DNA of 64,000 nt. Origin: Physcia stellaris (lineage: Eukaryota; Ascomycota; Lecanoromycetes; Caliciales; Physciaceae). This document shows, one piece after another, positions 1 to 64,000 of this stretch. The stretch is from assembly GCA_018902385.1 (NCBI GenBank), contig JABSSW010000002.1, positions 992,001 to 1,056,000 of the forward strand, in the 5' to 3' direction. The notes beneath the pieces were generated by a model. The model worked only from the letters and a program-made list of their open reading frames with translations. It did not search any database and was not told the origin of the DNA. How positions within the stretch are numbered: position 1 is the first letter of the stretch; each line of letters opens with the position of its first letter. The translations under genes and the position numbers were made by a program.

Positions 1-188
1 ATTAGCAAATTGGATATGTCTAAAATCGAAAACACAATACTCCAGTATGTTGACCAAGACTACTCGTCACTTCTGACCATATGTAGTCGAGACTTCAAAA
101 TCAAATAGTAATAGTGTCGAGGACTTCGTCGTCCGGAAAAACAAATATTTGATAGTGATTACAATGTAATAAGACTGCTCAAAATTGC

Positions 189-365
189 TCAAAGTCGCTG
201 TCTTGAAAAGGTGGCCAGCAGACGGTCAATCCCGGTCTTTAGTGGCCCGTCGACTTCCTCAAAATGATCTCCGAACAACGGGATATCTAGAGCATGGGCA
301 GGAAGCCGAAATCGAGGCTCAAACGGCCTACTGACTGGGTATACTGCAACTGGTGTAAGGGGGTC
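189..365 (-). CDS. Possible 3' terminal exon of an unknown gene
   Basis: An open frame of 58 codons ends at a TGA (plus-strand 189-191). It reads like real protein, with a PLFGDHFEEVDGP stretch and balanced codon use, and is preceded by an in-frame stop at 366-368. A CAG acceptor-like site near 350 would make it a terminal exon. I do not recognise the family. The donor exon was not found, so this may be chance. The rest of 1-733 shows no other coding signal; 60-150 and 480-530 share a short degenerate motif built around ACTTCAAAATC. Confidence 0.22.
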   Translation of the reverse strand, partial: DPLTPVAVYPVSRPFEPRFRLPAHALDIPLFGDHFEEVDGPLKTGIDRLLATFSRQRL

Positions 366-733
366 TCAATTGTGGTCTGCTACGAGTAGTGCAGAATCTG
401 CAGAAAATCGAGAGTTAAGGGCCCAAAACAGGACAAACAAGTGAACAATTAATCACACTCCGCTTCAATAGCTCGTCCTCAGTGTTTTCGAGACCTCAAA
501 ATCGCATTTGAAGCACTTTTTCAAGCGTAAATTGATTGTTTAGGTGATGGCCAATGCTACTCATTTTATAGTGAATTAAATGTGTTAATCATGTGTTTTA
601 TCTTGAATATTTACACTGCGTGATGCGGCCTCTAGGCCATATTTGTGATAGCGGAATTTCGAGCCAAAACCGATGACATAAGCGAGCTCTGATTGACGCG
701 TTCGACTTTTTATGTTCCTCCCTTCAAACATCC

Positions 734-790
734 AACTATTTCATCGACCTCCACTTATTTCATCGACCTCCATTTATTTCATCGACCTCT
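734..790 (+). repeat. Three tandem 19-bp units in the tim17 leader
   Basis: Three consecutive 19-bp units (734-752, 753-771, 772-790), consensus ATTATTTCATCGACCTCC-like, are followed by a partial fourth (ATCTATTTCAC). The array ends 15 bp before the tim17 start codon, so it lies in the promoter or 5' UTR. Copies differ by one or two bases. Confidence 0.8.
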
Positions 791-805
791 ATCTATTTCA
801 CAGCC

Positions 806-1621
806 ATGGCAGACCATTCAAGAGATCCGTGTCCCTGGGTCACGCTCTCTGATTTCGGCGGGGCTTTTGCTATGGGTGTAAGTTCCTGGTTCTATCCCAT
901 CCCGCCTCCCATGCAGCACGATTAATACACCTAACATAACAAGACGCGCACCGTATTTGGCACAAAGCATATATGGATAACATGGTCTTCCGATTCCTTC
1001 CTAAGTCCGGTAATTGTAGAACTGTCGGTGTACTGTAAAATATCACCACTTCCTACCAGACCGCGGGATAGCCATCTCGATTATGTCTAGACCACTAACA
1101 TCATGGTCTTCTCCGCAGGGCATTGGCGGCGCAGTGTGGCATGGCGTCAAAGGTTTCCGAAATTCACCCTATGGCGAACGGAGGATCGGCGCCATCACCG
1201 CTATCAAAGCACGAGCGCCAGTACTAGGAGGAAATTTCGGTGTCTGGGGAGGTCTGTTCTCGACGTTCGACTGCGCGGTCAAGGGGTACGGAAGAAGGAA
1301 GACCCGTACAATGCTATTATAGCAGGATTCTTCACGGGCGGCGCCCTCGCCGTCCGAGGCGGCGTCAAAGCAGCACGGAATTCGGCGATAGGATGTGCAA
1401 TACTACTGGCTGTGATCGAGGGCGTGGGGATAGGGATACAAAGGATGATGGCGGAGAACACGAGATTAGATGTGAGTTCTTCCCTTCTTTTCTAGATGTC
1501 ACAACCGTGGAATCATTGCCTTTTGAAGTTTTAAAAGATGCTGATCTTGTTAATCTAGATGCCACCCCCCCTTCCTGCAGCTCCACCAGCGGAACAATCA
1601 CGGTCACCGATGGTAGCTTAG
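806..1621 (+). CDS. tim17: Mitochondrial inner-membrane translocase subunit Tim17 (with apparent 1-base indel)
   Basis: Tim17 is a core channel subunit of the TIM23 complex, which imports presequence proteins across the mitochondrial inner membrane. I see three exons: 806-877 ([11 protein letters not shown] start), 1119-1471 and 1559-1621 (proline-rich tail ending PMVA). Exon 2 carries the family hallmarks [16 protein letters not shown] and [16 protein letters not shown], then [14 protein letters not shown] and the last helix. Near 1283 the frame shifts: AAGGGGTACGG gives K-G-Y, while one more G would restore the conserved K-G-V-R-K-K-E-D. With that base the protein is 162 residues, normal for Tim17. 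Tim17 is essential in yeast, so a sequencing error in a G run is likelier than a dead gene. Intron 1 (878-1118, 241 bp) is four times the local norm and contains a dispersed repeat. Confidence 0.93.
905..1118 (+). repeat. Dispersed repeat copy A, inside tim17 intron 1
   Basis: From CCTCCCATGCA to the 3' splice site CTTCTCCGCAG this intron matches 21746-22007 in the same orientation. Shared blocks include AAGACGCG, TGGCACAAAGCA, GGTAATTG, CACCACTT and TACCAG, with small indels between them. The match runs up to and includes the splice acceptor. Confidence 0.7.
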
Positions 1622-2059
1622 AGCTTCTCAGTGATGGCGGTGTCATGTTTTCAGGGCAGCTCCTGTACTACTAGATTTCCTCCTGCATAGTGTGTATTAT
1701 TCTTGTTAATACTCTACTCACTAGCTTTATTAGACCCAGGCCCAGTCGACAGGCGGAAGGGGTGGTCGGGGGGTAATCGCCTTTCTGTCGGGGTGTACGG
1801 AGGTACTATTCCCCGTTCGGCCCGTCTCGGCTCTCGGGGAATACTTGGTGGTTAGGGTTATACAACGGTCAACACCTTTCCAAATGACGTTCGCCGATTG
1901 TTTGTGATGGTTTGCAGAAAGCAGCTCATTGCCGCAGATGATCCGCCATGTCCAATTCCCATTCACCCTCATGAGTAATCCATCTTTCCTTAGCATTACT
2001 GTCAGCCACTACCTCTCTATGCATCTTCCACCATAGCCCCAGCTCCAAAGGCTGCCACC
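1622..2059. other. Intergenic region, tim17 to PROPPIN
   Basis: These 438 bp hold the tim17 3' end and the next gene's promoter. An 88-codon minus-strand open frame (1730-1996) has no recognisable features and looks like chance. The next gene's start sits in a strong context (GCCACCATGA). Confidence 0.5.
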
Positions 2060-3473
2060 ATGAACACCCGACCTGCGATCGATGAGTCTACAGGACCTGT
2101 GTCACTATCCGTAGCCTTCAATCAGGACAGCAGCTGCTTTTCCGTTGGCCTCGATACTGGCTTCTGTGGTCTGTCAACAAATTCTCGCTGCTGCTTCCTC
2201 AACTCAAAACTCAAGCTCACCGCATGACAGTCTTCAACTCGGATCCATGCGAGCTTAAGGTCTCTCGGGGTAGGACATATCCCCGGCTACCTAGTGACGT
2301 AGTCTGGAATAGAGGCTGATGAAGAACAGACTTCAACGCGGGCATCGGTGCAGCAGAAATGCTTGGACGAGCCAACTACATAGCCCTGGTAGGAGGAGGA
2401 AGACAGCCGAAGTTTCCCCAGAACAAGGTCGGTAAGGCGCTCAATATCCAACATCCTCTTACCATCCGCTCACCATCGCGCCACACCAGGTCATCATATG
2501 GGATGATGCGAAACAGAAGGCCGTCATTACCCTCGAATTCCGCTCTCCGGTCAACCGTGTCTGCCTTTCCCGAACCCGCATCATCGTTGTCCTGTACAAC
2601 AGCGTGCACATATATGCCTTCTCTTCGCCGCCGGAAAAGCTTTCGGTCTTTGAGACTGCCAACAATCCTCTCGGACTCTGCTGCCTCGGGTCTAAGGTTG
2701 TCGCCTTTCCAGGACGTACACCTGGGCAGGTACAGCTCGTCGAGATAGGTACGGGCAACGTCAGCATCATACCCGCGCATGGAACACCATTGAGAGCGAT
2801 GGGGATGAGTCCAGATGGGGAGGTACTTGCGACAGCAAGCGAAACGGTAACTGCCCTTCTACTAAACGGACAACATCGTAGCTAACAAATTTTGAAGGGG
2901 ACATTAGTCCGTACCTTCTCAACTGGGAATTGCGCTCGCACAGGCGAGTTACGCCGAGGCGTAGACCAAGCTCTTGTCTTCTCGATCGCCATATCCCCAA
3001 ACAGTAACCTCCTTGCCGTCACATCCGACAAGTCGACTCTCCACATCTTCGACCTTCCGCATCCTCGCCCCCAGTCCTCGCGCAGTGAGTCGCCTGCAGG
3101 CCGCTCTCTTCGAAGTACCAATGGATCTACGATTTCCGACGGCACAGAGGAAGGAAATAAGAGAAAATGGGGTCTCTTAGGGAAGATACCACTGTTGCCA
3201 CGAGTCTTTTCAGATATCTACTCATTTGCTTCTGCGCATTTCGAAACCGATGACAACCCAAAGACTGGATTAGGACATGGCGAAGTAGTACCGATACCGG
3301 GAATATTTGGCGGCAGACCGAGAAAGGGCGTTATTGGATGGATTAATGATAATACCGTTCTAGTGATAGGGGCCGGACGAGATGGGCGATGGGAGAAATT
3401 CATACTTGGCGAAGGCGACGATGGGAAGCGGCGGTGCATACGGCAAGGTTGGAAACGTTACTTGGGCAGCTAG
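2060..3473 (+). CDS. hsv2: PROPPIN beta-propeller protein, HSV2 / WIPI3-4 type
   Basis: PROPPINs are seven-bladed WD40 propellers that bind PI3P and PI(3,5)P2 on endosomal, vacuolar and autophagic membranes. Five exons join in frame: 2060-2168, 2231-2269, 2330-2427, 2490-2846 and 2898-3473, giving 392 residues. The phosphoinositide-binding motif is present as LRRG (in [11 protein letters not shown]), the form typical of HSV2 and WIPI3/4, whereas Atg18/WIPI1-2 carry FRRG. Other family blocks are [36 protein letters not shown] and [12 protein letters not shown]. An acidic, serine-rich loop follows the LRRG blade. Two donors (GTCTGT at 2169, GTCGGT at 2428) are non-consensus but are fixed by protein conservation. 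The divergence from Atg18 suggests a role in micronucleophagy or piecemeal autophagy, by analogy with yeast Hsv2. Confidence 0.9.
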
Positions 3474-3905
3474 ATATGGCATGCAGCTCCGGATCTGACG
3501 AATCTCTACATGCACACGATGTATAAACCCGCCGCCGAATTTCACTCCCATCATTCACAGCCATCCATCCTACGTTGTAGGGCCTGTGCGTCAAACTTGC
3601 TTCCCAATTGACGCAGCAGCGACACGAAGCTTGGGGCTTGCTAGCCTTCTAGGGTGTATCATTCCTCTTGGAGAGCCCTCTTAGAGAGGCCTTCGTCGGA
3701 TTCAGTGTCTTGACCAAGGCTCGAACCCCGAGTTTCATTGCGCTATGCCTGGAGTGCAGTCGCCGAGGGTAACGACCTTGCCGCAAACGCGACTCGTGCT
3801 CTGGCTACTTTTAGCCTTTCACGGCAATGCACGGCGTGACATCTGGGTCATTTTGAGAGCCGCCGGTGATATGTGAATTATATGGGCAGTTGAGAGTCAC
3901 GTAAA
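3474..3905. other. Convergent intergenic region
   Basis: The 3' flanks of the PROPPIN gene (+) and IST3 (-) meet here. A sequence near 3723-3735 resembles a tRNA B box on the minus strand, but no A box at proper distance or cloverleaf accompanies it. Nothing else seen. Confidence 0.5.
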
Positions 3906-4619
3906 TCAACGACTCCTAGATCTGCGCCTGCTTGACCTATGCTTCTTATGCCGATCTTCTTCGCTCCCACTGCTGTTGCTATGTCTCTTCGACTTATGCC
4001 TGCGATGGTCTTGTTTCCGATGGTGATGTCGATGCTTGCGATCCCTAAGCTTCTTCGTCTCCACCCTCGCCAGGGCCATCGCAACCTCTTCCTTCTTCTC
4101 TTGTACCAAGAACTCTTTCATCGGGTCATCTTCATCGTGATCCCTTATCAAAGCCATCAGCTCTTTCTCTTCTCTTAACAATGGTCTTCTCTCCTCTTCA
4201 CTCTCCTCCGCTTGTCCTGTCCCATTCCCATTTTCCGCAATAGCAGCCAAATCCAGCCCTGTCTCCTCCTCCCCCTCCTTCTTCTTATACCGAGTATGGT
4301 CCACCTTCAGTACCCGGCCCATGATCGTAGCTCCCCCCAAGTTATCCACAGCAAGATCTGTGCTGCGCTGGTCCTCATACTTGAGGAAGCAAAATCCCTT
4401 GGATTTCCCACTTTCCCTGTCGCGGATGAGATTGAGGTAGGTAGGCTCGCCGTACTGGGAAAAGATGGTCAGAATATCACCTTCGGAGAGATCGAATGGC
4501 AGGCCGCCAACGTAGACGTAGGCTGTGTCACGATAGTCGGCGTGCCAGGAGGCTTCGGTTGAGACGCCGTTTTCGAGCTCGCGTTTATTGAGGGACTGGA
4601 TGGCGCGGATGGAATTCAT
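3906..4619 (-). CDS. ist3: U2 snRNP / RES-complex RNA-binding protein IST3 (Snu17, Cwf29)
   Basis: IST3 binds the spliceosome with Bud13 and Pml1 as the retention and splicing (RES) complex, which promotes the first splicing step and keeps unspliced pre-mRNA in the nucleus. This intronless gene encodes 237 residues. One RRM spans roughly residues 33-111, with RNP2 as VYVGGL and RNP1 as KGFCFLKY. The N-terminal motif (MNSIRAIQSLNKRELE) and SWHADYRDTAYVY are characteristic of the family. The C-terminal half is charged, with KKEGEEE, histidine/arginine-rich and finally RS-type repeats (RRRSRSR), typical of fungal orthologues. The gene is divergent from the dynein chain gene, sharing a promoter of about 230 bp. 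Confidence 0.95.
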   Translation of the reverse strand: MNSIRAIQSLNKRELENGVSTEASWHADYRDTAYVYVGGLPFDLSEGDILTIFSQYGEPTYLNLIRDRESGKSKGFCFLKYEDQRSTDLAVDNLGGATIMGRVLKVDHTRYKKKEGEEETGLDLAAIAENGNGTGQAEESEEERRPLLREEKELMALIRDHDEDDPMKEFLVQEKKEEVAMALARVETKKLRDRKHRHHHRKQDHRRHKSKRHSNSSGSEEDRHKKHRSSRRRSRSR

Positions 4620-4851
4620 AGTGGGATTGGGAGGTTAGACAAGCACGCCACGGTGGTTTAAGCAACTCGCGCTGAGGAGTTGTCGAGCCGCACATTTCCT
4701 GCTCATCGTGTAGATAGATAGCTTAATGAGTCGTGTAGAAAATCTGGTCATGCTGAGATGCGCCGGACTTAAGAAAACTATCACATTAATCCCGAAAGCA
4801 AAGTCCGCATTCAAACAAACAACACTGAAATCATTCGCCAACGTCAGCACG
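4620..4851. promoter_or_regulatory. Shared divergent promoter, ist3 / dynein light intermediate chain
   Basis: Only 232 bp separate the two start codons, so both promoters and 5' UTRs must lie here. No TATA box stands out. An in-frame upstream ATG at 4726 would extend the dynein chain by 42 residues of unconserved sequence; I prefer 4852. Confidence 0.5.
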
Positions 4852-6752
4852 ATGAGCCGACAGCAGGGCTCCAGGCCAGGGCCGAGGAGTTCGAACATGA
4901 GTAACAATGATCGAATAAGAAGCAATGGAGAATCTGAGAGAAACATGTGGTCCTCGATGCTGGATAGCGTTGCGAGTGGGAAAAAGCTGCCGGAGAAGAA
5001 CCTGATAATTCTAGGCAAGTATTTCCGCCGCAAAAGGTGTCTAGTTGTTCTAAACGAGTTCAGGAGGGACTCCTGAGGTCCAAAAAGAATTTGTCGAGAC
5101 TCTGGCGGCCGACAGCACTCCAAAAAGACCACAAGACCGACAAAAGAGGAAACCGCCAATAGCCAATGGATTTGCTCTAGGATATACCTATCGAGACGTT
5201 CTTGATACCGACCATGAAGGTCGGCCATACCATACTTTGGCGAAGAGACATCAGGCAATTTTGCTCACATCCGACAGATCTACTCGCTCGCCTGTCACTA
5301 TACCTCCTTCCGGAATCTTCTCCCGCATTCGCCCCTCTCGTGAAACCACTCCTCACTCCTCGAGCTATACCAGAATCCCTGGTGGTGATACTCCTAGATT
5401 GGATCGAGCCTTGGCGATGGGTACGGCAACTTCGAGATTGGATCAGATTTCTACGGAGCGTCACCTCAGAGCTGAGCGAAGAAGCGCAAGAGTCAGCGGA
5501 GAGTGTCATGACTGATTGGCAGCAGCGAAGAAGAGGGAGACCGCCCAATGACTTTTCAGGAACAGCCAGCAGTACGGATAGCAATGTAGTCATACCGTTG
5601 AGCCAGGGTGAATGGGACGAGCCGTTGGGCCTGCCTTTGTGCGTGGTGTGTCACAGGGTATGTCATATCAATCACTGGAGGGACATCATGAATACTCTTT
5701 CACGGCACTTTGCTGACATACATCGTAGGCTGACAAAATCGATACACTGGAAACCCAGCAAAGCTGGGGAGAGGAAGACTTTGACTTTGTCCTTCAATTT
5801 CTCCGCACAATACTTATGAAACGTAAGGGTCCTTCCTCACTGCTTATTCGTTTTGCCGCACCGAGATTTCTAATCCTGATTAGATGGCTCTTCACTCATA
5901 TACACGTCTGTTTCTGTTCCAAATTCGCTACCCATCCTCATCCATTCCAGTCTTGGTATTCAGTCACTCCTCAAGAAGCAGACCTTCAAACACAACGTCA
6001 TTGATCGGGACAAAATCTTGATTCCGCCGAATTGGGATTCCTGGGGCAAGATACTTGTCTTGCGAGAGGGATTTGATGTGGAAGCTGTCAGTAGTGGCTG
6101 GAGTAATGACATCCACCAACCACAGACATCAGAAAACGTTGGCGACTCGGAGACCGCAAATCGAGCAGCATCTGATGACGCAAAATCACCGGTCGGCAAG
6201 GACAAGGTGCTTCCTCTTTACGAGGAGACCATTCGAGATCCCCGCAAAGACCGCGAATCTAGCAATCCCAACTCTAGCAAACTTGATCTTGTTCAGGCGC
6301 CAAGTATGCAAGCGTTCTTGACTACCCAGATGGAGATCATGGAGCGGCTCAAGAAAGAAGAGGAAGAAGCCGCCGCAGCAGCTCAAGAAAAGGAAAAAGC
6401 TAGCAGAGCGACCACCGCAGGTGATGGCAACCTTACCCAGACTTCTCGGTACTTTGATAATCTCCAGCAATCCGACGCCATCAGCGACCAGATCGGGCCA
6501 GTGCAATTCAACATGGGTGGGATACAGGTCGATGCCGATGACATGCTGAAGAGACTCAAAAACAGGGAAGGTAGTGCTGCTGCCGATAAAAGCCGATCGG
6601 AGACTCAGACTCCAAGCTCGCAGACGCCTACTAAGGCTGGAGGGGATCAGAAGGCGCAGAATGAGCAGCTCGCGAACTTCTTCTCATCGTTGATGAAGAA
6701 AGATAGATCCTCGAGCCCATATTATGCTCGGAAAAGTGATGATGATAGATAG
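4852..6752 (+). CDS. Cytoplasmic dynein light intermediate chain
   Basis: This subunit binds the dynein heavy chain through a Ras-like domain and links cargo adaptors through its C-terminus; in fungi it serves nuclear migration and endosome transport. Five exons join in frame: 4852-5014, 5064-5219, 5278-5657, 5729-5822 and 5884-6752, giving 553 residues. Conserved blocks are NMWSSMLDSVASGKKLPEKN with the P-loop-like LGGTPE, FALGYTYRDV, the segment ending LDWIEPWRWVRQLRDW, and PPNWDSWGKI with REGFDVE. The C-terminal third is low-complexity with a short coiled coil (LKKEEEEAAAAAQEKEK). Intron 1 (5015-5063) begins GCAAGT, a textbook GC-AG donor, and the reading frame demands it. ADKI follows intron 3 as expected. 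Confidence 0.92.
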
Positions 6753-7355
6753 TTCACTGTGAATGAAGCTGAGAGGAGCAGACCGTGAATGGTGATTTCA
6801 CTGCCTTTTTGATACCCTTCATGTTTGTACATAGAATTCAATTTTACTCGCGTTTAGTATTCTTCCGTTTCCTCAATAAACATGAACAACCTCCATATAT
6901 GGGTCACGAACGACAGTTATTGTGGTCCAAAAAATAGAGTAGTCTTAAGAAGCAACCTCGTTACCAGGGATGAATTCAAATGTCTATTGTCGTTGAATCA
7001 ATTTGCACCAATCTTTAACCCTAAGGGGTATGGATGAAATACCCCGGGGACGCCATATTACAACAAATATCAGGTGATCAATGACACTATCAATATGAAT
7101 GAGAGATACGTATCATTTGTTGTACTGATGCCTGGCTGCTTGGACTTTTCTGGATCCTTTTCCAGCGACAGCTCAAAATTCCTCCACAGCAGGCTCGAGC
7201 ATGAATCTGTATGGGCAGCGCTATTCTACCGCTTCTGGATTAATCTTACGCCGGGCTCCGAGAGTCAGAGACCCCCGACGACGCATGAACAGCTTCGCTC
7301 CTCGCAACGAATTCAAGTTTTGTTATACCGGTCTCCACACGACTCTACAGTAGCT
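6753..7355. other. Intergenic region
   Basis: This holds the dynein chain 3' end and sequence upstream of the DUF1295 pseudogene. The pseudogene frame stays open upstream to 7074, but those residues look unlike the family and are probably non-coding. Nothing else seen. Confidence 0.45.
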
Positions 7356-8165
7356 ATGTCTAGCAACGACTTAATACCTCGAGGCAGCTACAAACCTAGC
7401 CCCCTGAACCGTTCCGTTTTCGTGAACCTACGCGCTTTAGACCCCCTCGTCCAGTACGCTATCCTCAGCAAACAAATCGACATCTCATGAATTCCGCGAC
7501 TCTTCGGCGGCGAACTCTTGCCTGTAACCGATGCCGCGAACCTCCTGCGAATTTCGATTACAGGCGTGAAACTCGCCCTACCACCCGAGCCACCTTACCA
7601 GGGCCTTTTGCTCTGCATGTCCATCGTCGCGGCGATGAAGCAAAGTTACTGGGCTGTGGCCATAGGCAGAAAAGAGATGTTGCTAGGCTCTGCTGTGATA
7701 ATCGCAGCATTCGCTATCTTGATGAACAGCATCTTCAACGCGCTGACGATGTGAACGCGTACCTCTGTCAACCCCAACGCCTTCTCAATGACCGAGCTCC
7801 TGCAGAACCTCTACATTGTCGCGGGTACTGCTCTATTCGTGGCCGGCATTGCTATAGAAACGATCTCCGAGATACAAAGAAGTCGGTTCAAGGACGATCA
7901 GCGGAATAAGGGCAAGCCTTACGCTGGAGGTCTGTTCGGATTGACGAGAAATATCAATTATACTGGGTTTACTCTTTGGAAAACCGGCTACGCGCTGATG
8001 GCTGCTGGTTCACTCTTTGGCATTGTCATCGCGGCGATGCATTTCTATGACTTCTCGCAGAGAGCCGTACCCGTGTTAGACGAATACTGTGCGAAGCGAT
8101 ATGGACAAGATTGGCAGAACATCAGGAAAAAAGTATCAAACGTTCTATTACCTGATATTTACTAG
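7356..8165 (+). pseudogene. DUF1295 / steroid 5-alpha-reductase-like membrane protein, two in-frame TGA stops
   Basis: The family comprises multi-pass proteins related to steroid reductases and isoprenylcysteine methyltransferases; substrates of the fungal members are unknown. One reading frame carries the whole family pattern: MSSNDLIPRGSYKPSPL, ALDPLVQYAIL, several hydrophobic helices, ETISEIQR, KGKPYAGGLFGLTRNINY and the C-terminal VPVLDEYCAKRYGQDW ending LLPDIY. The frame never shifts, but it is cut by TGA at 7488-7490 and 7752-7754. An intron between 7751 and 7805 would have legal ends but breaks the frame, and I found none for the first stop. I therefore call it a young pseudogene with two point nonsense changes. 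Sequencing error is less likely for substitutions. Confidence 0.72.
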
Positions 8166-11100
8166 ATGTAAGGTGGACTTGAGACTCGACTTATCAATCC
8201 GGCCGACGCGTTTTTTCATTTCCTGTCGAGTATTCCCATTTCCAAAATCTCTACTCAGCCTGTACATCATAGTTCTAAGAAGATCACCCGCACTGCACAT
8301 GTTAGCTTTCTTTACATGCATCGGACAAAATTGAGTGCCGAAACCTGATGGATACACGATTGGCCGAGTTGAAAAAACATCTTCGTTTCAAAACCACATT
8401 CATGTGCACATCATCGTCTACAATTCAAGTCGAGCAACCTTGATTTCAATCAAAGAATCGTCTCATTCCCGCACACATTTTGTCCGAGACAGATGATCTT
8501 GACTTCACCTTCTGTTACCCCTTGCTAAGCCTGAACTATTAGGGATTTTTGTTTCCATAAAAGTCTCTCACAAGCATAGACTAAGAAGGCTCTCAATCAA
8601 TTGTAGCACTCACTTCTCGTGTCTAAAAGCTAGTTATCCGAGCTGAAAGATATCTCATCCCAGTCCTCATATCGCCAAAAGAATCCAGCGCTTCGCAGGC
8701 TGCCAATTTCACTCGAAGTGGCTCTTGAAACACTATTGCCGTGAAGAATGTGTTCGTACAGTTGTGTGAAACGATTGATGTTGTCTAATGCTAACTGTCA
8801 AGATTACTGATATCTAGAGCGATTCACTAAGTCTCACATTCATATTAATTTCTTTTTCCAGAAAGACGTCGAAAAGAATTTCAACTCTCAAGAAGAATTT
8901 TGATTTCTTGCGATCTAGCGCTTACATTGACGAACTTGCTCTCTATTCACTAACCTATGAGATCGTGATGATTCTCGAAATGAGAGTGAAAAACGCTGAA
9001 GAGTTACGAAAAGATATGATAACTGAACGCGTTATGATTTGGATGAGATGGTCAGCATCTTATCGCATCGAGCACAGTAGTGTGCATACATGCGCCTGAT
9101 GATACGCATGCTTGAGAGTCAATGTGATCTGCTCTCCAAATGAGATGTGATATTCTTGGTCCAATGAGGTCAACTTCTGAACTTCCTGAAGACCCTGGGC
9201 GTAAGCACAGTGCTGAGAACGACAACAAAAAACATCCTTCTCCCTTGTGTGAGATGACCTCTCTTTATGACAAGCTGAACTTATTGATTATTTTCAGCTA
9301 TCTTATCCATATGCCTTCACTGAGTCTTGAAGAAATTTTCATTTGCTCCAACTAATTAGTCGCCGCATCTAAGTGCTCTTGCGAATATCTAGCCACAGTC
9401 TGCGTTTCAGTACCGGTCATTGAGAATCTGCTGAGAAGATCATCTGGAGAACTTTTACGGTTGTGACTGCGTACATCACTGATTGCTCAGCTACCCGAAT
9501 ATCCGCTCTAGAACGACCATGTCGTTACTTCGAACTCCTTCTTGTATCTCAGGTGATAAGAGCGCATCCATCATCGCGATTGGCACGATATTCACCACTA
9601 TCGCAAAAGATCTCACGAGCTTGCCGATCTTTGTCCAAACATAGCCTCTACCAGGGATGTTGGTTGGAACGACTGCTCCGTGATGGTGGCAATGGTAAGT
9701 AATAGCTCTCAGTACCTCAATCTTTCTTCTGACATTCATTCAAGCTATTCGTGATAGCTTCATTTGACATCGACCTCGACATCACATCTGTCGAACTTCG
9801 CCTTGACCGACATGCTGGCTGTGTTTCACCTAAGAAGGTCATCAAAGATGTGAAATTAGAGTGAGGTCATACTCCTCGTCTTGTTCACGACGTTCTTAAT
9901 AGCTTTAGTGTGTCTTCTCCTGATATGCTTATTTTCCAATAATCTTCGCCGGCGATGATCTCTCTCCTTATCATGGCGTTCACTGTGATCACCAATATCA
10001 TCCGTATCGCTAAACTTCTTACATCTTGCAAACCGCTGCCAAAATTGTAAGACCAATCGGTAACCGGGAGACATTGCTGGAAGCCCGAAGTGGAAAAGAG
10101 AATCGGACAGTGGCAAAGTGCTTGGTGAACAACATTTCAAAGCTTACTGCTGCCATACCGGGGCGACTGATCCTGACAAGGAGTTTTTTATCGCCTTGGC
10201 ACTTTTTTTCTTAACCTTGCCTACAAACTGTTTGCGCAAGTTTCAGATGAGTCCGATGATCAAAGTCGCCATTTGTGCTATTATGTCTCTTGAAGTGTTG
10301 CAAATTTGGCGGGGCGAATGTTTATTTGCCATCTCCCTCACTAGCCGAAGAGCTGCCTGCCTCATTCTCGTGCGGACAATTCCATTGAGTCGCATTGATT
10401 TCCTGGACTTCATCTGTGAATGTCATGGTCATGTCGAGATGAAAAAAATATAGTAACGATCATTGCACAGAAGCCACAGTGAACAATCCCATCTGGTGAA
10501 AGTGAATGAAGCTGTAAATGATGAGGCCGCGAATCATCAATTGATAGAAACAGTCTTGAAGCTCACATTGGGATATGAGCGGCCTGCTTCGCAGCTCTGC
10601 GACCTTTGTTCGGTCCCGAGTCCAGAAAAAGACCTCAAATTAGAAAAGCCAGAAGCGAGAGAAAGAGAGTTAAACTCCCCCAAACCCTCTCAGTCCCGGG
10701 GTGTCAATAGGCGACCGCGGGCCTCAGGCAATCGCTCATCATATCGGCGACGACGCTTTTTCCATGGACCACTTCGGGGATCAAAGGAGAGTCGCGGGCT
10801 CGGGGACATCTGTCTGACGTTTGGCGGGTCTCACTACTAGTGCAAAGTTTCGTGTTCTTTCAAGATCACGTGCTGCTGTTGGATCCGGAACTGCAGACTT
10901 TCAATCTCAGGTATGACCCTGCACCCATGGTTCAGCAGATGTTTATCGGACGCTAGCGGACTGACCGTTCAACTGCTCTGACACTCGATTTGTTACTCAG
11001 GCTTCTCTCGGTAATTGTGGCCTTGTAGCCTAGTGGCCTGGTGGCGTACGGAACGTTAGAAGCTACTAACCGACCGGACCACACCGGAGGTATGCGAAGT

Positions 11101-11340
11101 CCTGTCGAAATGATCCCTAGCTCTCCGTGGAGCTGGGGTAATGTCCAAATTTCAAGACGATCAAGAAGTGTCTACTGTCTCTCATCCATTAGCTTTCGCT
11201 TTCCACTTATATCTATATAGTAAAGTGAAGGTTTGGGAAGGTCACGCATCTCGGTCTTCGAAGACTCTCTTAACTTGATTTACCGTACGGGGCTCAAGAA
11301 CTTTCGTAGACATTCTATTCTAACAAGAAACTTGGCTGAG
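8166..11340. other. Gene-poor 3.2 kb, nothing recognised
   Basis: Open frames here (for example 8908-9099, 9463-9702, 9856-10140 minus, 10463-10840) are short, overlapping and without recognisable motifs. Composition is normal, so this is not part of the hypermutated compartment. It could hold long non-coding RNA, an old relic, or the extended promoter of the secreted-protein gene. At 11032-11042 there is a tRNA A-box-like match without a convincing B box. Confidence 0.4.
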
Positions 11341-11350
11341 TTCATTTTTT

Positions 11351-11360
11351 TATATATAAA
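11351..11360 (+). promoter_or_regulatory. TATA box of the secreted-protein gene
   Basis: TATATATAAA lies 128 bp upstream of the start codon at 11488. It is followed by a pyrimidine-rich leader (repeated CTCTTA), a common fungal strong-promoter arrangement. Confidence 0.6.
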
Positions 11361-11487
11361 GCGCAGACAGACCATCGATTTGGACCATTCGAGTTTGTCA
11401 CAATAACAAAGAACAAAACAATTCTCTTATAACTCTCCCACTATTCTCTTATATTTCTCTTACAGATTTCTCTTACCATTTTCAAGT

Positions 11488-12721
11488 ATGCACTCGACAC
11501 TCCTAGTGTCCCTTTTGGGGCAATGCTTGCTTTTCGGAATCTTGTTGATTGGGTACGCCACCGCGCAGCTAGTAGAACCAGGCCAGGTGACCCCCGTTAC
11601 CGGGGTATCATCTTCCATCGGTGTCATTGATGGCGTTATCGAAATGTTCAGCTTTGTACAGAGTCACTTCCCAACCACCGAGAAAAAAGCGTCCACTCTT
11701 CGGGTAGCCGTTGGTATCAACGTTGACGCAGTAAGCCATACCTCAGGCGGCGATGCTCCAGATGTCCGACTCTATAATGAAGAAGGGGCATTGCTTGGTA
11801 AGAATACGCAGGCTGGGGACATTGGCGGAGGTTCATACAAAGATATTATTGTCTCTCAGGAGGATAAGCAGCAGCCAACCTATGCGCTGTTGACCGGCAA
11901 TAAAGATGCGGTCTGCATTGCATATCTTTCTCAAGTCTGGCCGGACGGCCAACCTTATGCCTGGACTGGAACTTGGGGACGAGAGTGCGGAGTTCCGTGG
12001 TATGTCTTTAGTAGCGAGGCTCTGGGGTACTGTGACACAGCGAGCTGATTTACTCATTTTTTTCAGGTATTACTCCGGAATCGTACTCGAGGGCAAGGTG
12101 ACCGATTGCACCTGGCTGGACAAGGACAACAGCGTCACAGACGTCACCGCGTTCCAGGTCCACTTCCCGGAATTCAACGAGCAAGGCGGCCCCCACCACA
12201 ACGACAAACCCGGCACGGAATAGTAAGCCCCAATCACCCCCAATCAGAAGATCTTGTCTACCCATCCCTCGCCACTTCACTAACGCTGTCGCAGTTACTG
12301 CGACAACACCCCCGTCCTCAATTTCTACCACAACGAGGACCCCATCGGGCCCTTTCGCTGGGCGGGGAATAAGTCCCCTGCTCCTGCCAAACGCCGCTCC
12401 GTCCAGCCCCCTCGTAACGGAACCTCCTCTGCCGTCTTCGCGAACCACCTTACGCGGAGCAACCATACCGCCCACTCGGCCACCAAACTCTGCGAGAGCG
12501 ACTCCGCTCGCGGTCCGGACTTGGTTTCCTTCGCCGAGGGCAAGTTCTGCGACATGGAAACCAGGACAGTGCTCCCACTCTGCGATACTGTGGACGGCAA
12601 GGCGCAGGAGTGCTTCGACACTGCCGCTCAGGATGTGAGGGTTGTCAAGGTGGTGGCGAAGAGGAGCGTGGCTGTATTGGCTTCGAGGAAGAGCTATACG
12701 AAGGTGCGTAGCTGGTTTTAA
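11488..12721 (+). CDS. Secreted protein of unknown function, fungal family
   Basis: Three exons join in frame (11488-11999, 12067-12222, 12295-12721), giving 364 residues. The N-terminus is a signal peptide: hydrophobic LLVSLLGQCLLFGILLIGYA with likely cleavage after ATA-QL. The middle has a conserved-looking core with DAPDVRLYNEEG, IGGGSYKDI, CIAYLSQVWPDG, WTGTWGREC and PWYYSG, and cysteines that could pair. I recall similar uncharacterised secreted proteins in many ascomycetes but no named function. The C-terminal third is basic and low-complexity (APAKRRSV) and could be a cleaved tail with Lys-Arg sites. A TATA box and CT-rich leader suggest strong, regulated expression. A role as an effector or wall-associated protein is only a guess. 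Confidence 0.82.
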
Positions 12722-12822
12722 GGAAACGGCGGCCGATGCGGTTGGTTGTTCGAGGACTTGAATGATGTCCTCTACGGTAAGCTTTTCATTCTGCGTTTTT
12801 GCTGGCTGTTGGGGTGTTTCCA

Positions 12823-12955
12823 GCTTTGATAATATCTGCGGTATTTTCACGGTCTTGGATTGGCACCCCGAAGTCTTCAATGAATACTTTGAGACATTGA
12901 AGACTTCGGGGTGCCCCATCCAAGTCCTTGAAAAAACCACAGATACTATCAAAGC
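12823..12955. repeat. Long imperfect hairpin, ~60-nt arms
   Basis: The left arm 12823-12882 pairs with the right arm 12895-12955 around a 12-nt loop (AATACTTTGAGA). The inner 22 bp or so around CACCCCGAAGTCTTCAATG are nearly perfect and the outer part has scattered mismatches. It begins about 100 bp after the secreted-protein stop codon, so it may lie in that 3' UTR. It could be a folded RNA, a small-RNA precursor or a miniature transposon relic. Confidence 0.8.
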
Positions 12956-13558
12956 AGTCAATGCTTGATGTAATTAGTGAGAAGTTTACTAGGCTCGCTA
13001 GGTAATGGGTGAGGGAAGAACGCGTGGTCTGTTTCCCACCTGAAAATCAGGAATTGTAAATCGGTAGACTTGCACTTGTCACTTTCATGATCATGAACCT
13101 AGCTAGGATCGAACGGCATGCGGTAGGGGACGCTGGGGGGATTTCTTTGACCTTGACGTCTGCCCATCTCTGCTTCAAATCTATCGTAACGGTAACCGTA
13201 ATAGAGCTAGTAATTCCGGCCTAGAGGAAGGAGCTTGCTACTTGATAGGAAGAGCTCATTGTACGGTCAGAAAGATTGCGCCCGCTGGGAATAATAATAC
13301 TTTCTTTCGACTTTTTCATGCTGGGTAAGGCTTCGTGCTAATTGCTATTTCATCTCCCTTCGTCATATTGCCGAGACAACATAAGCCTCCATAAATCAGG
13401 TCTCGTTCATGCAACGATCATCCTCGAAGACAGGCTTCCTGGGTGCTTGACATAGCTCTTCCCGAAATCCTCATGACCTTCATAATGAATACACGGCATC
13501 GATTACAAGCGATGGATCTTCTACAACACAAGATGTATGTACATCCCCTCGGCTTCAT
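12956..13558. other. Intergenic region
   Basis: These 600 bp separate the hairpin from the 3' end of the permease gene on the other strand. No coding or structural signal seen. Confidence 0.45.
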
Positions 13559-15502
13559 CTACTCGACTTTCCGAGTCAACTTCACAGGCCCCACATATTT
13601 ATACCTAGCCTTCCCCCAATAATAAGCCCCGCTAATAAACAGTACCCCAGCAAAGATAACGATGCTCCAATTCATGCTCTCCGGGGCCGGGTTCCGGGCT
13701 GGCGGAAAGCAAATCAGGACGAAAGCGAGCACCAGGAACATCAACGCTGGGATATTGACCAGCAGTCCGTATCGGCCGAGGGAAAAATGGCTTTTCAGAA
13801 GTGGTTGGTTGCGAATGCGCAGGAGGGCCATGGATCCGATGGAGATCATGTAGGAAAAGAGGAGGGCGATTGTGCCGAGAGCGGTGAGCTGGTTAAAGGC
13901 GATGGTGGAGCCGAAGGAGATGCTGATGAGGAGGATGGAGAAGACCGTCGTCGCGAGGATGGCGTTGAGCGGGATGTCTAGGCCTGGTTGGACCTAAGGG
14001 ACGGATGTCAAGTGCGATCCAATCTGGAAGGGAGTTGAACCTACCTTTTCAAAGAAACCGTGGAAGGGGACGCCTTGGTCGCGGGCAAAGGAGAACAATT
14101 GACGGGAGGCAGTAGCCATGTTCGTGACCGCGCAGAATTGCGAGAGGATCACGAGGATGGACGACATGGTCGTTGCGCCTTGGGGCGTTGCGTTGTAAAA
14201 TATCTGCTTCTATTAGTTGGGCTCTTTACATCATAGCTGGACTGGACGTACCTGGATGAAGGGATATCCCGTTGGAGTTGCTAATACTTCTTCGAGGTTG
14301 CCGACACAGAAGCACAGTGTAACGAGCATAGTAAATCCTAGGGCTCCGTTGATGAATAAGGTCGCAAACATAATTTTTGGGATCGTCTTTGACGCATTTC
14401 GCACTTCTTCAGCCATGTGAACTGCCGCATCTGGGCCGATAAGAGCCAACTGTGGGCTTAGGATTCCGATCAGAACAGCAAGACCCATACTACGCCAATC
14501 GCCACCATCGTTGAAAGTAGTAAAGACCTCGTGCGCCGAAGACAGAGGAGCAAGGAGCCATAAGGGTATGAGGATGGCAATGAAGCCGAAAATGTGGAGC
14601 ACCAGGATAAGACCCTCGATAGATGGTAGGTTTCGGGCGAGTATGGTATTAATGAAGAGGGAGAAAAACACCAGGGCGATGGCTATAAGGCTTCCATGCC
14701 ATCTTTGAGGGACGTAATTCGGATGATTGAGTATGATTAGTCCCTGGATTTCAGTCCCGGCGAGATAGCACCCTGCTGCAGATCCTGCCTGCCACCCAAG
14801 TACGCATAGCCAGCCTATCTGCCAGTCAATGTTTTTCATAGAATACGCTGTGGAAGCTATACGAACCGGTCAAATAGCTGACGATCTTCTGGGCGCTCGG
14901 GGGGCAAACTGTTGTGAACTCAGCATTCGTTGTCGAGGAGAACGAACCGATTAGGTATTACCTCCGATACCCAGTGGTACTGTCCGCCCGCCGTTGGAGC
15001 CCTTCGCAACCCATCAGTTTCCGGCTTCCAGGACTAGGATGCGATCCATACATCGATGCCATTTCCGCCATGGAGACTACAGCCAATCCAAACCCAATGA
15101 AGGTGATTATGTAGATATAAATTGCGCCTGCGGTGCCGCCATTGGTCAACCCGAATGTGGCTGTTCTGTGCAACTCCGTAAGCAAGATTCAGTACAAATC
15201 GCAGGTTCCATCCCATGCTCACGCTGTCTGTGTCTCCCACGAACTCATCAAGATCATCGAGAATCCAAGGATCGAATAAGGGCCAAAGTTGCGCTTTGTG
15301 TAAGTGAGCAATAAGTCCTCCGGTTCGATCGAAACACTCTCACCCTAAGCTGTTGGATCTTTCCCATGCGCGCCATGTCAAGCACATCACGCTGGGTGCC
15401 ATGTTTCTCGACGACAAGCTCATCTTCGGGCATGTAGCCCACCTCCACCTCGACATCAGGGTGATGGTAGACATCGGTCTTGAGGTCTGTGGATTCTCCC
15501 AT
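13559..15502 (-). CDS. APC-superfamily amino acid / GABA-type permease
   Basis: This is a 12-helix proton-coupled transporter of the fungal amino-acid/choline/GABA permease type, in the plasma or vacuolar membrane. Eight exons on the minus strand (15502-15344, 15293-15223, 15165-15052, 15001-14962, 14908-14867, 14814-14252, 14203-14045, 13993-13559) give about 527 residues starting MGESTDLKTD. Hallmarks are FGLTNGGTAGAIYIY, MAEMASMAPTAGGQYHW, GWLCVLGWQAGSAAGCYL, GPDAAVHMAEEVRNASK and FSFARDQGVPFHGFFEKV. Exon 5 is ambiguous. The conserved FAPPSAQK needs seven Cs where the sequence has six. Alternatively an acceptor 10 bp upstream keeps the frame but replaces conserved residues with TTVC. The N-terminus is acidic and cytosolic. 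Substrate cannot be told from sequence. Confidence 0.88.
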
Positions 15503-17011
15503 GTCGCAACTGCCCCACGGTATCAAAGAAATATGGAGCTGAGAAAGGTGGAGGAATATTCACGTGGGGAAGTCGTTAAATTTCAAGCTCCAGGTTAATC
15601 AATGCCATGCCTTCGGCTCCACGAGGCGGTTCCTTTCGCTTCGAAGCCGAAGCTCGCCACACCACTTTCTACTAATAGTTGCTGGGGGTGCAAGGGATGA
15701 AAGTGGAGGGCGATTTGATGAGGGGTGAGGGTACCTGGAGGGGCCTGGTGCATTAGCTTCTCCTGCATGCAGCGAAAGATCGACTCTAGATTGCACCAAG
15801 GCATATGCAGTTTCATACCTTGCTCTCGGGCTCACGCCATTGACGGCAGCTATGGAACTCTCCAGCACGCATCTCTCTGTATTCAGGTAGATATAAAGAG
15901 TACGACTTTCCACGGAGCAGTCTAATGGCAGCGAGCAGTCTAGCGTCCGCGAGATGTCCAAGCTCCGACTTGGGCTTATGAAAGTACAGTGTGCACTGTT
16001 CGAATTACCGTTTACCATCTGCGAGTGCAGGGAGATATCTGGGTAAGCTAGTAACCCTGGTGAACAGCTTTAGTGGTGGTGCTAGCGCACTGACATAACT
16101 TTTTGGCGTCATTCTGCCATCCTTCGCTCGAGATTGCGAGAAATCTCGACATGGCCCTTGGCAAAGTTTAAGTTGTGTAATTGACAAATTCTAGAAGTGG
16201 CCGGAATCTGCTCTGGGTGGGAAACTTATCGCAGTTTGTCGAACTTCAAGCTTGGAAGTCAGCGACAAGCATCGGACGGGAAAGTGGGGGTAGGTGGCTT
16301 TTCCGAGAGTCCAGATAAAAGGCTGCGTGGGAGGTGTGGGACAGGGGATGTGCTACCGTTCTCTAAATAATCTCCTGGGTGCCCGGTGGACCTATTACTA
16401 TCGTAAGCCTATCAAGTCCCAATCCAGCGTCCCGGGCCGGTGTACGGGTCATAGGCCATGGCGGCTTATAGCGATCCATTGCCTAAGTGGACCAATAAGC
16501 GAGAGATTCCGGTTACCAATGCGAACGGTCCCCCGGGGAAGCGGCAGTACCAGCCACCTGTGGAAATGATAGCAGTATTGAGGGTTACAATGTGAGTGTT
16601 GGAAGCTCACTCCGACTGTCCCCCACGGATCATTCATCAATCTGGGGCAAGATTTGTTCCGTCTCTCAGGATAGTCTGTATCCAATAATACTTCGTTGCC
16701 ACGGCGGGAAAGCCGGTATTTATATCGAATTTCGCTTGCTTGGGAAAAAGGTTTGCGCGGAGGGGAATCCTCCGAGTTTCTACGTCTGTGCGACGTCGCA
16801 CTGCAAGCCACCGCAGTGCAGCAGTCGGCGTGCCCACCCTGCATCGAGATCTGGCATGGATATGTCGTGTGTGTGAAGCGGATCAATCATAGCAGCTGTA
16901 AATATGCCTGACCTCGCGGTATTCCTAAAGGTAAAATGGAATCCTAGGTCCGCATCAACTTCGTTCTTCATTGATGCTGCTCTCGCAGCCTTCTAGGCAT
17001 CGAAATCGCAT
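15503..17011. other. 1.5 kb intergenic region
   Basis: This lies upstream of both the permease (-) and the rhodopsin-domain gene (+), so it is their divergent promoter region. Open frames on either strand (15599-16018, 16449-16886) show no motif or domain and overlap one another. I see nothing convincing. Confidence 0.45.
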
Positions 17012-18351
17012 ATGGCTTCACCTCAGCCAAGCCCGGCTCCGTTGACAGGACACCGCCTGTTTACAATCACTCCCGATGATCATAGGGGCCAGGTCTGGAC
17101 GGTCTCGTTGCTATTTGGAATCTTCTCGTTGCTGGTGCTGGGTCTGCGTGGGTCCATAGGACATGGGAATCTTGGTGCTGATGATTGGACAGCTGCTGCA
17201 GCTACAGTGAGTCAAACCTTTCCGTCACAATCAAATTATGCTTACAGAATTATACGTAGTTGTTGGGACTGGGGCAGCTCGGTGCCATTCTCTCTGCTGC
17301 CTCGAAAGGGCTGGGCCAAATCGATAGCAATGGGTATCGACCTCAAGTCGGTCGCGTAAGAACCGACAAAGCGTCCACGATCTCGATGGATTATACTGAT
17401 CTATCGCGTCCATTATAGTTGATGCTGGCGAGTGAGGGTATTGTTATACTCTGCTTGGCTCTCGCCAAATGCTCTGTCCTTCTCCTTATCCGTCGCATCG
17501 GGCCCACGACTTCCAGATTTTGCGACCCGTTATTGGTTATATCGGTGCTGTGGGGCCTGGCGTCGATCCTGGCGATCACGATCAATTGCTCTACCTGGCA
17601 TGTTGTTGGCGTTAATGGATATTGCGAGAATCAGGCCAGTTATACTTACACGAGTTCTTTGGATTTTCCTGACGATCTATGCAGCTGCTCCGCTGGGAGC
17701 TTATCGCTGCCTTCGACTCGATAACAGAGATTGGTATCTTTATCCCTGTTTGGGCACTGGTAAGACCATTGCAGATGGATATCCGGAGAAAGGCCTATGT
17801 TGCTTTGGCCTTTTCCCTTCGCTTGCCGTAAGTAAGACTTACAGTATTATCCTCCCTATCCAAGCTGACAGGGTGCTAGCATAATCATCTTTGCTGTCCT
17901 CAATGTAATATACATTCATCGCTTTCTCGGCAGCACTAAACCTACCGTCGCTATTGCAAACGCGGTCATGATCCAGCAAGTGGAACTTAGCTACTCCTTG
18001 ATATCGAGCAGTTTCGCGAGGTTCATACCATTCTTGAAAAAGTTCGGCACTGGCATGGGGCTCGGCCTGGCACCGGAGATATACGCAAGCGGCACTGGCA
18101 CGTATAGAGGCAACCATGAGCTGAGCTACCTAAGGAAGAGATCAAAACCTGCGACCGAGACAGGGGACACGGAACCCTTGCGCCTGACAACGGGTAGTGG
18201 AGGGAGTACCAGCATGACTAGCCATCCGAAATCCCAATCGCCATCGCTAGAGGATGAAGCACATCGTACAGGCATACGGCGGGATTATCATATCCGTGTC
18301 TCCTATGAAGATGCTCCAGAACGCGTATACCACGCTGACATGAAGCCTTGA
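17012..18351 (+). CDS. Fungal rhodopsin-domain integral membrane protein (SAT4 / PTH11-like family)
   Basis: These seven-helix proteins are abundant in ascomycetes; some (PTH11) act in surface sensing, and most have no known role. Five exons fit: 17012-17206, 17260-17355, 17419-17634, 17685-17827 and 17880-18351, giving 373 residues. Family features are the helix-1 FSLLVLGLRG segment with GADDW, LLIRRI, CENQ followed by LLRWELIAAFDSITEIGIFI, RRKAYVALAFSLRLP and NAVMIQQVELSYSLI. A polar tail of about 110 residues follows the last helix. Intron 3 must start GCCAGT to give the conserved C-x2-Q-x-LRW join, a second GC-AG intron in this window and a weak one. Intron 4 uses GCTAG as acceptor, since the nearer CAG leads to a stop. 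Confidence 0.85.
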
Positions 18352-19087
18352 TGGAGACTGCTGCATTGTACACACCCGCGCACCAGAGGCTGTCGTAGGC
18401 TGCGTGCAGGACACCAGTGCGGCGCTCTGCCGACCTTAGACATATCTTTTTCTCGGAATTGAGAAGTGGATCGTGGTAGTGGATTTAAGCTGGTGGGCTA
18501 ATCAAGGTCTGGTGTTTACCCGTAGATTTTATTTAGTGCCGAAGGGCTCCCCGGACTCCCCGCGGCGACCGGTGGGCGATCACTTTAGGGCCAAGAGCGT
18601 GGTGCCATTAGCTCTCTCTCGGTTTTAAGGCTTCACAGGTCTAGGCCTTTAAGTCAATAAATTTGTATGTAAATCGTGCTTCGCCGCTTTCTTTTTCCCG
18701 TCTTCAACATCGCCATCGTCTTTCTGATCTTTCAAAGGCCATGTGCGTAATTTTCAAGGCTGCTCATCTGGACTTCATTGTCGATCAGACCAAGGATTCA
18801 CTTATACACTCGACTTCGAGAAACTTCAATGATCACACCGAAGAAGAAGTATAGGATACTAGATCGTAGATAAATCAACAGTGTCATATCAAACAAACAT
18901 ATGACAAAGCTTTGAGTTGCACAACAGCTTTCTAGATGTACCAAGGACCTGCAAGGCTTCACTCTCGATAGTCTCGCCCGCAGTAAGCTTCCACCCGCAA
19001 AATTTCTACCATGGGCCCACTGGTCACTCAAAGCCTTCACAATCAATAGCAACTACTCACTATTTATCGGGCACAAGTTCAGGGACC
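18352..19087. other. Intergenic region
   Basis: This carries the 3' flank of the membrane-protein gene and the promoter and leader of the acetyltransferase. No further gene seen. A short open frame (18663-18854) has no features. Confidence 0.45.
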
Positions 19088-19900
19088 ATGCCCCTCAGAC
19101 TCGCTCACGCGCAAGATCTCCCTGCAATCACCGCCATCTACGCGGCCGCCTTCTACGATGAAGAAATGATGGGGGCTCTCATGCACCCGCATCGTGAATC
19201 TTTTCCCGAAGACTATCGCCGGTACTGGGCAGACAGAGTCAGTGAATGGTATTGGGACTACAGCTCGCAGCTCGTCGTGACATACACTCTTGACCAGAGG
19301 AACGAAGGGAGTAGAGAAGTTTTGACAGGGGTTGGCAGCTGGATACGGCACGGCGAAGGCTGGGAACGTTGTTGGGGTGTTTGGGGGAAGTGGGACCCTC
19401 GTTAGTATCTGTAGCGCATTATTCCTATCCTGAGCGACCGTAGATGGAGAGAATCGCGTAGTCTTACTGTCTCGATACTGACTTGTTTGACAGGTAATCT
19501 AATCAAAAGACTAATCCAACTCCGTCACCAAATATATACATACTGGTTTCCCAATCGAGCTGCAGATCCTGAGATGCATAGAACCATAGCCACAGTCTTC
19601 TCCTACACTAAGCATCTCTGGTCCGGAAGACGCGGCACGGGCTGGTACTTGAATTTCCTGGGCGTGGACCCGGCTTATCAGCGTCAAGGATATGGGAGGC
19701 TTATGGCCACATGGGGAGTTGAACAGGCCAAGCGGGAGAACATTACTGCGAGCGTCATCAGTGGGACCGATAGGGATCGGTTCTATCGAAGGTGCGGCTT
19801 TGAGGTCATGGGTGGACATGTGTCGGATGGGGAAGGAAATCCTTTAAAGGGCATGACGGAGGGGGGTTCTATCCTCTTCTATGATCCAAAGGTGGATTAG
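19088..19900 (+). CDS. GNAT-family N-acetyltransferase
   Basis: GNAT enzymes transfer an acetyl group from acetyl-CoA to amines. Two exons (19088-19400 and 19494-19900) give 239 residues beginning MPLRLAHAQDLPAI, a typical GNAT beta-1 opening. The acetyl-CoA-binding motif is clear: LNFLGVDPAYQRQGYGRLM, with Q-R-Q-G-Y-G forming the pyrophosphate loop (consensus Q/R-x-x-G-x-G/A). The late beta strand and helix RFYRRCGFEVMG is also present. The substrate is unknown; related fungal proteins are usually only called GNAT domain proteins. The frame stays open upstream of 19088 but the added residues look non-coding. Confidence 0.9.
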
Positions 19901-21745
19901 TAACGAAGCATTGCCTGATTGGCCCTACCATTTCAATACCTCCGATGAGTGCATTTTCAGGACTATGTTGAAGATGTATGGGTGTCAGAGGCTGATTTCC
20001 TGCTCTTGATGCAAATATCGATGTAGCGACCTAGCCGAATAGATCATTGCCTGGATGATTACGGAACATGTTGAGATTTAAATTACGCCTGAAGAATCCC
20101 GGATGGCTAAGAAGATGATCAGAATTTACTAGTACCCGGTCTGAATCTTCGATAGTCTGATACTGCTTATGTAGAACCAGCTCCCTGATCCTCTCAGCAT
20201 ACGAGTTTCCAATCTGACTTCGGCAGCCAGACCCCTGTGCTTTTAGGAAGGAATGTTCACATCGCCGTCCGCCCTACCAATCAATGATAACATGGAAGCC
20301 ATCTATCACCCTGATGTCCTCGTTGGACATTACTGTAAAGAACTTGAGATCTCCTAGCCGATTCAGAGGTCTGAACAAATTCGCCATATCCTTGGTCTGC
20401 GACTCTCCAACATGTCGGCCAGTTGCGCAGCGGGCTACCGCCAGCAAATGAGAAGTTATCTGTGGACCATAGCGCTTTCATAGCCTCAGATTACACTCCG
20501 GCGAAATTGCGAGCAGTTGCTTGTCTAGAAGCTCATTGGAGATCATGGCCCGGTGCAGCCGACAAAAGCTGTGGGGAGGTTGCGAAAGTAAACTCAGACC
20601 ATGGTGCTTCTCAATGGCTGGTAGCTTTGGAGGCGTTGTAGATCTCGGTTTCGGTTTTGAGGGATTGGCAGGCCTAATGGCATAAGACATACTCCTCACC
20701 AGATCTAGAAAGAGACATCATGTATGGGTTGCGGCGGACAGCGACGTAAATGATGCGGGTACCTAATGCCCTGCATGTGTTCCTGTGTTTAGCGATATGA
20801 CTTCAACTGTTGACGCGGGGGATCTTTACGGTTTATGAGTATGCGGACTTCGTCCGGGAGTCTCATCAGAGGGAAGACAGTCTCCGACATCTCTGAATTT
20901 GGTACTAGGACTAGACCCACACACAAAGCAACATCTGCGTCGTTGGAAGTCATCGCCCTATCCATGTTGGCCATGTGTACCTTAGGTCATTGCTTTCTGA
21001 ATCTGGAAAAACCCAATGGTGCGATCACTTCAAGCCCTCCTTGACAGAGATTCGGTGGTGAGCTCAAGCTTGAGTATTAGCTGAAAATTGATGAAATGAA
21101 ACGTCGATGTATAGGGAACAAGTTCCTCGTGATAACCGATAGCTTGAGCCAAAGTGACTGCCTTTAAGGGCGTTGGAAAAGTGCAACAAAAGCCAAGATA
21201 CGCGAGCAAATACACCTTGCTCGGGGTGACGTTTGTTTCTTCCCCTAGGTAACTGAAAGCTATAGTCATCGTATCCTACAACTTTGATTTGAATCCCGAT
21301 CCTATCTTGCAGAGACGTGAAGATGAAGTGACCGTGTTACGCTTACGCAGTAACTTTGTTCTCAATCCTGAGCTCTTGATATATCTCAATTCAATTCGTC
21401 AATGTCTTTAAACTCATTTGCGCGCTTCCGTAACCTGATACGGTCGTAGCTTTTGTCCTAGAGATAGATCCAACCACCAAATCCGAGCCAAACGTCTGGC
21501 TCTTGTTCTATGCTTCTGCAAGGTAGACTTTTGCCCCACGCCCGTGGTTACGCATTCGGCAAAGATAGAGACGACTCAAGTACTCAACCTCGCCGAGAGC
21601 TAGCAAGGTGAAAGGCATAGTACTGTATTTAACGTCGTGTTCCGTGACAGTGTATCAATCCTTGCCGCATAACACCTCAAAGTTCCAAGCTCTTTTCACG
21701 CGATGATCATTGGCCTGTCACATGGTCTGGTGTGGCCCGATTCTT
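19901..21745. other. Gene-poor intergenic region
   Basis: About 1.8 kb after the acetyltransferase. Short open frames (20281-20481, 20478-20699, 20789-20974, 21030-21269, all minus) are unrelated to any family I know. Composition is normal. Confidence 0.4.
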
Positions 21746-22007
21746 CCTCCCATGCATTGCCACTAACACTCCCCTAATGAGAAGACGCGTAGCCGTTTCT
21801 GGCACAAAGCACATGAGATAGGATGGCATGAAGATGACATCATCTTCTGATTCGGTTGCAAGTCGGGTAATTGCAGGTCTGTCAGGGTATTGCAAAAGGA
21901 TCGCACCACTTTTATACCAGGCCAGGGGATAACTTCAGATAGCCTAGCGGTTGCGTCTCGCCCATTGCTCACCTGGTTGTACATAGCAGCCCATGCCTTC
22001 TCCGCAG
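21746..22007 (+). repeat. Dispersed repeat copy B (matches tim17 intron 1)
   Basis: About 260 bp align with 905-1118 in the same orientation, from CCTCCCATGCA through CCTTCTCCGCAG, with indels. On the minus strand this copy is open for 62 codons (21707-21895), and the intron copy has a similar degraded translation, so the repeat may descend from coding sequence. Confidence 0.7.
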
Positions 22008-23221
22008 GAGTGGATCGAGAACACTAATATACCTTATCCTGGACGTTCCCAGTAGAGTTTCGAGATCGTCCTACATGGGAACAACAACGATGTCGTAAAT
22101 CTTCTGCTGCACTTCTTCTTTGTCAAGATCAAATTCTTGAAAATTGAAGAGCTGACGTAGACAAGTACGGACAACGGCTTCGTAGGGCCCGCTCATCTCC
22201 CCCAAGACCCAGCCGGAGCCCAGCAATCGAAAAAGGCAATTGATATCCTTGGCTTTTTGTCTCGAAGTTGGTTTTCGTCCCGCTATTTCCGTAGATCTGG
22301 TAGCGTTCTGCCAAATCAGGGTTCGACGAAGGTCACGCCAAATGCAAACAGGATGTTACTCGGATGAATTGACTACCAAATATTGCAGCGGTAGGTGCAT
22401 CGTCTGGGCTTTCTTCCACAATACATGGCTTCCAAGGATGATAAGGTTGCGTAGGTGTCAAAGTAGGCTGCCAGTTGTTCTTTTCATGGATGAATATGTC
22501 ACTACTAGCCTAGAATGGCTGAAACCATCAGATGCCATTCAGCTGCAGTCCGCCAGATGCAAGTGTTACCGCGATTTCTAAACGGTCTTTCCGTTAGTGC
22601 GCTCCTGACGGAGAGTCGTTTCTTGGACTTGCCAGTCTCTGCTAGCGTTCTAGATTGAGGTGGGCCAACGATCATTGTATCGGCGCGGGACAGGTGGTGC
22701 TTGTGCTGCCTGTTATTCTCATCAATCAGGAAGCCGATGATATTGTCAGGTCTTGGTGACTTGTAAATAGCATTACCCATATCCGTGATGGACATCAAAG
22801 ACAGCGCTGCTGGGCTCTTATGATGCGAATCGACAATTATGGCTGTTTTCCTCATAATGGTTGTCGCAAACCTAACACGTCGACGATATGTTAGTATGTT
22901 AGATCGTACTGTCTTCAGGGACAGTTTCCATCGACGGTTGAATCTCAAGATTTTGCCACTGAAACGTTGTCGGGTTGACTGATGCACTGTGATCTGTAGA
23001 TGCTAAGACGCGAGTTTTGTAAGGATGCCTAGAATCAAAGCTATCTTGCTATGATTTGACGCAAATTTCGGTTCAAGTAGAGAAGCAGAACGACAAACTT
23101 CACTAGATGGTCACTCAAAAGGGAGAGTAGGTGAGTCGTAGACACAGATTAGCACAGATCAGCACAAATGGGTATGATACTGTCGCCCAGTAGGTAACTT
23201 TACTGACCCAACAAGTCGCAT
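22008..23221 (-). other. Likely gene relic, minus strand
   Basis: Several minus-strand open frames look partly protein-like but do not join: 22505-22987 (160 codons, with PDNIIGFLIDENN) and a stretch near 22080-22200 reading EAVVRTCLRQLFNFQEFDLD, interrupted by stops. No intron set restores a continuous frame and I do not recognise the protein. A broken, old gene is the best reading, and copy B of the dispersed repeat adjoins it. Confidence 0.35.
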
Positions 23222-24929
23222 TTAAAGTACATACCTATAAGTAGGCGCCCGATCGCCCATTTCACTGTTCTCCAAAGCAGAATACTCACCCAACGGCAAT
23301 TGATCCCTCTTGCTATTGATTCTTTTATAGTTGATCCTCAACCCTACTACTGCACATAGACCTACCCCTACAAATGCCAATTCCAGCGCATGCCCTAGTA
23401 TGTACTTTGGGCTGTCCGTCTTTCGATAGAAATTGGAAGCCATTGCTCCAGCCAGGTTGCCAACGCCGATATGAATCGCCATTCCCGCGGACCGCTTGTA
23501 GCTTCCAGCGAGATTGTTCGATATCCATGTGACGTTGCCTGGAAAAGCCGGGTATATGCCACACACGGCTATGAAGATTCCAGCGTAGACAACGCCTGGA
23601 ACGCCGCCGTGTGCGGAGGCAGCAATGCAAATTATGAAGCCCACGGCGATGGCGCACATACATGTGAAGATGTAGGGAGAGCGCTGGCCCGAGCGATCGG
23701 AGAACCAGGCCACGGTGACTGCTAAAACGGCTGCGGTGACGTAGATGGGTACTGTGAGGAGTTGCGCGGTGGAGGAGGTGTAGCCAAGTTCACGAATGAT
23801 GCTAGGAAGAAAGAGGGATGTGCCGTAGAGAGGGCAGACGATACCCCAGTACACTAGATTGTGAGTACCACGTTAGCTTTCGAGTCGAGTTAAAGAGGAC
23901 TGGGATAGCAAACTCCATAGCCCAAGATAGATTTGCCAATCCGACAATGCTTCTCGCACGTATCTCCACTTAAATCGCTCGCTTTCGGCGACCATTTGTT
24001 CCGAATCCTTAGACCCCTGGTATCGCAGACGGTGGACCACCCATGCTCGCTCGGTTTCTGTGAGGAAGCTTGCAGTCTCAGGAAAATCATAAATGGTGAA
24101 AAAGGCGATAGACGCTATCAGAACGGTGAGAATGCCTTCCAGAATGAAGATCCAGCGCCAGCCTTCGTAACCGCCCACGCCATCCATTTTCTGACAACAG
24201 TGTGAGCTTCGAATGCCTGACATTTTGAAGCGCAAAGACTAGCACTCACAGCGATTGCATACGCCAGCAGTCCGGAGAACGCTCCGGCTACACTGGCAGC
24301 ACTGAAGAACATGGCTTGCCGGAATTGGCTCTCGGTGCGAGTGTACCACATCGTTATATAGTATGCCACCCCGGGATATAGACCAGCTTCAGCAACACCG
24401 AGAAAGAGGCGCGCGATCAGAAGGCCTTTGAAGTCTTGCACGATGCCCATCAGTGTCATCACCGTACCCCAAGCCACCATAATTGAGGGTAACCATATTG
24501 ACGGTCGCAGCCGTTTGAGTAAGAGATTGGAGGGCAGTTCGAAGACACAGTAGGTGAAGAAGAATACGGTCACTGCGCCTGATCAGCAATGTGGTTCCAA
24601 GCTGAAGAGTGGCTTGCAGACGCACACGTCCAATTGTATTGCGGCCCAGTCATATTCAATGTCTCCGAAAGGCCCTCAATGTTGGCGTTTCCAATGTTCC
24701 CTCGGTCTAGAAAGCTGAGAAGGTAGAGTAATGCCAACATGGGAATCAAATGGAGGTCCATCTTCAGCAATACTTTCTTTGGGACCACCGCACTGGTATC
24801 TTCTCCCGACATTTCGGGGTCGTCCACCTCCACCTTCTCGTCCGACCTTCTTTCCGGAGAGCTTTTATTGCATTCTGAACCTGGTCGTTGGGACTTCATT
24901 TCCCGGTCAGCCTGACCTGAGTGATGCAT
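23222..24929 (-). CDS. MFS transporter, anion:cation symporter (Dal5-like) family
   Basis: Members import organic anions such as allantoate, nicotinate, pantothenate or biotin precursors with protons at the plasma membrane. Four minus-strand exons (24929-24626, 24578-24250, 24190-23914, 23853-23222) give about 513 residues. Visible are the charged N-terminus, LYLLSFLDRGNIGNANIEG (helix 1 and loop), FFTYCVFELPSNLLLKR, LGVAEAGLYPGVAYYITMWY, GWRWIFILEG and the C-terminal half with WFSDRSGQRSPYI. The acceptor of intron 1 is ambiguous between two CAGs 6 bp apart. It stands divergent from a paralogue at 27163. Confidence 0.92.
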
Positions 24930-26501
24930 AGTGGTTTGAGGGGATGCCAGATGGGCATGCAGATGATGGTTTGATTCAGGAGGTCGTCGAGCAGAATGGC
25001 CCGTCTTTATGTCGAAGAGGGCGACCGGACGAGCTCATCGTGCCCAGACGCGATTCTTTGGCGCACGTGGACCCCGCATTGCATCGGGAGATGGCCAGGC
25101 ACATCTTGGTATCTTGGTAGGGAGTACGGGTATTGCGATGATGGTGCTAGCATTGATGCCACAAAAAGCTGAGTTCAGATGCCTTCATGGTTGGAGCTGT
25201 GATGGTCTGACGAGTTGTGAGATCTGCCATGGACATCGATCCCTTTGGCCAAAATGAAACGCGCAAGGAGGTTTCCACACGATGACTCAGCAATGCTCGG
25301 CTTCGGTCCTTTTTCCCCCGATCTATGACGTCATGCCAATTCTCTGGACATGTTCACCCAGCTCAAGCACCTGACGTAGCATTCTACACGATATTATTTG
25401 CTTTGAACACATGAGTACTATCTACTTTTAATATGCCAGTCTCTCTTCAACAGTGCGGTATGTCAGTGCCAGAGTATCTGTGCCATTGCTCTTGTCTAAG
25501 GGAACCTTGCTGTAGTGCTCAGAATCTGGCTACTGTCCTTCCTTCCTCACTATTTACTAACTGGGCTCTGGCAGTGGAGCCAACGACTCACACAAGTGTG
25601 TTGAAGAATCTTGCTGATTCCCCACTGGAAGACGTCAAGTCAGCACTGGCGACAATCCAAAGGACTAGGATGAGGCGCCCCTGGTGCCCGCTGAGGAGAC
25701 ATGTATCTGCTCCTTACTCTATTCAATCTAGAGCCTTGACTGTCAACCCTTTGCTCGCCTCGCCGGAGTTGCCTCGCCGGACTATGCACTAGATGCCTCT
25801 ACGATGTAATGTGTATTGCGGAGAGTACCATGTGGTCAAGTATCGTCTCATCGTCCGTGAATTGGTGTTCATCCAACGTCCCTCGCTCCCCCAGTACGTC
25901 CAAAGTCCGGTGATTCACAAACTGAGATCTGAAAACAACTTTATAAGACCAAAAGGCGTCGGTTTTTACCAGTACTACCCGGATATGGTCGCGCTCAAAG
26001 ACCAATATAAGAAATCCGACCGACACCATGGCCTGCAAGCCGTCGCAAAATACCAGCTGATACCTGTCCAATGCGAATCCATAATATAAGAGACTCGCGA
26101 CCGAGCGTGTTCATAGCTCGAGCACTATCTTGATTCATTTGGCTAATCCGCTCTAGCACAAAGTTTGCGTCGAGGGCAAAGGGGAGGATAACAGGGGCAA
26201 GCACGCTGTTACTATTGTGACGCCTGAGACCACGGCTTTGAGCTTGATGCACAACATCTGATGATTGAAACGGATTCGATATGATAGCACGCGTAGGCCT
26301 TGGTTTAATTGTTATAGAAAAACCACAGTTCCGATTTGATTTCTCCGCTATTCTGGTATCGCCGTTGACTCTCTGAATACATGTTATTGCACCTGATAGC
26401 TTTTGTTGCCATTGAAGCAGTAAAAGTCGCATACAGTCCTTATAGTCAGTACACAGTCGGTAAAGTACTTACTCTAACAGGTAGTCAGATATATATATCT
26501 C
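24930..26501. other. Intergenic region between the two MFS genes (left part)
   Basis: This contains the promoter of the minus-strand MFS gene. A minus-strand open frame at 25995-26432 (145 codons) and its neighbour 25799-26071 have mildly protein-like stretches but no family signature, and could be another relic. Confidence 0.4.
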
Positions 26502-26671
26502 AACGCGACGATGTCCATAACGCGACGATGTCCATAACGCGACGATGTCCATAACGCGACGATGTCCATAACGCGACGATGTCCATAACGCGACGATGTC
26601 CATAACGCGACGATGTCCATAACGCGACGATGTCCATAACGCGACGATGTCCATAACGCGACGATGTCCAT
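26502..26671 (+). repeat. Minisatellite, 10 x 17 bp
   Basis: Ten head-to-tail copies of AACGCGACGATGTCCAT, exactly 170 bp, with no difference between copies. Because 17 is not a multiple of 3 and the unit has no stop, minus-strand frames stay open through it; those open frames are artefacts. Perfect identity implies recent expansion and probable length variation between strains. Confidence 0.95.
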
Positions 26672-27162
26672 AAGTATGGAATATGTCCCTCAGCATTAGC
26701 GTCGCCTTGAAGGGCGGTGCAGGTGCATGGCACAATCGTCAGTGGTTCAGCGTGTTCGTAGGTAGCTTTGTGATCCTCATGTCTGCGGGGCACGAGGTAG
26801 CACGCTTGTAAACCCTTGTGCTCATGCCGGTGTTTGAAGGATGCGTCCAATTGACCAGTCAACTGCCTGCACGATTCTTTTTGGCGTCATACATGAGGTA
26901 CGTGCCGCGCGGAATCTCTTATCTGTGTCTTTCGCTCCGTACTTGGCCCCTCGTTTGTTTTATGTGGTAAGGCATCGGCCCACGCAGGTGTGTACGAAAA
27001 GTTATTATTTGGTAGGCGTACGCGGTTGGCGGAGTGAACATGTGGGACGAGAACGTCAGCCTTATTTGATACAAGCTGACAAGCCTCGCCTTTTGATGTT
27101 CTAGTTGTTGTTTGAGTGCTTTTGCCCTTTGCTACGCATACTGCCAATTAAAGATTGAAGCC
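26672..27162. other. Promoter region of the plus-strand MFS gene
   Basis: Between the minisatellite and the start codon at 27163. No TATA box or other signal stands out. Confidence 0.4.
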
Positions 27163-29030
27163 ATGTCCTTTAAGGAGTTTTCAAATGGTAGACTCCCTAC
27201 TCTCATGTAAGATCAATACCAAGGCTTTAAGCTAAAATCCTTCCCAGACACAAGTCTCTCTTATAATCAAGGCCTGAATGATATCGACAATGGCGAACTG
27301 AGAGATTATTCTTCGCAACGTCATTCGGATACGACGCAACGTAAACTACTGGCCAAGATCGATTTACGGGTTGTGCCAGGTGTCTGCGTCCTCTTTTTCC
27401 TTGCATTCCTCGATCGGTACGGACTGCCTCTTGTCCGAACATTATAGTAATAGAAGCCTAAATTTCACGCAGGGTTAATATTGGGAATGCTGCCATTTTC
27501 AGCCTCGCTAAAGATCTAAAGCTGTCTGGGCTTCAATTCAACATCGCGCTGGCCATCTTCTTCGTGCCTTATGTGGTGTTTGAGATCCCTTCCAATATCC
27601 TAATCCGGCGTTTTACTCCAAGAGTCTGGCGTACGTTGAATAATAAATCTGAGTTTCCGCATCGAAGCCAGCTGACACCTTATCCCAGTGTCTGTGTCCA
27701 TGTTTCTCTTTGGATTGGCTACGATATTCCAAGGTGTGGTATCAAACTACTCCGGCCTCTTGGCTTGCCGCTTTTTCCTTGGACTTTTCGAGGCTGGGAT
27801 CTTCCCCGGGTGTAAGGGGTCGATGACTCACATGCGCCACTGATTCCGCGTCGCTGACGTCGAAAGCTAGGTATCTATCTCCTCGGAATGTGGTACACTC
27901 GAGAAGAGGCAGGTCTCCGATTTGCCTTCTTTTCCAACACAACAGCCTTGGCTGTGGCTTTCGGTGGTCTTCTTGCCAGCGCTATAGGTACTATGGATGG
28001 CCTAAGAGGCTACCACGGGTGGCGATGGATTTTCATTATCGAAGGCTGTTTGACTTGCGTGGTTGCTGGGGTCTTGTACTTTTGCATTTCGAGCTTTCCG
28101 GAGCAAGTCGATTGGCTTAGCAAAGATGAAAAGGTTTTGTTGCTTGAGAAGTTGAGACGCGAGCAAGGAAACTCTGCTATAGAGGAGCCTTTTTCATGGA
28201 AGGCTGTTGGAGAAGTCCTAATAGACCCCCAGGTTCTCCTTGCAGGCTTCATGTTCATGGGCCTGATAGTGCCTGGATATGGTACGTTCAGGCTCAAATG
28301 TCGATTGGCATCATGTAGACTGCATAGTTTGCTGTTCACTAACGACTTCATAGGGTATGCATACTCCGCGCCAACCGTAATCAGGACGCTTGGATATGGG
28401 CGGATCCAGACACAGCTCCATTCGATCCCACCTGCAGCCTGCGCCTTGATCTTTTCTCTTCTTGTCGGGTATTGCTCAGACAGAGCCAAACACCGCTTTC
28501 TATTCGCCCTTGGCTGCATGTGGGTCGCGATCGCCGGCCTTGGGACACTGTTGAATATTCACGACAAACACAAAGTAGAGTATGCGGCTCTATTCCTTGT
28601 GTCGATGGGAGTATTTTCAGCAATACCCATCATCATCTGTTGGTTTAATCTCAATCTAGCGGGCCATCGGCGACGAAGTATCGGTAGCGCCTGGCAGATC
28701 GGTTTTGGTAATTTAGGGGGCTTCGTCGCGACCTTTACATTCACAACGTCGGATGCCCCTTACTATCATACAGGCTACTCCATCTGCATGGGCTTCATCT
28801 GTTTGAGCGCTGTCGCAAGCCTTCTATATCTTGTTGTGATCTGGAAGCGGAATCTCCAACAGAAGCGGGACACAAAAGCTGCAGGGTTAGAAGCATCAGG
28901 AGCAGCCCACACGGTAGCCAATTATCAGTACGGAACAGAGAGGCCTGAGCTCTATGACCACTGGCAAAGTGGATGGCAAGTTCTGTCGCAAGGTATGGCG
29001 ACTGTGTGGTCTTCCACAATTAGTGATTGA
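27163..29030 (+). CDS. MFS transporter, anion:cation symporter (Dal5-like) family
   Basis: Six exons join in frame: 27163-27187, 27248-27416, 27473-27630, 27689-27811, 27871-28281 and 28354-29030, giving 520 residues. The start MSFKEFSND comes from a 25-bp first exon and is chosen because the frame has a stop just upstream of exon 2. Family blocks are FFLAFLDRVNIGNA, VPYVVFEIPSNILIRRF, LGLFEAGIFPGCIYLLGMWY, GWRWIFIIEG and the cytosolic-loop GYCSDRAKHRF. It is the same subfamily as the minus-strand gene at 23222 but clearly diverged. Its stop codon is under 300 bp from the hypermutated block, yet the gene shows no damage. Confidence 0.92.
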
Positions 29031-29663
29031 TAGCGATGTTTAAGTTTGTTGAGGTCAAGTGCTTTCTCTGTTTGGATTTCAGGGTTGCCTCCATTCGCCA
29101 CCCATCGTTCTCGAATATTTGGGACGGGGATGATGTTTCAGGAGATCTGCCTTTTAGAATATATCTAGCGCCCGCAGATGGGAAGATAAGTCTCATTGTA
29201 TCCTGTTTGAGACGGATTTTGTTCAGGAAGAGCGACGTACAGATCAGCCATCTGATTCAACGATTCGCAATAAATCTCGTTCATCATCGAAGATTTTTGC
29301 TCTCGTCGAACAATGACTGTTGACAAAAACGAACACGATGTCGCTAAATGTTGACATATCTTAGCGAAATTCGTGAATCGTGAAAATCATGTGACGATAA
29401 TGTCGAATTTTGACTTAACAACGAATTTAGATGTTGACACATTATTTTTGACGTTTGAAATATCAAACAATATTGAAATCGCATCGATACAAAATAATAT
29501 CATTAAAAATGACGATTGTTTTTTTATAAATATTCAATAATTTTTTTAAATCGCGACGACATTAATCGTTGTGACATTGTGTAAAATTTTTTTTTTCAAA
29601 AATTTAATTTACAAACATCAATTAATTAAAATTAAAATTAAAATTATTTATATTTATTATTTA
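29031..29663. other. Border between normal and hypermutated DNA
   Basis: Composition is normal to about 29,320 and then becomes AT-rich within a few tens of bases. Beyond the border C is almost always followed by A or G. No gene seen. Confidence 0.75.
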
Positions 29664-29747
29664 TGTTGAAAATACAATTTTCGCAAATATGTTGCAATCA
29701 GATTTCAATTGATATAATTTGACGAAAACAAAATTAATGTTTTTTTG
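29664..29747 (+). repeat. Host element 5' LTR, left part
   Basis: Matches the first 84 bp of the family A LTR, as at 43841. It ends in TTTTG, the target duplicated by the nested element. Confidence 0.75.
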
Positions 29748-29945
29748 TATTGAAAGAATCATGGATGACTATCATTCTATTGCTCTGAATCTCGTTATTC
29801 TGTAACATACATGCAGGATGGGAGCACAAGAAGTGTGCGGGTGTCAAGGCATTAGTCTCAACAAGGACGCACTAGTTTTGCTTTCGTCAGGTTATATCAA
29901 TTGGATCCTGACTGCAGCACATTCGCGGAGGCTGTATTTTCAACA
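29748..29945 (-). repeat. 3' LTR of the minus-strand element (unmutated)
   Basis: 198 bp, TGTTGAAAATACAG to CAATA read on the minus strand. GC-rich and free of hypermutation; it serves as a reference for the altered copies at 33117-33314 and 43841-44038. Confidence 0.88.
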
Positions 29946-30009
29946 CTCCTTCACAGCAACCGCTTGTGCTTTCTGCCCTGTATTCTAACGAGCTCAGCCT
30001 GGAGCTTCC

Positions 30010-31345
30010 GTGCAAGCTTCCCCAGCGATGAGTTCTGGAGCTCCCCCAGAGCGAACTCCCCCAGCGATGTGGCTCCCCCAGCGATACATTGCCTGGAGCT
30101 TCCGAGCAAGCTCCCCCGATGACGTAGATCCTGAAGAGCTAGGCCATACACCGATGCGAAGGCTGCAGAATCGAACGAATCGAGGTCCGATGACCTATTG
30201 GCTTCAGATATGACGTAAGGCCGAATTGTAAGGCGTGCGACCGAGCATCTGAAGGATTGCGACGTTCTGGGTTTCTCCATGAGGTAAAGCATCGATGTGG
30301 GATCCGGTACCTAGAATTGGATGGAAGATACACCATGGAGCAAGTACCAATTGCCTGAGTAGTGCGATATTGACGAGAGTGCGGGTCACACCATGATCTG
30401 GTAGCATCATTGTGTCTCAGGATTCTCAGGCACTTCTTGCGGCATCAATGGTCGAATACCCATGCGATTTGGCTGTAGGAAGTCCATAAGGTATGCCAAT
30501 GCGATGCCAAAAGCTGGAGATGGTCGAGAAATCGATAAGGAAGGTAATGCATCGAATGCGGGCAGGCTTCTGCGGGCATACACCGATGCAAAGAGTGCAG
30601 ATTCGAGCTTTTCTGACCTGACTAAGACCTGCCAGAGAATCAGGTCGATTAGTATGCGAAAAGGTCAGATATCTCCAGTCCTTGATCGAGTTCTTGTCCT
30701 TCTTGACCGAGTTCCTGCTCTGCAAGGCCGAGTATGTAATGGCTGCATAGTACGCTCCCCCGAAGCGGTACTATTTGGCATCAAGCCTCTGTTGTAATAG
30801 ACTCAATACGCTCCCCCGAAGCGGTATTGACGTGACTCCTAGCAATGACTGTATAGTACGCTCCCCGAAGCGATACTATCTAGTCTGTTCGTCCCCTTCT
30901 AACATCTGTACAGTACGACAGTACGTTCCTTCGAGACTGTACTGTAACGACTGTACGTCTATGCTGGCGACTGTACGCTCCCTCGAGCTGTACTGTCACT
31001 CTCTCCCCCTCGTATTTATCGGGCGACTGAAGCCTCAAGGGTAGTAGGGAAAAGAGGCGATTAATCAGTCGTGTTAGATCAAGACGAAGCCACAACAGAG
31101 GTAAGTCCCTACTCATTAGTGAAACAATAAAACAAAGCATACAACAACTTGTAAAGCTCCCCCAGGCCGAAAATTGGGCGAGAGGGGCGGGACATCGAAT
31201 CCATTAAAACAACAACAACTTTTATGCTCCCCCAGGCCACGGCCGATCAACGGTTAACTGGGAGGGGGGGGCGGGCAAAACAAACAAACAACATGCTCTA
31301 ACTCCCCCGAAGTAGTGACCCCGAGGAGGTCAATACTCCCCCAAA
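30010..31345. repeat. Cluster of CTCCCCC motifs and small palindromes in the element
   Basis: About a dozen copies of [GA]CTCCCC(C) occur, many followed by GAAG or AGCG. Between 30,745 and 30,995 they sit in five spaced hairpins of the form TAGTACGCT...AGCGGTACTA, each 25-30 bp. The mutated plus-strand copy near 35,370-35,500 preserves the same layout. This is a non-coding 3' region of the element. Confidence 0.65.
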
Positions 31346-31560
31346 GCAGGGTGGAGAGGAGCGAAACGCCAATAACGCGTCCCCATGGGTATCTCATTGC
31401 TCCCAACTCTTGAGGCACTTGGCGTGGCCCAACCGGTAGGCCAATAGGTGGCGGAACGCCCTTGGCAATGCCTGCAAACAGGAGGTAGACGCGAGAATGC
31501 CGAGAAAGAGGGGCGCATCGAAGCAAATCGAGAAGGAAAGGAGGTAGGTGAGGCCGAGGG

Positions 31561-32946
31561 TCATCGCGAGATCGAAAACTGGCGCGGAACGCTTTCGCGG
31601 GCATGAGTTGATGCAAATGCTTCGGATTCGGCCGATTTGGAAGCAGGTGAGGTTATCGCATGGAAGTATGACGTAATGCGGCTTTGTATGGGGCCACATT
31701 TGCTTGCGGGATTGCATTTGCCAGGGCCGCGCGGAGGAAACGGGCTCATTCGGTGCCGTTGCAGGCCAAATGGACTCGGCTTCCCAGCGAACATGTGGAA
31801 CAGGTCGTCCACGGTAAGATAAGGCCTCGATGGTGTAGGTGCCCGAGGCGGAGCAGGCGGGCAAGCAACGCTTGCATTCTCCGTGGGTTTGCGCACCGAT
31901 TTGGGTGTCGCAATCGGGAGACGAGAGGGCTTGGGTGCAACGATCGGCCGTGAGGCGATTTCTGCCCAAGATATCTGTTTTCTTGGTGTTTCAACCGACA
32001 AGGATTCTGAAGGTGTTTCGGAAGGAGTAACTAGTGACTCGGCTACTAGTTTCGGCGACGTAGGAGGTGACGAGGTTACCGATTCAGGTGGCGTAGGGGG
32101 TGAAACAATTGATTGCGATTTCGGCTTCTTCGCATGTCGAGTACGGATATGCTCGTGAAGCTTGATGTTGCTATCGAATTTGACCTTGCAACGTCTGCAC
32201 GTATATTCTTCGGTCCGTTTCTTGATCAGGCGAGCTTCTTTCTGTTGTTTCAACAACTTCTTCGTTTTCTGTTTGATTTTGCTCTTCATCTGCAACTCGT
32301 GCTTTCGCAAATGATAAGTTTTCTGCGTCTTCTTGATTTGCACGTATCAATTGCATCTTAAAGTTTTGACGTTCTCATTCAGATGCATGTTGTAAAAAAT
32401 CTTGAGATTTTGCGTCATGAAATGATTTTCAGAAACGTGATCGCAAAAAGCAAACGAAAAAAACAAAAAATCGAATGTCGTGACGAATTCGAACGTGATC
32501 GCAGAAATAAAAAATGAAATCACATGTTCAACAGATTGTTGAACGAACGTCGATTTCGATAATACGTTTTCTGAACGCTCGCGTACAATTTCTGATTCGA
32601 ACATCGAAAAAAACAAAAATTTTGATGACGAATGAATAAATTCGACTATTCGTGACGATGACGCAGAAAATAAAAAAAAAAACGCAATCTTCGAATTTTT
32701 GCGTACAATTTCTGATACAAGATTCGAAAAAGTTGATAATTTTGATGAAAATGACATGATCGTTAAATCGAATATAAATGTTGAAATTGTCAATCTGACT
32801 AAGTGATAAATAGACAAATTCGCGAAAAATTCGTAAAGTGAATAGATAAACGAATTCGCGAAATAAATAAATAGATAAATAAATGTTATCGATGTAATTG
32901 AAAACGTACTGAATGTACTGTGTATCAAGATATTGAATATTGTCAA
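31561..32946 (-). CDS. C2H2 zinc-finger protein of the family A LTR element
   Basis: The frame runs 461 codons from 32946 to 31561, with one in-frame TGA (32344-32346) at the edge of the mutated part and probably once TGG. A C2H2 finger with ideal spacing (C-x2-C-x12-H-x4-H) occurs in CRRCKVKFDS...HEHIRTRH after a lysine-rich helix. It is followed by a proline/serine/threonine-rich linker, an ISWAEIASRP motif and a YLTVDDLFHMFAGKPSPF motif. I recall such proteins near repeats in Helotiales genomes. It could be a gag-like RNA-binding protein or a captured gene. The N-terminal half lies in mutated DNA and reads S/F/I-rich, so its original sequence is lost. Confidence 0.7.
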
Positions 32947-33116
32947 TACAATTGAATCGATTTCTGATTTGACAAGATTGAATGTTTCGAAAATTAATTA
33001 TTGTTGAAATATTGCAAATCGATTGTTGTATTGTTCGACGACTAAATATTACGTGCGTTTATGCTGTAATTGATTTTGATAATATAACGAAAATTGCTAA
33101 TTCGATTTTCATAATT

Positions 33117-33314
33117 TATTGAAAGAATCATGAATGATTATCATTTTATTGTTTTGAATTTCGTTATTCTGTAACATACATGCAAAATGAAAACACAAAA
33201 AGTGTGCGAATGTCAAAACATTAATTTCAACAAGAACGTATTAGTTTTGTTTTCGTCAAATTATAAAAATTGAATTCTGATTGCAACACATTCGCGAAAA
33301 CTGTATTTTCAACA
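33117..33314 (-). repeat. 5' LTR of the minus-strand element (mutated)
   Basis: 198 bp, same length and ends as 29748-29945. About 31 transitions separate the two; by hand count 17 are CpT, 13 CpC, 1 CpA and 0 CpG. Confidence 0.85.
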
Positions 33315-33319
33315 TTTTG

Positions 33320-33427
33320 TTGAAATTAATGTTTTAACATTCGCATACTTTTTGTGTTCGCATTTTTGTACGTAATTTCGATAATATTGCATGCAATGCA
33401 ATAATAATCATTCACATTCGTTCAATA
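33320..33427 (+). repeat. Host element 5' LTR, right part
   Basis: Resumes the family A LTR after the nested insertion (TTGAAATTAATG onwards) and ends at CAATA. The last 70 bp diverge from the 3' LTR and are similar, inverted, to 60826-60900. Confidence 0.65.
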
Positions 33428-33786
33428 AATTATGAAAATCGAATTAACAATTTATCGTTATATTTAATATCAATTACAACATGTCAAAAAACGTCGAACA
33501 ATAATAATTAATCGTTAAACAATACAGCAAAATTTGCAATATTAACAACAATAATCAATTTCATTGAAAATATTCAGTTTAGTCAAATCAAAACGATTTA
33601 ATTGCATTGAATAATATTCAATATCTTGATACACACGATCAATATATTCAATATTTTCAATTACGTCGATAACATTTATTTATTTATTTATTTACGAATT
33701 TTTCGCGAATATTTTACGAATTTGTTTATTTATCGATTTTATTTTAAAATATCGAATTTTTTTGCGAATTTTATCATTCAGTCAAA

Positions 33787-34944
33787 ATGACGACATTCAT
33801 TTTCGTATTTGATTTTATATTTTTTTCGTTTGTTTTTTGTGATTATGTATTTGAAAATCATTCAATGACGCAAAATTTGAAAACGTTGTATAACATGCAT
33901 TTGATTGAAAATGTTAAAACTTTGCGATACAATTGATTCATTCAAATCAAAAAAACACAAAAAACGTATCATTTGCGTAAACACGAATTGCAAATGAAAA
34001 GCAAAATCAAACAAAAAACGAAAAAATTGATGAAACAACAAGAAAAAATTCGTTTAATCAAGAAACGAATTGAAAAATATATTTGTCGACGTTGCAAAAA
34101 CAACACGAAATTCGACAACAACATCAAATTTCACGAACATATTCGTATTCGACACGTAAAGAAATCGAAATCAACGTTTGTTTAACAATTTGTTGAATTT
34201 GTTGTTTTATTTGTTTTCGAATCGATAATTTTTTCATTTTTTGTTTCGTTATTTCGATCGATCATTTTTTCATTTTTTTCGTCATCGAAATTTTTATTTT
34301 TTTCGATGTTTATATCAAAAATTGTACGCGAACGTTTAGAAATCGTATCATTTATTTCGTCGATTGAAACATCAAAAAAATCGATATTTTGAACAAAAAT
34401 AACATTACGTTTTATCATTGCATCGAAATTTTTTCGTTTTTCGATTGCGACATTCAAATTGATATGCAAATTTTTGAAAAATACAAACGTTATTTGTTCG
34501 TTTATTTTTTTTCGTATTTTTATTTCGAAATTTTATTTCATTGTGAACGATTTGTATCATATATTTGTTGAAAAATCGAATTTATTTGATTTGCAACGAC
34601 ATCAAATGCGTTTGTTTTTTTCGAAAATTTATAACAAATACAATTTTCAAAACAATTGTGATTTTATACAAACGCGCATTACGTCATATTTCAATGCAAT
34701 AATTTTATTTGTTTTCAAAACGATTAAATTCGAAACATTTTCAACAACATACGTTTCGATAAAATATTCGATTCGCACATCATTTTCGCGAACTTTTCGA
34801 TTTTTTTTTCGATGCGTTTTTTTTTCGACATTTTTACGTTTTTTTTTGTTTGCAAATATTGTCAAAAACGTTTCGTTATTTATTGATTTATCGATTGAAT
34901 CATGCGAATTGTTTCAAAAATTGAAAACAATGAAATATTCATGA
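33787..34944 (+). pseudogene. Hypermutated copy of the C2H2 zinc-finger gene
   Basis: The plus-strand counterpart of 31561-32946. The stretch RKHELQMKSKIKQKTKKLMK and a finger CRRCKNN...HEHIRIRH are still readable at 33973-34185, and LQRHQM with TRITSYFNAI near 34580-34710. The TGA before the conserved part recurs at the same site. Later stops and indels break it. Arginine and proline codons have been lost towards lysine, isoleucine, serine and phenylalanine, as CpY-to-TpY change predicts. Confidence 0.8.
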
Positions 34945-35770
34945 AACAACGTTATTGAAATTTCGATTTTTTTCGTTTTATTTTGAGAAAATATTGATTT
35001 TTTCTCGAAAAAGTCATTATTTTGAAAAAGTTAAAACATGTTGTTTGTTTGTTTGTTTTGTTCGTTCATTTTTTCTTATTAATCGTTGATCGATTTGAAA
35101 AAATTAAAAGTTGTTGTTGTTGTTTTAATGAATTCGATGTTTCATTTTTTTCGTTCGATCGATCAAAAAAAATTAAATTTGTTATATGTTTTGTTTGTTT
35201 TATTTCATTATGATAAAAATTTATTTTTGTTATAATTTCGTTTTGATTTAACACGATTGATTTACGATATCGTTTCGTTTTTTACTATTTTTGAAATTTT
35301 AATCGTTCGATAAATACAAAAAGAAAAAAACGAATACAATCGTTAAAATGAACGAACAACAAATTAAATAATACAATTTCGAAAAAACATATTATACAAT
35401 CATGCAATATCGTTTCGAAAAACGTATTGTATGAAATCATCACATATTCGATGAAATCACATAATATCGTTTCGAAAAAACGTATTATGCAATCATTACA
35501 TTTCGATTTTGTAAACTAGAAATTCGTTCAAGAAAAAAACAAAAATTCGATCAAGAAAAAAACAAAAACTCGATCAAAAAAAACAAATAATGTTGAAAAT
35601 ATTTGATTTTTTCGCATATTAATCGATTTGATTCTTTGACAAATTTTAATTCAATCAAAAAAATTCGATTTTGCATTCATTGCATCGATACATTTTTTTT
35701 ATCGATTTTTAGATTATTTTTTGTTTGTTTCACATTATTGACATATTTTGTGAATTTTTTACAATCAAAT

Positions 35771-35987
35771 TGTGACGAGCGTACATCGAATTCAACATTT
35801 GACAGAATTAACATCGAGCTAACATCGTTATCTTATCACATCGGATGTTAGGACCGAAATTCGACTTGACGCATTCAAGAAATCAAATCTTCTACATATG
35901 TCTTTGCAAACTTCATGTATTTGCTTTTCATTTCGATATTTTCGTGTAATTATGTAGTAATACTATATCTCTGCATAGCATTTCACA
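35771..35987 (+). repeat. Gypsy 5' LTR
   Basis: 217 bp, TGTGACGAGC to TTTCACA. Differs from the 3' LTR at about 18 sites. All fit CpT or CpC transitions, some in one LTR and some in the other, so both copies were hit separately. Confidence 0.93.
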
Positions 35988-36516
35988 TTATATCGAAATC
36001 AATTTCTTTTTTATGCTCGTTCATGATACGCGAGCATTCAAATAAACAAAACTTTTTACAGTTAAATTCAGTGAACGAATAAAAGCATAATAGACTCAAT
36101 CTGATCTTGATCATTCAACGAGAACAACGAAACATAATAGACTCGTTGTGAATTGAAAAAAACGAAACATAATAGATTCGTTTGCTTTGCCTTAAAGAAC
36201 GCTCAAAACAGACGAATTCACGCGATAATCTCGATTCACAATACAACAAATTTTCTTTTTTATCATTTTTGACGAAACATTCGTGCTTGAAAATCAAAAA
36301 ATTATCAAATCAAATTATCAGAAAACACATCAACAAACAAACATTTTTATTCAACATTCATTTGCTTCATCATAAACAAACATTTAAAAACTTCACTCAA
36401 CATCACATCGAATCTGTCATTTTGAGTGAAATTCAATCATCAAGATTTATTTAAATCATTGTTTTGTTCATTTTTTCTTTTTCTTTTCAACAATTATTCG
36501 ATCTCAGTTCACAGTC

Positions 36517-37914
36517 ATGATTTCTTCAAGTTTTCTTTTCGAAATCAATCTGGAAAATCGATTACTGTTTAACGAAGTCACACAATTGAACGTGTATGTT
36601 TTTGATCGAATAATCACAAATTTCGAGCAGCATATCATCGATATTTTTTTTGCCTTAAACTCTAATCAAGATGACGATGAGTTTGATGAAAATGAATCGC
36701 TCAAAATCGTTAATTCGATAGATATTTTTTCGAAACAACAATTTCAATCAATGATCGTCAATCATTTCGACGAGTTATGAATTATCTTCGAAATTTTTCG
36801 ACGAGATCGAAATCGAAAAGTGATCGTCATTCGAGTCTGAAATTTTCAAATGAAAAACATGAAGATCAAAATTTCGAATCATAACAAGAAAAAATATGAA
36901 ATCAACGAAATTTTGCGTGTCGTCAAAGTCGAAATTTTTGCTGCTCAAATTCAATGTAATGAACTTTTCAAAATTCAACGTGTTCGTGAAAATAAAAATA
37001 AACAACGAAAAAAAATTGTTAAATTATCAGAATCTGAAAAATCTTTTAACTTCGAAAAAAAATCTCGTTCTGAATCTAAGAAGCGCTCGTTCAAACAATC
37101 TGATTTTTCTGTTGAAAAATTTCGTTCTGATTTTAAAACACGTTCGTTTCGACATTTTGACTTTTCTATTTTCTTTGAACATAAGAATTTCAATACGTTC
37201 GAATACATTCGCTACGATATCTGAAAGAATAAATGCATTGATAAATTGAAAATCAATTCCGACTGATACGTCGATAAATTCAAAAAGATTTCTGCGATTA
37301 TTGATTGAACAAAAAAAAAATTTGCGAAATATATCGATATTCGACGTGAAATTAAACGCAATTTTTTCGAATCAACTGATCAGATTTTCAAGTTCTTGAA
37401 CGACATTTATATCGATGCTGATTATTTTCGAAACGTTCGTCGTCAATACGATGATTTGAAAATGAAATTCATTGAATTTTTCAGCGAATTCTATTTCGAA
37501 TTTCTTCTTTTAATCAATCAACTGTTCAAAAAAAATGAAAAAAACAAAATTCACGATTTCGAAAAAAAAATCACAACGAAATTTCAACATGTCGACGTTG
37601 TTCTGAACGATTATGAAACTTTTGACGATTATTTTCGTAAATTTCAGATCATGAATAACAAGCATCGTCGCATCAAGAACAACGATGCTAAAATCAACAT
37701 CTTTTTCACTAAAAACAGGTCATCGATCAGTCAGCTAAATTCTCGAGTTCGTCGCAATGAAAGCAGTACATAAAAATTTGAAAACTAAATATACAATTTT
37801 CTTAAAAAAAAAAACGTATAAGATTGTCATTGCTCGTTCTAATCTGTCTAAACTGAAAAAAAAATGTCGAAAGTGTGATGAAAAAAATCATTGATGAAAA
37901 AAATGCACTTTTGA
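36517..37914 (+). pseudogene. Gypsy gag relic
   Basis: Broken plus-strand frames (36517-36780, 36850-37224, 37396-37773) precede a zinc knuckle near 37865-37905 reading CRKCDEKNH-stop-KKC, where the stop is a TGA at a probable tryptophan. The capsid-like part includes YIDADYFRNVRRQYDDLKMKF. Assigned by position and knuckle. Confidence 0.65.
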
Positions 37915-38175
37915 CAAATCACTTGATAATTGAATCGACAATCTGATCAAGCAAAAAATGTTTAATTTGCAAATCATTTTCTTGATCAACGATAATTTTT
38001 CAAACATCGACGACGATAATATAAATTTCGATGCTTCAATTACATTCGACGTTGAATCGAAAAATTAACAGTTTTTTCCGAAAACGCGAAAAAGATTATC
38101 AAAATTTGTTCACGAGATTTTCAGCATAACATTTTTAACGAATTTCATTGTAAATTTTTAATTAAAAAGATAAAT

Positions 38176-40863
38176 TTGTCTTCGAATGATAGAAAAATCA
38201 TGATTCATGACTTAATTGATATCGATGTTTCTGAATACGCTTTCATTAATGAAGAAATTGCGCAAAGAATATGTCATAAATTAAAATTAATTTCAATTTC
38301 TCTATCTCGATTTAAAAAAGTTCTTAATTTCGAAGAGACGAAAATCAAATTTATTACTCATCAAATATTGTTCAAAATGACAATACAAAATCATTCAAAA
38401 CTTTTCGTTTCATTGTTCATCATCAAAATAGAACAACATTCGCTGATTTTAAAAAAATCTTGAATGAACAAACATGAAATGATTTTCAATATGATCAACG
38501 ACGAATGCTATTTCATTTCGAATCATTGTGATCACGTTGAAATTTTCTTTTTGCTATCACGTTCGTCTATATTTCAGAAATTATTTAATTCGAACAAGCA
38601 ATCGAATAGAACGTTTTATTTGCTTTTTTCTGAGCGATTTTTAACGTCGTCTTCGTCGACAAACGTTCAGAAATATCAAATACTGCAAAGACGATCAATC
38701 TCGACATCTTTTCGAGTAATTTCTTCTCGCTCTACTGTGAAAGACTCGAAGAAGAACGAACAATCAATAAAAGAATTTTTGAACTCAAACTTCAAATATG
38801 TCATTGAAAAAATAGACAAAAAATATTCACCGAATAGATCGTCCAAAGAGAAACGAAGAACGAAAATCATACGTGAAATTCAAAAATCGAATCTAATTAA
38901 TGTTTCGATAAAAAAATCTGACATTTTCAAGAAATCTGCACGTCGATCTAGTCGACGATCTAAAATCACGATTTCGAGAATTGAAAATGACGAACAAAAT
39001 CTCGATTTTGATATATCATTGAACGTGACGTTTATCGACGCGACGACTTTTCAATCTTTAACAAAATTTAAAAAAAAAAAAGAAAATCAAAATTTTCTCG
39101 TTGACTATGAAGAAATTAAACGAAATTATTGACAACGTCAAAAAAAAATTGATCAAAATAAAAATTGACTCTGATTTGAATTTCAAAAAATTCTTAAAAT
39201 CATGAAAACAATCGTCGGAAAATTGAAACGTAAAATCTTTGAATTTCTTAAACGTTTCGAAAATGTATTCAATTCGAAAGAGACAAACAAACTATTTTCT
39301 CATAAATTTTACGATCACAAAATCGAGTTGATCGAAAATTCGAATCAACTGTCTCGAAACCGAATTTATTTCTTATCGCTCAAGAAACTCGAAGCTTTTC
39401 AAAAATATCTACACGATAATTTTCAAAAAAAATTTATCAATTCAAACAAGACGTTTTATGTCTCGTCTATTTTATTCGTCGTCAAGTCGAATGAACAATT
39501 TCGTCTGTACGTGAATTATCGAAAGCTGAACGTCATAATCAAACGTAATAATTATTTTATCTCGTTGATCGAAAAGACGCTTGTTAAAATTATCGATTGT
39601 AAATTCTTGTTCAAGTTGAATATTATATCGATTTTCAATAAATTCCGAATGAATTCACAAAGCGAAAATTTTATTATCTTCATATGTTCGCTAAACATTT
39701 ACAAATATCATGTATTGTTTTTCGATTTTATCAATGACTCGATCAATTGACAACACTACATGAACGACTTGTTGTTTGAATATATTAATCATTTCTGTCA
39801 AATGTATTTGAATGATATTTTCATTTACAACAAGATTCGAAAACAACATGAACGACATTTCATTCAAGTTTTTCAAAAACTGAAAGAAACTGATCTTCAA
39901 ATCGATATCAAGAAATGCGAGTTCTTTCAGACGAAAATCTCATTTCTAAAAGTCATATTATCGACAGAAAATTTACGCATGAATTTCAAAAAAATGCAAA
40001 ACATCGTCAATTGAATTCGTTCAACATGCATCAAGAAAATGCAAACGTTTGTGAATTTTTGCAATTTCTATCGACGTTTCATCAAAACGTTTTCGAAATT
40101 CGTCAAATTTTTAACTCGAATGATCAAAAAGAAGATTGATTTCGAATGAATCGATTTCGCTAACGAAACATTCGAAGTTCTGAAAAAACAAATAATCGAA
40201 ATTTCAATTTTTCGACATTACGATCGCAATCGTAAGATTATTTTGAAAATCGATTTCTCAAATTGATGCTTAGATGAAATTTTATTCCAATACGACGACG
40301 ACGATGTTTTTCATTCGATGATTTTTTTCAACAAAAAAATGATTTTTGCCGAATGCAATTACGAAATATATGACAAAAAATTTCTGATCATTATTCGATG
40401 TCTGAAACATTGAAGATTCGAGCTCGAAAATATTGACGAATCAGTCGAAATTTACATCGATCACAAAGATTTGAAAATTTTTATGACAAACAAGAAATTC
40501 ACTTCTCGTCAAATACGCTGAATCGAGATTTTAGCGAATTACAACATCAAAATTCAATATCAATTCGAAATCAAAAACGTCAAAGCGAATGTTTTGATTA
40601 AAATGTTTAAATTTCGTCTCGTCGAAGACGACGAACGTGAACTCTATAGAAAGCAAATTTTGTTTTCACTTTTTCGATTGCAATTATGTTCGATTGACGC
40701 TCAAAACGATTTATACGAACGCGTCATGCAAATCAATCGAAAGAATGAAAACTGTATTAGTCATCGTCAGATTTTGATCGATGAGCAGATCATCAACGAA
40801 GAAGTAAATTTGCAAAATTGCTTCGATCGAGACGAAGTTCTCTTTAAAAACGAGAATTTATGA
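38176..40863 (+). pseudogene. Gypsy pol relic: protease, reverse transcriptase, RNase H
   Basis: A single frame of 896 codons has eleven in-frame stops (38461, 39130, 39166, 39172, 39748, 40012, 40147, 40264, 40411, 40519, 40861). All are TGA, none TAA or TAG. Most fall where Gypsy proteins have tryptophan, for example the W of GPASWQHYMN at 39748 and of RHWRPELEG at 40411. The degraded protease active site is near 38210 (LIDIDVSEYAF). Reverse transcriptase shows LYVNYRKLN and QMYLNDIFIY, where the catalytic YLDD is now YLND. RNase H includes EIYIDHKDLKIFM. No frameshift occurs in this part. Confidence 0.9.
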
Positions 40864-42218
40864 GTGTCGAATCAGCTAAATTGATGATTGAAATAATTCG
40901 TGACGTTCACGATCAATTTTCTTGTGCACATTCGAACATGAATCGTATTGAGAAATTCATTAAACGCTATTACTATTGATTTAATATGAGATTATTCATC
41001 AAGCGTTATATTCGTAACTGTCACAAATGTCAGCGATCGAAATTTTCACATGATGATCGTCACGAATTGCTAATTTCATTGCCGATTTCTAGTCAACGAT
41101 GAATTGATATATCGATGAATTTCATAACTGAACTATCTGATTTCAGAGACAATAATGTCATTTGTATTATTATCGATCGTCTAATCAAGAAACGTCACTA
41201 CGTTTTTGCGTGGCCGGTGACGATGGTTTAGCAGTTCAGGTTTGTGTCAAAATACTGCTTCATTATGTATTTCGTATTCATGAATTACTCTCATTCATTA
41301 TTTCAGATCGAGATGATCAGTTCGTAAATCGCGTTTGAAAGACTTTTTGTAAACGGCTAAAAATCAAATGTAAATTGTTCACTGCTTTTCAATTTGAAAT
41401 CGATGATCAAATCGAGCGAACGAATCAAAATATCGAAACTCGATTACGTCTGTATTGCAATTATCGTCAAGACGATTGAATTGATTGAATAAATATCATG
41501 AAATTCGTTGACAACAACGATGTTTCAACAATTATCGAACTCACTTCATTTTTCATTAATAAAAACTATCATTCTCGAATGATCTTTGAATCAAATCTAA
41601 ATGATTACGAAATCACTAAAAAACGTTTGCTGACTAAACAAAACGAATTCATTGCCGAAAAAATGAATCGTATCATCGAATACGTCAAAATCAACGTTGT
41701 CGATGCAAGACAAAAAATAATTGCTCGAATCAACAAATCTCGTTTTTCAATAAGTTTTGAAATAGAAAATTACGTTTGACTAGATCGTCGTCATATTAAA
41801 ACAATTCGTTCGTCAAACAAACTCGATGACAAAAAATTAAATTTCTATAAAATAATCAAGAGACGAAAGTTCGCTTACGAATTGAAGTTACTCAACGACA
41901 TGCATATTCATTCAGTCTTTTATTTCTGATTGTTGAGAAAAGACTCTAAAAACTCGTTGAAGAAACAGCATAATGACTTTTCGAAATCAATGATTGCAAG
42001 TGAAATGCTTGAATGAAAGCTCGATAATATATTGCAATTTCGATATCATTATCATCGATTGCAATATCGTTGCAAATGATCAAATTGAAATTCTCATGAT
42101 CGCACATGATATTACGTCGACGACGACGAATTTCAGAATGTTCAAAACATCGTTGATGTCTTTCACGAGATTAATTCAGAACAGACAAAATTTATTTTAC
42201 GAAACGACTAAATTGTAA
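40864..42218 (+). pseudogene. Gypsy integrase relic
   Basis: The zinc-binding H-H-C-C region (CAHSNMNR ... YIRNCHKCQRSK) and the core are readable with frame changes near 40,895 and 41,215. Stops at conserved tryptophans are again TGA (as in RVWKTFCKRL and DDWIDWI). The C-terminal part 41498-41779 has FFINKNYHSRMIFE, normal for fungal Gypsy integrases. Confidence 0.85.
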
Positions 42219-43154
42219 AGTCTATGATCAGTCAGAAAACGTCAACATGAATCCGTTACAATTCATTGTCAAACTGAAACAAATAATTTCTGTTTCGATT
42301 TTCTGCTTTCATGCTATTTCGCGTTATTTACAGTCAGAATTTACGTCGCTTGAAAAGTTGAATCGTGTCAGAAATATTTTCAGAGACTGTCGTCAAATCT
42401 TACTGAACAATAAGTAGTAATGTAAGATGTCATGCAATGAAATGAGTAAACACAAATTGTCAAAAAAGTTCGAACATCTACGAGTTCGTCAACAAAATTC
42501 TCAACTGTTTACTAATGACACGCGAAGCTATCTGTAAGATTCGTTCAAAATATTTGCTTTTCAGAAAATTTAGTACATGCATATTTCGCTGAATGCAATG
42601 TACGAATCAAACGTCATATATGCGATAACATCAACACGTTAATCGTGATGATAAAAATTCTGTCGATTTGTTCAAATTGTTCGTCTCGCGATATCAATTT
42701 GATATTGCAAAAATTCTCAAGATTGCTGACGCGCTAAATCAAATTCACAATTTCTTACTTACTAATGCTCGTCGAAGTTACTTTTTACGAAACGTATGAA
42801 CTGATTATTTTTCAGAACATTCATTACATTCACATTCTATCGCATGCAATGTACACACGAATTTTCGCATACGCGAAAATATCAAGACATTAAGCATTGT
42901 TACGATGATTTTATTAACATGATCAAATTGTTCATTTCATCGTAAATCGACCTGATGTTTTCACGATTCTTGACGAATCGATTCCGCGAACGAAATCGAT
43001 TTCACAGCATTTCGAATTTATTTTTTCATTTCATCAATCATTCAATTCAACGTCACTCAACGACGCATTCAGATCGCGCAAGACGCTCATCATTAAAAAA
43101 AAAACGAATTCAATTGATCGTTTCGAAACGAAACTGAAAAAGAACGAAAAATAA

Positions 43155-43371
43155 TGTGACGAGCGTACATCGAATTCAACATTTGACAAAATTAACATCG
43201 AATTAACATCGTTATTTTATCACATCGAATGTTAGAATCGAGATTCGACTTGACGCATTCAAGAAATCAAATTTTCTACATATGTCTTTGCAGGTCTCAT
43301 GTATTTGCTTCTCATTTCGATATTTTCGTGTAATTATGTAATAGTATTATATCTCTGCATAGCATCTCACA
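43155..43371 (+). repeat. Gypsy 3' LTR
   Basis: 217 bp, TGTGACGAGC to TCTCACA, followed by CAAAT. See the 5' LTR for the comparison. Confidence 0.93.
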
Positions 43372-43840
43372 CAAATTACATAGATATCGAATCATTGATA
43401 TCGCAAAAAATATTTGAAAATTTTAAAATTTACAATGATATTATCAAAATCATGATAAAATTCGCATTTTTGTCAATATCGCATTATTCAAACAATTGAT
43501 ATTTGTTTCATGATATATCGTTTATCGAATTCTAAATATCAAATTTCATATCGATGTTTAATTTCGTGAAAAAATTCAAAACGTTTTCAATCGTTCGATC
43601 GCACGTTTTACAATTCGACTTTACGTCATATTGAAATCAATAAATTTTCGATTTGTTCGTTTTTGTAATTTTCGCATCGATATATGATTTAATTTTACAG
43701 AATTTACGTTATATCACGTTAAAAAAAACAACGTATCGTTGAAAAAATTTCAAAACACGCATTGTTGAAAAAATTTGCACGAAAATTTCGAATCGATCAA
43801 ATTCGTTAAAATATAAACACAAACGATTGTTGTGAAAAAA

Positions 43841-44038
43841 TGTTGAAAATACAATTTTTGCAAATATGTTGCAATCAATATTCAATTGATATAATTTGAC
43901 GAAAACAAAATTAATAGTTTTTTTGTTGAAATTAATATTTTAACATTCGCACATTTTTTGTGTTCGCATTTCATATATGTTACAAAAATAACGAAATTTA
44001 AAACAATAAAATAATAATTATTTATAATTTTTTCAATA
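43841..44038 (+). repeat. Host family A element 3' LTR (mutated)
   Basis: 198 bp, TGTTGAAAATACA to CAATA. It follows mutated internal sequence that matches the reverse of 29946-30400. Confidence 0.8.
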
Positions 44039-47000
44039 ATTCAAACGAATCGTTATTACATTAAAAACAAAATTTTATTTGTAAATTAACAAATTCGAAA
44101 TTTAAAAATACAAATCGCGCGTAACGTTTATAACGTTATGTTATAATAAAATTTTTTTATAATAAATCATTTTGTAAATTCGTTTCGCGCGAATAATCGA
44201 TCGAAAAAAGTTTTAATCAATTTTGCGTTCGTATTTTTTAAAATCGATAAATTCAATCAATACATAATTCGAATTTTCAAAAAAAAAATCGATTATATTT
44301 TATTTTATTAATTATCAAAATTTTTCAATTCGTGCAATTGTTGCATTGTATACATTGCAAATATCAACGACGTGTAAATTTCGTATTAATATTCAAAATT
44401 GTAAAATAATTCATGCGTTTTTCAACGATGCAAAAATCACGTAAATTGATTTTTTCGTTGTGTTATTGTGTTGTTTCGAACATTTATTTTTCGTTTTTGT
44501 TTGTTTGTTAAATTTTTCATCATAACAAATTTGTTTTTTATTTTTACGCGTTTTTTATCATTTCATCATTTCATTTTTTTGTCATTATATCGTTTTATTG
44601 CGAATCATGATTTTATTCGATCAATTTGTTTTTGTTATTAACGATCGTCGAAATTGTTGTATCGTTAATGCGTCAAATCGCGTTCGTCAATAACAATTCG
44701 CGATGTAAATGAATTTTTATAAAATTATTATTTTGTTTTTTCATTTTGCAAATTCAACGAAAACAACGTTTAAACGATTTTTTAACGATATTATCGATAT
44801 TATTAACAATGTGTTTTTTAAAAAACGCGATAAAAAAACAAAATATCGAAAAAATTCGATTTTCGTTTCACAATCAATTTTTTACAATTTTATTTTTTTT
44901 CAATTTGTTGTTGTACGTTTTCGTCAAAAAATACGACGTTTTGAACGATTAACGAATCGTGTTTTTTTTGTTTTTTAATTTTTATTTCAAGAAAACGATA
45001 ATGACGACGATTTCGATTTATTTTTTTCGCGTTTTTATATTGATTTGTACAATTACGATTTCGATTTCGTTTTTGACGACGAAACGAAAATCATATCATT
45101 ATCACAACAAACGAAAAAACGATCAATTTAACGTCAACGAAATAACGATATACGCAAATCAACGAGAAAAATTAAATTAAATGATCGAATTCGAATTCGA
45201 TTACGTGTTCGAAAATCAAAATCGAAAAATACGCGTGACGATATAAAATTGAATTTTAATTATTTCAATGTTCGAAAATTCGATTTCATATTTATTTCAC
45301 ACATGTTGTCGAAATTGCAAATCGATTAAAACGTTTGTTTTTTTTGCAAAATTTATTGATATTTCGAAAAACGCGATAAGAATTTTAACAAACAATATTG
45401 ACATTATTGTTTCAACGACAAAGTTTCTTTCGACATGATGACATTTGAACGAAATTTTGACGATTATAAGAAATTTTTTGACGATTTCGAAAAGAATCGT
45501 GTACGTCGTCGCGAACGAAAATTCGAAAAGATTTTCGATCGATTCATGTACGAAATGAAAAAATTCGTAAAACAAAAACAAATTAATTTTGTCAACAAAA
45601 CGCGACGCATTCGACGAAATAAAAAATTTTACGAATACATCATATTTTATAACAATGTTTTGTCATTTTGCAATAAAAAAATCAAAATGAATGAAAAAAA
45701 CAACGCGTGAACGATTTTTCGTGCAATGAAAAAAATGTATCATAAATTAAATTTCGTTTTCGTTGATTCAAATGATTATAAACATTTTTGTCAAATATAT
45801 TAAATCGAAAATTTTCAAAAAAAGTTGAAACGTCGTTTGATGCATGACGAGAAATTCGATATTAACGTGTTGTATGTTTTTCAACGTTTAATCAAAAATC
45901 ACAATTCGTACGCGAAAATTTTCAAAAATTGTAATTTACGTTTGAAAAAAAAACGATTTCGAAATTCAAATGACATTGAAACAACATGATTCGAAACGCA
46001 TAATCAAAAATATTCACAACAAATTTATATTTATCGAAATCGTTGAAATTTTCAATATGTTCGATATATTCAATTTTAACAAATTTGTTAAAAAAAATTT
46101 GTTGATTCAAATTACAAACGATAATTTCATTCGTATTTTTTATTGACATTTTTGTTATATGACGTTTCGATATTTTATCATATTTTCGTACGAAAAACAA
46201 AATTGAATGAACAATATATTATTGCAAAATCACGATAACAATATTCGATTGTTTGTTCGAAAATTTGAAATTGTTAAATTTGACGAAATTTTTTTCGTTT
46301 ATGATCATGATTTGAAATACAACATCGACGAAAATTTTAAACGTGAAATTGAAAACGATAAAAAAAACGATGATAATGATGCATCGTGTAAAAAAAAAAA
46401 TCGAAACGAATGATTCAAAAAAAACTTTATCGTTATATGTTTTAAATACGTCGTTTTTTGCATTTTTCGCATCGAAATACGATTTCTATTTCGATTAATT
46501 TTTTTTTACGTAAATTTTGTCAAATGTTTCGTTTTTTGCATATTTGATCGAAAAAAAAAATGCGAAAATCATTTTTTTATTAATCGAATTTTTTACACGT
46601 CAAATCGTGAAATTTTGAATAACGATAAATTGTTATTCGTGTTGTGAATTTCACGAATATGTTTTTGACACGATTCAATGTGTTTTAAAAATTTCATTAC
46701 GATGTAAATTTCACGTACGTTTAACGAATCGATTGATATATCGTGAAAAAATTACGATAAATTAATTCGTTGTTGTTCGATCGTTTTACGTTTTATCGTT
46801 TTGTTTGTTTTTGATATAATTTATACAAAATCGCAAGAAAAAATTCAATTGTTTATTATATTCGAAACGTTTATTGCAACATTTCGTGATAAATGCATTC
46901 GTTAATTGCAAATTTAATGATTTTAATTATTTTCGTTTTAATTAACAAATTTTACGCGTTGATTTTTATGACGACGTTATGAATCGATTGAACAATAATT

Positions 47001-47567
47001 ACGAATTCAACGATATCGAACAAAAAATCATCGTATTGTTTTTCAATCACGTGAAATTTTTTCGATGATTAAAAAACAAAAAACAAAATGTTTTGATTTT
47101 GATACGAAAATATATTAAATTTACGTTTTTTATCATTTTTATTTGCAATTCGAATTGATTTGAATATTTTCGCGATACGAATTTTGACGTATCGATAAAA
47201 AATCGTTTTGAATTAATCAACAAATATTTAAATTGAAATTAAAAAAATTGTTATGTAATTTTATCGAACGTCATGTATTGAAAATCATGAATGCATATAT
47301 TTACGTTATTGAATTTTAAAAACGTGATTTTTTTCATGTTCATATTTTAATAATCGTCGATTCAAAAAACGAAATCATTATTTTCAACGTGAATGTCGTT
47401 GTTCAAATCGTTATTTTTGATAAAATCGAAAACGAAAATTTTTACAATTTGATTGTTAAATACATAATTCATAAAAATTGTAAAAACAATGAAAAAATTT
47501 TTTGTCATAACGAACAAAATCGTTATATCAAAAAATTTTTCAAATCGTTCAAAAAACATACGAATTT
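44039..47567. other. Saturated AT-rich block with one residual coding frame
   Basis: Almost no CpT or CpC remains. A plus-strand frame at 45435-46067 stays open for about 210 codons with three TGA and one TAA. It reads charged, then LYVFQRLIKNHNSYAKIFKNC, which loosely recalls a stretch of Helitron-type proteins; this is weak. Other short frames show no family. No intact gene. Confidence 0.4.
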
Positions 47568-49232
47568 ATGAATAACGAATTCGAATTAAAATTACGAAAC
47601 GAACAAACGAAAAATTTAAAAATTTTCAATTCGATTTGTTTGTTTTGAATCAATTAAATCGTTAATTTCAATTATTCGTTTTGATCGACGTCAAAATAAA
47701 ATCAATCAAATCGATTGTTTAAATTATTCGTTTAAACGACTTTTTATCAAAATTTGAAATAACAAATGATAAACATGTGAAATTTGATATTTGTAACGTT
47801 CGATGAAAAAAATTCAATGTTGCAAAAATGAAAATGATATGACAAATGAATGAATTGTTATTCAATTGCGAAAATTTCGCTTTATACAAATTTATGACAA
47901 TTCGATTTTTCAATTTGCGTTCATTTAGAATTTTCAATTTAACAATTATGATATCATTTCATAATATATTTGCAATTAATATTTAATGATAACATGATAT
48001 ATGTAACGTTCGATGAAAAAAATTCAATTTCGCAAAAATGAAAATGATGTGACAATTGCGTAAAAAATGATTCAATTGCGAAATTTTGATTTTATACAAA
48101 TTTTTGAACATTTAACAACAAAAATCGTGCGTTTGTTTTTAATTCAATTTACAATTCAACGATTATCATTCGAAAATGTAAACGCAAATAATTATTATCG
48201 AAAATTTAATATTTGACGTTTTGAACGAACGTAATTTAACGTCATAAAAATCAAATTCGTGTGATCAATGTGTGAATAATTAATACGATATAAAATTTTG
48301 ATTTCATACAAAATAACGATAATCGATTTTTTCAATTTGTTCGTGATCACATATCGTTTAACAATCATTTCAAATAAAATAATCAAATAATCGTTATCGA
48401 AATTTTTTTGTAACATTCGAAAAACGAAATTCAACGTCGTCGACACGAAATTGATTTAACGATTATGTGCAAAATCATTCAATTGCGAAAATTTTACATT
48501 ATTCAAAATTATGAACGTTCAATAACAAAATTTGCGATCAATCAAATCACGTTTAAAAATCATTCGTTTTAATTCAATCATTTCGTTTTATTTTATCGAA
48601 CATTAACGTTAAATGTTTTAAATATTTCATTTTTAAAACATGTGTTTATTTTTGCAATGCACATTAAACGTTTATTACAATCAAACGCGATTTTTAATCG
48701 TCAATTTACAACATCAATAATCGCATTTGCATTCATCATTGTCGAACATGATTTCGAAACAAAAAATCAAAAATGTAATTTATAAACAACATTTTTCGTT
48801 GATTACATTTATTCATTGTTTTCAATTCAAAATTCGACAACGAATTCGCATTATTATGAATTCGATTCGATCATCGCGCACGTTGACATTCATCGCGATT
48901 AAAACGCAATATTGCAATTAATATATATTTCAATTTAAAAATCGACGCAATCAAACATTTTTATCAATTGTTAATCAAAATTTCTTTAAACATCAAATCG
49001 TTTATATTGTTTTTATCAATCATGTCATTAATTTGTTTTTTATTTTTTCAAATATTTGATTTTTTTTTCGATAAATATTTTGTTTGCGAACAACACGATC
49101 AATTTTTTGTTTATTTGTTATTTGTTCACAACGAAATTTATTGCATTGTTGTAACAATAAATCGTTCAATCAAATATCATATTGAAAAAAAAAAAAAAAC
49201 AACGAAAAAAATTGACATTCAAAAATATAAAA
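47568..49232 (+). repeat. 1.7-kb direct repeat, copy 1
   Basis: Begins ATGAATAACGAATTCG and ends near AAAAATATAAAA. It aligns along its length with 56234-57930. The two could be long LTRs of an eroded element of about 10 kb. Inside are four degenerate ~200-bp subrepeats (47,745-48,560) built on ATTCAATTGCGAAAATTT. Confidence 0.75.
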
Positions 49233-50522
49233 CAAACAAAAAACGAACATCGACATCAATGAATCAATAAACGAATTCAATACAAATATATCAATTTTTT
49301 TTATCAACACAATTTTTTCGAAAATCACAAAATTTACGTTTTTTGTCATTTTGTTGAAATTTATCAAAATCGACATTTTTATTCACGCGACGAATTTTCA
49401 AAAAATTGTTTTTTTTTATGTGAAACGACGACATGAATTACATTTTTTGACGACGATTGTGTCATCATCATCGACGATATTTCAAAAATTCGAATTTGCA
49501 ACACGTTCAACATTACGACAATTTCGTTTTTTTTTCAAACGTATGTAAAAAATTCAAAAATCGTTTCGTTTTCGATTCAAATTTTATCGTTGACGTTTTT
49601 TAAAAAATTTAAAACGAACAAACAATTTTTTATCATTATCGATAACAAATAACATGATGTCGAAAACAATTTCGTTTCAACAAATTTTTTTGATTTTCGA
49701 AATCGTATTAACATTGCAAATAAAAACATTACAATATTTTTTTTGAAAACGATGTTTTTTCATGTTTCAAATGTTAACACGTCGACAATTAATTTTTCAA
49801 AAACGTTTACAATAATCGATGCGTTTATTTTCGTCGAAATCGCGTTTTTATTCAACGTTGCGATTTCGCAACGAATTTTTTTGTTATTTCGTCGTCAAAA
49901 TGCGTCGACGCAATTGATAATATCGTTTTTTCGTGTCAAAAATCAATTTTTTTTATCGTCATTGTCATTTACAATTTGTTCGCGATTCGAATTATCGACG
50001 ATGCAAAATTTATCGATACAATTTTCAAAACAATCAAAACAATTTTCATTTTCGTTCATTTACATCGATTTCGATTTTTTTTTTCAAATTCTTTTCAATT
50101 TTTCGAACGAGTCGAAAAAAAACGCAAAATCAAAACATTTTGATCATTTCAACAATGACGTGCAAAAAAATAATAACAATCATTTGTCAAATGTCAATTT
50201 TATTGTCAATCAATTAACAACAAACATTTTGTATGAAATTTCGCGATTTTTTTACGTTTGTGATGAATTTATTCACGATCGTCGTGCAAATCAAAACGAT
50301 TGTTAATAAAATCGTTCAAATAATATCATTTCAAAAAAAAAAACATCATTTCAAAAAAAAAAAAATGTTTTCGCGATTATGATGAATTTTGCACAATATT
50401 GACGTATAATGCAAAACAATCGTTCAAAATCGTTTTTCAATATCGATATTTTTTTACATTTTTCGACAATGTTACAACGCGACGACGCGTTTCGAAATTA
50501 TAAAAACATAAATTGAAACAAT
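49233..50522. other. AT-rich block, no gene recognised
   Basis: A plus-strand frame 49743-50306 (187 codons, S/F-rich) is open but unrecognised. Its composition is what mutation of a proline/serine-rich protein would leave. Possibly a gag-type relic. Confidence 0.3.
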
Positions 50523-50701
50523 TGTTACGAGCATGTCTGAAATCTCGATTGAAAGCTTATTTTATCAGCGAGAGTTCATATCGAAACTAGTGAAAACTTG
50601 ACACACACTTTTACTTCTGACATTCGATCTTCATGTAGATATTTGCTTTTTAGATCAAATATTCTCGTTATGCTATCTGTTTCCTAGGCATGCGTCTTAC
50701 A
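50523..50701 (+). repeat. 5' LTR of the TRIM-like element (unmutated)
   Basis: 179 bp, TGTTACGAGCATG to GTCTTACA. Serves as a reference for the mutated right LTR. Confidence 0.92.
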
Positions 50702-51159
50702 TTATATTTGATCTTCATCGTGACGAGCGATGTAAACTCCACACTCGTTGCGACGATCAACGAGTAAAAAGAAACAAGATCGTTGTCAATTCGTGACGAT
50801 TTCACCTCCAGCACGAAATCCAATTCGTGACGGTCGCACACCTTCAGCACGAAACCTCCCTATCAACTGCAGTGACGATGATTCACTGTCTACAGCACAG
50901 CGATCTCTCGCTCTGAGTTCTGCGAGACTAACTGACACTCGTCAAACTCTCTGTCTCGAGTAGATTGCTCGTCGAAATACGCGAGTAAGTGAAATAAGAC
51001 CGCCAGAGTGTGAAGTCCTCTTAGAGGAAGACCACGGAGCATGACGTCTTCGTGAATTGAATGAAGTTTACATAGAGCATCTTCAAATCAACGAAACGAA
51101 AGTTCTCTCGAGAAAGACCACGAAGCAACAGAACGAACCTCCGTGAGTGAAGCAACAGG

Positions 51160-51360
51160 ACGAATTTTCACGAAACGACGAAGTCCTGCCTTTGCAGGCG
51201 GTGAATGCACCTCACTTCCATTATGCGCATCGTGGGCCAGCGAGAATGGCCGTGAATCTGCGTTAATGGAGAAGTTCTTCCTTTGAGAGCGGTGATTGCA
51301 CCCTATTTCCACTTGACGTATCGTGAGTCTGCGAGAATGACCGTGGGCCAGCGATAATGG
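51160..51360 (+). repeat. Internal ~90-bp direct repeat of the TRIM-like element
   Basis: Two degenerate copies start at GAAGTCCTGCCTTTG (~51180) and GAAGTTCTTCCTTTG (~51271), and share GCGGTGA, TGCACC, TTCCA, CGTGGGCCAGCGA and GCGAGAATG. A motif AGTGAGTCCGCTACAACGGC also recurs at ~51687 and ~51758. Confidence 0.6.
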
Positions 51361-52407
51361 CAGTCAATAGTCGACCTCCTTGTTCGTCGAGATCAGTCGA
51401 TATCCAGTCAATAGACGATCTCTCTGCTCCCCCGAGCCAGTCAGCCCACCCACCAAATGGCCTCTACAATAATCATCTCCTTGAAGCGTTGGGACACCGC
51501 TTGTTAAAGAGGGAAATAGAAGTCACACACACACCAAACCACCTACCTCAAACCAACAAACAACCACCCAAAACCAACCCCAAAATTTTCGATTTCTAGG
51601 CCTGTTACACCCTCAGCATGGCCGAGAGATCCACGCTCCGCTCCGCTCCGCCCCTGCCCCAGCGGTCTGCCTGCTTCAACGGCACCCAGTGAGTCCGCTA
51701 CAACGGCTAGTGAGTCTGCTTCAATGACGTCTTACGAACGAGCCCGTACATCGGCCTCAGTGAGTCCGCTACAACGGCATCAAAAGCGCATGCGTTCGAT
51801 TCTTTACATCTCCGCAGTCAACACCAATGGGAGGTGGACCTATTACACACGATACGGGAGCAATGGCATGGATAGTTGGAGAACACGAGTCGATTGGGCC
51901 TGCTACCCAGTCAAATCAGCTCGCCTTCTCCACAGCCCTTTGCCGCCGCCAATACGTCAATACCCTGCCAACCGATCCTCTGCCCAGAACCTGCAGCCAA
52001 TCAGGACGCGCCGATTAATAAGGACTCGAAAAGCCCAAATCCAAGAAGTTTGAAACAGCATACGCTCGCGGAACCGATATCGCTCTGCTGCTTTTGCTTC
52101 TGCTCGGTCCTGAGACATCGATCGTTTCATCATACTAATCTGCAGATATCTTCGCGATCAAGATTCTCAACAAGATTCTCAACAAGATTCTCATTCTCGT
52201 GACTCTATATATTTTCTGTTTTCGCACTTCTTTTTCTGCTTTCGCATTTATTTTTTCACATTTGTCGCATCTGCTTTGAAACTTTCTGCTCGAACGATGA
52301 TCAGACTGATATCTGAATCACAATCAACGAATTTCTTCGCAACGTCGATCGATAAAAGAAATGATATATTCGCTTCGAGACGAAGTTTGAAAAAGACGAA
52401 AAAATAA

Positions 52408-52586
52408 TGTTACGAACATGTTTGAAATTTCGATTGAAAGTTTATTTTATCAGCGAAAATTCATATCGAAACTAATGAAAACTTGACACACACTTTTATT
52501 TTTGACATTCGATTTTCATGTAGATATTTGTTTTTTAAATCAAATATTCTCGTTATGTTATCTGTTTTCTAGACATGCGTTTTACA
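52408..52586 (+). repeat. 3' LTR of the TRIM-like element (mutated)
   Basis: 179 bp and collinear with 50523-50701 without indels. It differs at 16 sites, all transitions: 14 CpT and 2 CpC by hand count, 0 CpA, 0 CpG. Confidence 0.92.
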
Positions 52587-55552
52587 ACAATTTATTTAAC
52601 GATAAATTTTTTTTGTATCGTTTCGATATCGTCGTTTTCGAAACATTTTTCGAACAAACACAAATCAATTTTCGTTGAAAATTGCGTCGACGTTTCGATG
52701 TCGACAATTTCGTTGCGCATTTCAAAACGTTAAAAAATTTGAAAAACGATTTGAATTTGTTGTATATTTCATTTTATTTTCAACGTGTAATGAACGATTT
52801 AAAAATATTTATCGACGAACACAAATCGTATAAAATCATAAATTTTCGTTTAAAAATCGATTTCAATAATCGAAATTGAAATTACAATATTTACGTTTTT
52901 TTTTACATGAAATTTTCGAAATTTCGTCATTTGAAAAATGCAATTCAAAAAATTTGAATAAATTAAATTGTATTATTTGTGATTTGCGCAAACGTGTTGA
53001 TCAATGTTCGAACATATCATTTTTTCAATTTTAAAATCGTCAAAATTCAAACGCATAATAAAAAAAAATTCACATGTACAATGTTGATTATTTTATAAAC
53101 AATTTTCGATTTATTTTCGTCGACAATTTTATCGTTTTTGAATTCAAATTGTCATTTTAATCAACGAATTTGCGAAATTCAAAAATGCGTGTTAATGATT
53201 TTTGAATGAAATTAAAAATTGTATTTTCAACGATCAATTTTAAAAAAAAACGCGAACGATTTTCATTATTCATTTGAAATAACGTTTTCGTATTTTCGAC
53301 GAATTCATGAACGAAATTTGAATTGATTTCGAAATAAAATATATTTTTTGTTTGTATCACGTCGATTTCGTTGTCAAAAACATCACGTTATTGTGAAAAA
53401 CATCGTGTTTCGAACATTGAAAAACGTTTTTTTACGACAAAATTAACGTCGTTCGTCGAATTCGCAACGCGATTTATTTATTTTTATTGATTTGTGATGT
53501 CGAATTTTGTTTCGTCGAAATGACATTCATTAACGTTTTTCGAACGAACGATGAACAAACGTTTCACAAAATTTACGTTATAATTCGAAATTATTGATTT
53601 ATTTTCGTTCGAAATGTCAAGTTTTTCGTCAACACATATTTCGAAATTTTGTTTTTTGTCGACGAAAAATTCGATCGATGACATATCGTTAATCGTCGAA
53701 ATAATTTGATTTTTGAAAACGTTTATAACAAATTCAACGATAATCAATCGATATCGTTCAAATTCAAAATTTATCAATTCAAAACGTAACGAACAATCAA
53801 ATATCGTATCGACATTTCATTGATTAACGCGCACAATTTTTTTATACGACGTTAATCGAAATTGTCAATAATTTACGCAAAAATGTCGTTTACGTTTGTC
53901 AATTTTTCAAAATTGAAATTTGTTGCATAATTTCGTCGAAATTAATTTTTACTCATTATAAATTGTTAACGATTCGAAAATTCGAACGTCATATTTTTTG
54001 TTTGTGAAATTTTTTCGCAAATTTTTCGTTATCGTTCATATTGAATTTTGTTTAAAAAAAAATCGACATTTTTATTACGATTACGTTCAATCGTTATTTT
54101 TTATTTATCGAAATTATGATCATTCAATGTTACAATAATTTTAATGATTTGAAATTCGTTTTCGTTGACGAATAACGACGATACAATTTCATAATCAACG
54201 TTTTTTCGAATTTTTCAATTTATCGTGAACGAAATTTTGTTTGTCACGATAAACGAATTGTAACAAAATATCGTTAAACGACGTCGTTGTTCGATAATCA
54301 CATTTATTTACGATCGATTGAAATTTTGATTTGTCGAATGTCAAAATCGTTCGACGACGCGAATTCAATTATAAAAAATACATTCAAAAATACGATTATT
54401 TTTTTTGTTCGTTTATTTTATTATTTGAAAATCGAATTTTTTGTTTGTTTTCGATTTTCGTTTTGTTTTTCGTTTGATTTTCGTTGTCGATAATATGCAA
54501 AATCGTTTCAAAAATTGTCGTGACATCGTTGCGATTATGATCAAACAAAACAACACATTCAAATTGTTTCGCGATCGAATAAAAGTTTTTATTTTCGATT
54601 ATAACGACAAAAACGATTTAATCAATCACAAACGCGTTTAAAAAATTATAATAATTGAAATCGAATTGATTGTTCAATTTTATATTTAAAATATTTGAAA
54701 CATTTTCAAAACACGAATTACGAAACATATCAAAAATTTCGTCAAACGACAAAAACAAAATCGTCGTTTCATGTTTCGATTGTCGAAAAAAAAATTGCAA
54801 AATTTCATGATTTTATTTATGTTTTTGTCGTCAAATTGTTCGATAATATCAAATTTAAAATTGTTTTTGAACGATTATTTAAAAAATACGATTCGAACAA
54901 TAACAAAATCGACGTTTTTGAAAAATATTACGTTAATGACAAATAAATCGATCGTTTTCGAATTTTTTTCGAATAAAACGATTTTTTTCGTTACAAAAAA
55001 CGCATTTGAAACAAAATTCGATTTCGTCAATTTTTTGAATCGATTACATTATATCGTTTTCATTTTAAAATTTTTTGTCGACGTCACATTTCAACAAATT
55101 TTTGTCGTCGTCGTTTATCAAAAATTTTTTTGTATTTCATTTTTCGATTGCGATTATTTGTTTATCGAATTGAAATTCAACAAAAACAATAATATTCAAC
55201 GTGATCGAAATCGTCGATTAAATCGAATTGAAACGAACGAATTTTGATTTATTGTTTGTTTTTTTTGACAACAATCGCGTATCGAAATCGCGTTATAATA
55301 ATATTTCGATTTTCGTTCGCGATACAAAAAATAACGCAAAAATTCAACATCATATTCGCACAAAACAATTGATCACGATCATTTTTACGAATGCATTTAA
55401 TCGTTTATTTTCGAAATTCAACAAATTTACATTTGTAATCAATTTTACGATATCGACGCGTTCAAAAATTTCAAATGTCGTTGTGACAAAAACAAAAAAA
55501 CAAAATCGAACGAAATCAATAATCGATCGAAAATCTCGACGAACGAAAACGA

Positions 55553-55595
<43 letters not shown>

Positions 55596-56233
55596 GTATT
55601 TCGTAATTTGATAATTTAAAATCACGATAACGATTTTTTAAATTTTTGTTTAATTTATTATCGCAATTTTTTTATATTTTATATAAATATATTTGTTTGC
55701 AAACAACATATTCATTAAATTTTGATATTTCGTTTTCAAACAATATACGACGTGATTTTTCATATATGCGTTTTTCAAAATTTTTATAAAAAACAAAAAA
55801 ATGAAAATTTTTTTCGATTGTCAAAATGACATTGAATTTTGAACGTCGAAAAAATTTCATTTGTCAATATTTTCATTTTTTCAAATGTCGAAATTAATTT
55901 GATAAAATTTTTCGACGTAATTTTTGAATTCAAAATTAAATCAATCATTTTTTTAATCGAATTAAATTTCGATAAATCGTTTATCAACAAAATTATATAT
56001 ATATTTCGTTTTTGAATTGCGTTCAAATTGTCGTCGATAATTTACGCGAAATTTGATTTATTCGTATAATCAACATTTCGATACGAAACGTTTTATTAAA
56101 TTGATTTATTAACAATTGTTTTTTTGACGATATCACATCATTTTATTTTCAATTTTAACATTTGATTAAACGCGTTATTTAAAATTAATTAAATCGATTT
56201 GAAAATTTACATCGTTTTTTACATTTTATCAAA
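52587..56233. other. Saturated AT-rich block
   Basis: No intact gene. Open frames (for example 54771-55247 plus) have no recognisable family. In 54,001-54,240 all 28 C residues precede A or G, and AG and GG are absent. Confidence 0.6.
55554..55594 (+). repeat. Poly(A) run of 41
   Basis: Uninterrupted A from 55554 to 55594. Possibly the scar of a poly(A) insertion, or a purine run produced by G-to-A change; its exact length is uncertain in any assembly. Confidence 0.9.
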
Positions 56234-57930
56234 ATGAATAACGAATTCGAATTAAAATTACGAAACGAACAGACGAAAAATTTAGAAATTTTCAATTCGA
56301 TTTGTTTGTTTTGAATCAATCAAATCGTTAATTTGATTATTCGTTTTGATCGACGTCAAAATAAAATCAATCAAATCGATTGTTTTCGTTCGTTTGAACG
56401 ATTTTTTATCAAAATTTGAAATAACAAATGATAAACATGCAAATTTGATATTTGTAACGTTCGATAAAAAAATTTAATGTTCAAAAAATGTTTAAAATGA
56501 TATAACAAATGAATGAATTGTTATTCAATTGCGAAAATTCAATTTCATACAAATTCAAACGAAAATTCGATTTTTCAGTTTGCGTTTATTCAAAATTTTC
56601 AATCAATAACAATCATGATTCATTTGTTATCATTTGCATATGATATTTGTTTGATAACATGAAATGTGTAACGTTCGATAAGAAAAATTCAATTTCGCAA
56701 AAATGAAAATGATATGACAATTGCGTAAAAAGTGATTCAATCGAAAAAAATTCATACAAATTTTTAAACATTTAACAACAAAAATTGCGCGTTTGTTTTT
56801 AATGAATTTACAATTCAACGATCATCATTCAAAATGTAAATTATCGTCGAAAATTCGTTGTTTGACGTTTTGAACGAACACAATTTAACGTCGTAAAAAT
56901 CAAATTCGTATAATCAATGAGTAAATAATCAATGCGATGTGAAATTTTGATTTCGTTCAAAATAACGATAATCGATTTTTTTAATTTGTTCATTTTAACA
57001 TATCGTTCAACAATCATTTCAAATGAAATGATCAAATAATCGTTATCGAAATTTTTTGTAATATTCGAAAAAGAAATTTCAACGTCGTCGACACGAAATT
57101 GATTTAACGATTATGTGCAAAATCATTCAATTGCGAAAATTTATATTATTCAGAAATATGAATATTCAACAACAAAATTTGTTTTCAATCAAATCACGTT
57201 TAAAAATCGTTCGTTTTGATTCAATCGTTTCGATTTTATTTTATCGAATATTAACGTTGAATGTTTTATTTCATTTTTAAATCATTTGTTTTTGATAATC
57301 AAGACGATTCAAATTGTTAACAATCGCATTCGTTTTAATTTCGTCGAACAACGTTTTCGAAAACAATGAAATGAAATTACGAAATTTGCAAACAACATCG
57401 TTAATTCGAAATTCGATAATCGTTTTCAAAATATTAAAATCAAATTGTTTCAAATTGCGTTTATACATTGTTTTAAACATGACGTTTTTGAAATTATATT
57501 TTTATTTATTGTTTCGAATTCGTTGTTAAACATCGAATTAATTGCAATGCGTTTCAATTTTCTGACGATAAATTTGTTAGAGTGATTCAATGATAATGAC
57601 GAATATTCATTTTTGCAACAATTAACGCGATTAAACATTTTTCATTAATCGAAAAAAATTTTTTTCGCATTAACGTTTGTAATATTTTTCAAACACGATC
57701 AATTTCATTTTTTTTATCAATCATTTTTTGATTTGTTTTTATTTTTTCAAATATTTGTTGTTTTTGACAAATATTTTGTTTCGCATAATAATCATTTTTG
57801 AAAAATTTCAATCACGAATTTCACAATAAAATTTGTCGTTTTTGAAATAAACAATATGTCGTTCAATCAAATAAAACGATGAAAAAAAAAAAAACAACGA
57901 AAAAAATTTCAACATATCAAAAATATAAAA
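56234..57930 (+). repeat. 1.7-kb direct repeat, copy 2
   Basis: Matches 47568-49232 in the same orientation, 8.67 kb further right, with scattered substitutions and small indels. Starts ATGAATAACGAATTCG. Confidence 0.75.
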
Positions 57931-58069
57931 TCATTATTTTTTATGCGTTTGTTTATCAGAACTCATAAACGAAATTTTGTATGTAAAGATTAAAGTTTTG
58001 ATTTTCGAACAAAAAATTCATAAACGAAATTTGAGAAAAATTCATAAACAAAACATTCACGACATGTAT

Positions 58070-58870
58070 TTGTTATGTAAAATCAAATATCGTTAACGTT
58101 TGACGAAAAAAAAATTCAACGATATAAAAATCAAAATTGTGTGACAAATGCGCATCGAAATATTCAATTGCGAAAAATTGATTGCATACAAATTGATAAA
58201 ATCGATTTTCGAAATTAAAATTTTAATTTTCGTTCAATAAATTCATAAACGAAACAGAAAATTTCATAAACGAACATTCAAAAAATTTATAAACAAAACA
58301 TTCACAATATCAATTGAATATATAAAATATGATATTTGTAACGTCGAACGAAAACGATTCAACGATGCAAAAATCAAAATGATATAACAAATACGCATAA
58401 AATTATTCAATTGCGAAAATTTGATTGCATACATAAAATTTTGACATTCAAATTTAATTCGAATTTATGACACAATTCAACAATCATCATTAAATCAAAA
58501 CGCAAATAATTGATATATGTGATTTGATTTTTATAACGTTCAACGAAAAAAATTCAACGATGCAACAATTTAATTGTTGTGACAAAAACGCATTAAATTA
58601 TACAATTGCAAAATTTCGATTGCACACAAACGCAAAAAAATGATATTGAATGCAAAATTCGATCGAATTATCGTTTAATTATTATTTCAATGACAATTTT
58701 TTGATATTCATACAATCAAATTTGATATTCGAAACGTTTAACAAAAAAATTCAACGATGCAAAAACATGTTTCGTGTAACATTCGTGCAATCAGATATTC
58801 AATTGCGAACATTTGACTATATATAAATTTATGAATATTTGACATTCGAATTTGATCGTTCAATCGAATC
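58070..58870 (+). repeat. Tandem ~200-bp repeats, at least four copies
   Basis: Copies near 58,090, 58,335, 58,532 and 58,729 share AACGTT-GACGAAAAAAATTCAACGATG, ACAAATGCGCAT and ATTCAATTGCGAAAATTTGATTGC. They are related to the subrepeats inside the 1.7-kb direct repeats. Confidence 0.7.
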
Positions 58871-58892
58871 GTATTTCGTTTGATTATGAAAT

Positions 58893-60062
58893 TCGTAAAC
58901 GACGCGATAAATTCATAAATGAAATTTCAAAAATTCATAAATCAACGATTCATTCAATCGATTTTTATTTTTTGAATTTTATTGTAATTTTCGTTTGACG
59001 TTATCGAACGCACGATTCAGAAATTTCTATTCGTGTTGATGTCACATGCGATAAATCGAAAATTATCGTTCAATCATATAAATGTAATGATAAATTTATA
59101 AATCAACGATTTATCAAGTCGATTTTTTATTTTTTGAATTTTAATTGTAATTTTCGTTCGATGTTATCGAACGCATTATTCAAAAATTTTTACATACGTT
59201 GACGCAATTGATATTGATAATATAATCATATTGAATATTACATTCGAAAATTATGTTCAAACATCGCATCGTATTTCGTCTAATTATAAAATTTATAAAT
59301 CAACGATTCATCGAATCGATTTTTTATTTTTGAATTTTTATTTTCATTTTCATCAAATGTTATCGAACGCATTATTTTGATTGTTTTATTTGCGTTTGAC
59401 ATTAAACATTGATAACATAATCATAACGAACAACACATTCGAAAATCATGTTAAACGTCGAATTTTATTTCGTTCAATCACGAAATTCGTAAACGACGCG
59501 ATAAATTTATAAATGAAATTTCAAATTCATAAATCAACGATTCATCGAATCGATTTTTTATTTTTTAAATTTTTATTGTAATTTTCGTTTGACGTTATCG
59601 AACGCACAATTTAAAAATTTTTATTTGTGTTGACGTCATATGCGATAAATTGATAATTATTTTTTAATTATATAAATGAAATGATAAATTCATAAATTAA
59701 CGATTTATCAAATCGATTTTTATTTTTGAATTTTAATTGTAATTTTCGTTCGATGTTATCGAACGCATCATTCAGAAATTTTTATTTGTGTTGACGTCAC
59801 ATGCAATGAATTAACAATTATCGTTCAAACATGAAATTCATAAATGAAATTTCAAATTTATAAATCAACGATTTATCGAATCAATTTTTATTTTTGAATT
59901 TTTATTGTAATTTTCGTTTGACGTTATTCAACGCACGATTCAGATTGTTTTATTTGTGTTAACGCATTAAACATTGATAACATAATCATGACGAACATTA
60001 CATTCGAAAATCATGTCAAACGTCGAATTGTATTTCGTTCAATTTTGAAATTCGTAAACGAC
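58893..60062 (+). repeat. Satellite-like array with higher-order period ~575 bp
   Basis: Six monomers of 160-235 bp each contain CAACGATTCATCGAATCG-like and GTTATCGAACGCA blocks (the latter at about 59001, 59164, 59360, 59595, 59756, 59924). The block GAAATTCGTAAACGACGCG marks every third monomer (about 58893, 59478, 60045), so the unit is three monomers, present twice. Confidence 0.7.
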
Positions 60063-63000
60063 GTTATCATGAATCGTGTTTGAATAAACGTATTATTGAT
60101 TAATTAAACGAAAACAATAAATTTGCAAAAACAAATAAATACAAAATGTTGAAATTGCAAACAATATACGACGTCAAATTTCAAATCACGTTAATTTCGA
60201 CGTAAAATTAAAACATAATTCGTTGTTCGATTATATCATATTAATTATTTATTTGTCAAATTTATTTGTTAAACATTTGTCAAATTTATTTGTCAAACAT
60301 GTTCGTAACATTATTTTTTTTTTGCGAACGTCGTTTCGACGATTCGTCGTTGATTCGAAACGAAAACGTTGTCGATTGTCTTGAATGAATTCAAAATTCG
60401 AAATTTTCACGATCATCATTTTCTGATTTTTTCAATATGTCGTATCAATTCACAATTCAATAAAATCGAACAACAATTTCTGAAAATGTTTTTGACACGA
60501 TTCAATTTTTTATGCGACGTAAATTTTGACTATAAACAACGTCGAAACGATAATAATGAAATTTGAAATTGAAAAAAAAAATTCTGAAACGAACGAATGA
60601 AATCAAGATGAATTCAAATTTAATTGAAATTTTCAAATTTTAATCGAACGTAATTTCAATGAATGTCAAAACGACGATTTTTTTTCGAAAACGACGACGA
60701 TTCGCAAATGAATTTTGATCATCGATTTGAAAAACGAAAAAAATAATTTTGAATAATTTCGAATTTGCGACGATGAAATAATTTCGATAATAATCATTTA
60801 TCACGTCACGAACATTATCGAATTCATCGTTATTATTGAACGAATGTGACTGATCGTCATTGCATTACATGCAATACTATCGAAATTACGTACAAAAATA
60901 AATACAATTTGATTGCGCAAATGTTTTTAATAATAATCGTTTTTGATTGTAAAAATGTAAGCATTGCGTGATTAGAATGTGCGAATAATAATATGAATTG
61001 CTATGATAAATGCTAGACACATAGTAAAACTAATTGCTAAAAAAAAACAAAAAAGAAATTCGTGAAATTTCGAGTATATAAGCGCGAGATGCGACAGTTA
61101 AATTCACAACGTTTTAACGTTCGCTTGATCGACTTCGTTTCATTACAATTGTTTTTTTGAATGATCGATTTTTCGCGTCAGTTATCAATGTTTTTATAGC
61201 ATATCAGAAATGTATCGCAACAACGTTGTTTTGTAAATAATTTTGTGTTTTCGACGTGTAGTCTTGAAACATTGTAATTCAATAAATAAAAATAGCAATA
61301 ACAATGTAATGCAATTTCAAATATCGCGTTCGTGTTGTGAAGTCGAGTCGAAATGAATCGCGTCGTGTGTTGATAAATGTTTATTTCAACTTTTCAATTC
61401 ATTTTTTGAATTTTTTTTTCTTAGCATTTTTATTTCATAACATAATAAATATTTCATTTGATTTTTTTGTCTTTGCGATAACAACAATTATTGCGACAAT
61501 AATGTCAACATGATATATCGTTGTCTGTACAACTATCACATCGTTTTTGCAAATGATAATGTTGTCGCAATAATGTTTTAATGACGACGAAATTGAATTT
61601 TCAATTGTCGACAATGTAATACGTGTGTTAACAACGCAATAAATCATGACGTCGTCTTTTTTGTTTTTTACATTTCGCAAGTCGCTTTTTGCAATTTCTG
61701 TTGTAAGTGTACTGTTTATGATGTTGACGTTGCTGATTCAATGTTAAATTGATAAATTTTTTTCATTTGAACAATTGAATGAAAACACGACAATTCAAAT
61801 GTTTTTTTCGCGTGACAGTCGCGAACGCATGTTGTCAAAATCTAATAAACAAACACGCATAATTGTTTCGAATCAATGTTAATGTATAACAAAATCAATT
61901 CATTTTTGATGTCAACGTTGCGTTCGAAAATTTCGCACAAATTTTAAACACGTTTGCGAAATTTCGAAAAATAACAAGCGCGTCAAATGTCAATTTTGTA
62001 ACAAAAATTCGCATTATTGCGAAAAAAACATGACTTTTTCGCAATTTCAAGTTACTGTTCGCGTTTTTGTTGCTTAAGATAACGTTCAAAACAAATTGAA
62101 AACAATTTTGAAATTTTGAAAAGATAATAGCATGCAAATCTTTGCGTAACGTGATTAACATGATGCAAAAACAAATCGAAAAAATTCGTTGTTTTTTGTT
62201 TTGATCGCGTTTCGCAAGACTGTTGCAACAATTACATCAAAATCTGTCACAAAAACGATTTTTGCTCGTTGTTTTTTCGTTTTCGTTCGCTTTTGCGTTT
62301 GCTCGAAAGCAAATCAAAATTTTTTTTTGTTTCGTTTTGCTGATTTTGATTCTGATTTTGATTCGCTTCGCGTTGTTTTTTTTTTCGATTTTTTCGTTTT
62401 CGATTCGCTTGCGTTTGTTTTCGACTTCGTTTCGTTTGCGTCGCAAACAAATTCGTTTGTTGTCGCGTTTGTTTTTGCGCTTGCTTTCGCGCAACAAAAT
62501 CGCGTAATACATGATAAACAACGTTTCAATTAGACGCGACGACAATTAACATAACGCAATCGAAATCGATTTGATTGTTGTGATTTGAATTCTGATTGAT
62601 GAATTTATCGACGCGTTGACGTACATCTTCGTGTTTTTTTGAATTCATTAAATCGCATATTTGATGTTGATTTTGCTTGTTTCTGTGTTTGTTTGCGCTG
62701 AAATGTTGATGTTTGTTTGTTTTGTTATGACGTGTTGTTTTGTGATTTGTTTGTTGAAATTTACGAATTTCAATATATTTTTATAACATCGAAATGTATG
62801 CAAATTGCGCATGTAATCAAAAACAATTCGCAATATCATTTTATTGTTTGTGTTTTCGCGTCGCAATTATTGTTATTTTGTTTTTGAATCGTTCACGTTT
62901 TTTCAGCTTTAAAATTGACGTGTTTGTTTTTTTGTTGAAAGTTTTTCGCTCGATTTCGTTTTGAATTTGTCTGTTCTTCGACGTTTCGCAATTTTTCAAA

Positions 63001-63448
63001 TTTGCGTAATTCGCGCGCATTTTCGAATTTGACAATTGCGTTTTTTTCGCATTTTCGAAATGTTTCATTGATTTTCACGAATTCTCATATGACGATGAAT
63101 TTATTCATGCAATAAAATATTCAAATTGATTTTTTCTAATGCGCTTGTTTAGCATTTGCGATATTTTCACTTTTTTTCGTTTTTACTAATATTGATTGCG
63201 ATTTTGAATTTGCGTCGTCACGATTATATCAAGATTCGAATAAAAAAAAAAACATGAAACACAAAATGTATGAATTCATATTGTTTAAACAAATCAAACT
63301 CGTAAATTTGCGTATTTATTTTTTGACAATTTCAAAAAAATTCAACTGTTTATGATCAATTTTTTTTTGAAACGCAATGTGCGTATATTGATTTCACGCA
63401 ACAACATTTTTTTTTTCAAATTCAAAATTTTTCATTATATGATTTTCA
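60063..63448. other. AT-rich block with possible LTR remnant
   Basis: 60826-60900 is similar, inverted, to the end of the host 5' LTR (33360-33427), so an LTR remnant is likely here. 61.4-63.4 kb probably contains the tail of the minus-strand Gypsy element whose integrase lies at 63.4-63.9 kb; its frames are K/N/R-rich and unrecognisable. Confidence 0.4.
61075..61082 (+). promoter_or_regulatory. TATA-box-like sequence in the LTR remnant
   Basis: TATATAAG followed by GCGCGAGATGCGAC, less eroded than its surroundings. It may be an LTR promoter, but any AT-rich block yields such matches. Confidence 0.2.
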
Positions 63449-63900
63449 TTATAATATTTGACTTGTTGTTCGAAAATCACTTTTTACAATTTCATTAAGT
63501 GCGTTCGATTGTTTCGCAACGTTTTTGTTCTGTCTGTTGCAAATGCTGTTTTTTTTTTTTTGAAAATTGTTCACAAAATCGTCGTTTAATGTCGCAACGT
63601 ATTCGAACAAAAACTTTTGAAAAAGTTGATTAATGTTTGAATGTTTGTTATTATTGTAAACAAATTGTGTCATAAATAACAATTTTGATCAATTATTCTG
63701 TTTGAAATTGCAATACATACGCAAATAATGTTCGAACACAATATTTTGTTTTTTTGTTTGCTCATTTGTTTGTGAATGAAAAACAATGTTAAATTTACGT
63801 TTCGTTTTCAAATTTCAACACAAAATAAATCAGAAATTGTTTGTAAAAAAAAATTTTCGATTTGAAATAATGTTACGCATCATTTCATGACGACATACGA
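63449..63900 (-). pseudogene. Gypsy integrase relic at the right edge
   Basis: Minus-strand translation reads FNIVFHSQTNEQTKKQN, then EHYLRMYCNFKQNN-stop-SKLLF and MTQFVYNNNKHSN. This matches the Gypsy integrase pattern STAFHPQTDGQTERQN ... DWSELLPMAQFAYNN, with TGA at the tryptophan. The element continues beyond 64,000. It is a different lineage from the element at 35771, which has INKNYHSR at the equivalent place. Confidence 0.72.
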
Positions 63901-64000
63901 ATTTTCGTCATAGCAAATTCGCAAAATTTATCGCGTTTAACGTTTTTGTGATTGTTATGTACGTTGCGTATTTCGTCAATTTGTTTATCAATATTAATAT

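Follow-up and report, generated by a model that had tools for sequence, protein, structure and literature searches.

Repeat DNA of Physcia stellaris carries C-to-T changes nearly restricted to cytosines that precede C or T

Introduction

Canonical RIP, as described in Neurospora crassa and Leptosphaeria maculans, converts C:G to T:A on both strands, leaves AT-rich blocks of dead repeats beside GC-normal genes and occurs in genomes that have genes of the RID and DIM-2 types; rDNA copies, too, can be mutated (PMC5555474). All these features are shared by the DNA of Physcia stellaris described here. Canonical RIP, however, raises TpA/ApT, which in P. stellaris is lower in AT-rich bins, where CpC and CpT are the targets and CpA is nearly spared. 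A survey of 1,239 fungi published in 2025 arrives at a preference for CpA common to RIP-like defences (PMC12543289).

Other described systems come closer in single respects. CpT is among the leading contexts, as here, in Botrytis cinerea, Sclerotinia sclerotiorum and Magnaporthe oryzae (PMC4352252) and in Anisogramma anomala (PMC10998396), but in these species CpA is leading, co-dominant or secondary, and CpC is absent from the main texts. In RIPCAL-based reports, too, certain alignments have a high or dominant share of CpT-to-TpT (PMC2621366, PMC7882544); the fungi concerned, unlike P. stellaris, have canonical RIP indices, and no sparing of CpA is mentioned for them. Repeat-directed C-to-T mutation is found in Microbotryum and rust fungi as here, but its target is CpG (PMC4352252), the least mutated context in our data. 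The dim2-dependent mitotic mutator of Zymoseptoria tritici has in common with the present case a sharp 3'-neighbour rule, the sparing of CpG and the targeting of repeats; its rule, however, is CpA and not CpY (PMC8016269; Y, pyrimidine).

A first-pass annotation of the P. stellaris DNA knew of no RIP with a CpC/CpT preference. This holds for the open-access papers searched, the Clutterbuck 2011 survey lying outside that scope: we found no CpC-led, CpA-sparing RIP there, while CpT-heavy RIP accompanied by CpA has been published.

Results

Mutated and unmutated DNA in the window

The window, the whole 64,000-nt stretch analysed, begins with genic DNA (1..29200) that serves as an unmutated control, with a GC content of ~0.50 and the four C contexts about equal. 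It is followed by a mutated AT-rich border tract (29300..29747), in which a repeat match of 60% identity starts at 29307; across this border the CpY share falls from 0.56 (29101) to 0.00 (29501). The interval 29320..64000, described earlier as hypermutated, is not uniform: it includes two GC-normal islands, 29748-32346 and ~50.8-52.1 kb. The first (29748..32346) belongs to a multi-copy repeat, of which it is an unmutated copy, and carries a zinc-finger-like frame on the minus strand (31564-32346); the second (50750..52100) is also multi-copy. The CpY share of the islands is mostly 0.35-0.63, but in the first it drops to ~0.27 close to the right edge.

The first island has a mutated continuation (32347..33314), in which 33117-33314 is the mutated counterpart of 29748-29945, and positions 33901..35317 hold a mutated inverted copy, on the minus strand, of 31012-32346. 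A Ty3-type element follows on the plus strand, with a 5' LTR at 35771..36000 and a 3' LTR at 43155..43388. One of its open pieces (39178..39747, plus strand) resembles Ty3 reverse transcriptase in a PDB search (4ol8, E 5.7e-6); five open pieces of the element gave no Pfam match. Beyond it lie a heavily mutated block (44001..50000; odds in 44-48 kb of 0.00 for CpC, 0.05 for CpT and 4.59 for CpG), a less mutated and a more mutated copy of an LTR-like repeat on the plus strand (50493..50701 and 52381..52586), and a heavily mutated AT-rich block (52601..64000). CpC and CpT have nearly vanished from the AT-rich half of the window, while CpA and CpG are kept. In 54001-54240 we recovered the composition given earlier: the 28 C comprise 11 CpA and 17 CpG, and CpT and CpC are missing from both strands.

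Mutation spectrum in repeat and rDNA copies

The 5' LTR of the Ty3-type element was compared genome-wide in an alignment of 30 copies from 21 contigs, out of at least 40 genome matches of this one family. T occupies 56/60 cells at CpC, 666/926 at CpT, 41/929 at CpA and 2/708 at CpG, and when the 3'-neighbour labels were permuted 10000 times the observed share was never reached. The earlier reading that CpA and CpG are both spared thus stands for CpG (2/708), and for CpA nearly but not wholly (41/929). Both strands are affected (0.757 versus 0.702). The claim that the agent reads a 3' pyrimidine is supported. Neither the 5' nor the +2 base has a strong effect: with 5' A, G or T and across +2 neighbours the values are roughly flat at 0.63-0.77 (ACY 0.77, GCY 0.63, TCY 0.73). 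A 5' C does not occur in this set; its effect is flat in a pooled comparison.

The same rule is observed against an outside reference. Compared with the Rfam consensus, a mutated rDNA copy has changes at 39/41 CpC, 29/51 CpT, 1/38 CpA and 0/34 CpG; pooled, 68/92 CpY and 1/72 CpR (R, purine; Fisher p 5e-24). CpA, the favoured target of RIP, is therefore not the main mutated context in either set (LTRs 41/929, rDNA 1/38), with one LTR family and one rDNA copy covered.

For repeat pairs within the window, the first-pass LTR counts were reproduced. Between 50523-50701 and 52408-52586 there are 16 transitions, 14 at CpT and 2 at CpC, and no transversions, exactly as first counted. For 29748-29945 and 33117-33314, the 31 transitions, 17 of them at CpT and one at CpA, were confirmed; of the 13 first counted as CpC, 7 are firm and in 6 the two copies differ at the neighbour, C against T, and there are also 2 transversions. 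The Ty3-type LTR pair (35771-36000 and 43155-43388), of which all differences had been assigned to CpY, gives 18/19 transitions at CpY, one at CpA and 2 transversions, or 18/18 at CpY when trimmed as in the 30-copy alignment. In the inverted copy (33901-35317 versus 31012-32346), C-to-T changes affect 162/180 CpC, 113/143 CpT, 33/160 CpA and 41/188 CpG. The older, badly aligned pairs at 47/55 kb and 33/44 kb lack a CpY excess, probably because scarcely any CpY remains in either copy.

In the repeat DNA of P. stellaris, C-to-T change is nearly restricted to C before C or T, and the order CpC > CpT >> CpA > CpG is the best reading of the contexts. Five LTR pairs, assigned to the same element by their spacing, have 13/71 transitions at CpR (12 CpA, 1 CpG), and in the worst of them CpR accounts for 5/10; these changes, like those at CpA and CpG in the diverged inverted arm, are points against the mechanism proposed below.

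Genome-wide distribution

In a genome sample of 572 bins, the mean CpY share is ~0.5 at GC >=0.40 and 0.01-0.08 below GC 0.28, and no bin of GC <0.34 has a share >0.40. The expectation that standard RIP indices would be blind to this DNA was borne out: 0/232 bins of GC <0.32 pass either canonical threshold pair, and TpA/ApT is ~0.45 in AT-rich versus 0.64-0.72 in GC-normal bins. CpY depletion was found neither in the genic part of the window nor in the binned GC-normal samples, so that genic, GC-normal DNA is spared, as in RIP. Since GC-normal bins are even in their C contexts, a genome-wide property is rejected.

Methyltransferase genes

The suggested check for RID and DIM-2 genes yielded one DIM-2-type and two RID-type genes, all with open frames. 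The DIM-2-type gene has a frame of 1118 aa with PF00145 and PF25423, BAH scoring below the cut-off. RID-A (935 aa, two exons) and RID-B (513 aa, three exons) both match PF00145, are 40% identical over 307 aa and keep PCQ and IGNAVPP; PCQ and IGN are also kept in the DIM-2-type gene. We take the two to be RID-type from their motif resemblance, which makes them putative RID/Masc1 homologues with catalytic motifs. All three loci are unmutated (CpY share 0.50-0.51).

Repetition and the mutated state

The mutated sequences checked are either repeats or the one rDNA copy, which is displaced; by contrast, at least 8 short 5S matches, of 108-120 bp on six contigs, exceed the score cut-off (57-89 bits, among 47 of 1658 candidates scored). 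Repetition may be the trigger. A simple rule that all repeats are mutated is at odds with unmutated GC-normal copies 85-89% alike: those of one multi-copy repeat at loci L061 and L062 match the window copy at 88.5% and 85.5% identity, and a 600-bp piece of L062 has a 93% match elsewhere. With four queries taken from repeats of the window, and 40 candidates scored for each, no second copy of >94% identity was found, save fragments <100 bp. The element at 29748-33314 is itself part mutated and part untouched, and at locus L018 a mutated LTR lies ~170 bp from unmutated flank.

Discussion

The spectrum, its presence in LTR copies, the rDNA copy and AT-rich samples, and its absence from GC-normal DNA are direct observations. 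We consider it probable that they reflect a RIP-type repeat defence acting on both strands, with C-to-T change at C before a pyrimidine. Repeated DNA would set off the mutator, which may be active around the sexual cycle, and a RID-type enzyme (RID-A or RID-B, perhaps with DIM-2) whose 3'-neighbour preference has been switched would modify the cytosine.

The same changes could instead come from DIM-2 heterochromatin-linked mutation at CpY, which, as in Z. tritici, would follow chromatin state and enter insertions from their edges. The DIM-2-type gene has an open frame, a dim2-dependent mitotic mutator is published, the island edges next to mutated DNA are graded, and GC-normal repeats within mutated blocks are compatible with insertion into heterochromatin; a review credits Neurospora DIM-2 with methylation that prefers CpT (PMC13297926). 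In Z. tritici, however, CpA accounts for >98% of the dim2-linked C-to-T changes, and 5mC is nearly missing from CT sites (PMC8016269), while neither our LTRs nor the rDNA copy show CpA mutation of that kind. At 29.3 kb, moreover, the change lies within ~100 bp of the repeat-match start, and at L018 only ~170 bp separate the mutated LTR from unmutated flank. We regard this explanation as unlikely, though the most serious of the rivals.

Farther from RIP, some repeat-directed mutator other than cytosine deamination started by RID or DIM-2, for instance one turning RpG into RpA, strikes us as very improbable; if real, an RpG-type mutator would mean that repeat-induced mutation had been invented a second time, independently. 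Its special form, damage to the guanine of RpG as with O6-alkylguanine and with no cytosine deamination, is more doubtful still. C-to-T at CpY and G-to-A at RpG are indistinguishable in the final sequence, and SBS11, the O6-alkylguanine tumour signature, has its C-to-T changes at CpC and CpT, which fits the rule; such damage would nevertheless have to target AT-rich repeats, spare genes and leave adjoining GC-normal DNA untouched, in a genome that holds a RIP-type methyltransferase set. An AID/APOBEC-like deaminase editing transposon DNA would account for C-to-T on both strands, but enzymes of this type are known to read the 5' base, and here 5' A, G and T matter little; with the flat 5' context and no PF08210 match in the genome (the one deaminase family searched), we reject 5'-reading deaminases, leaving this reading a very slim chance. 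UV-type damage was discarded on the grounds that TpCpA and TpCpG are the commonest remaining contexts in 44-50 and 53-64 kb, and decay of methylated CpG on the grounds that CpG is the least mutated context. An assembly, sequencing or compositional artefact, for which we found no supporting point, is hardly credible when one rule is shared by separate copies, by GC-binned DNA and by an rDNA copy compared with an outside reference.

P. stellaris thus combines near-saturated repeat mutation with an inverted preference, and because the targets are opposite to the usual fungal rule, the standard detection formulas miss the mutation and score the genome clean. If other genomes behave alike, RIP has been undercounted. 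CpA versus CpY also offers a natural contrast in specificity. As the RID- and DIM-2-type genes are available, gene swaps could test which residues select the 3' neighbour, as well as the chemistry of RIP.

CpC and CpT loss in AT-rich DNA

The 43.97-Mb Physcia stellaris assembly (147 contigs) is represented in the window by genic DNA (1–29200, GC mostly 0.42–0.54) and by AT-rich DNA (1-kb GC 0.22–0.35), which makes up most of 29.3–64 kb and encloses two GC-normal islands. The genic part contains a perfect 17-bp tandem repeat of about 10 copies (26502–26673), the mutated part a 168-bp tandem repeat of 2.8 copies (59503–59964). Loss of CpC and CpT is confined to AT-rich blocks: when the window is divided into 4-kb blocks, those of this kind starting at or after 32001 have odds ratios of 0.00–0.17 for CpC (0.60 in the block containing the second island), 0.05–0.62 for CpT, 1.06–1.34 for CpA and 2.19–4.59 for CpG, versus 0.83–1.14 for all four in the blocks upstream. 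At 44–50 and 53–64 kb, 84% of all C lies in one of four trinucleotides (TCA, TCG, ACA or ACG), and the share of each NCC trinucleotide is 0.0% after rounding.

Among 572 non-overlapping 500-bp bins from the window and fetched loci, many chosen for LTR content, the mean share of C lying before C or T (CpY) is 0.01–0.08 at GC <0.28 and about 0.50 at GC ≥0.40; GC-normal DNA is free of the depletion. No bin with GC <0.34 exceeds a share of 0.40, and CpC is lost before CpT as GC falls. The first-pass annotation had predicted that standard RIP indices would be blind to the mutated DNA, and indeed none of the 232 bins with GC <0.32 passes either canonical threshold pair. In a spaced sample (20 places of 5 kb, 16 contigs), 6 of 200 bins were AT-rich (GC <0.36), with pooled odds of 0.11 for CpC and 2.81 for CpG.

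Sequence context of the mutation

The Ty3-type LTR at 35771–36000 gave at least 40 scored matches among 305 candidates, and 30 fetched copies from 21 contigs, two of them from the window, were aligned. The count takes in alignment columns where two or more copies have C; columns where every copy, or every copy except one, has T escape it. T occupies 56/60 cells at CpC (2 sites), 666/926 at CpT (31 sites), 41/929 at CpA (31 sites) and 2/708 at CpG (24 sites), plus 8/30 at a single site whose 3′ neighbor is gapped. CpY, not CpA, is the main mutated context across these copies, as the first-pass annotation had proposed from LTR and repeat pairs, whose CpT/CpC-biased counts were reproduced on recounting. 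The 3′ base alone exerts a strong effect; the mutated fraction is 0.77, 0.63 and 0.73 after A, G and T (5′ C is absent from the data), 0.70–0.77 by +2 base and 0.757 versus 0.702 by strand. In five LTR pairs, assigned to single elements by spacing, CpY accounts for 18/18, 11/15, 9/11, 15/17 and 5/10 transitions (58/71 in total), the remaining 13 being 12 CpA and one CpG; both copies of the 5/10 pair are heavily mutated, with little CpY remaining.

The Rfam consensus provides a reference independent of repeat alignments. The mutated rDNA copy L037 (C41:41001–51000) carries the sole 5.8S match with E ≤0.001 (best 39 of 2644 candidates scored). Where C and its 3′ neighbor are both upper-case in the consensus, C is replaced by T at 39/41 CpC, 29/51 CpT, 1/38 CpA and 0/34 CpG (3, 2, 1 and 0 gap cells excluded), which again sets CpA aside as the main context. 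The count covers LSU model positions 1–452 and 635–725, most of SSU 1–626 and the whole 5.8S; it leaves out three variable blocks (two in the LSU, one in the SSU), short segments adjoining long insertions, and the remaining LSU and SSU sequence. Since the SSU match spans about 4.3 kb versus 1831 model positions, it holds several insertions, perhaps introns.

A large inverted repeat (31012–35317) has one arm partly unmutated and the other mutated. Compared with its unmutated partner, the arm at 33.9–35.3 kb is changed at 162/180 CpC, 113/143 CpT, 33/160 CpA and 41/188 CpG, with 102 transversions in 1288 columns. Part of the CpA and CpG changes is ordinary divergence; another part may be slow mutation of C before A or G.

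Repetition and surviving copies

We infer that repetition triggers the mutation. The border at 29.3 kb lies about 100 bp or less from the start of a repeat match, and the rDNA copy is mutated. Eight 5S matches (108–120 bp, 57–89 bits; scores only, 47 of 1658 candidates scored) fit with short repeats being spared. Four window repeat queries (40 candidates scored each) returned no second copy >94% identical, except short fragments. Against repetition, however, both islands (29748–32346 and 50.75–52.1 kb) are multi-copy though GC-normal. Two other copies of the first-island repeat, L061 and L062, are unmutated (GC 0.52; 88.5 and 85.5% identity to the window copy), L061 being flanked by mutated DNA on both sides; a 600-bp piece of L062 has matches elsewhere of up to 93% identity, a figure for identity only. 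Transitions among the three GC-normal copies lean toward CpC (CpC 18–23%, CpT 13–15%, CpG 10–13%, CpA 4–10%). The persistence of these copies points either to a high identity threshold or to their being young or protected.

The first-island repeat occurs in at least 40 places in the genome, with GC-normal copies surviving within mutated DNA. Its proline-rich frame has 261 aa in the window and 328–342 aa in L061 and L062, and a C2H2-like finger was assigned by eye, the Pfam match being below cut-off. The second island (50750–52100) lies between 200-bp LTR-like repeats and has a longest frame of 177 aa.

Candidate methyltransferases and relation to known RIP

A genome search with PF00145 gave four matches in three genes, all at GC-normal, unmutated loci. 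The DIM-2-type gene (PF00145 and PF25423, BAH below cut-off) has a 1118-aa open frame, start codon not modelled. The candidates RID-A (935-aa frame) and RID-B (513 aa) share 40% identity over 307 aa and, by eye, a shorter QRR/QNR-to-IGN spacing than the DIM-2 type. APOBEC_N had no match in the genome search.

Published work describes CpT-heavy RIP with CpA also targeted (PMC4352252, PMC10998396), CpT-to-TpT as the dominant form in RIP-capable control fungi (PMC7882544), CpC-to-TpT double changes alongside CpA in Monilinia (PMC8959702) and, in a review, a CpT preference for methylation by Neurospora DIM-2 (PMC13297926). No report of CpC-led, CpA-sparing RIP was found in the open-access literature searched, a coverage that excludes Clutterbuck 2011. 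The process is real, strong and RIP-like, with an inverted 3′-neighbor preference. It resembles RIP in its manner of working but departs from it on the CpA criterion, and for that reason is classed as a variant, not as canonical RIP.
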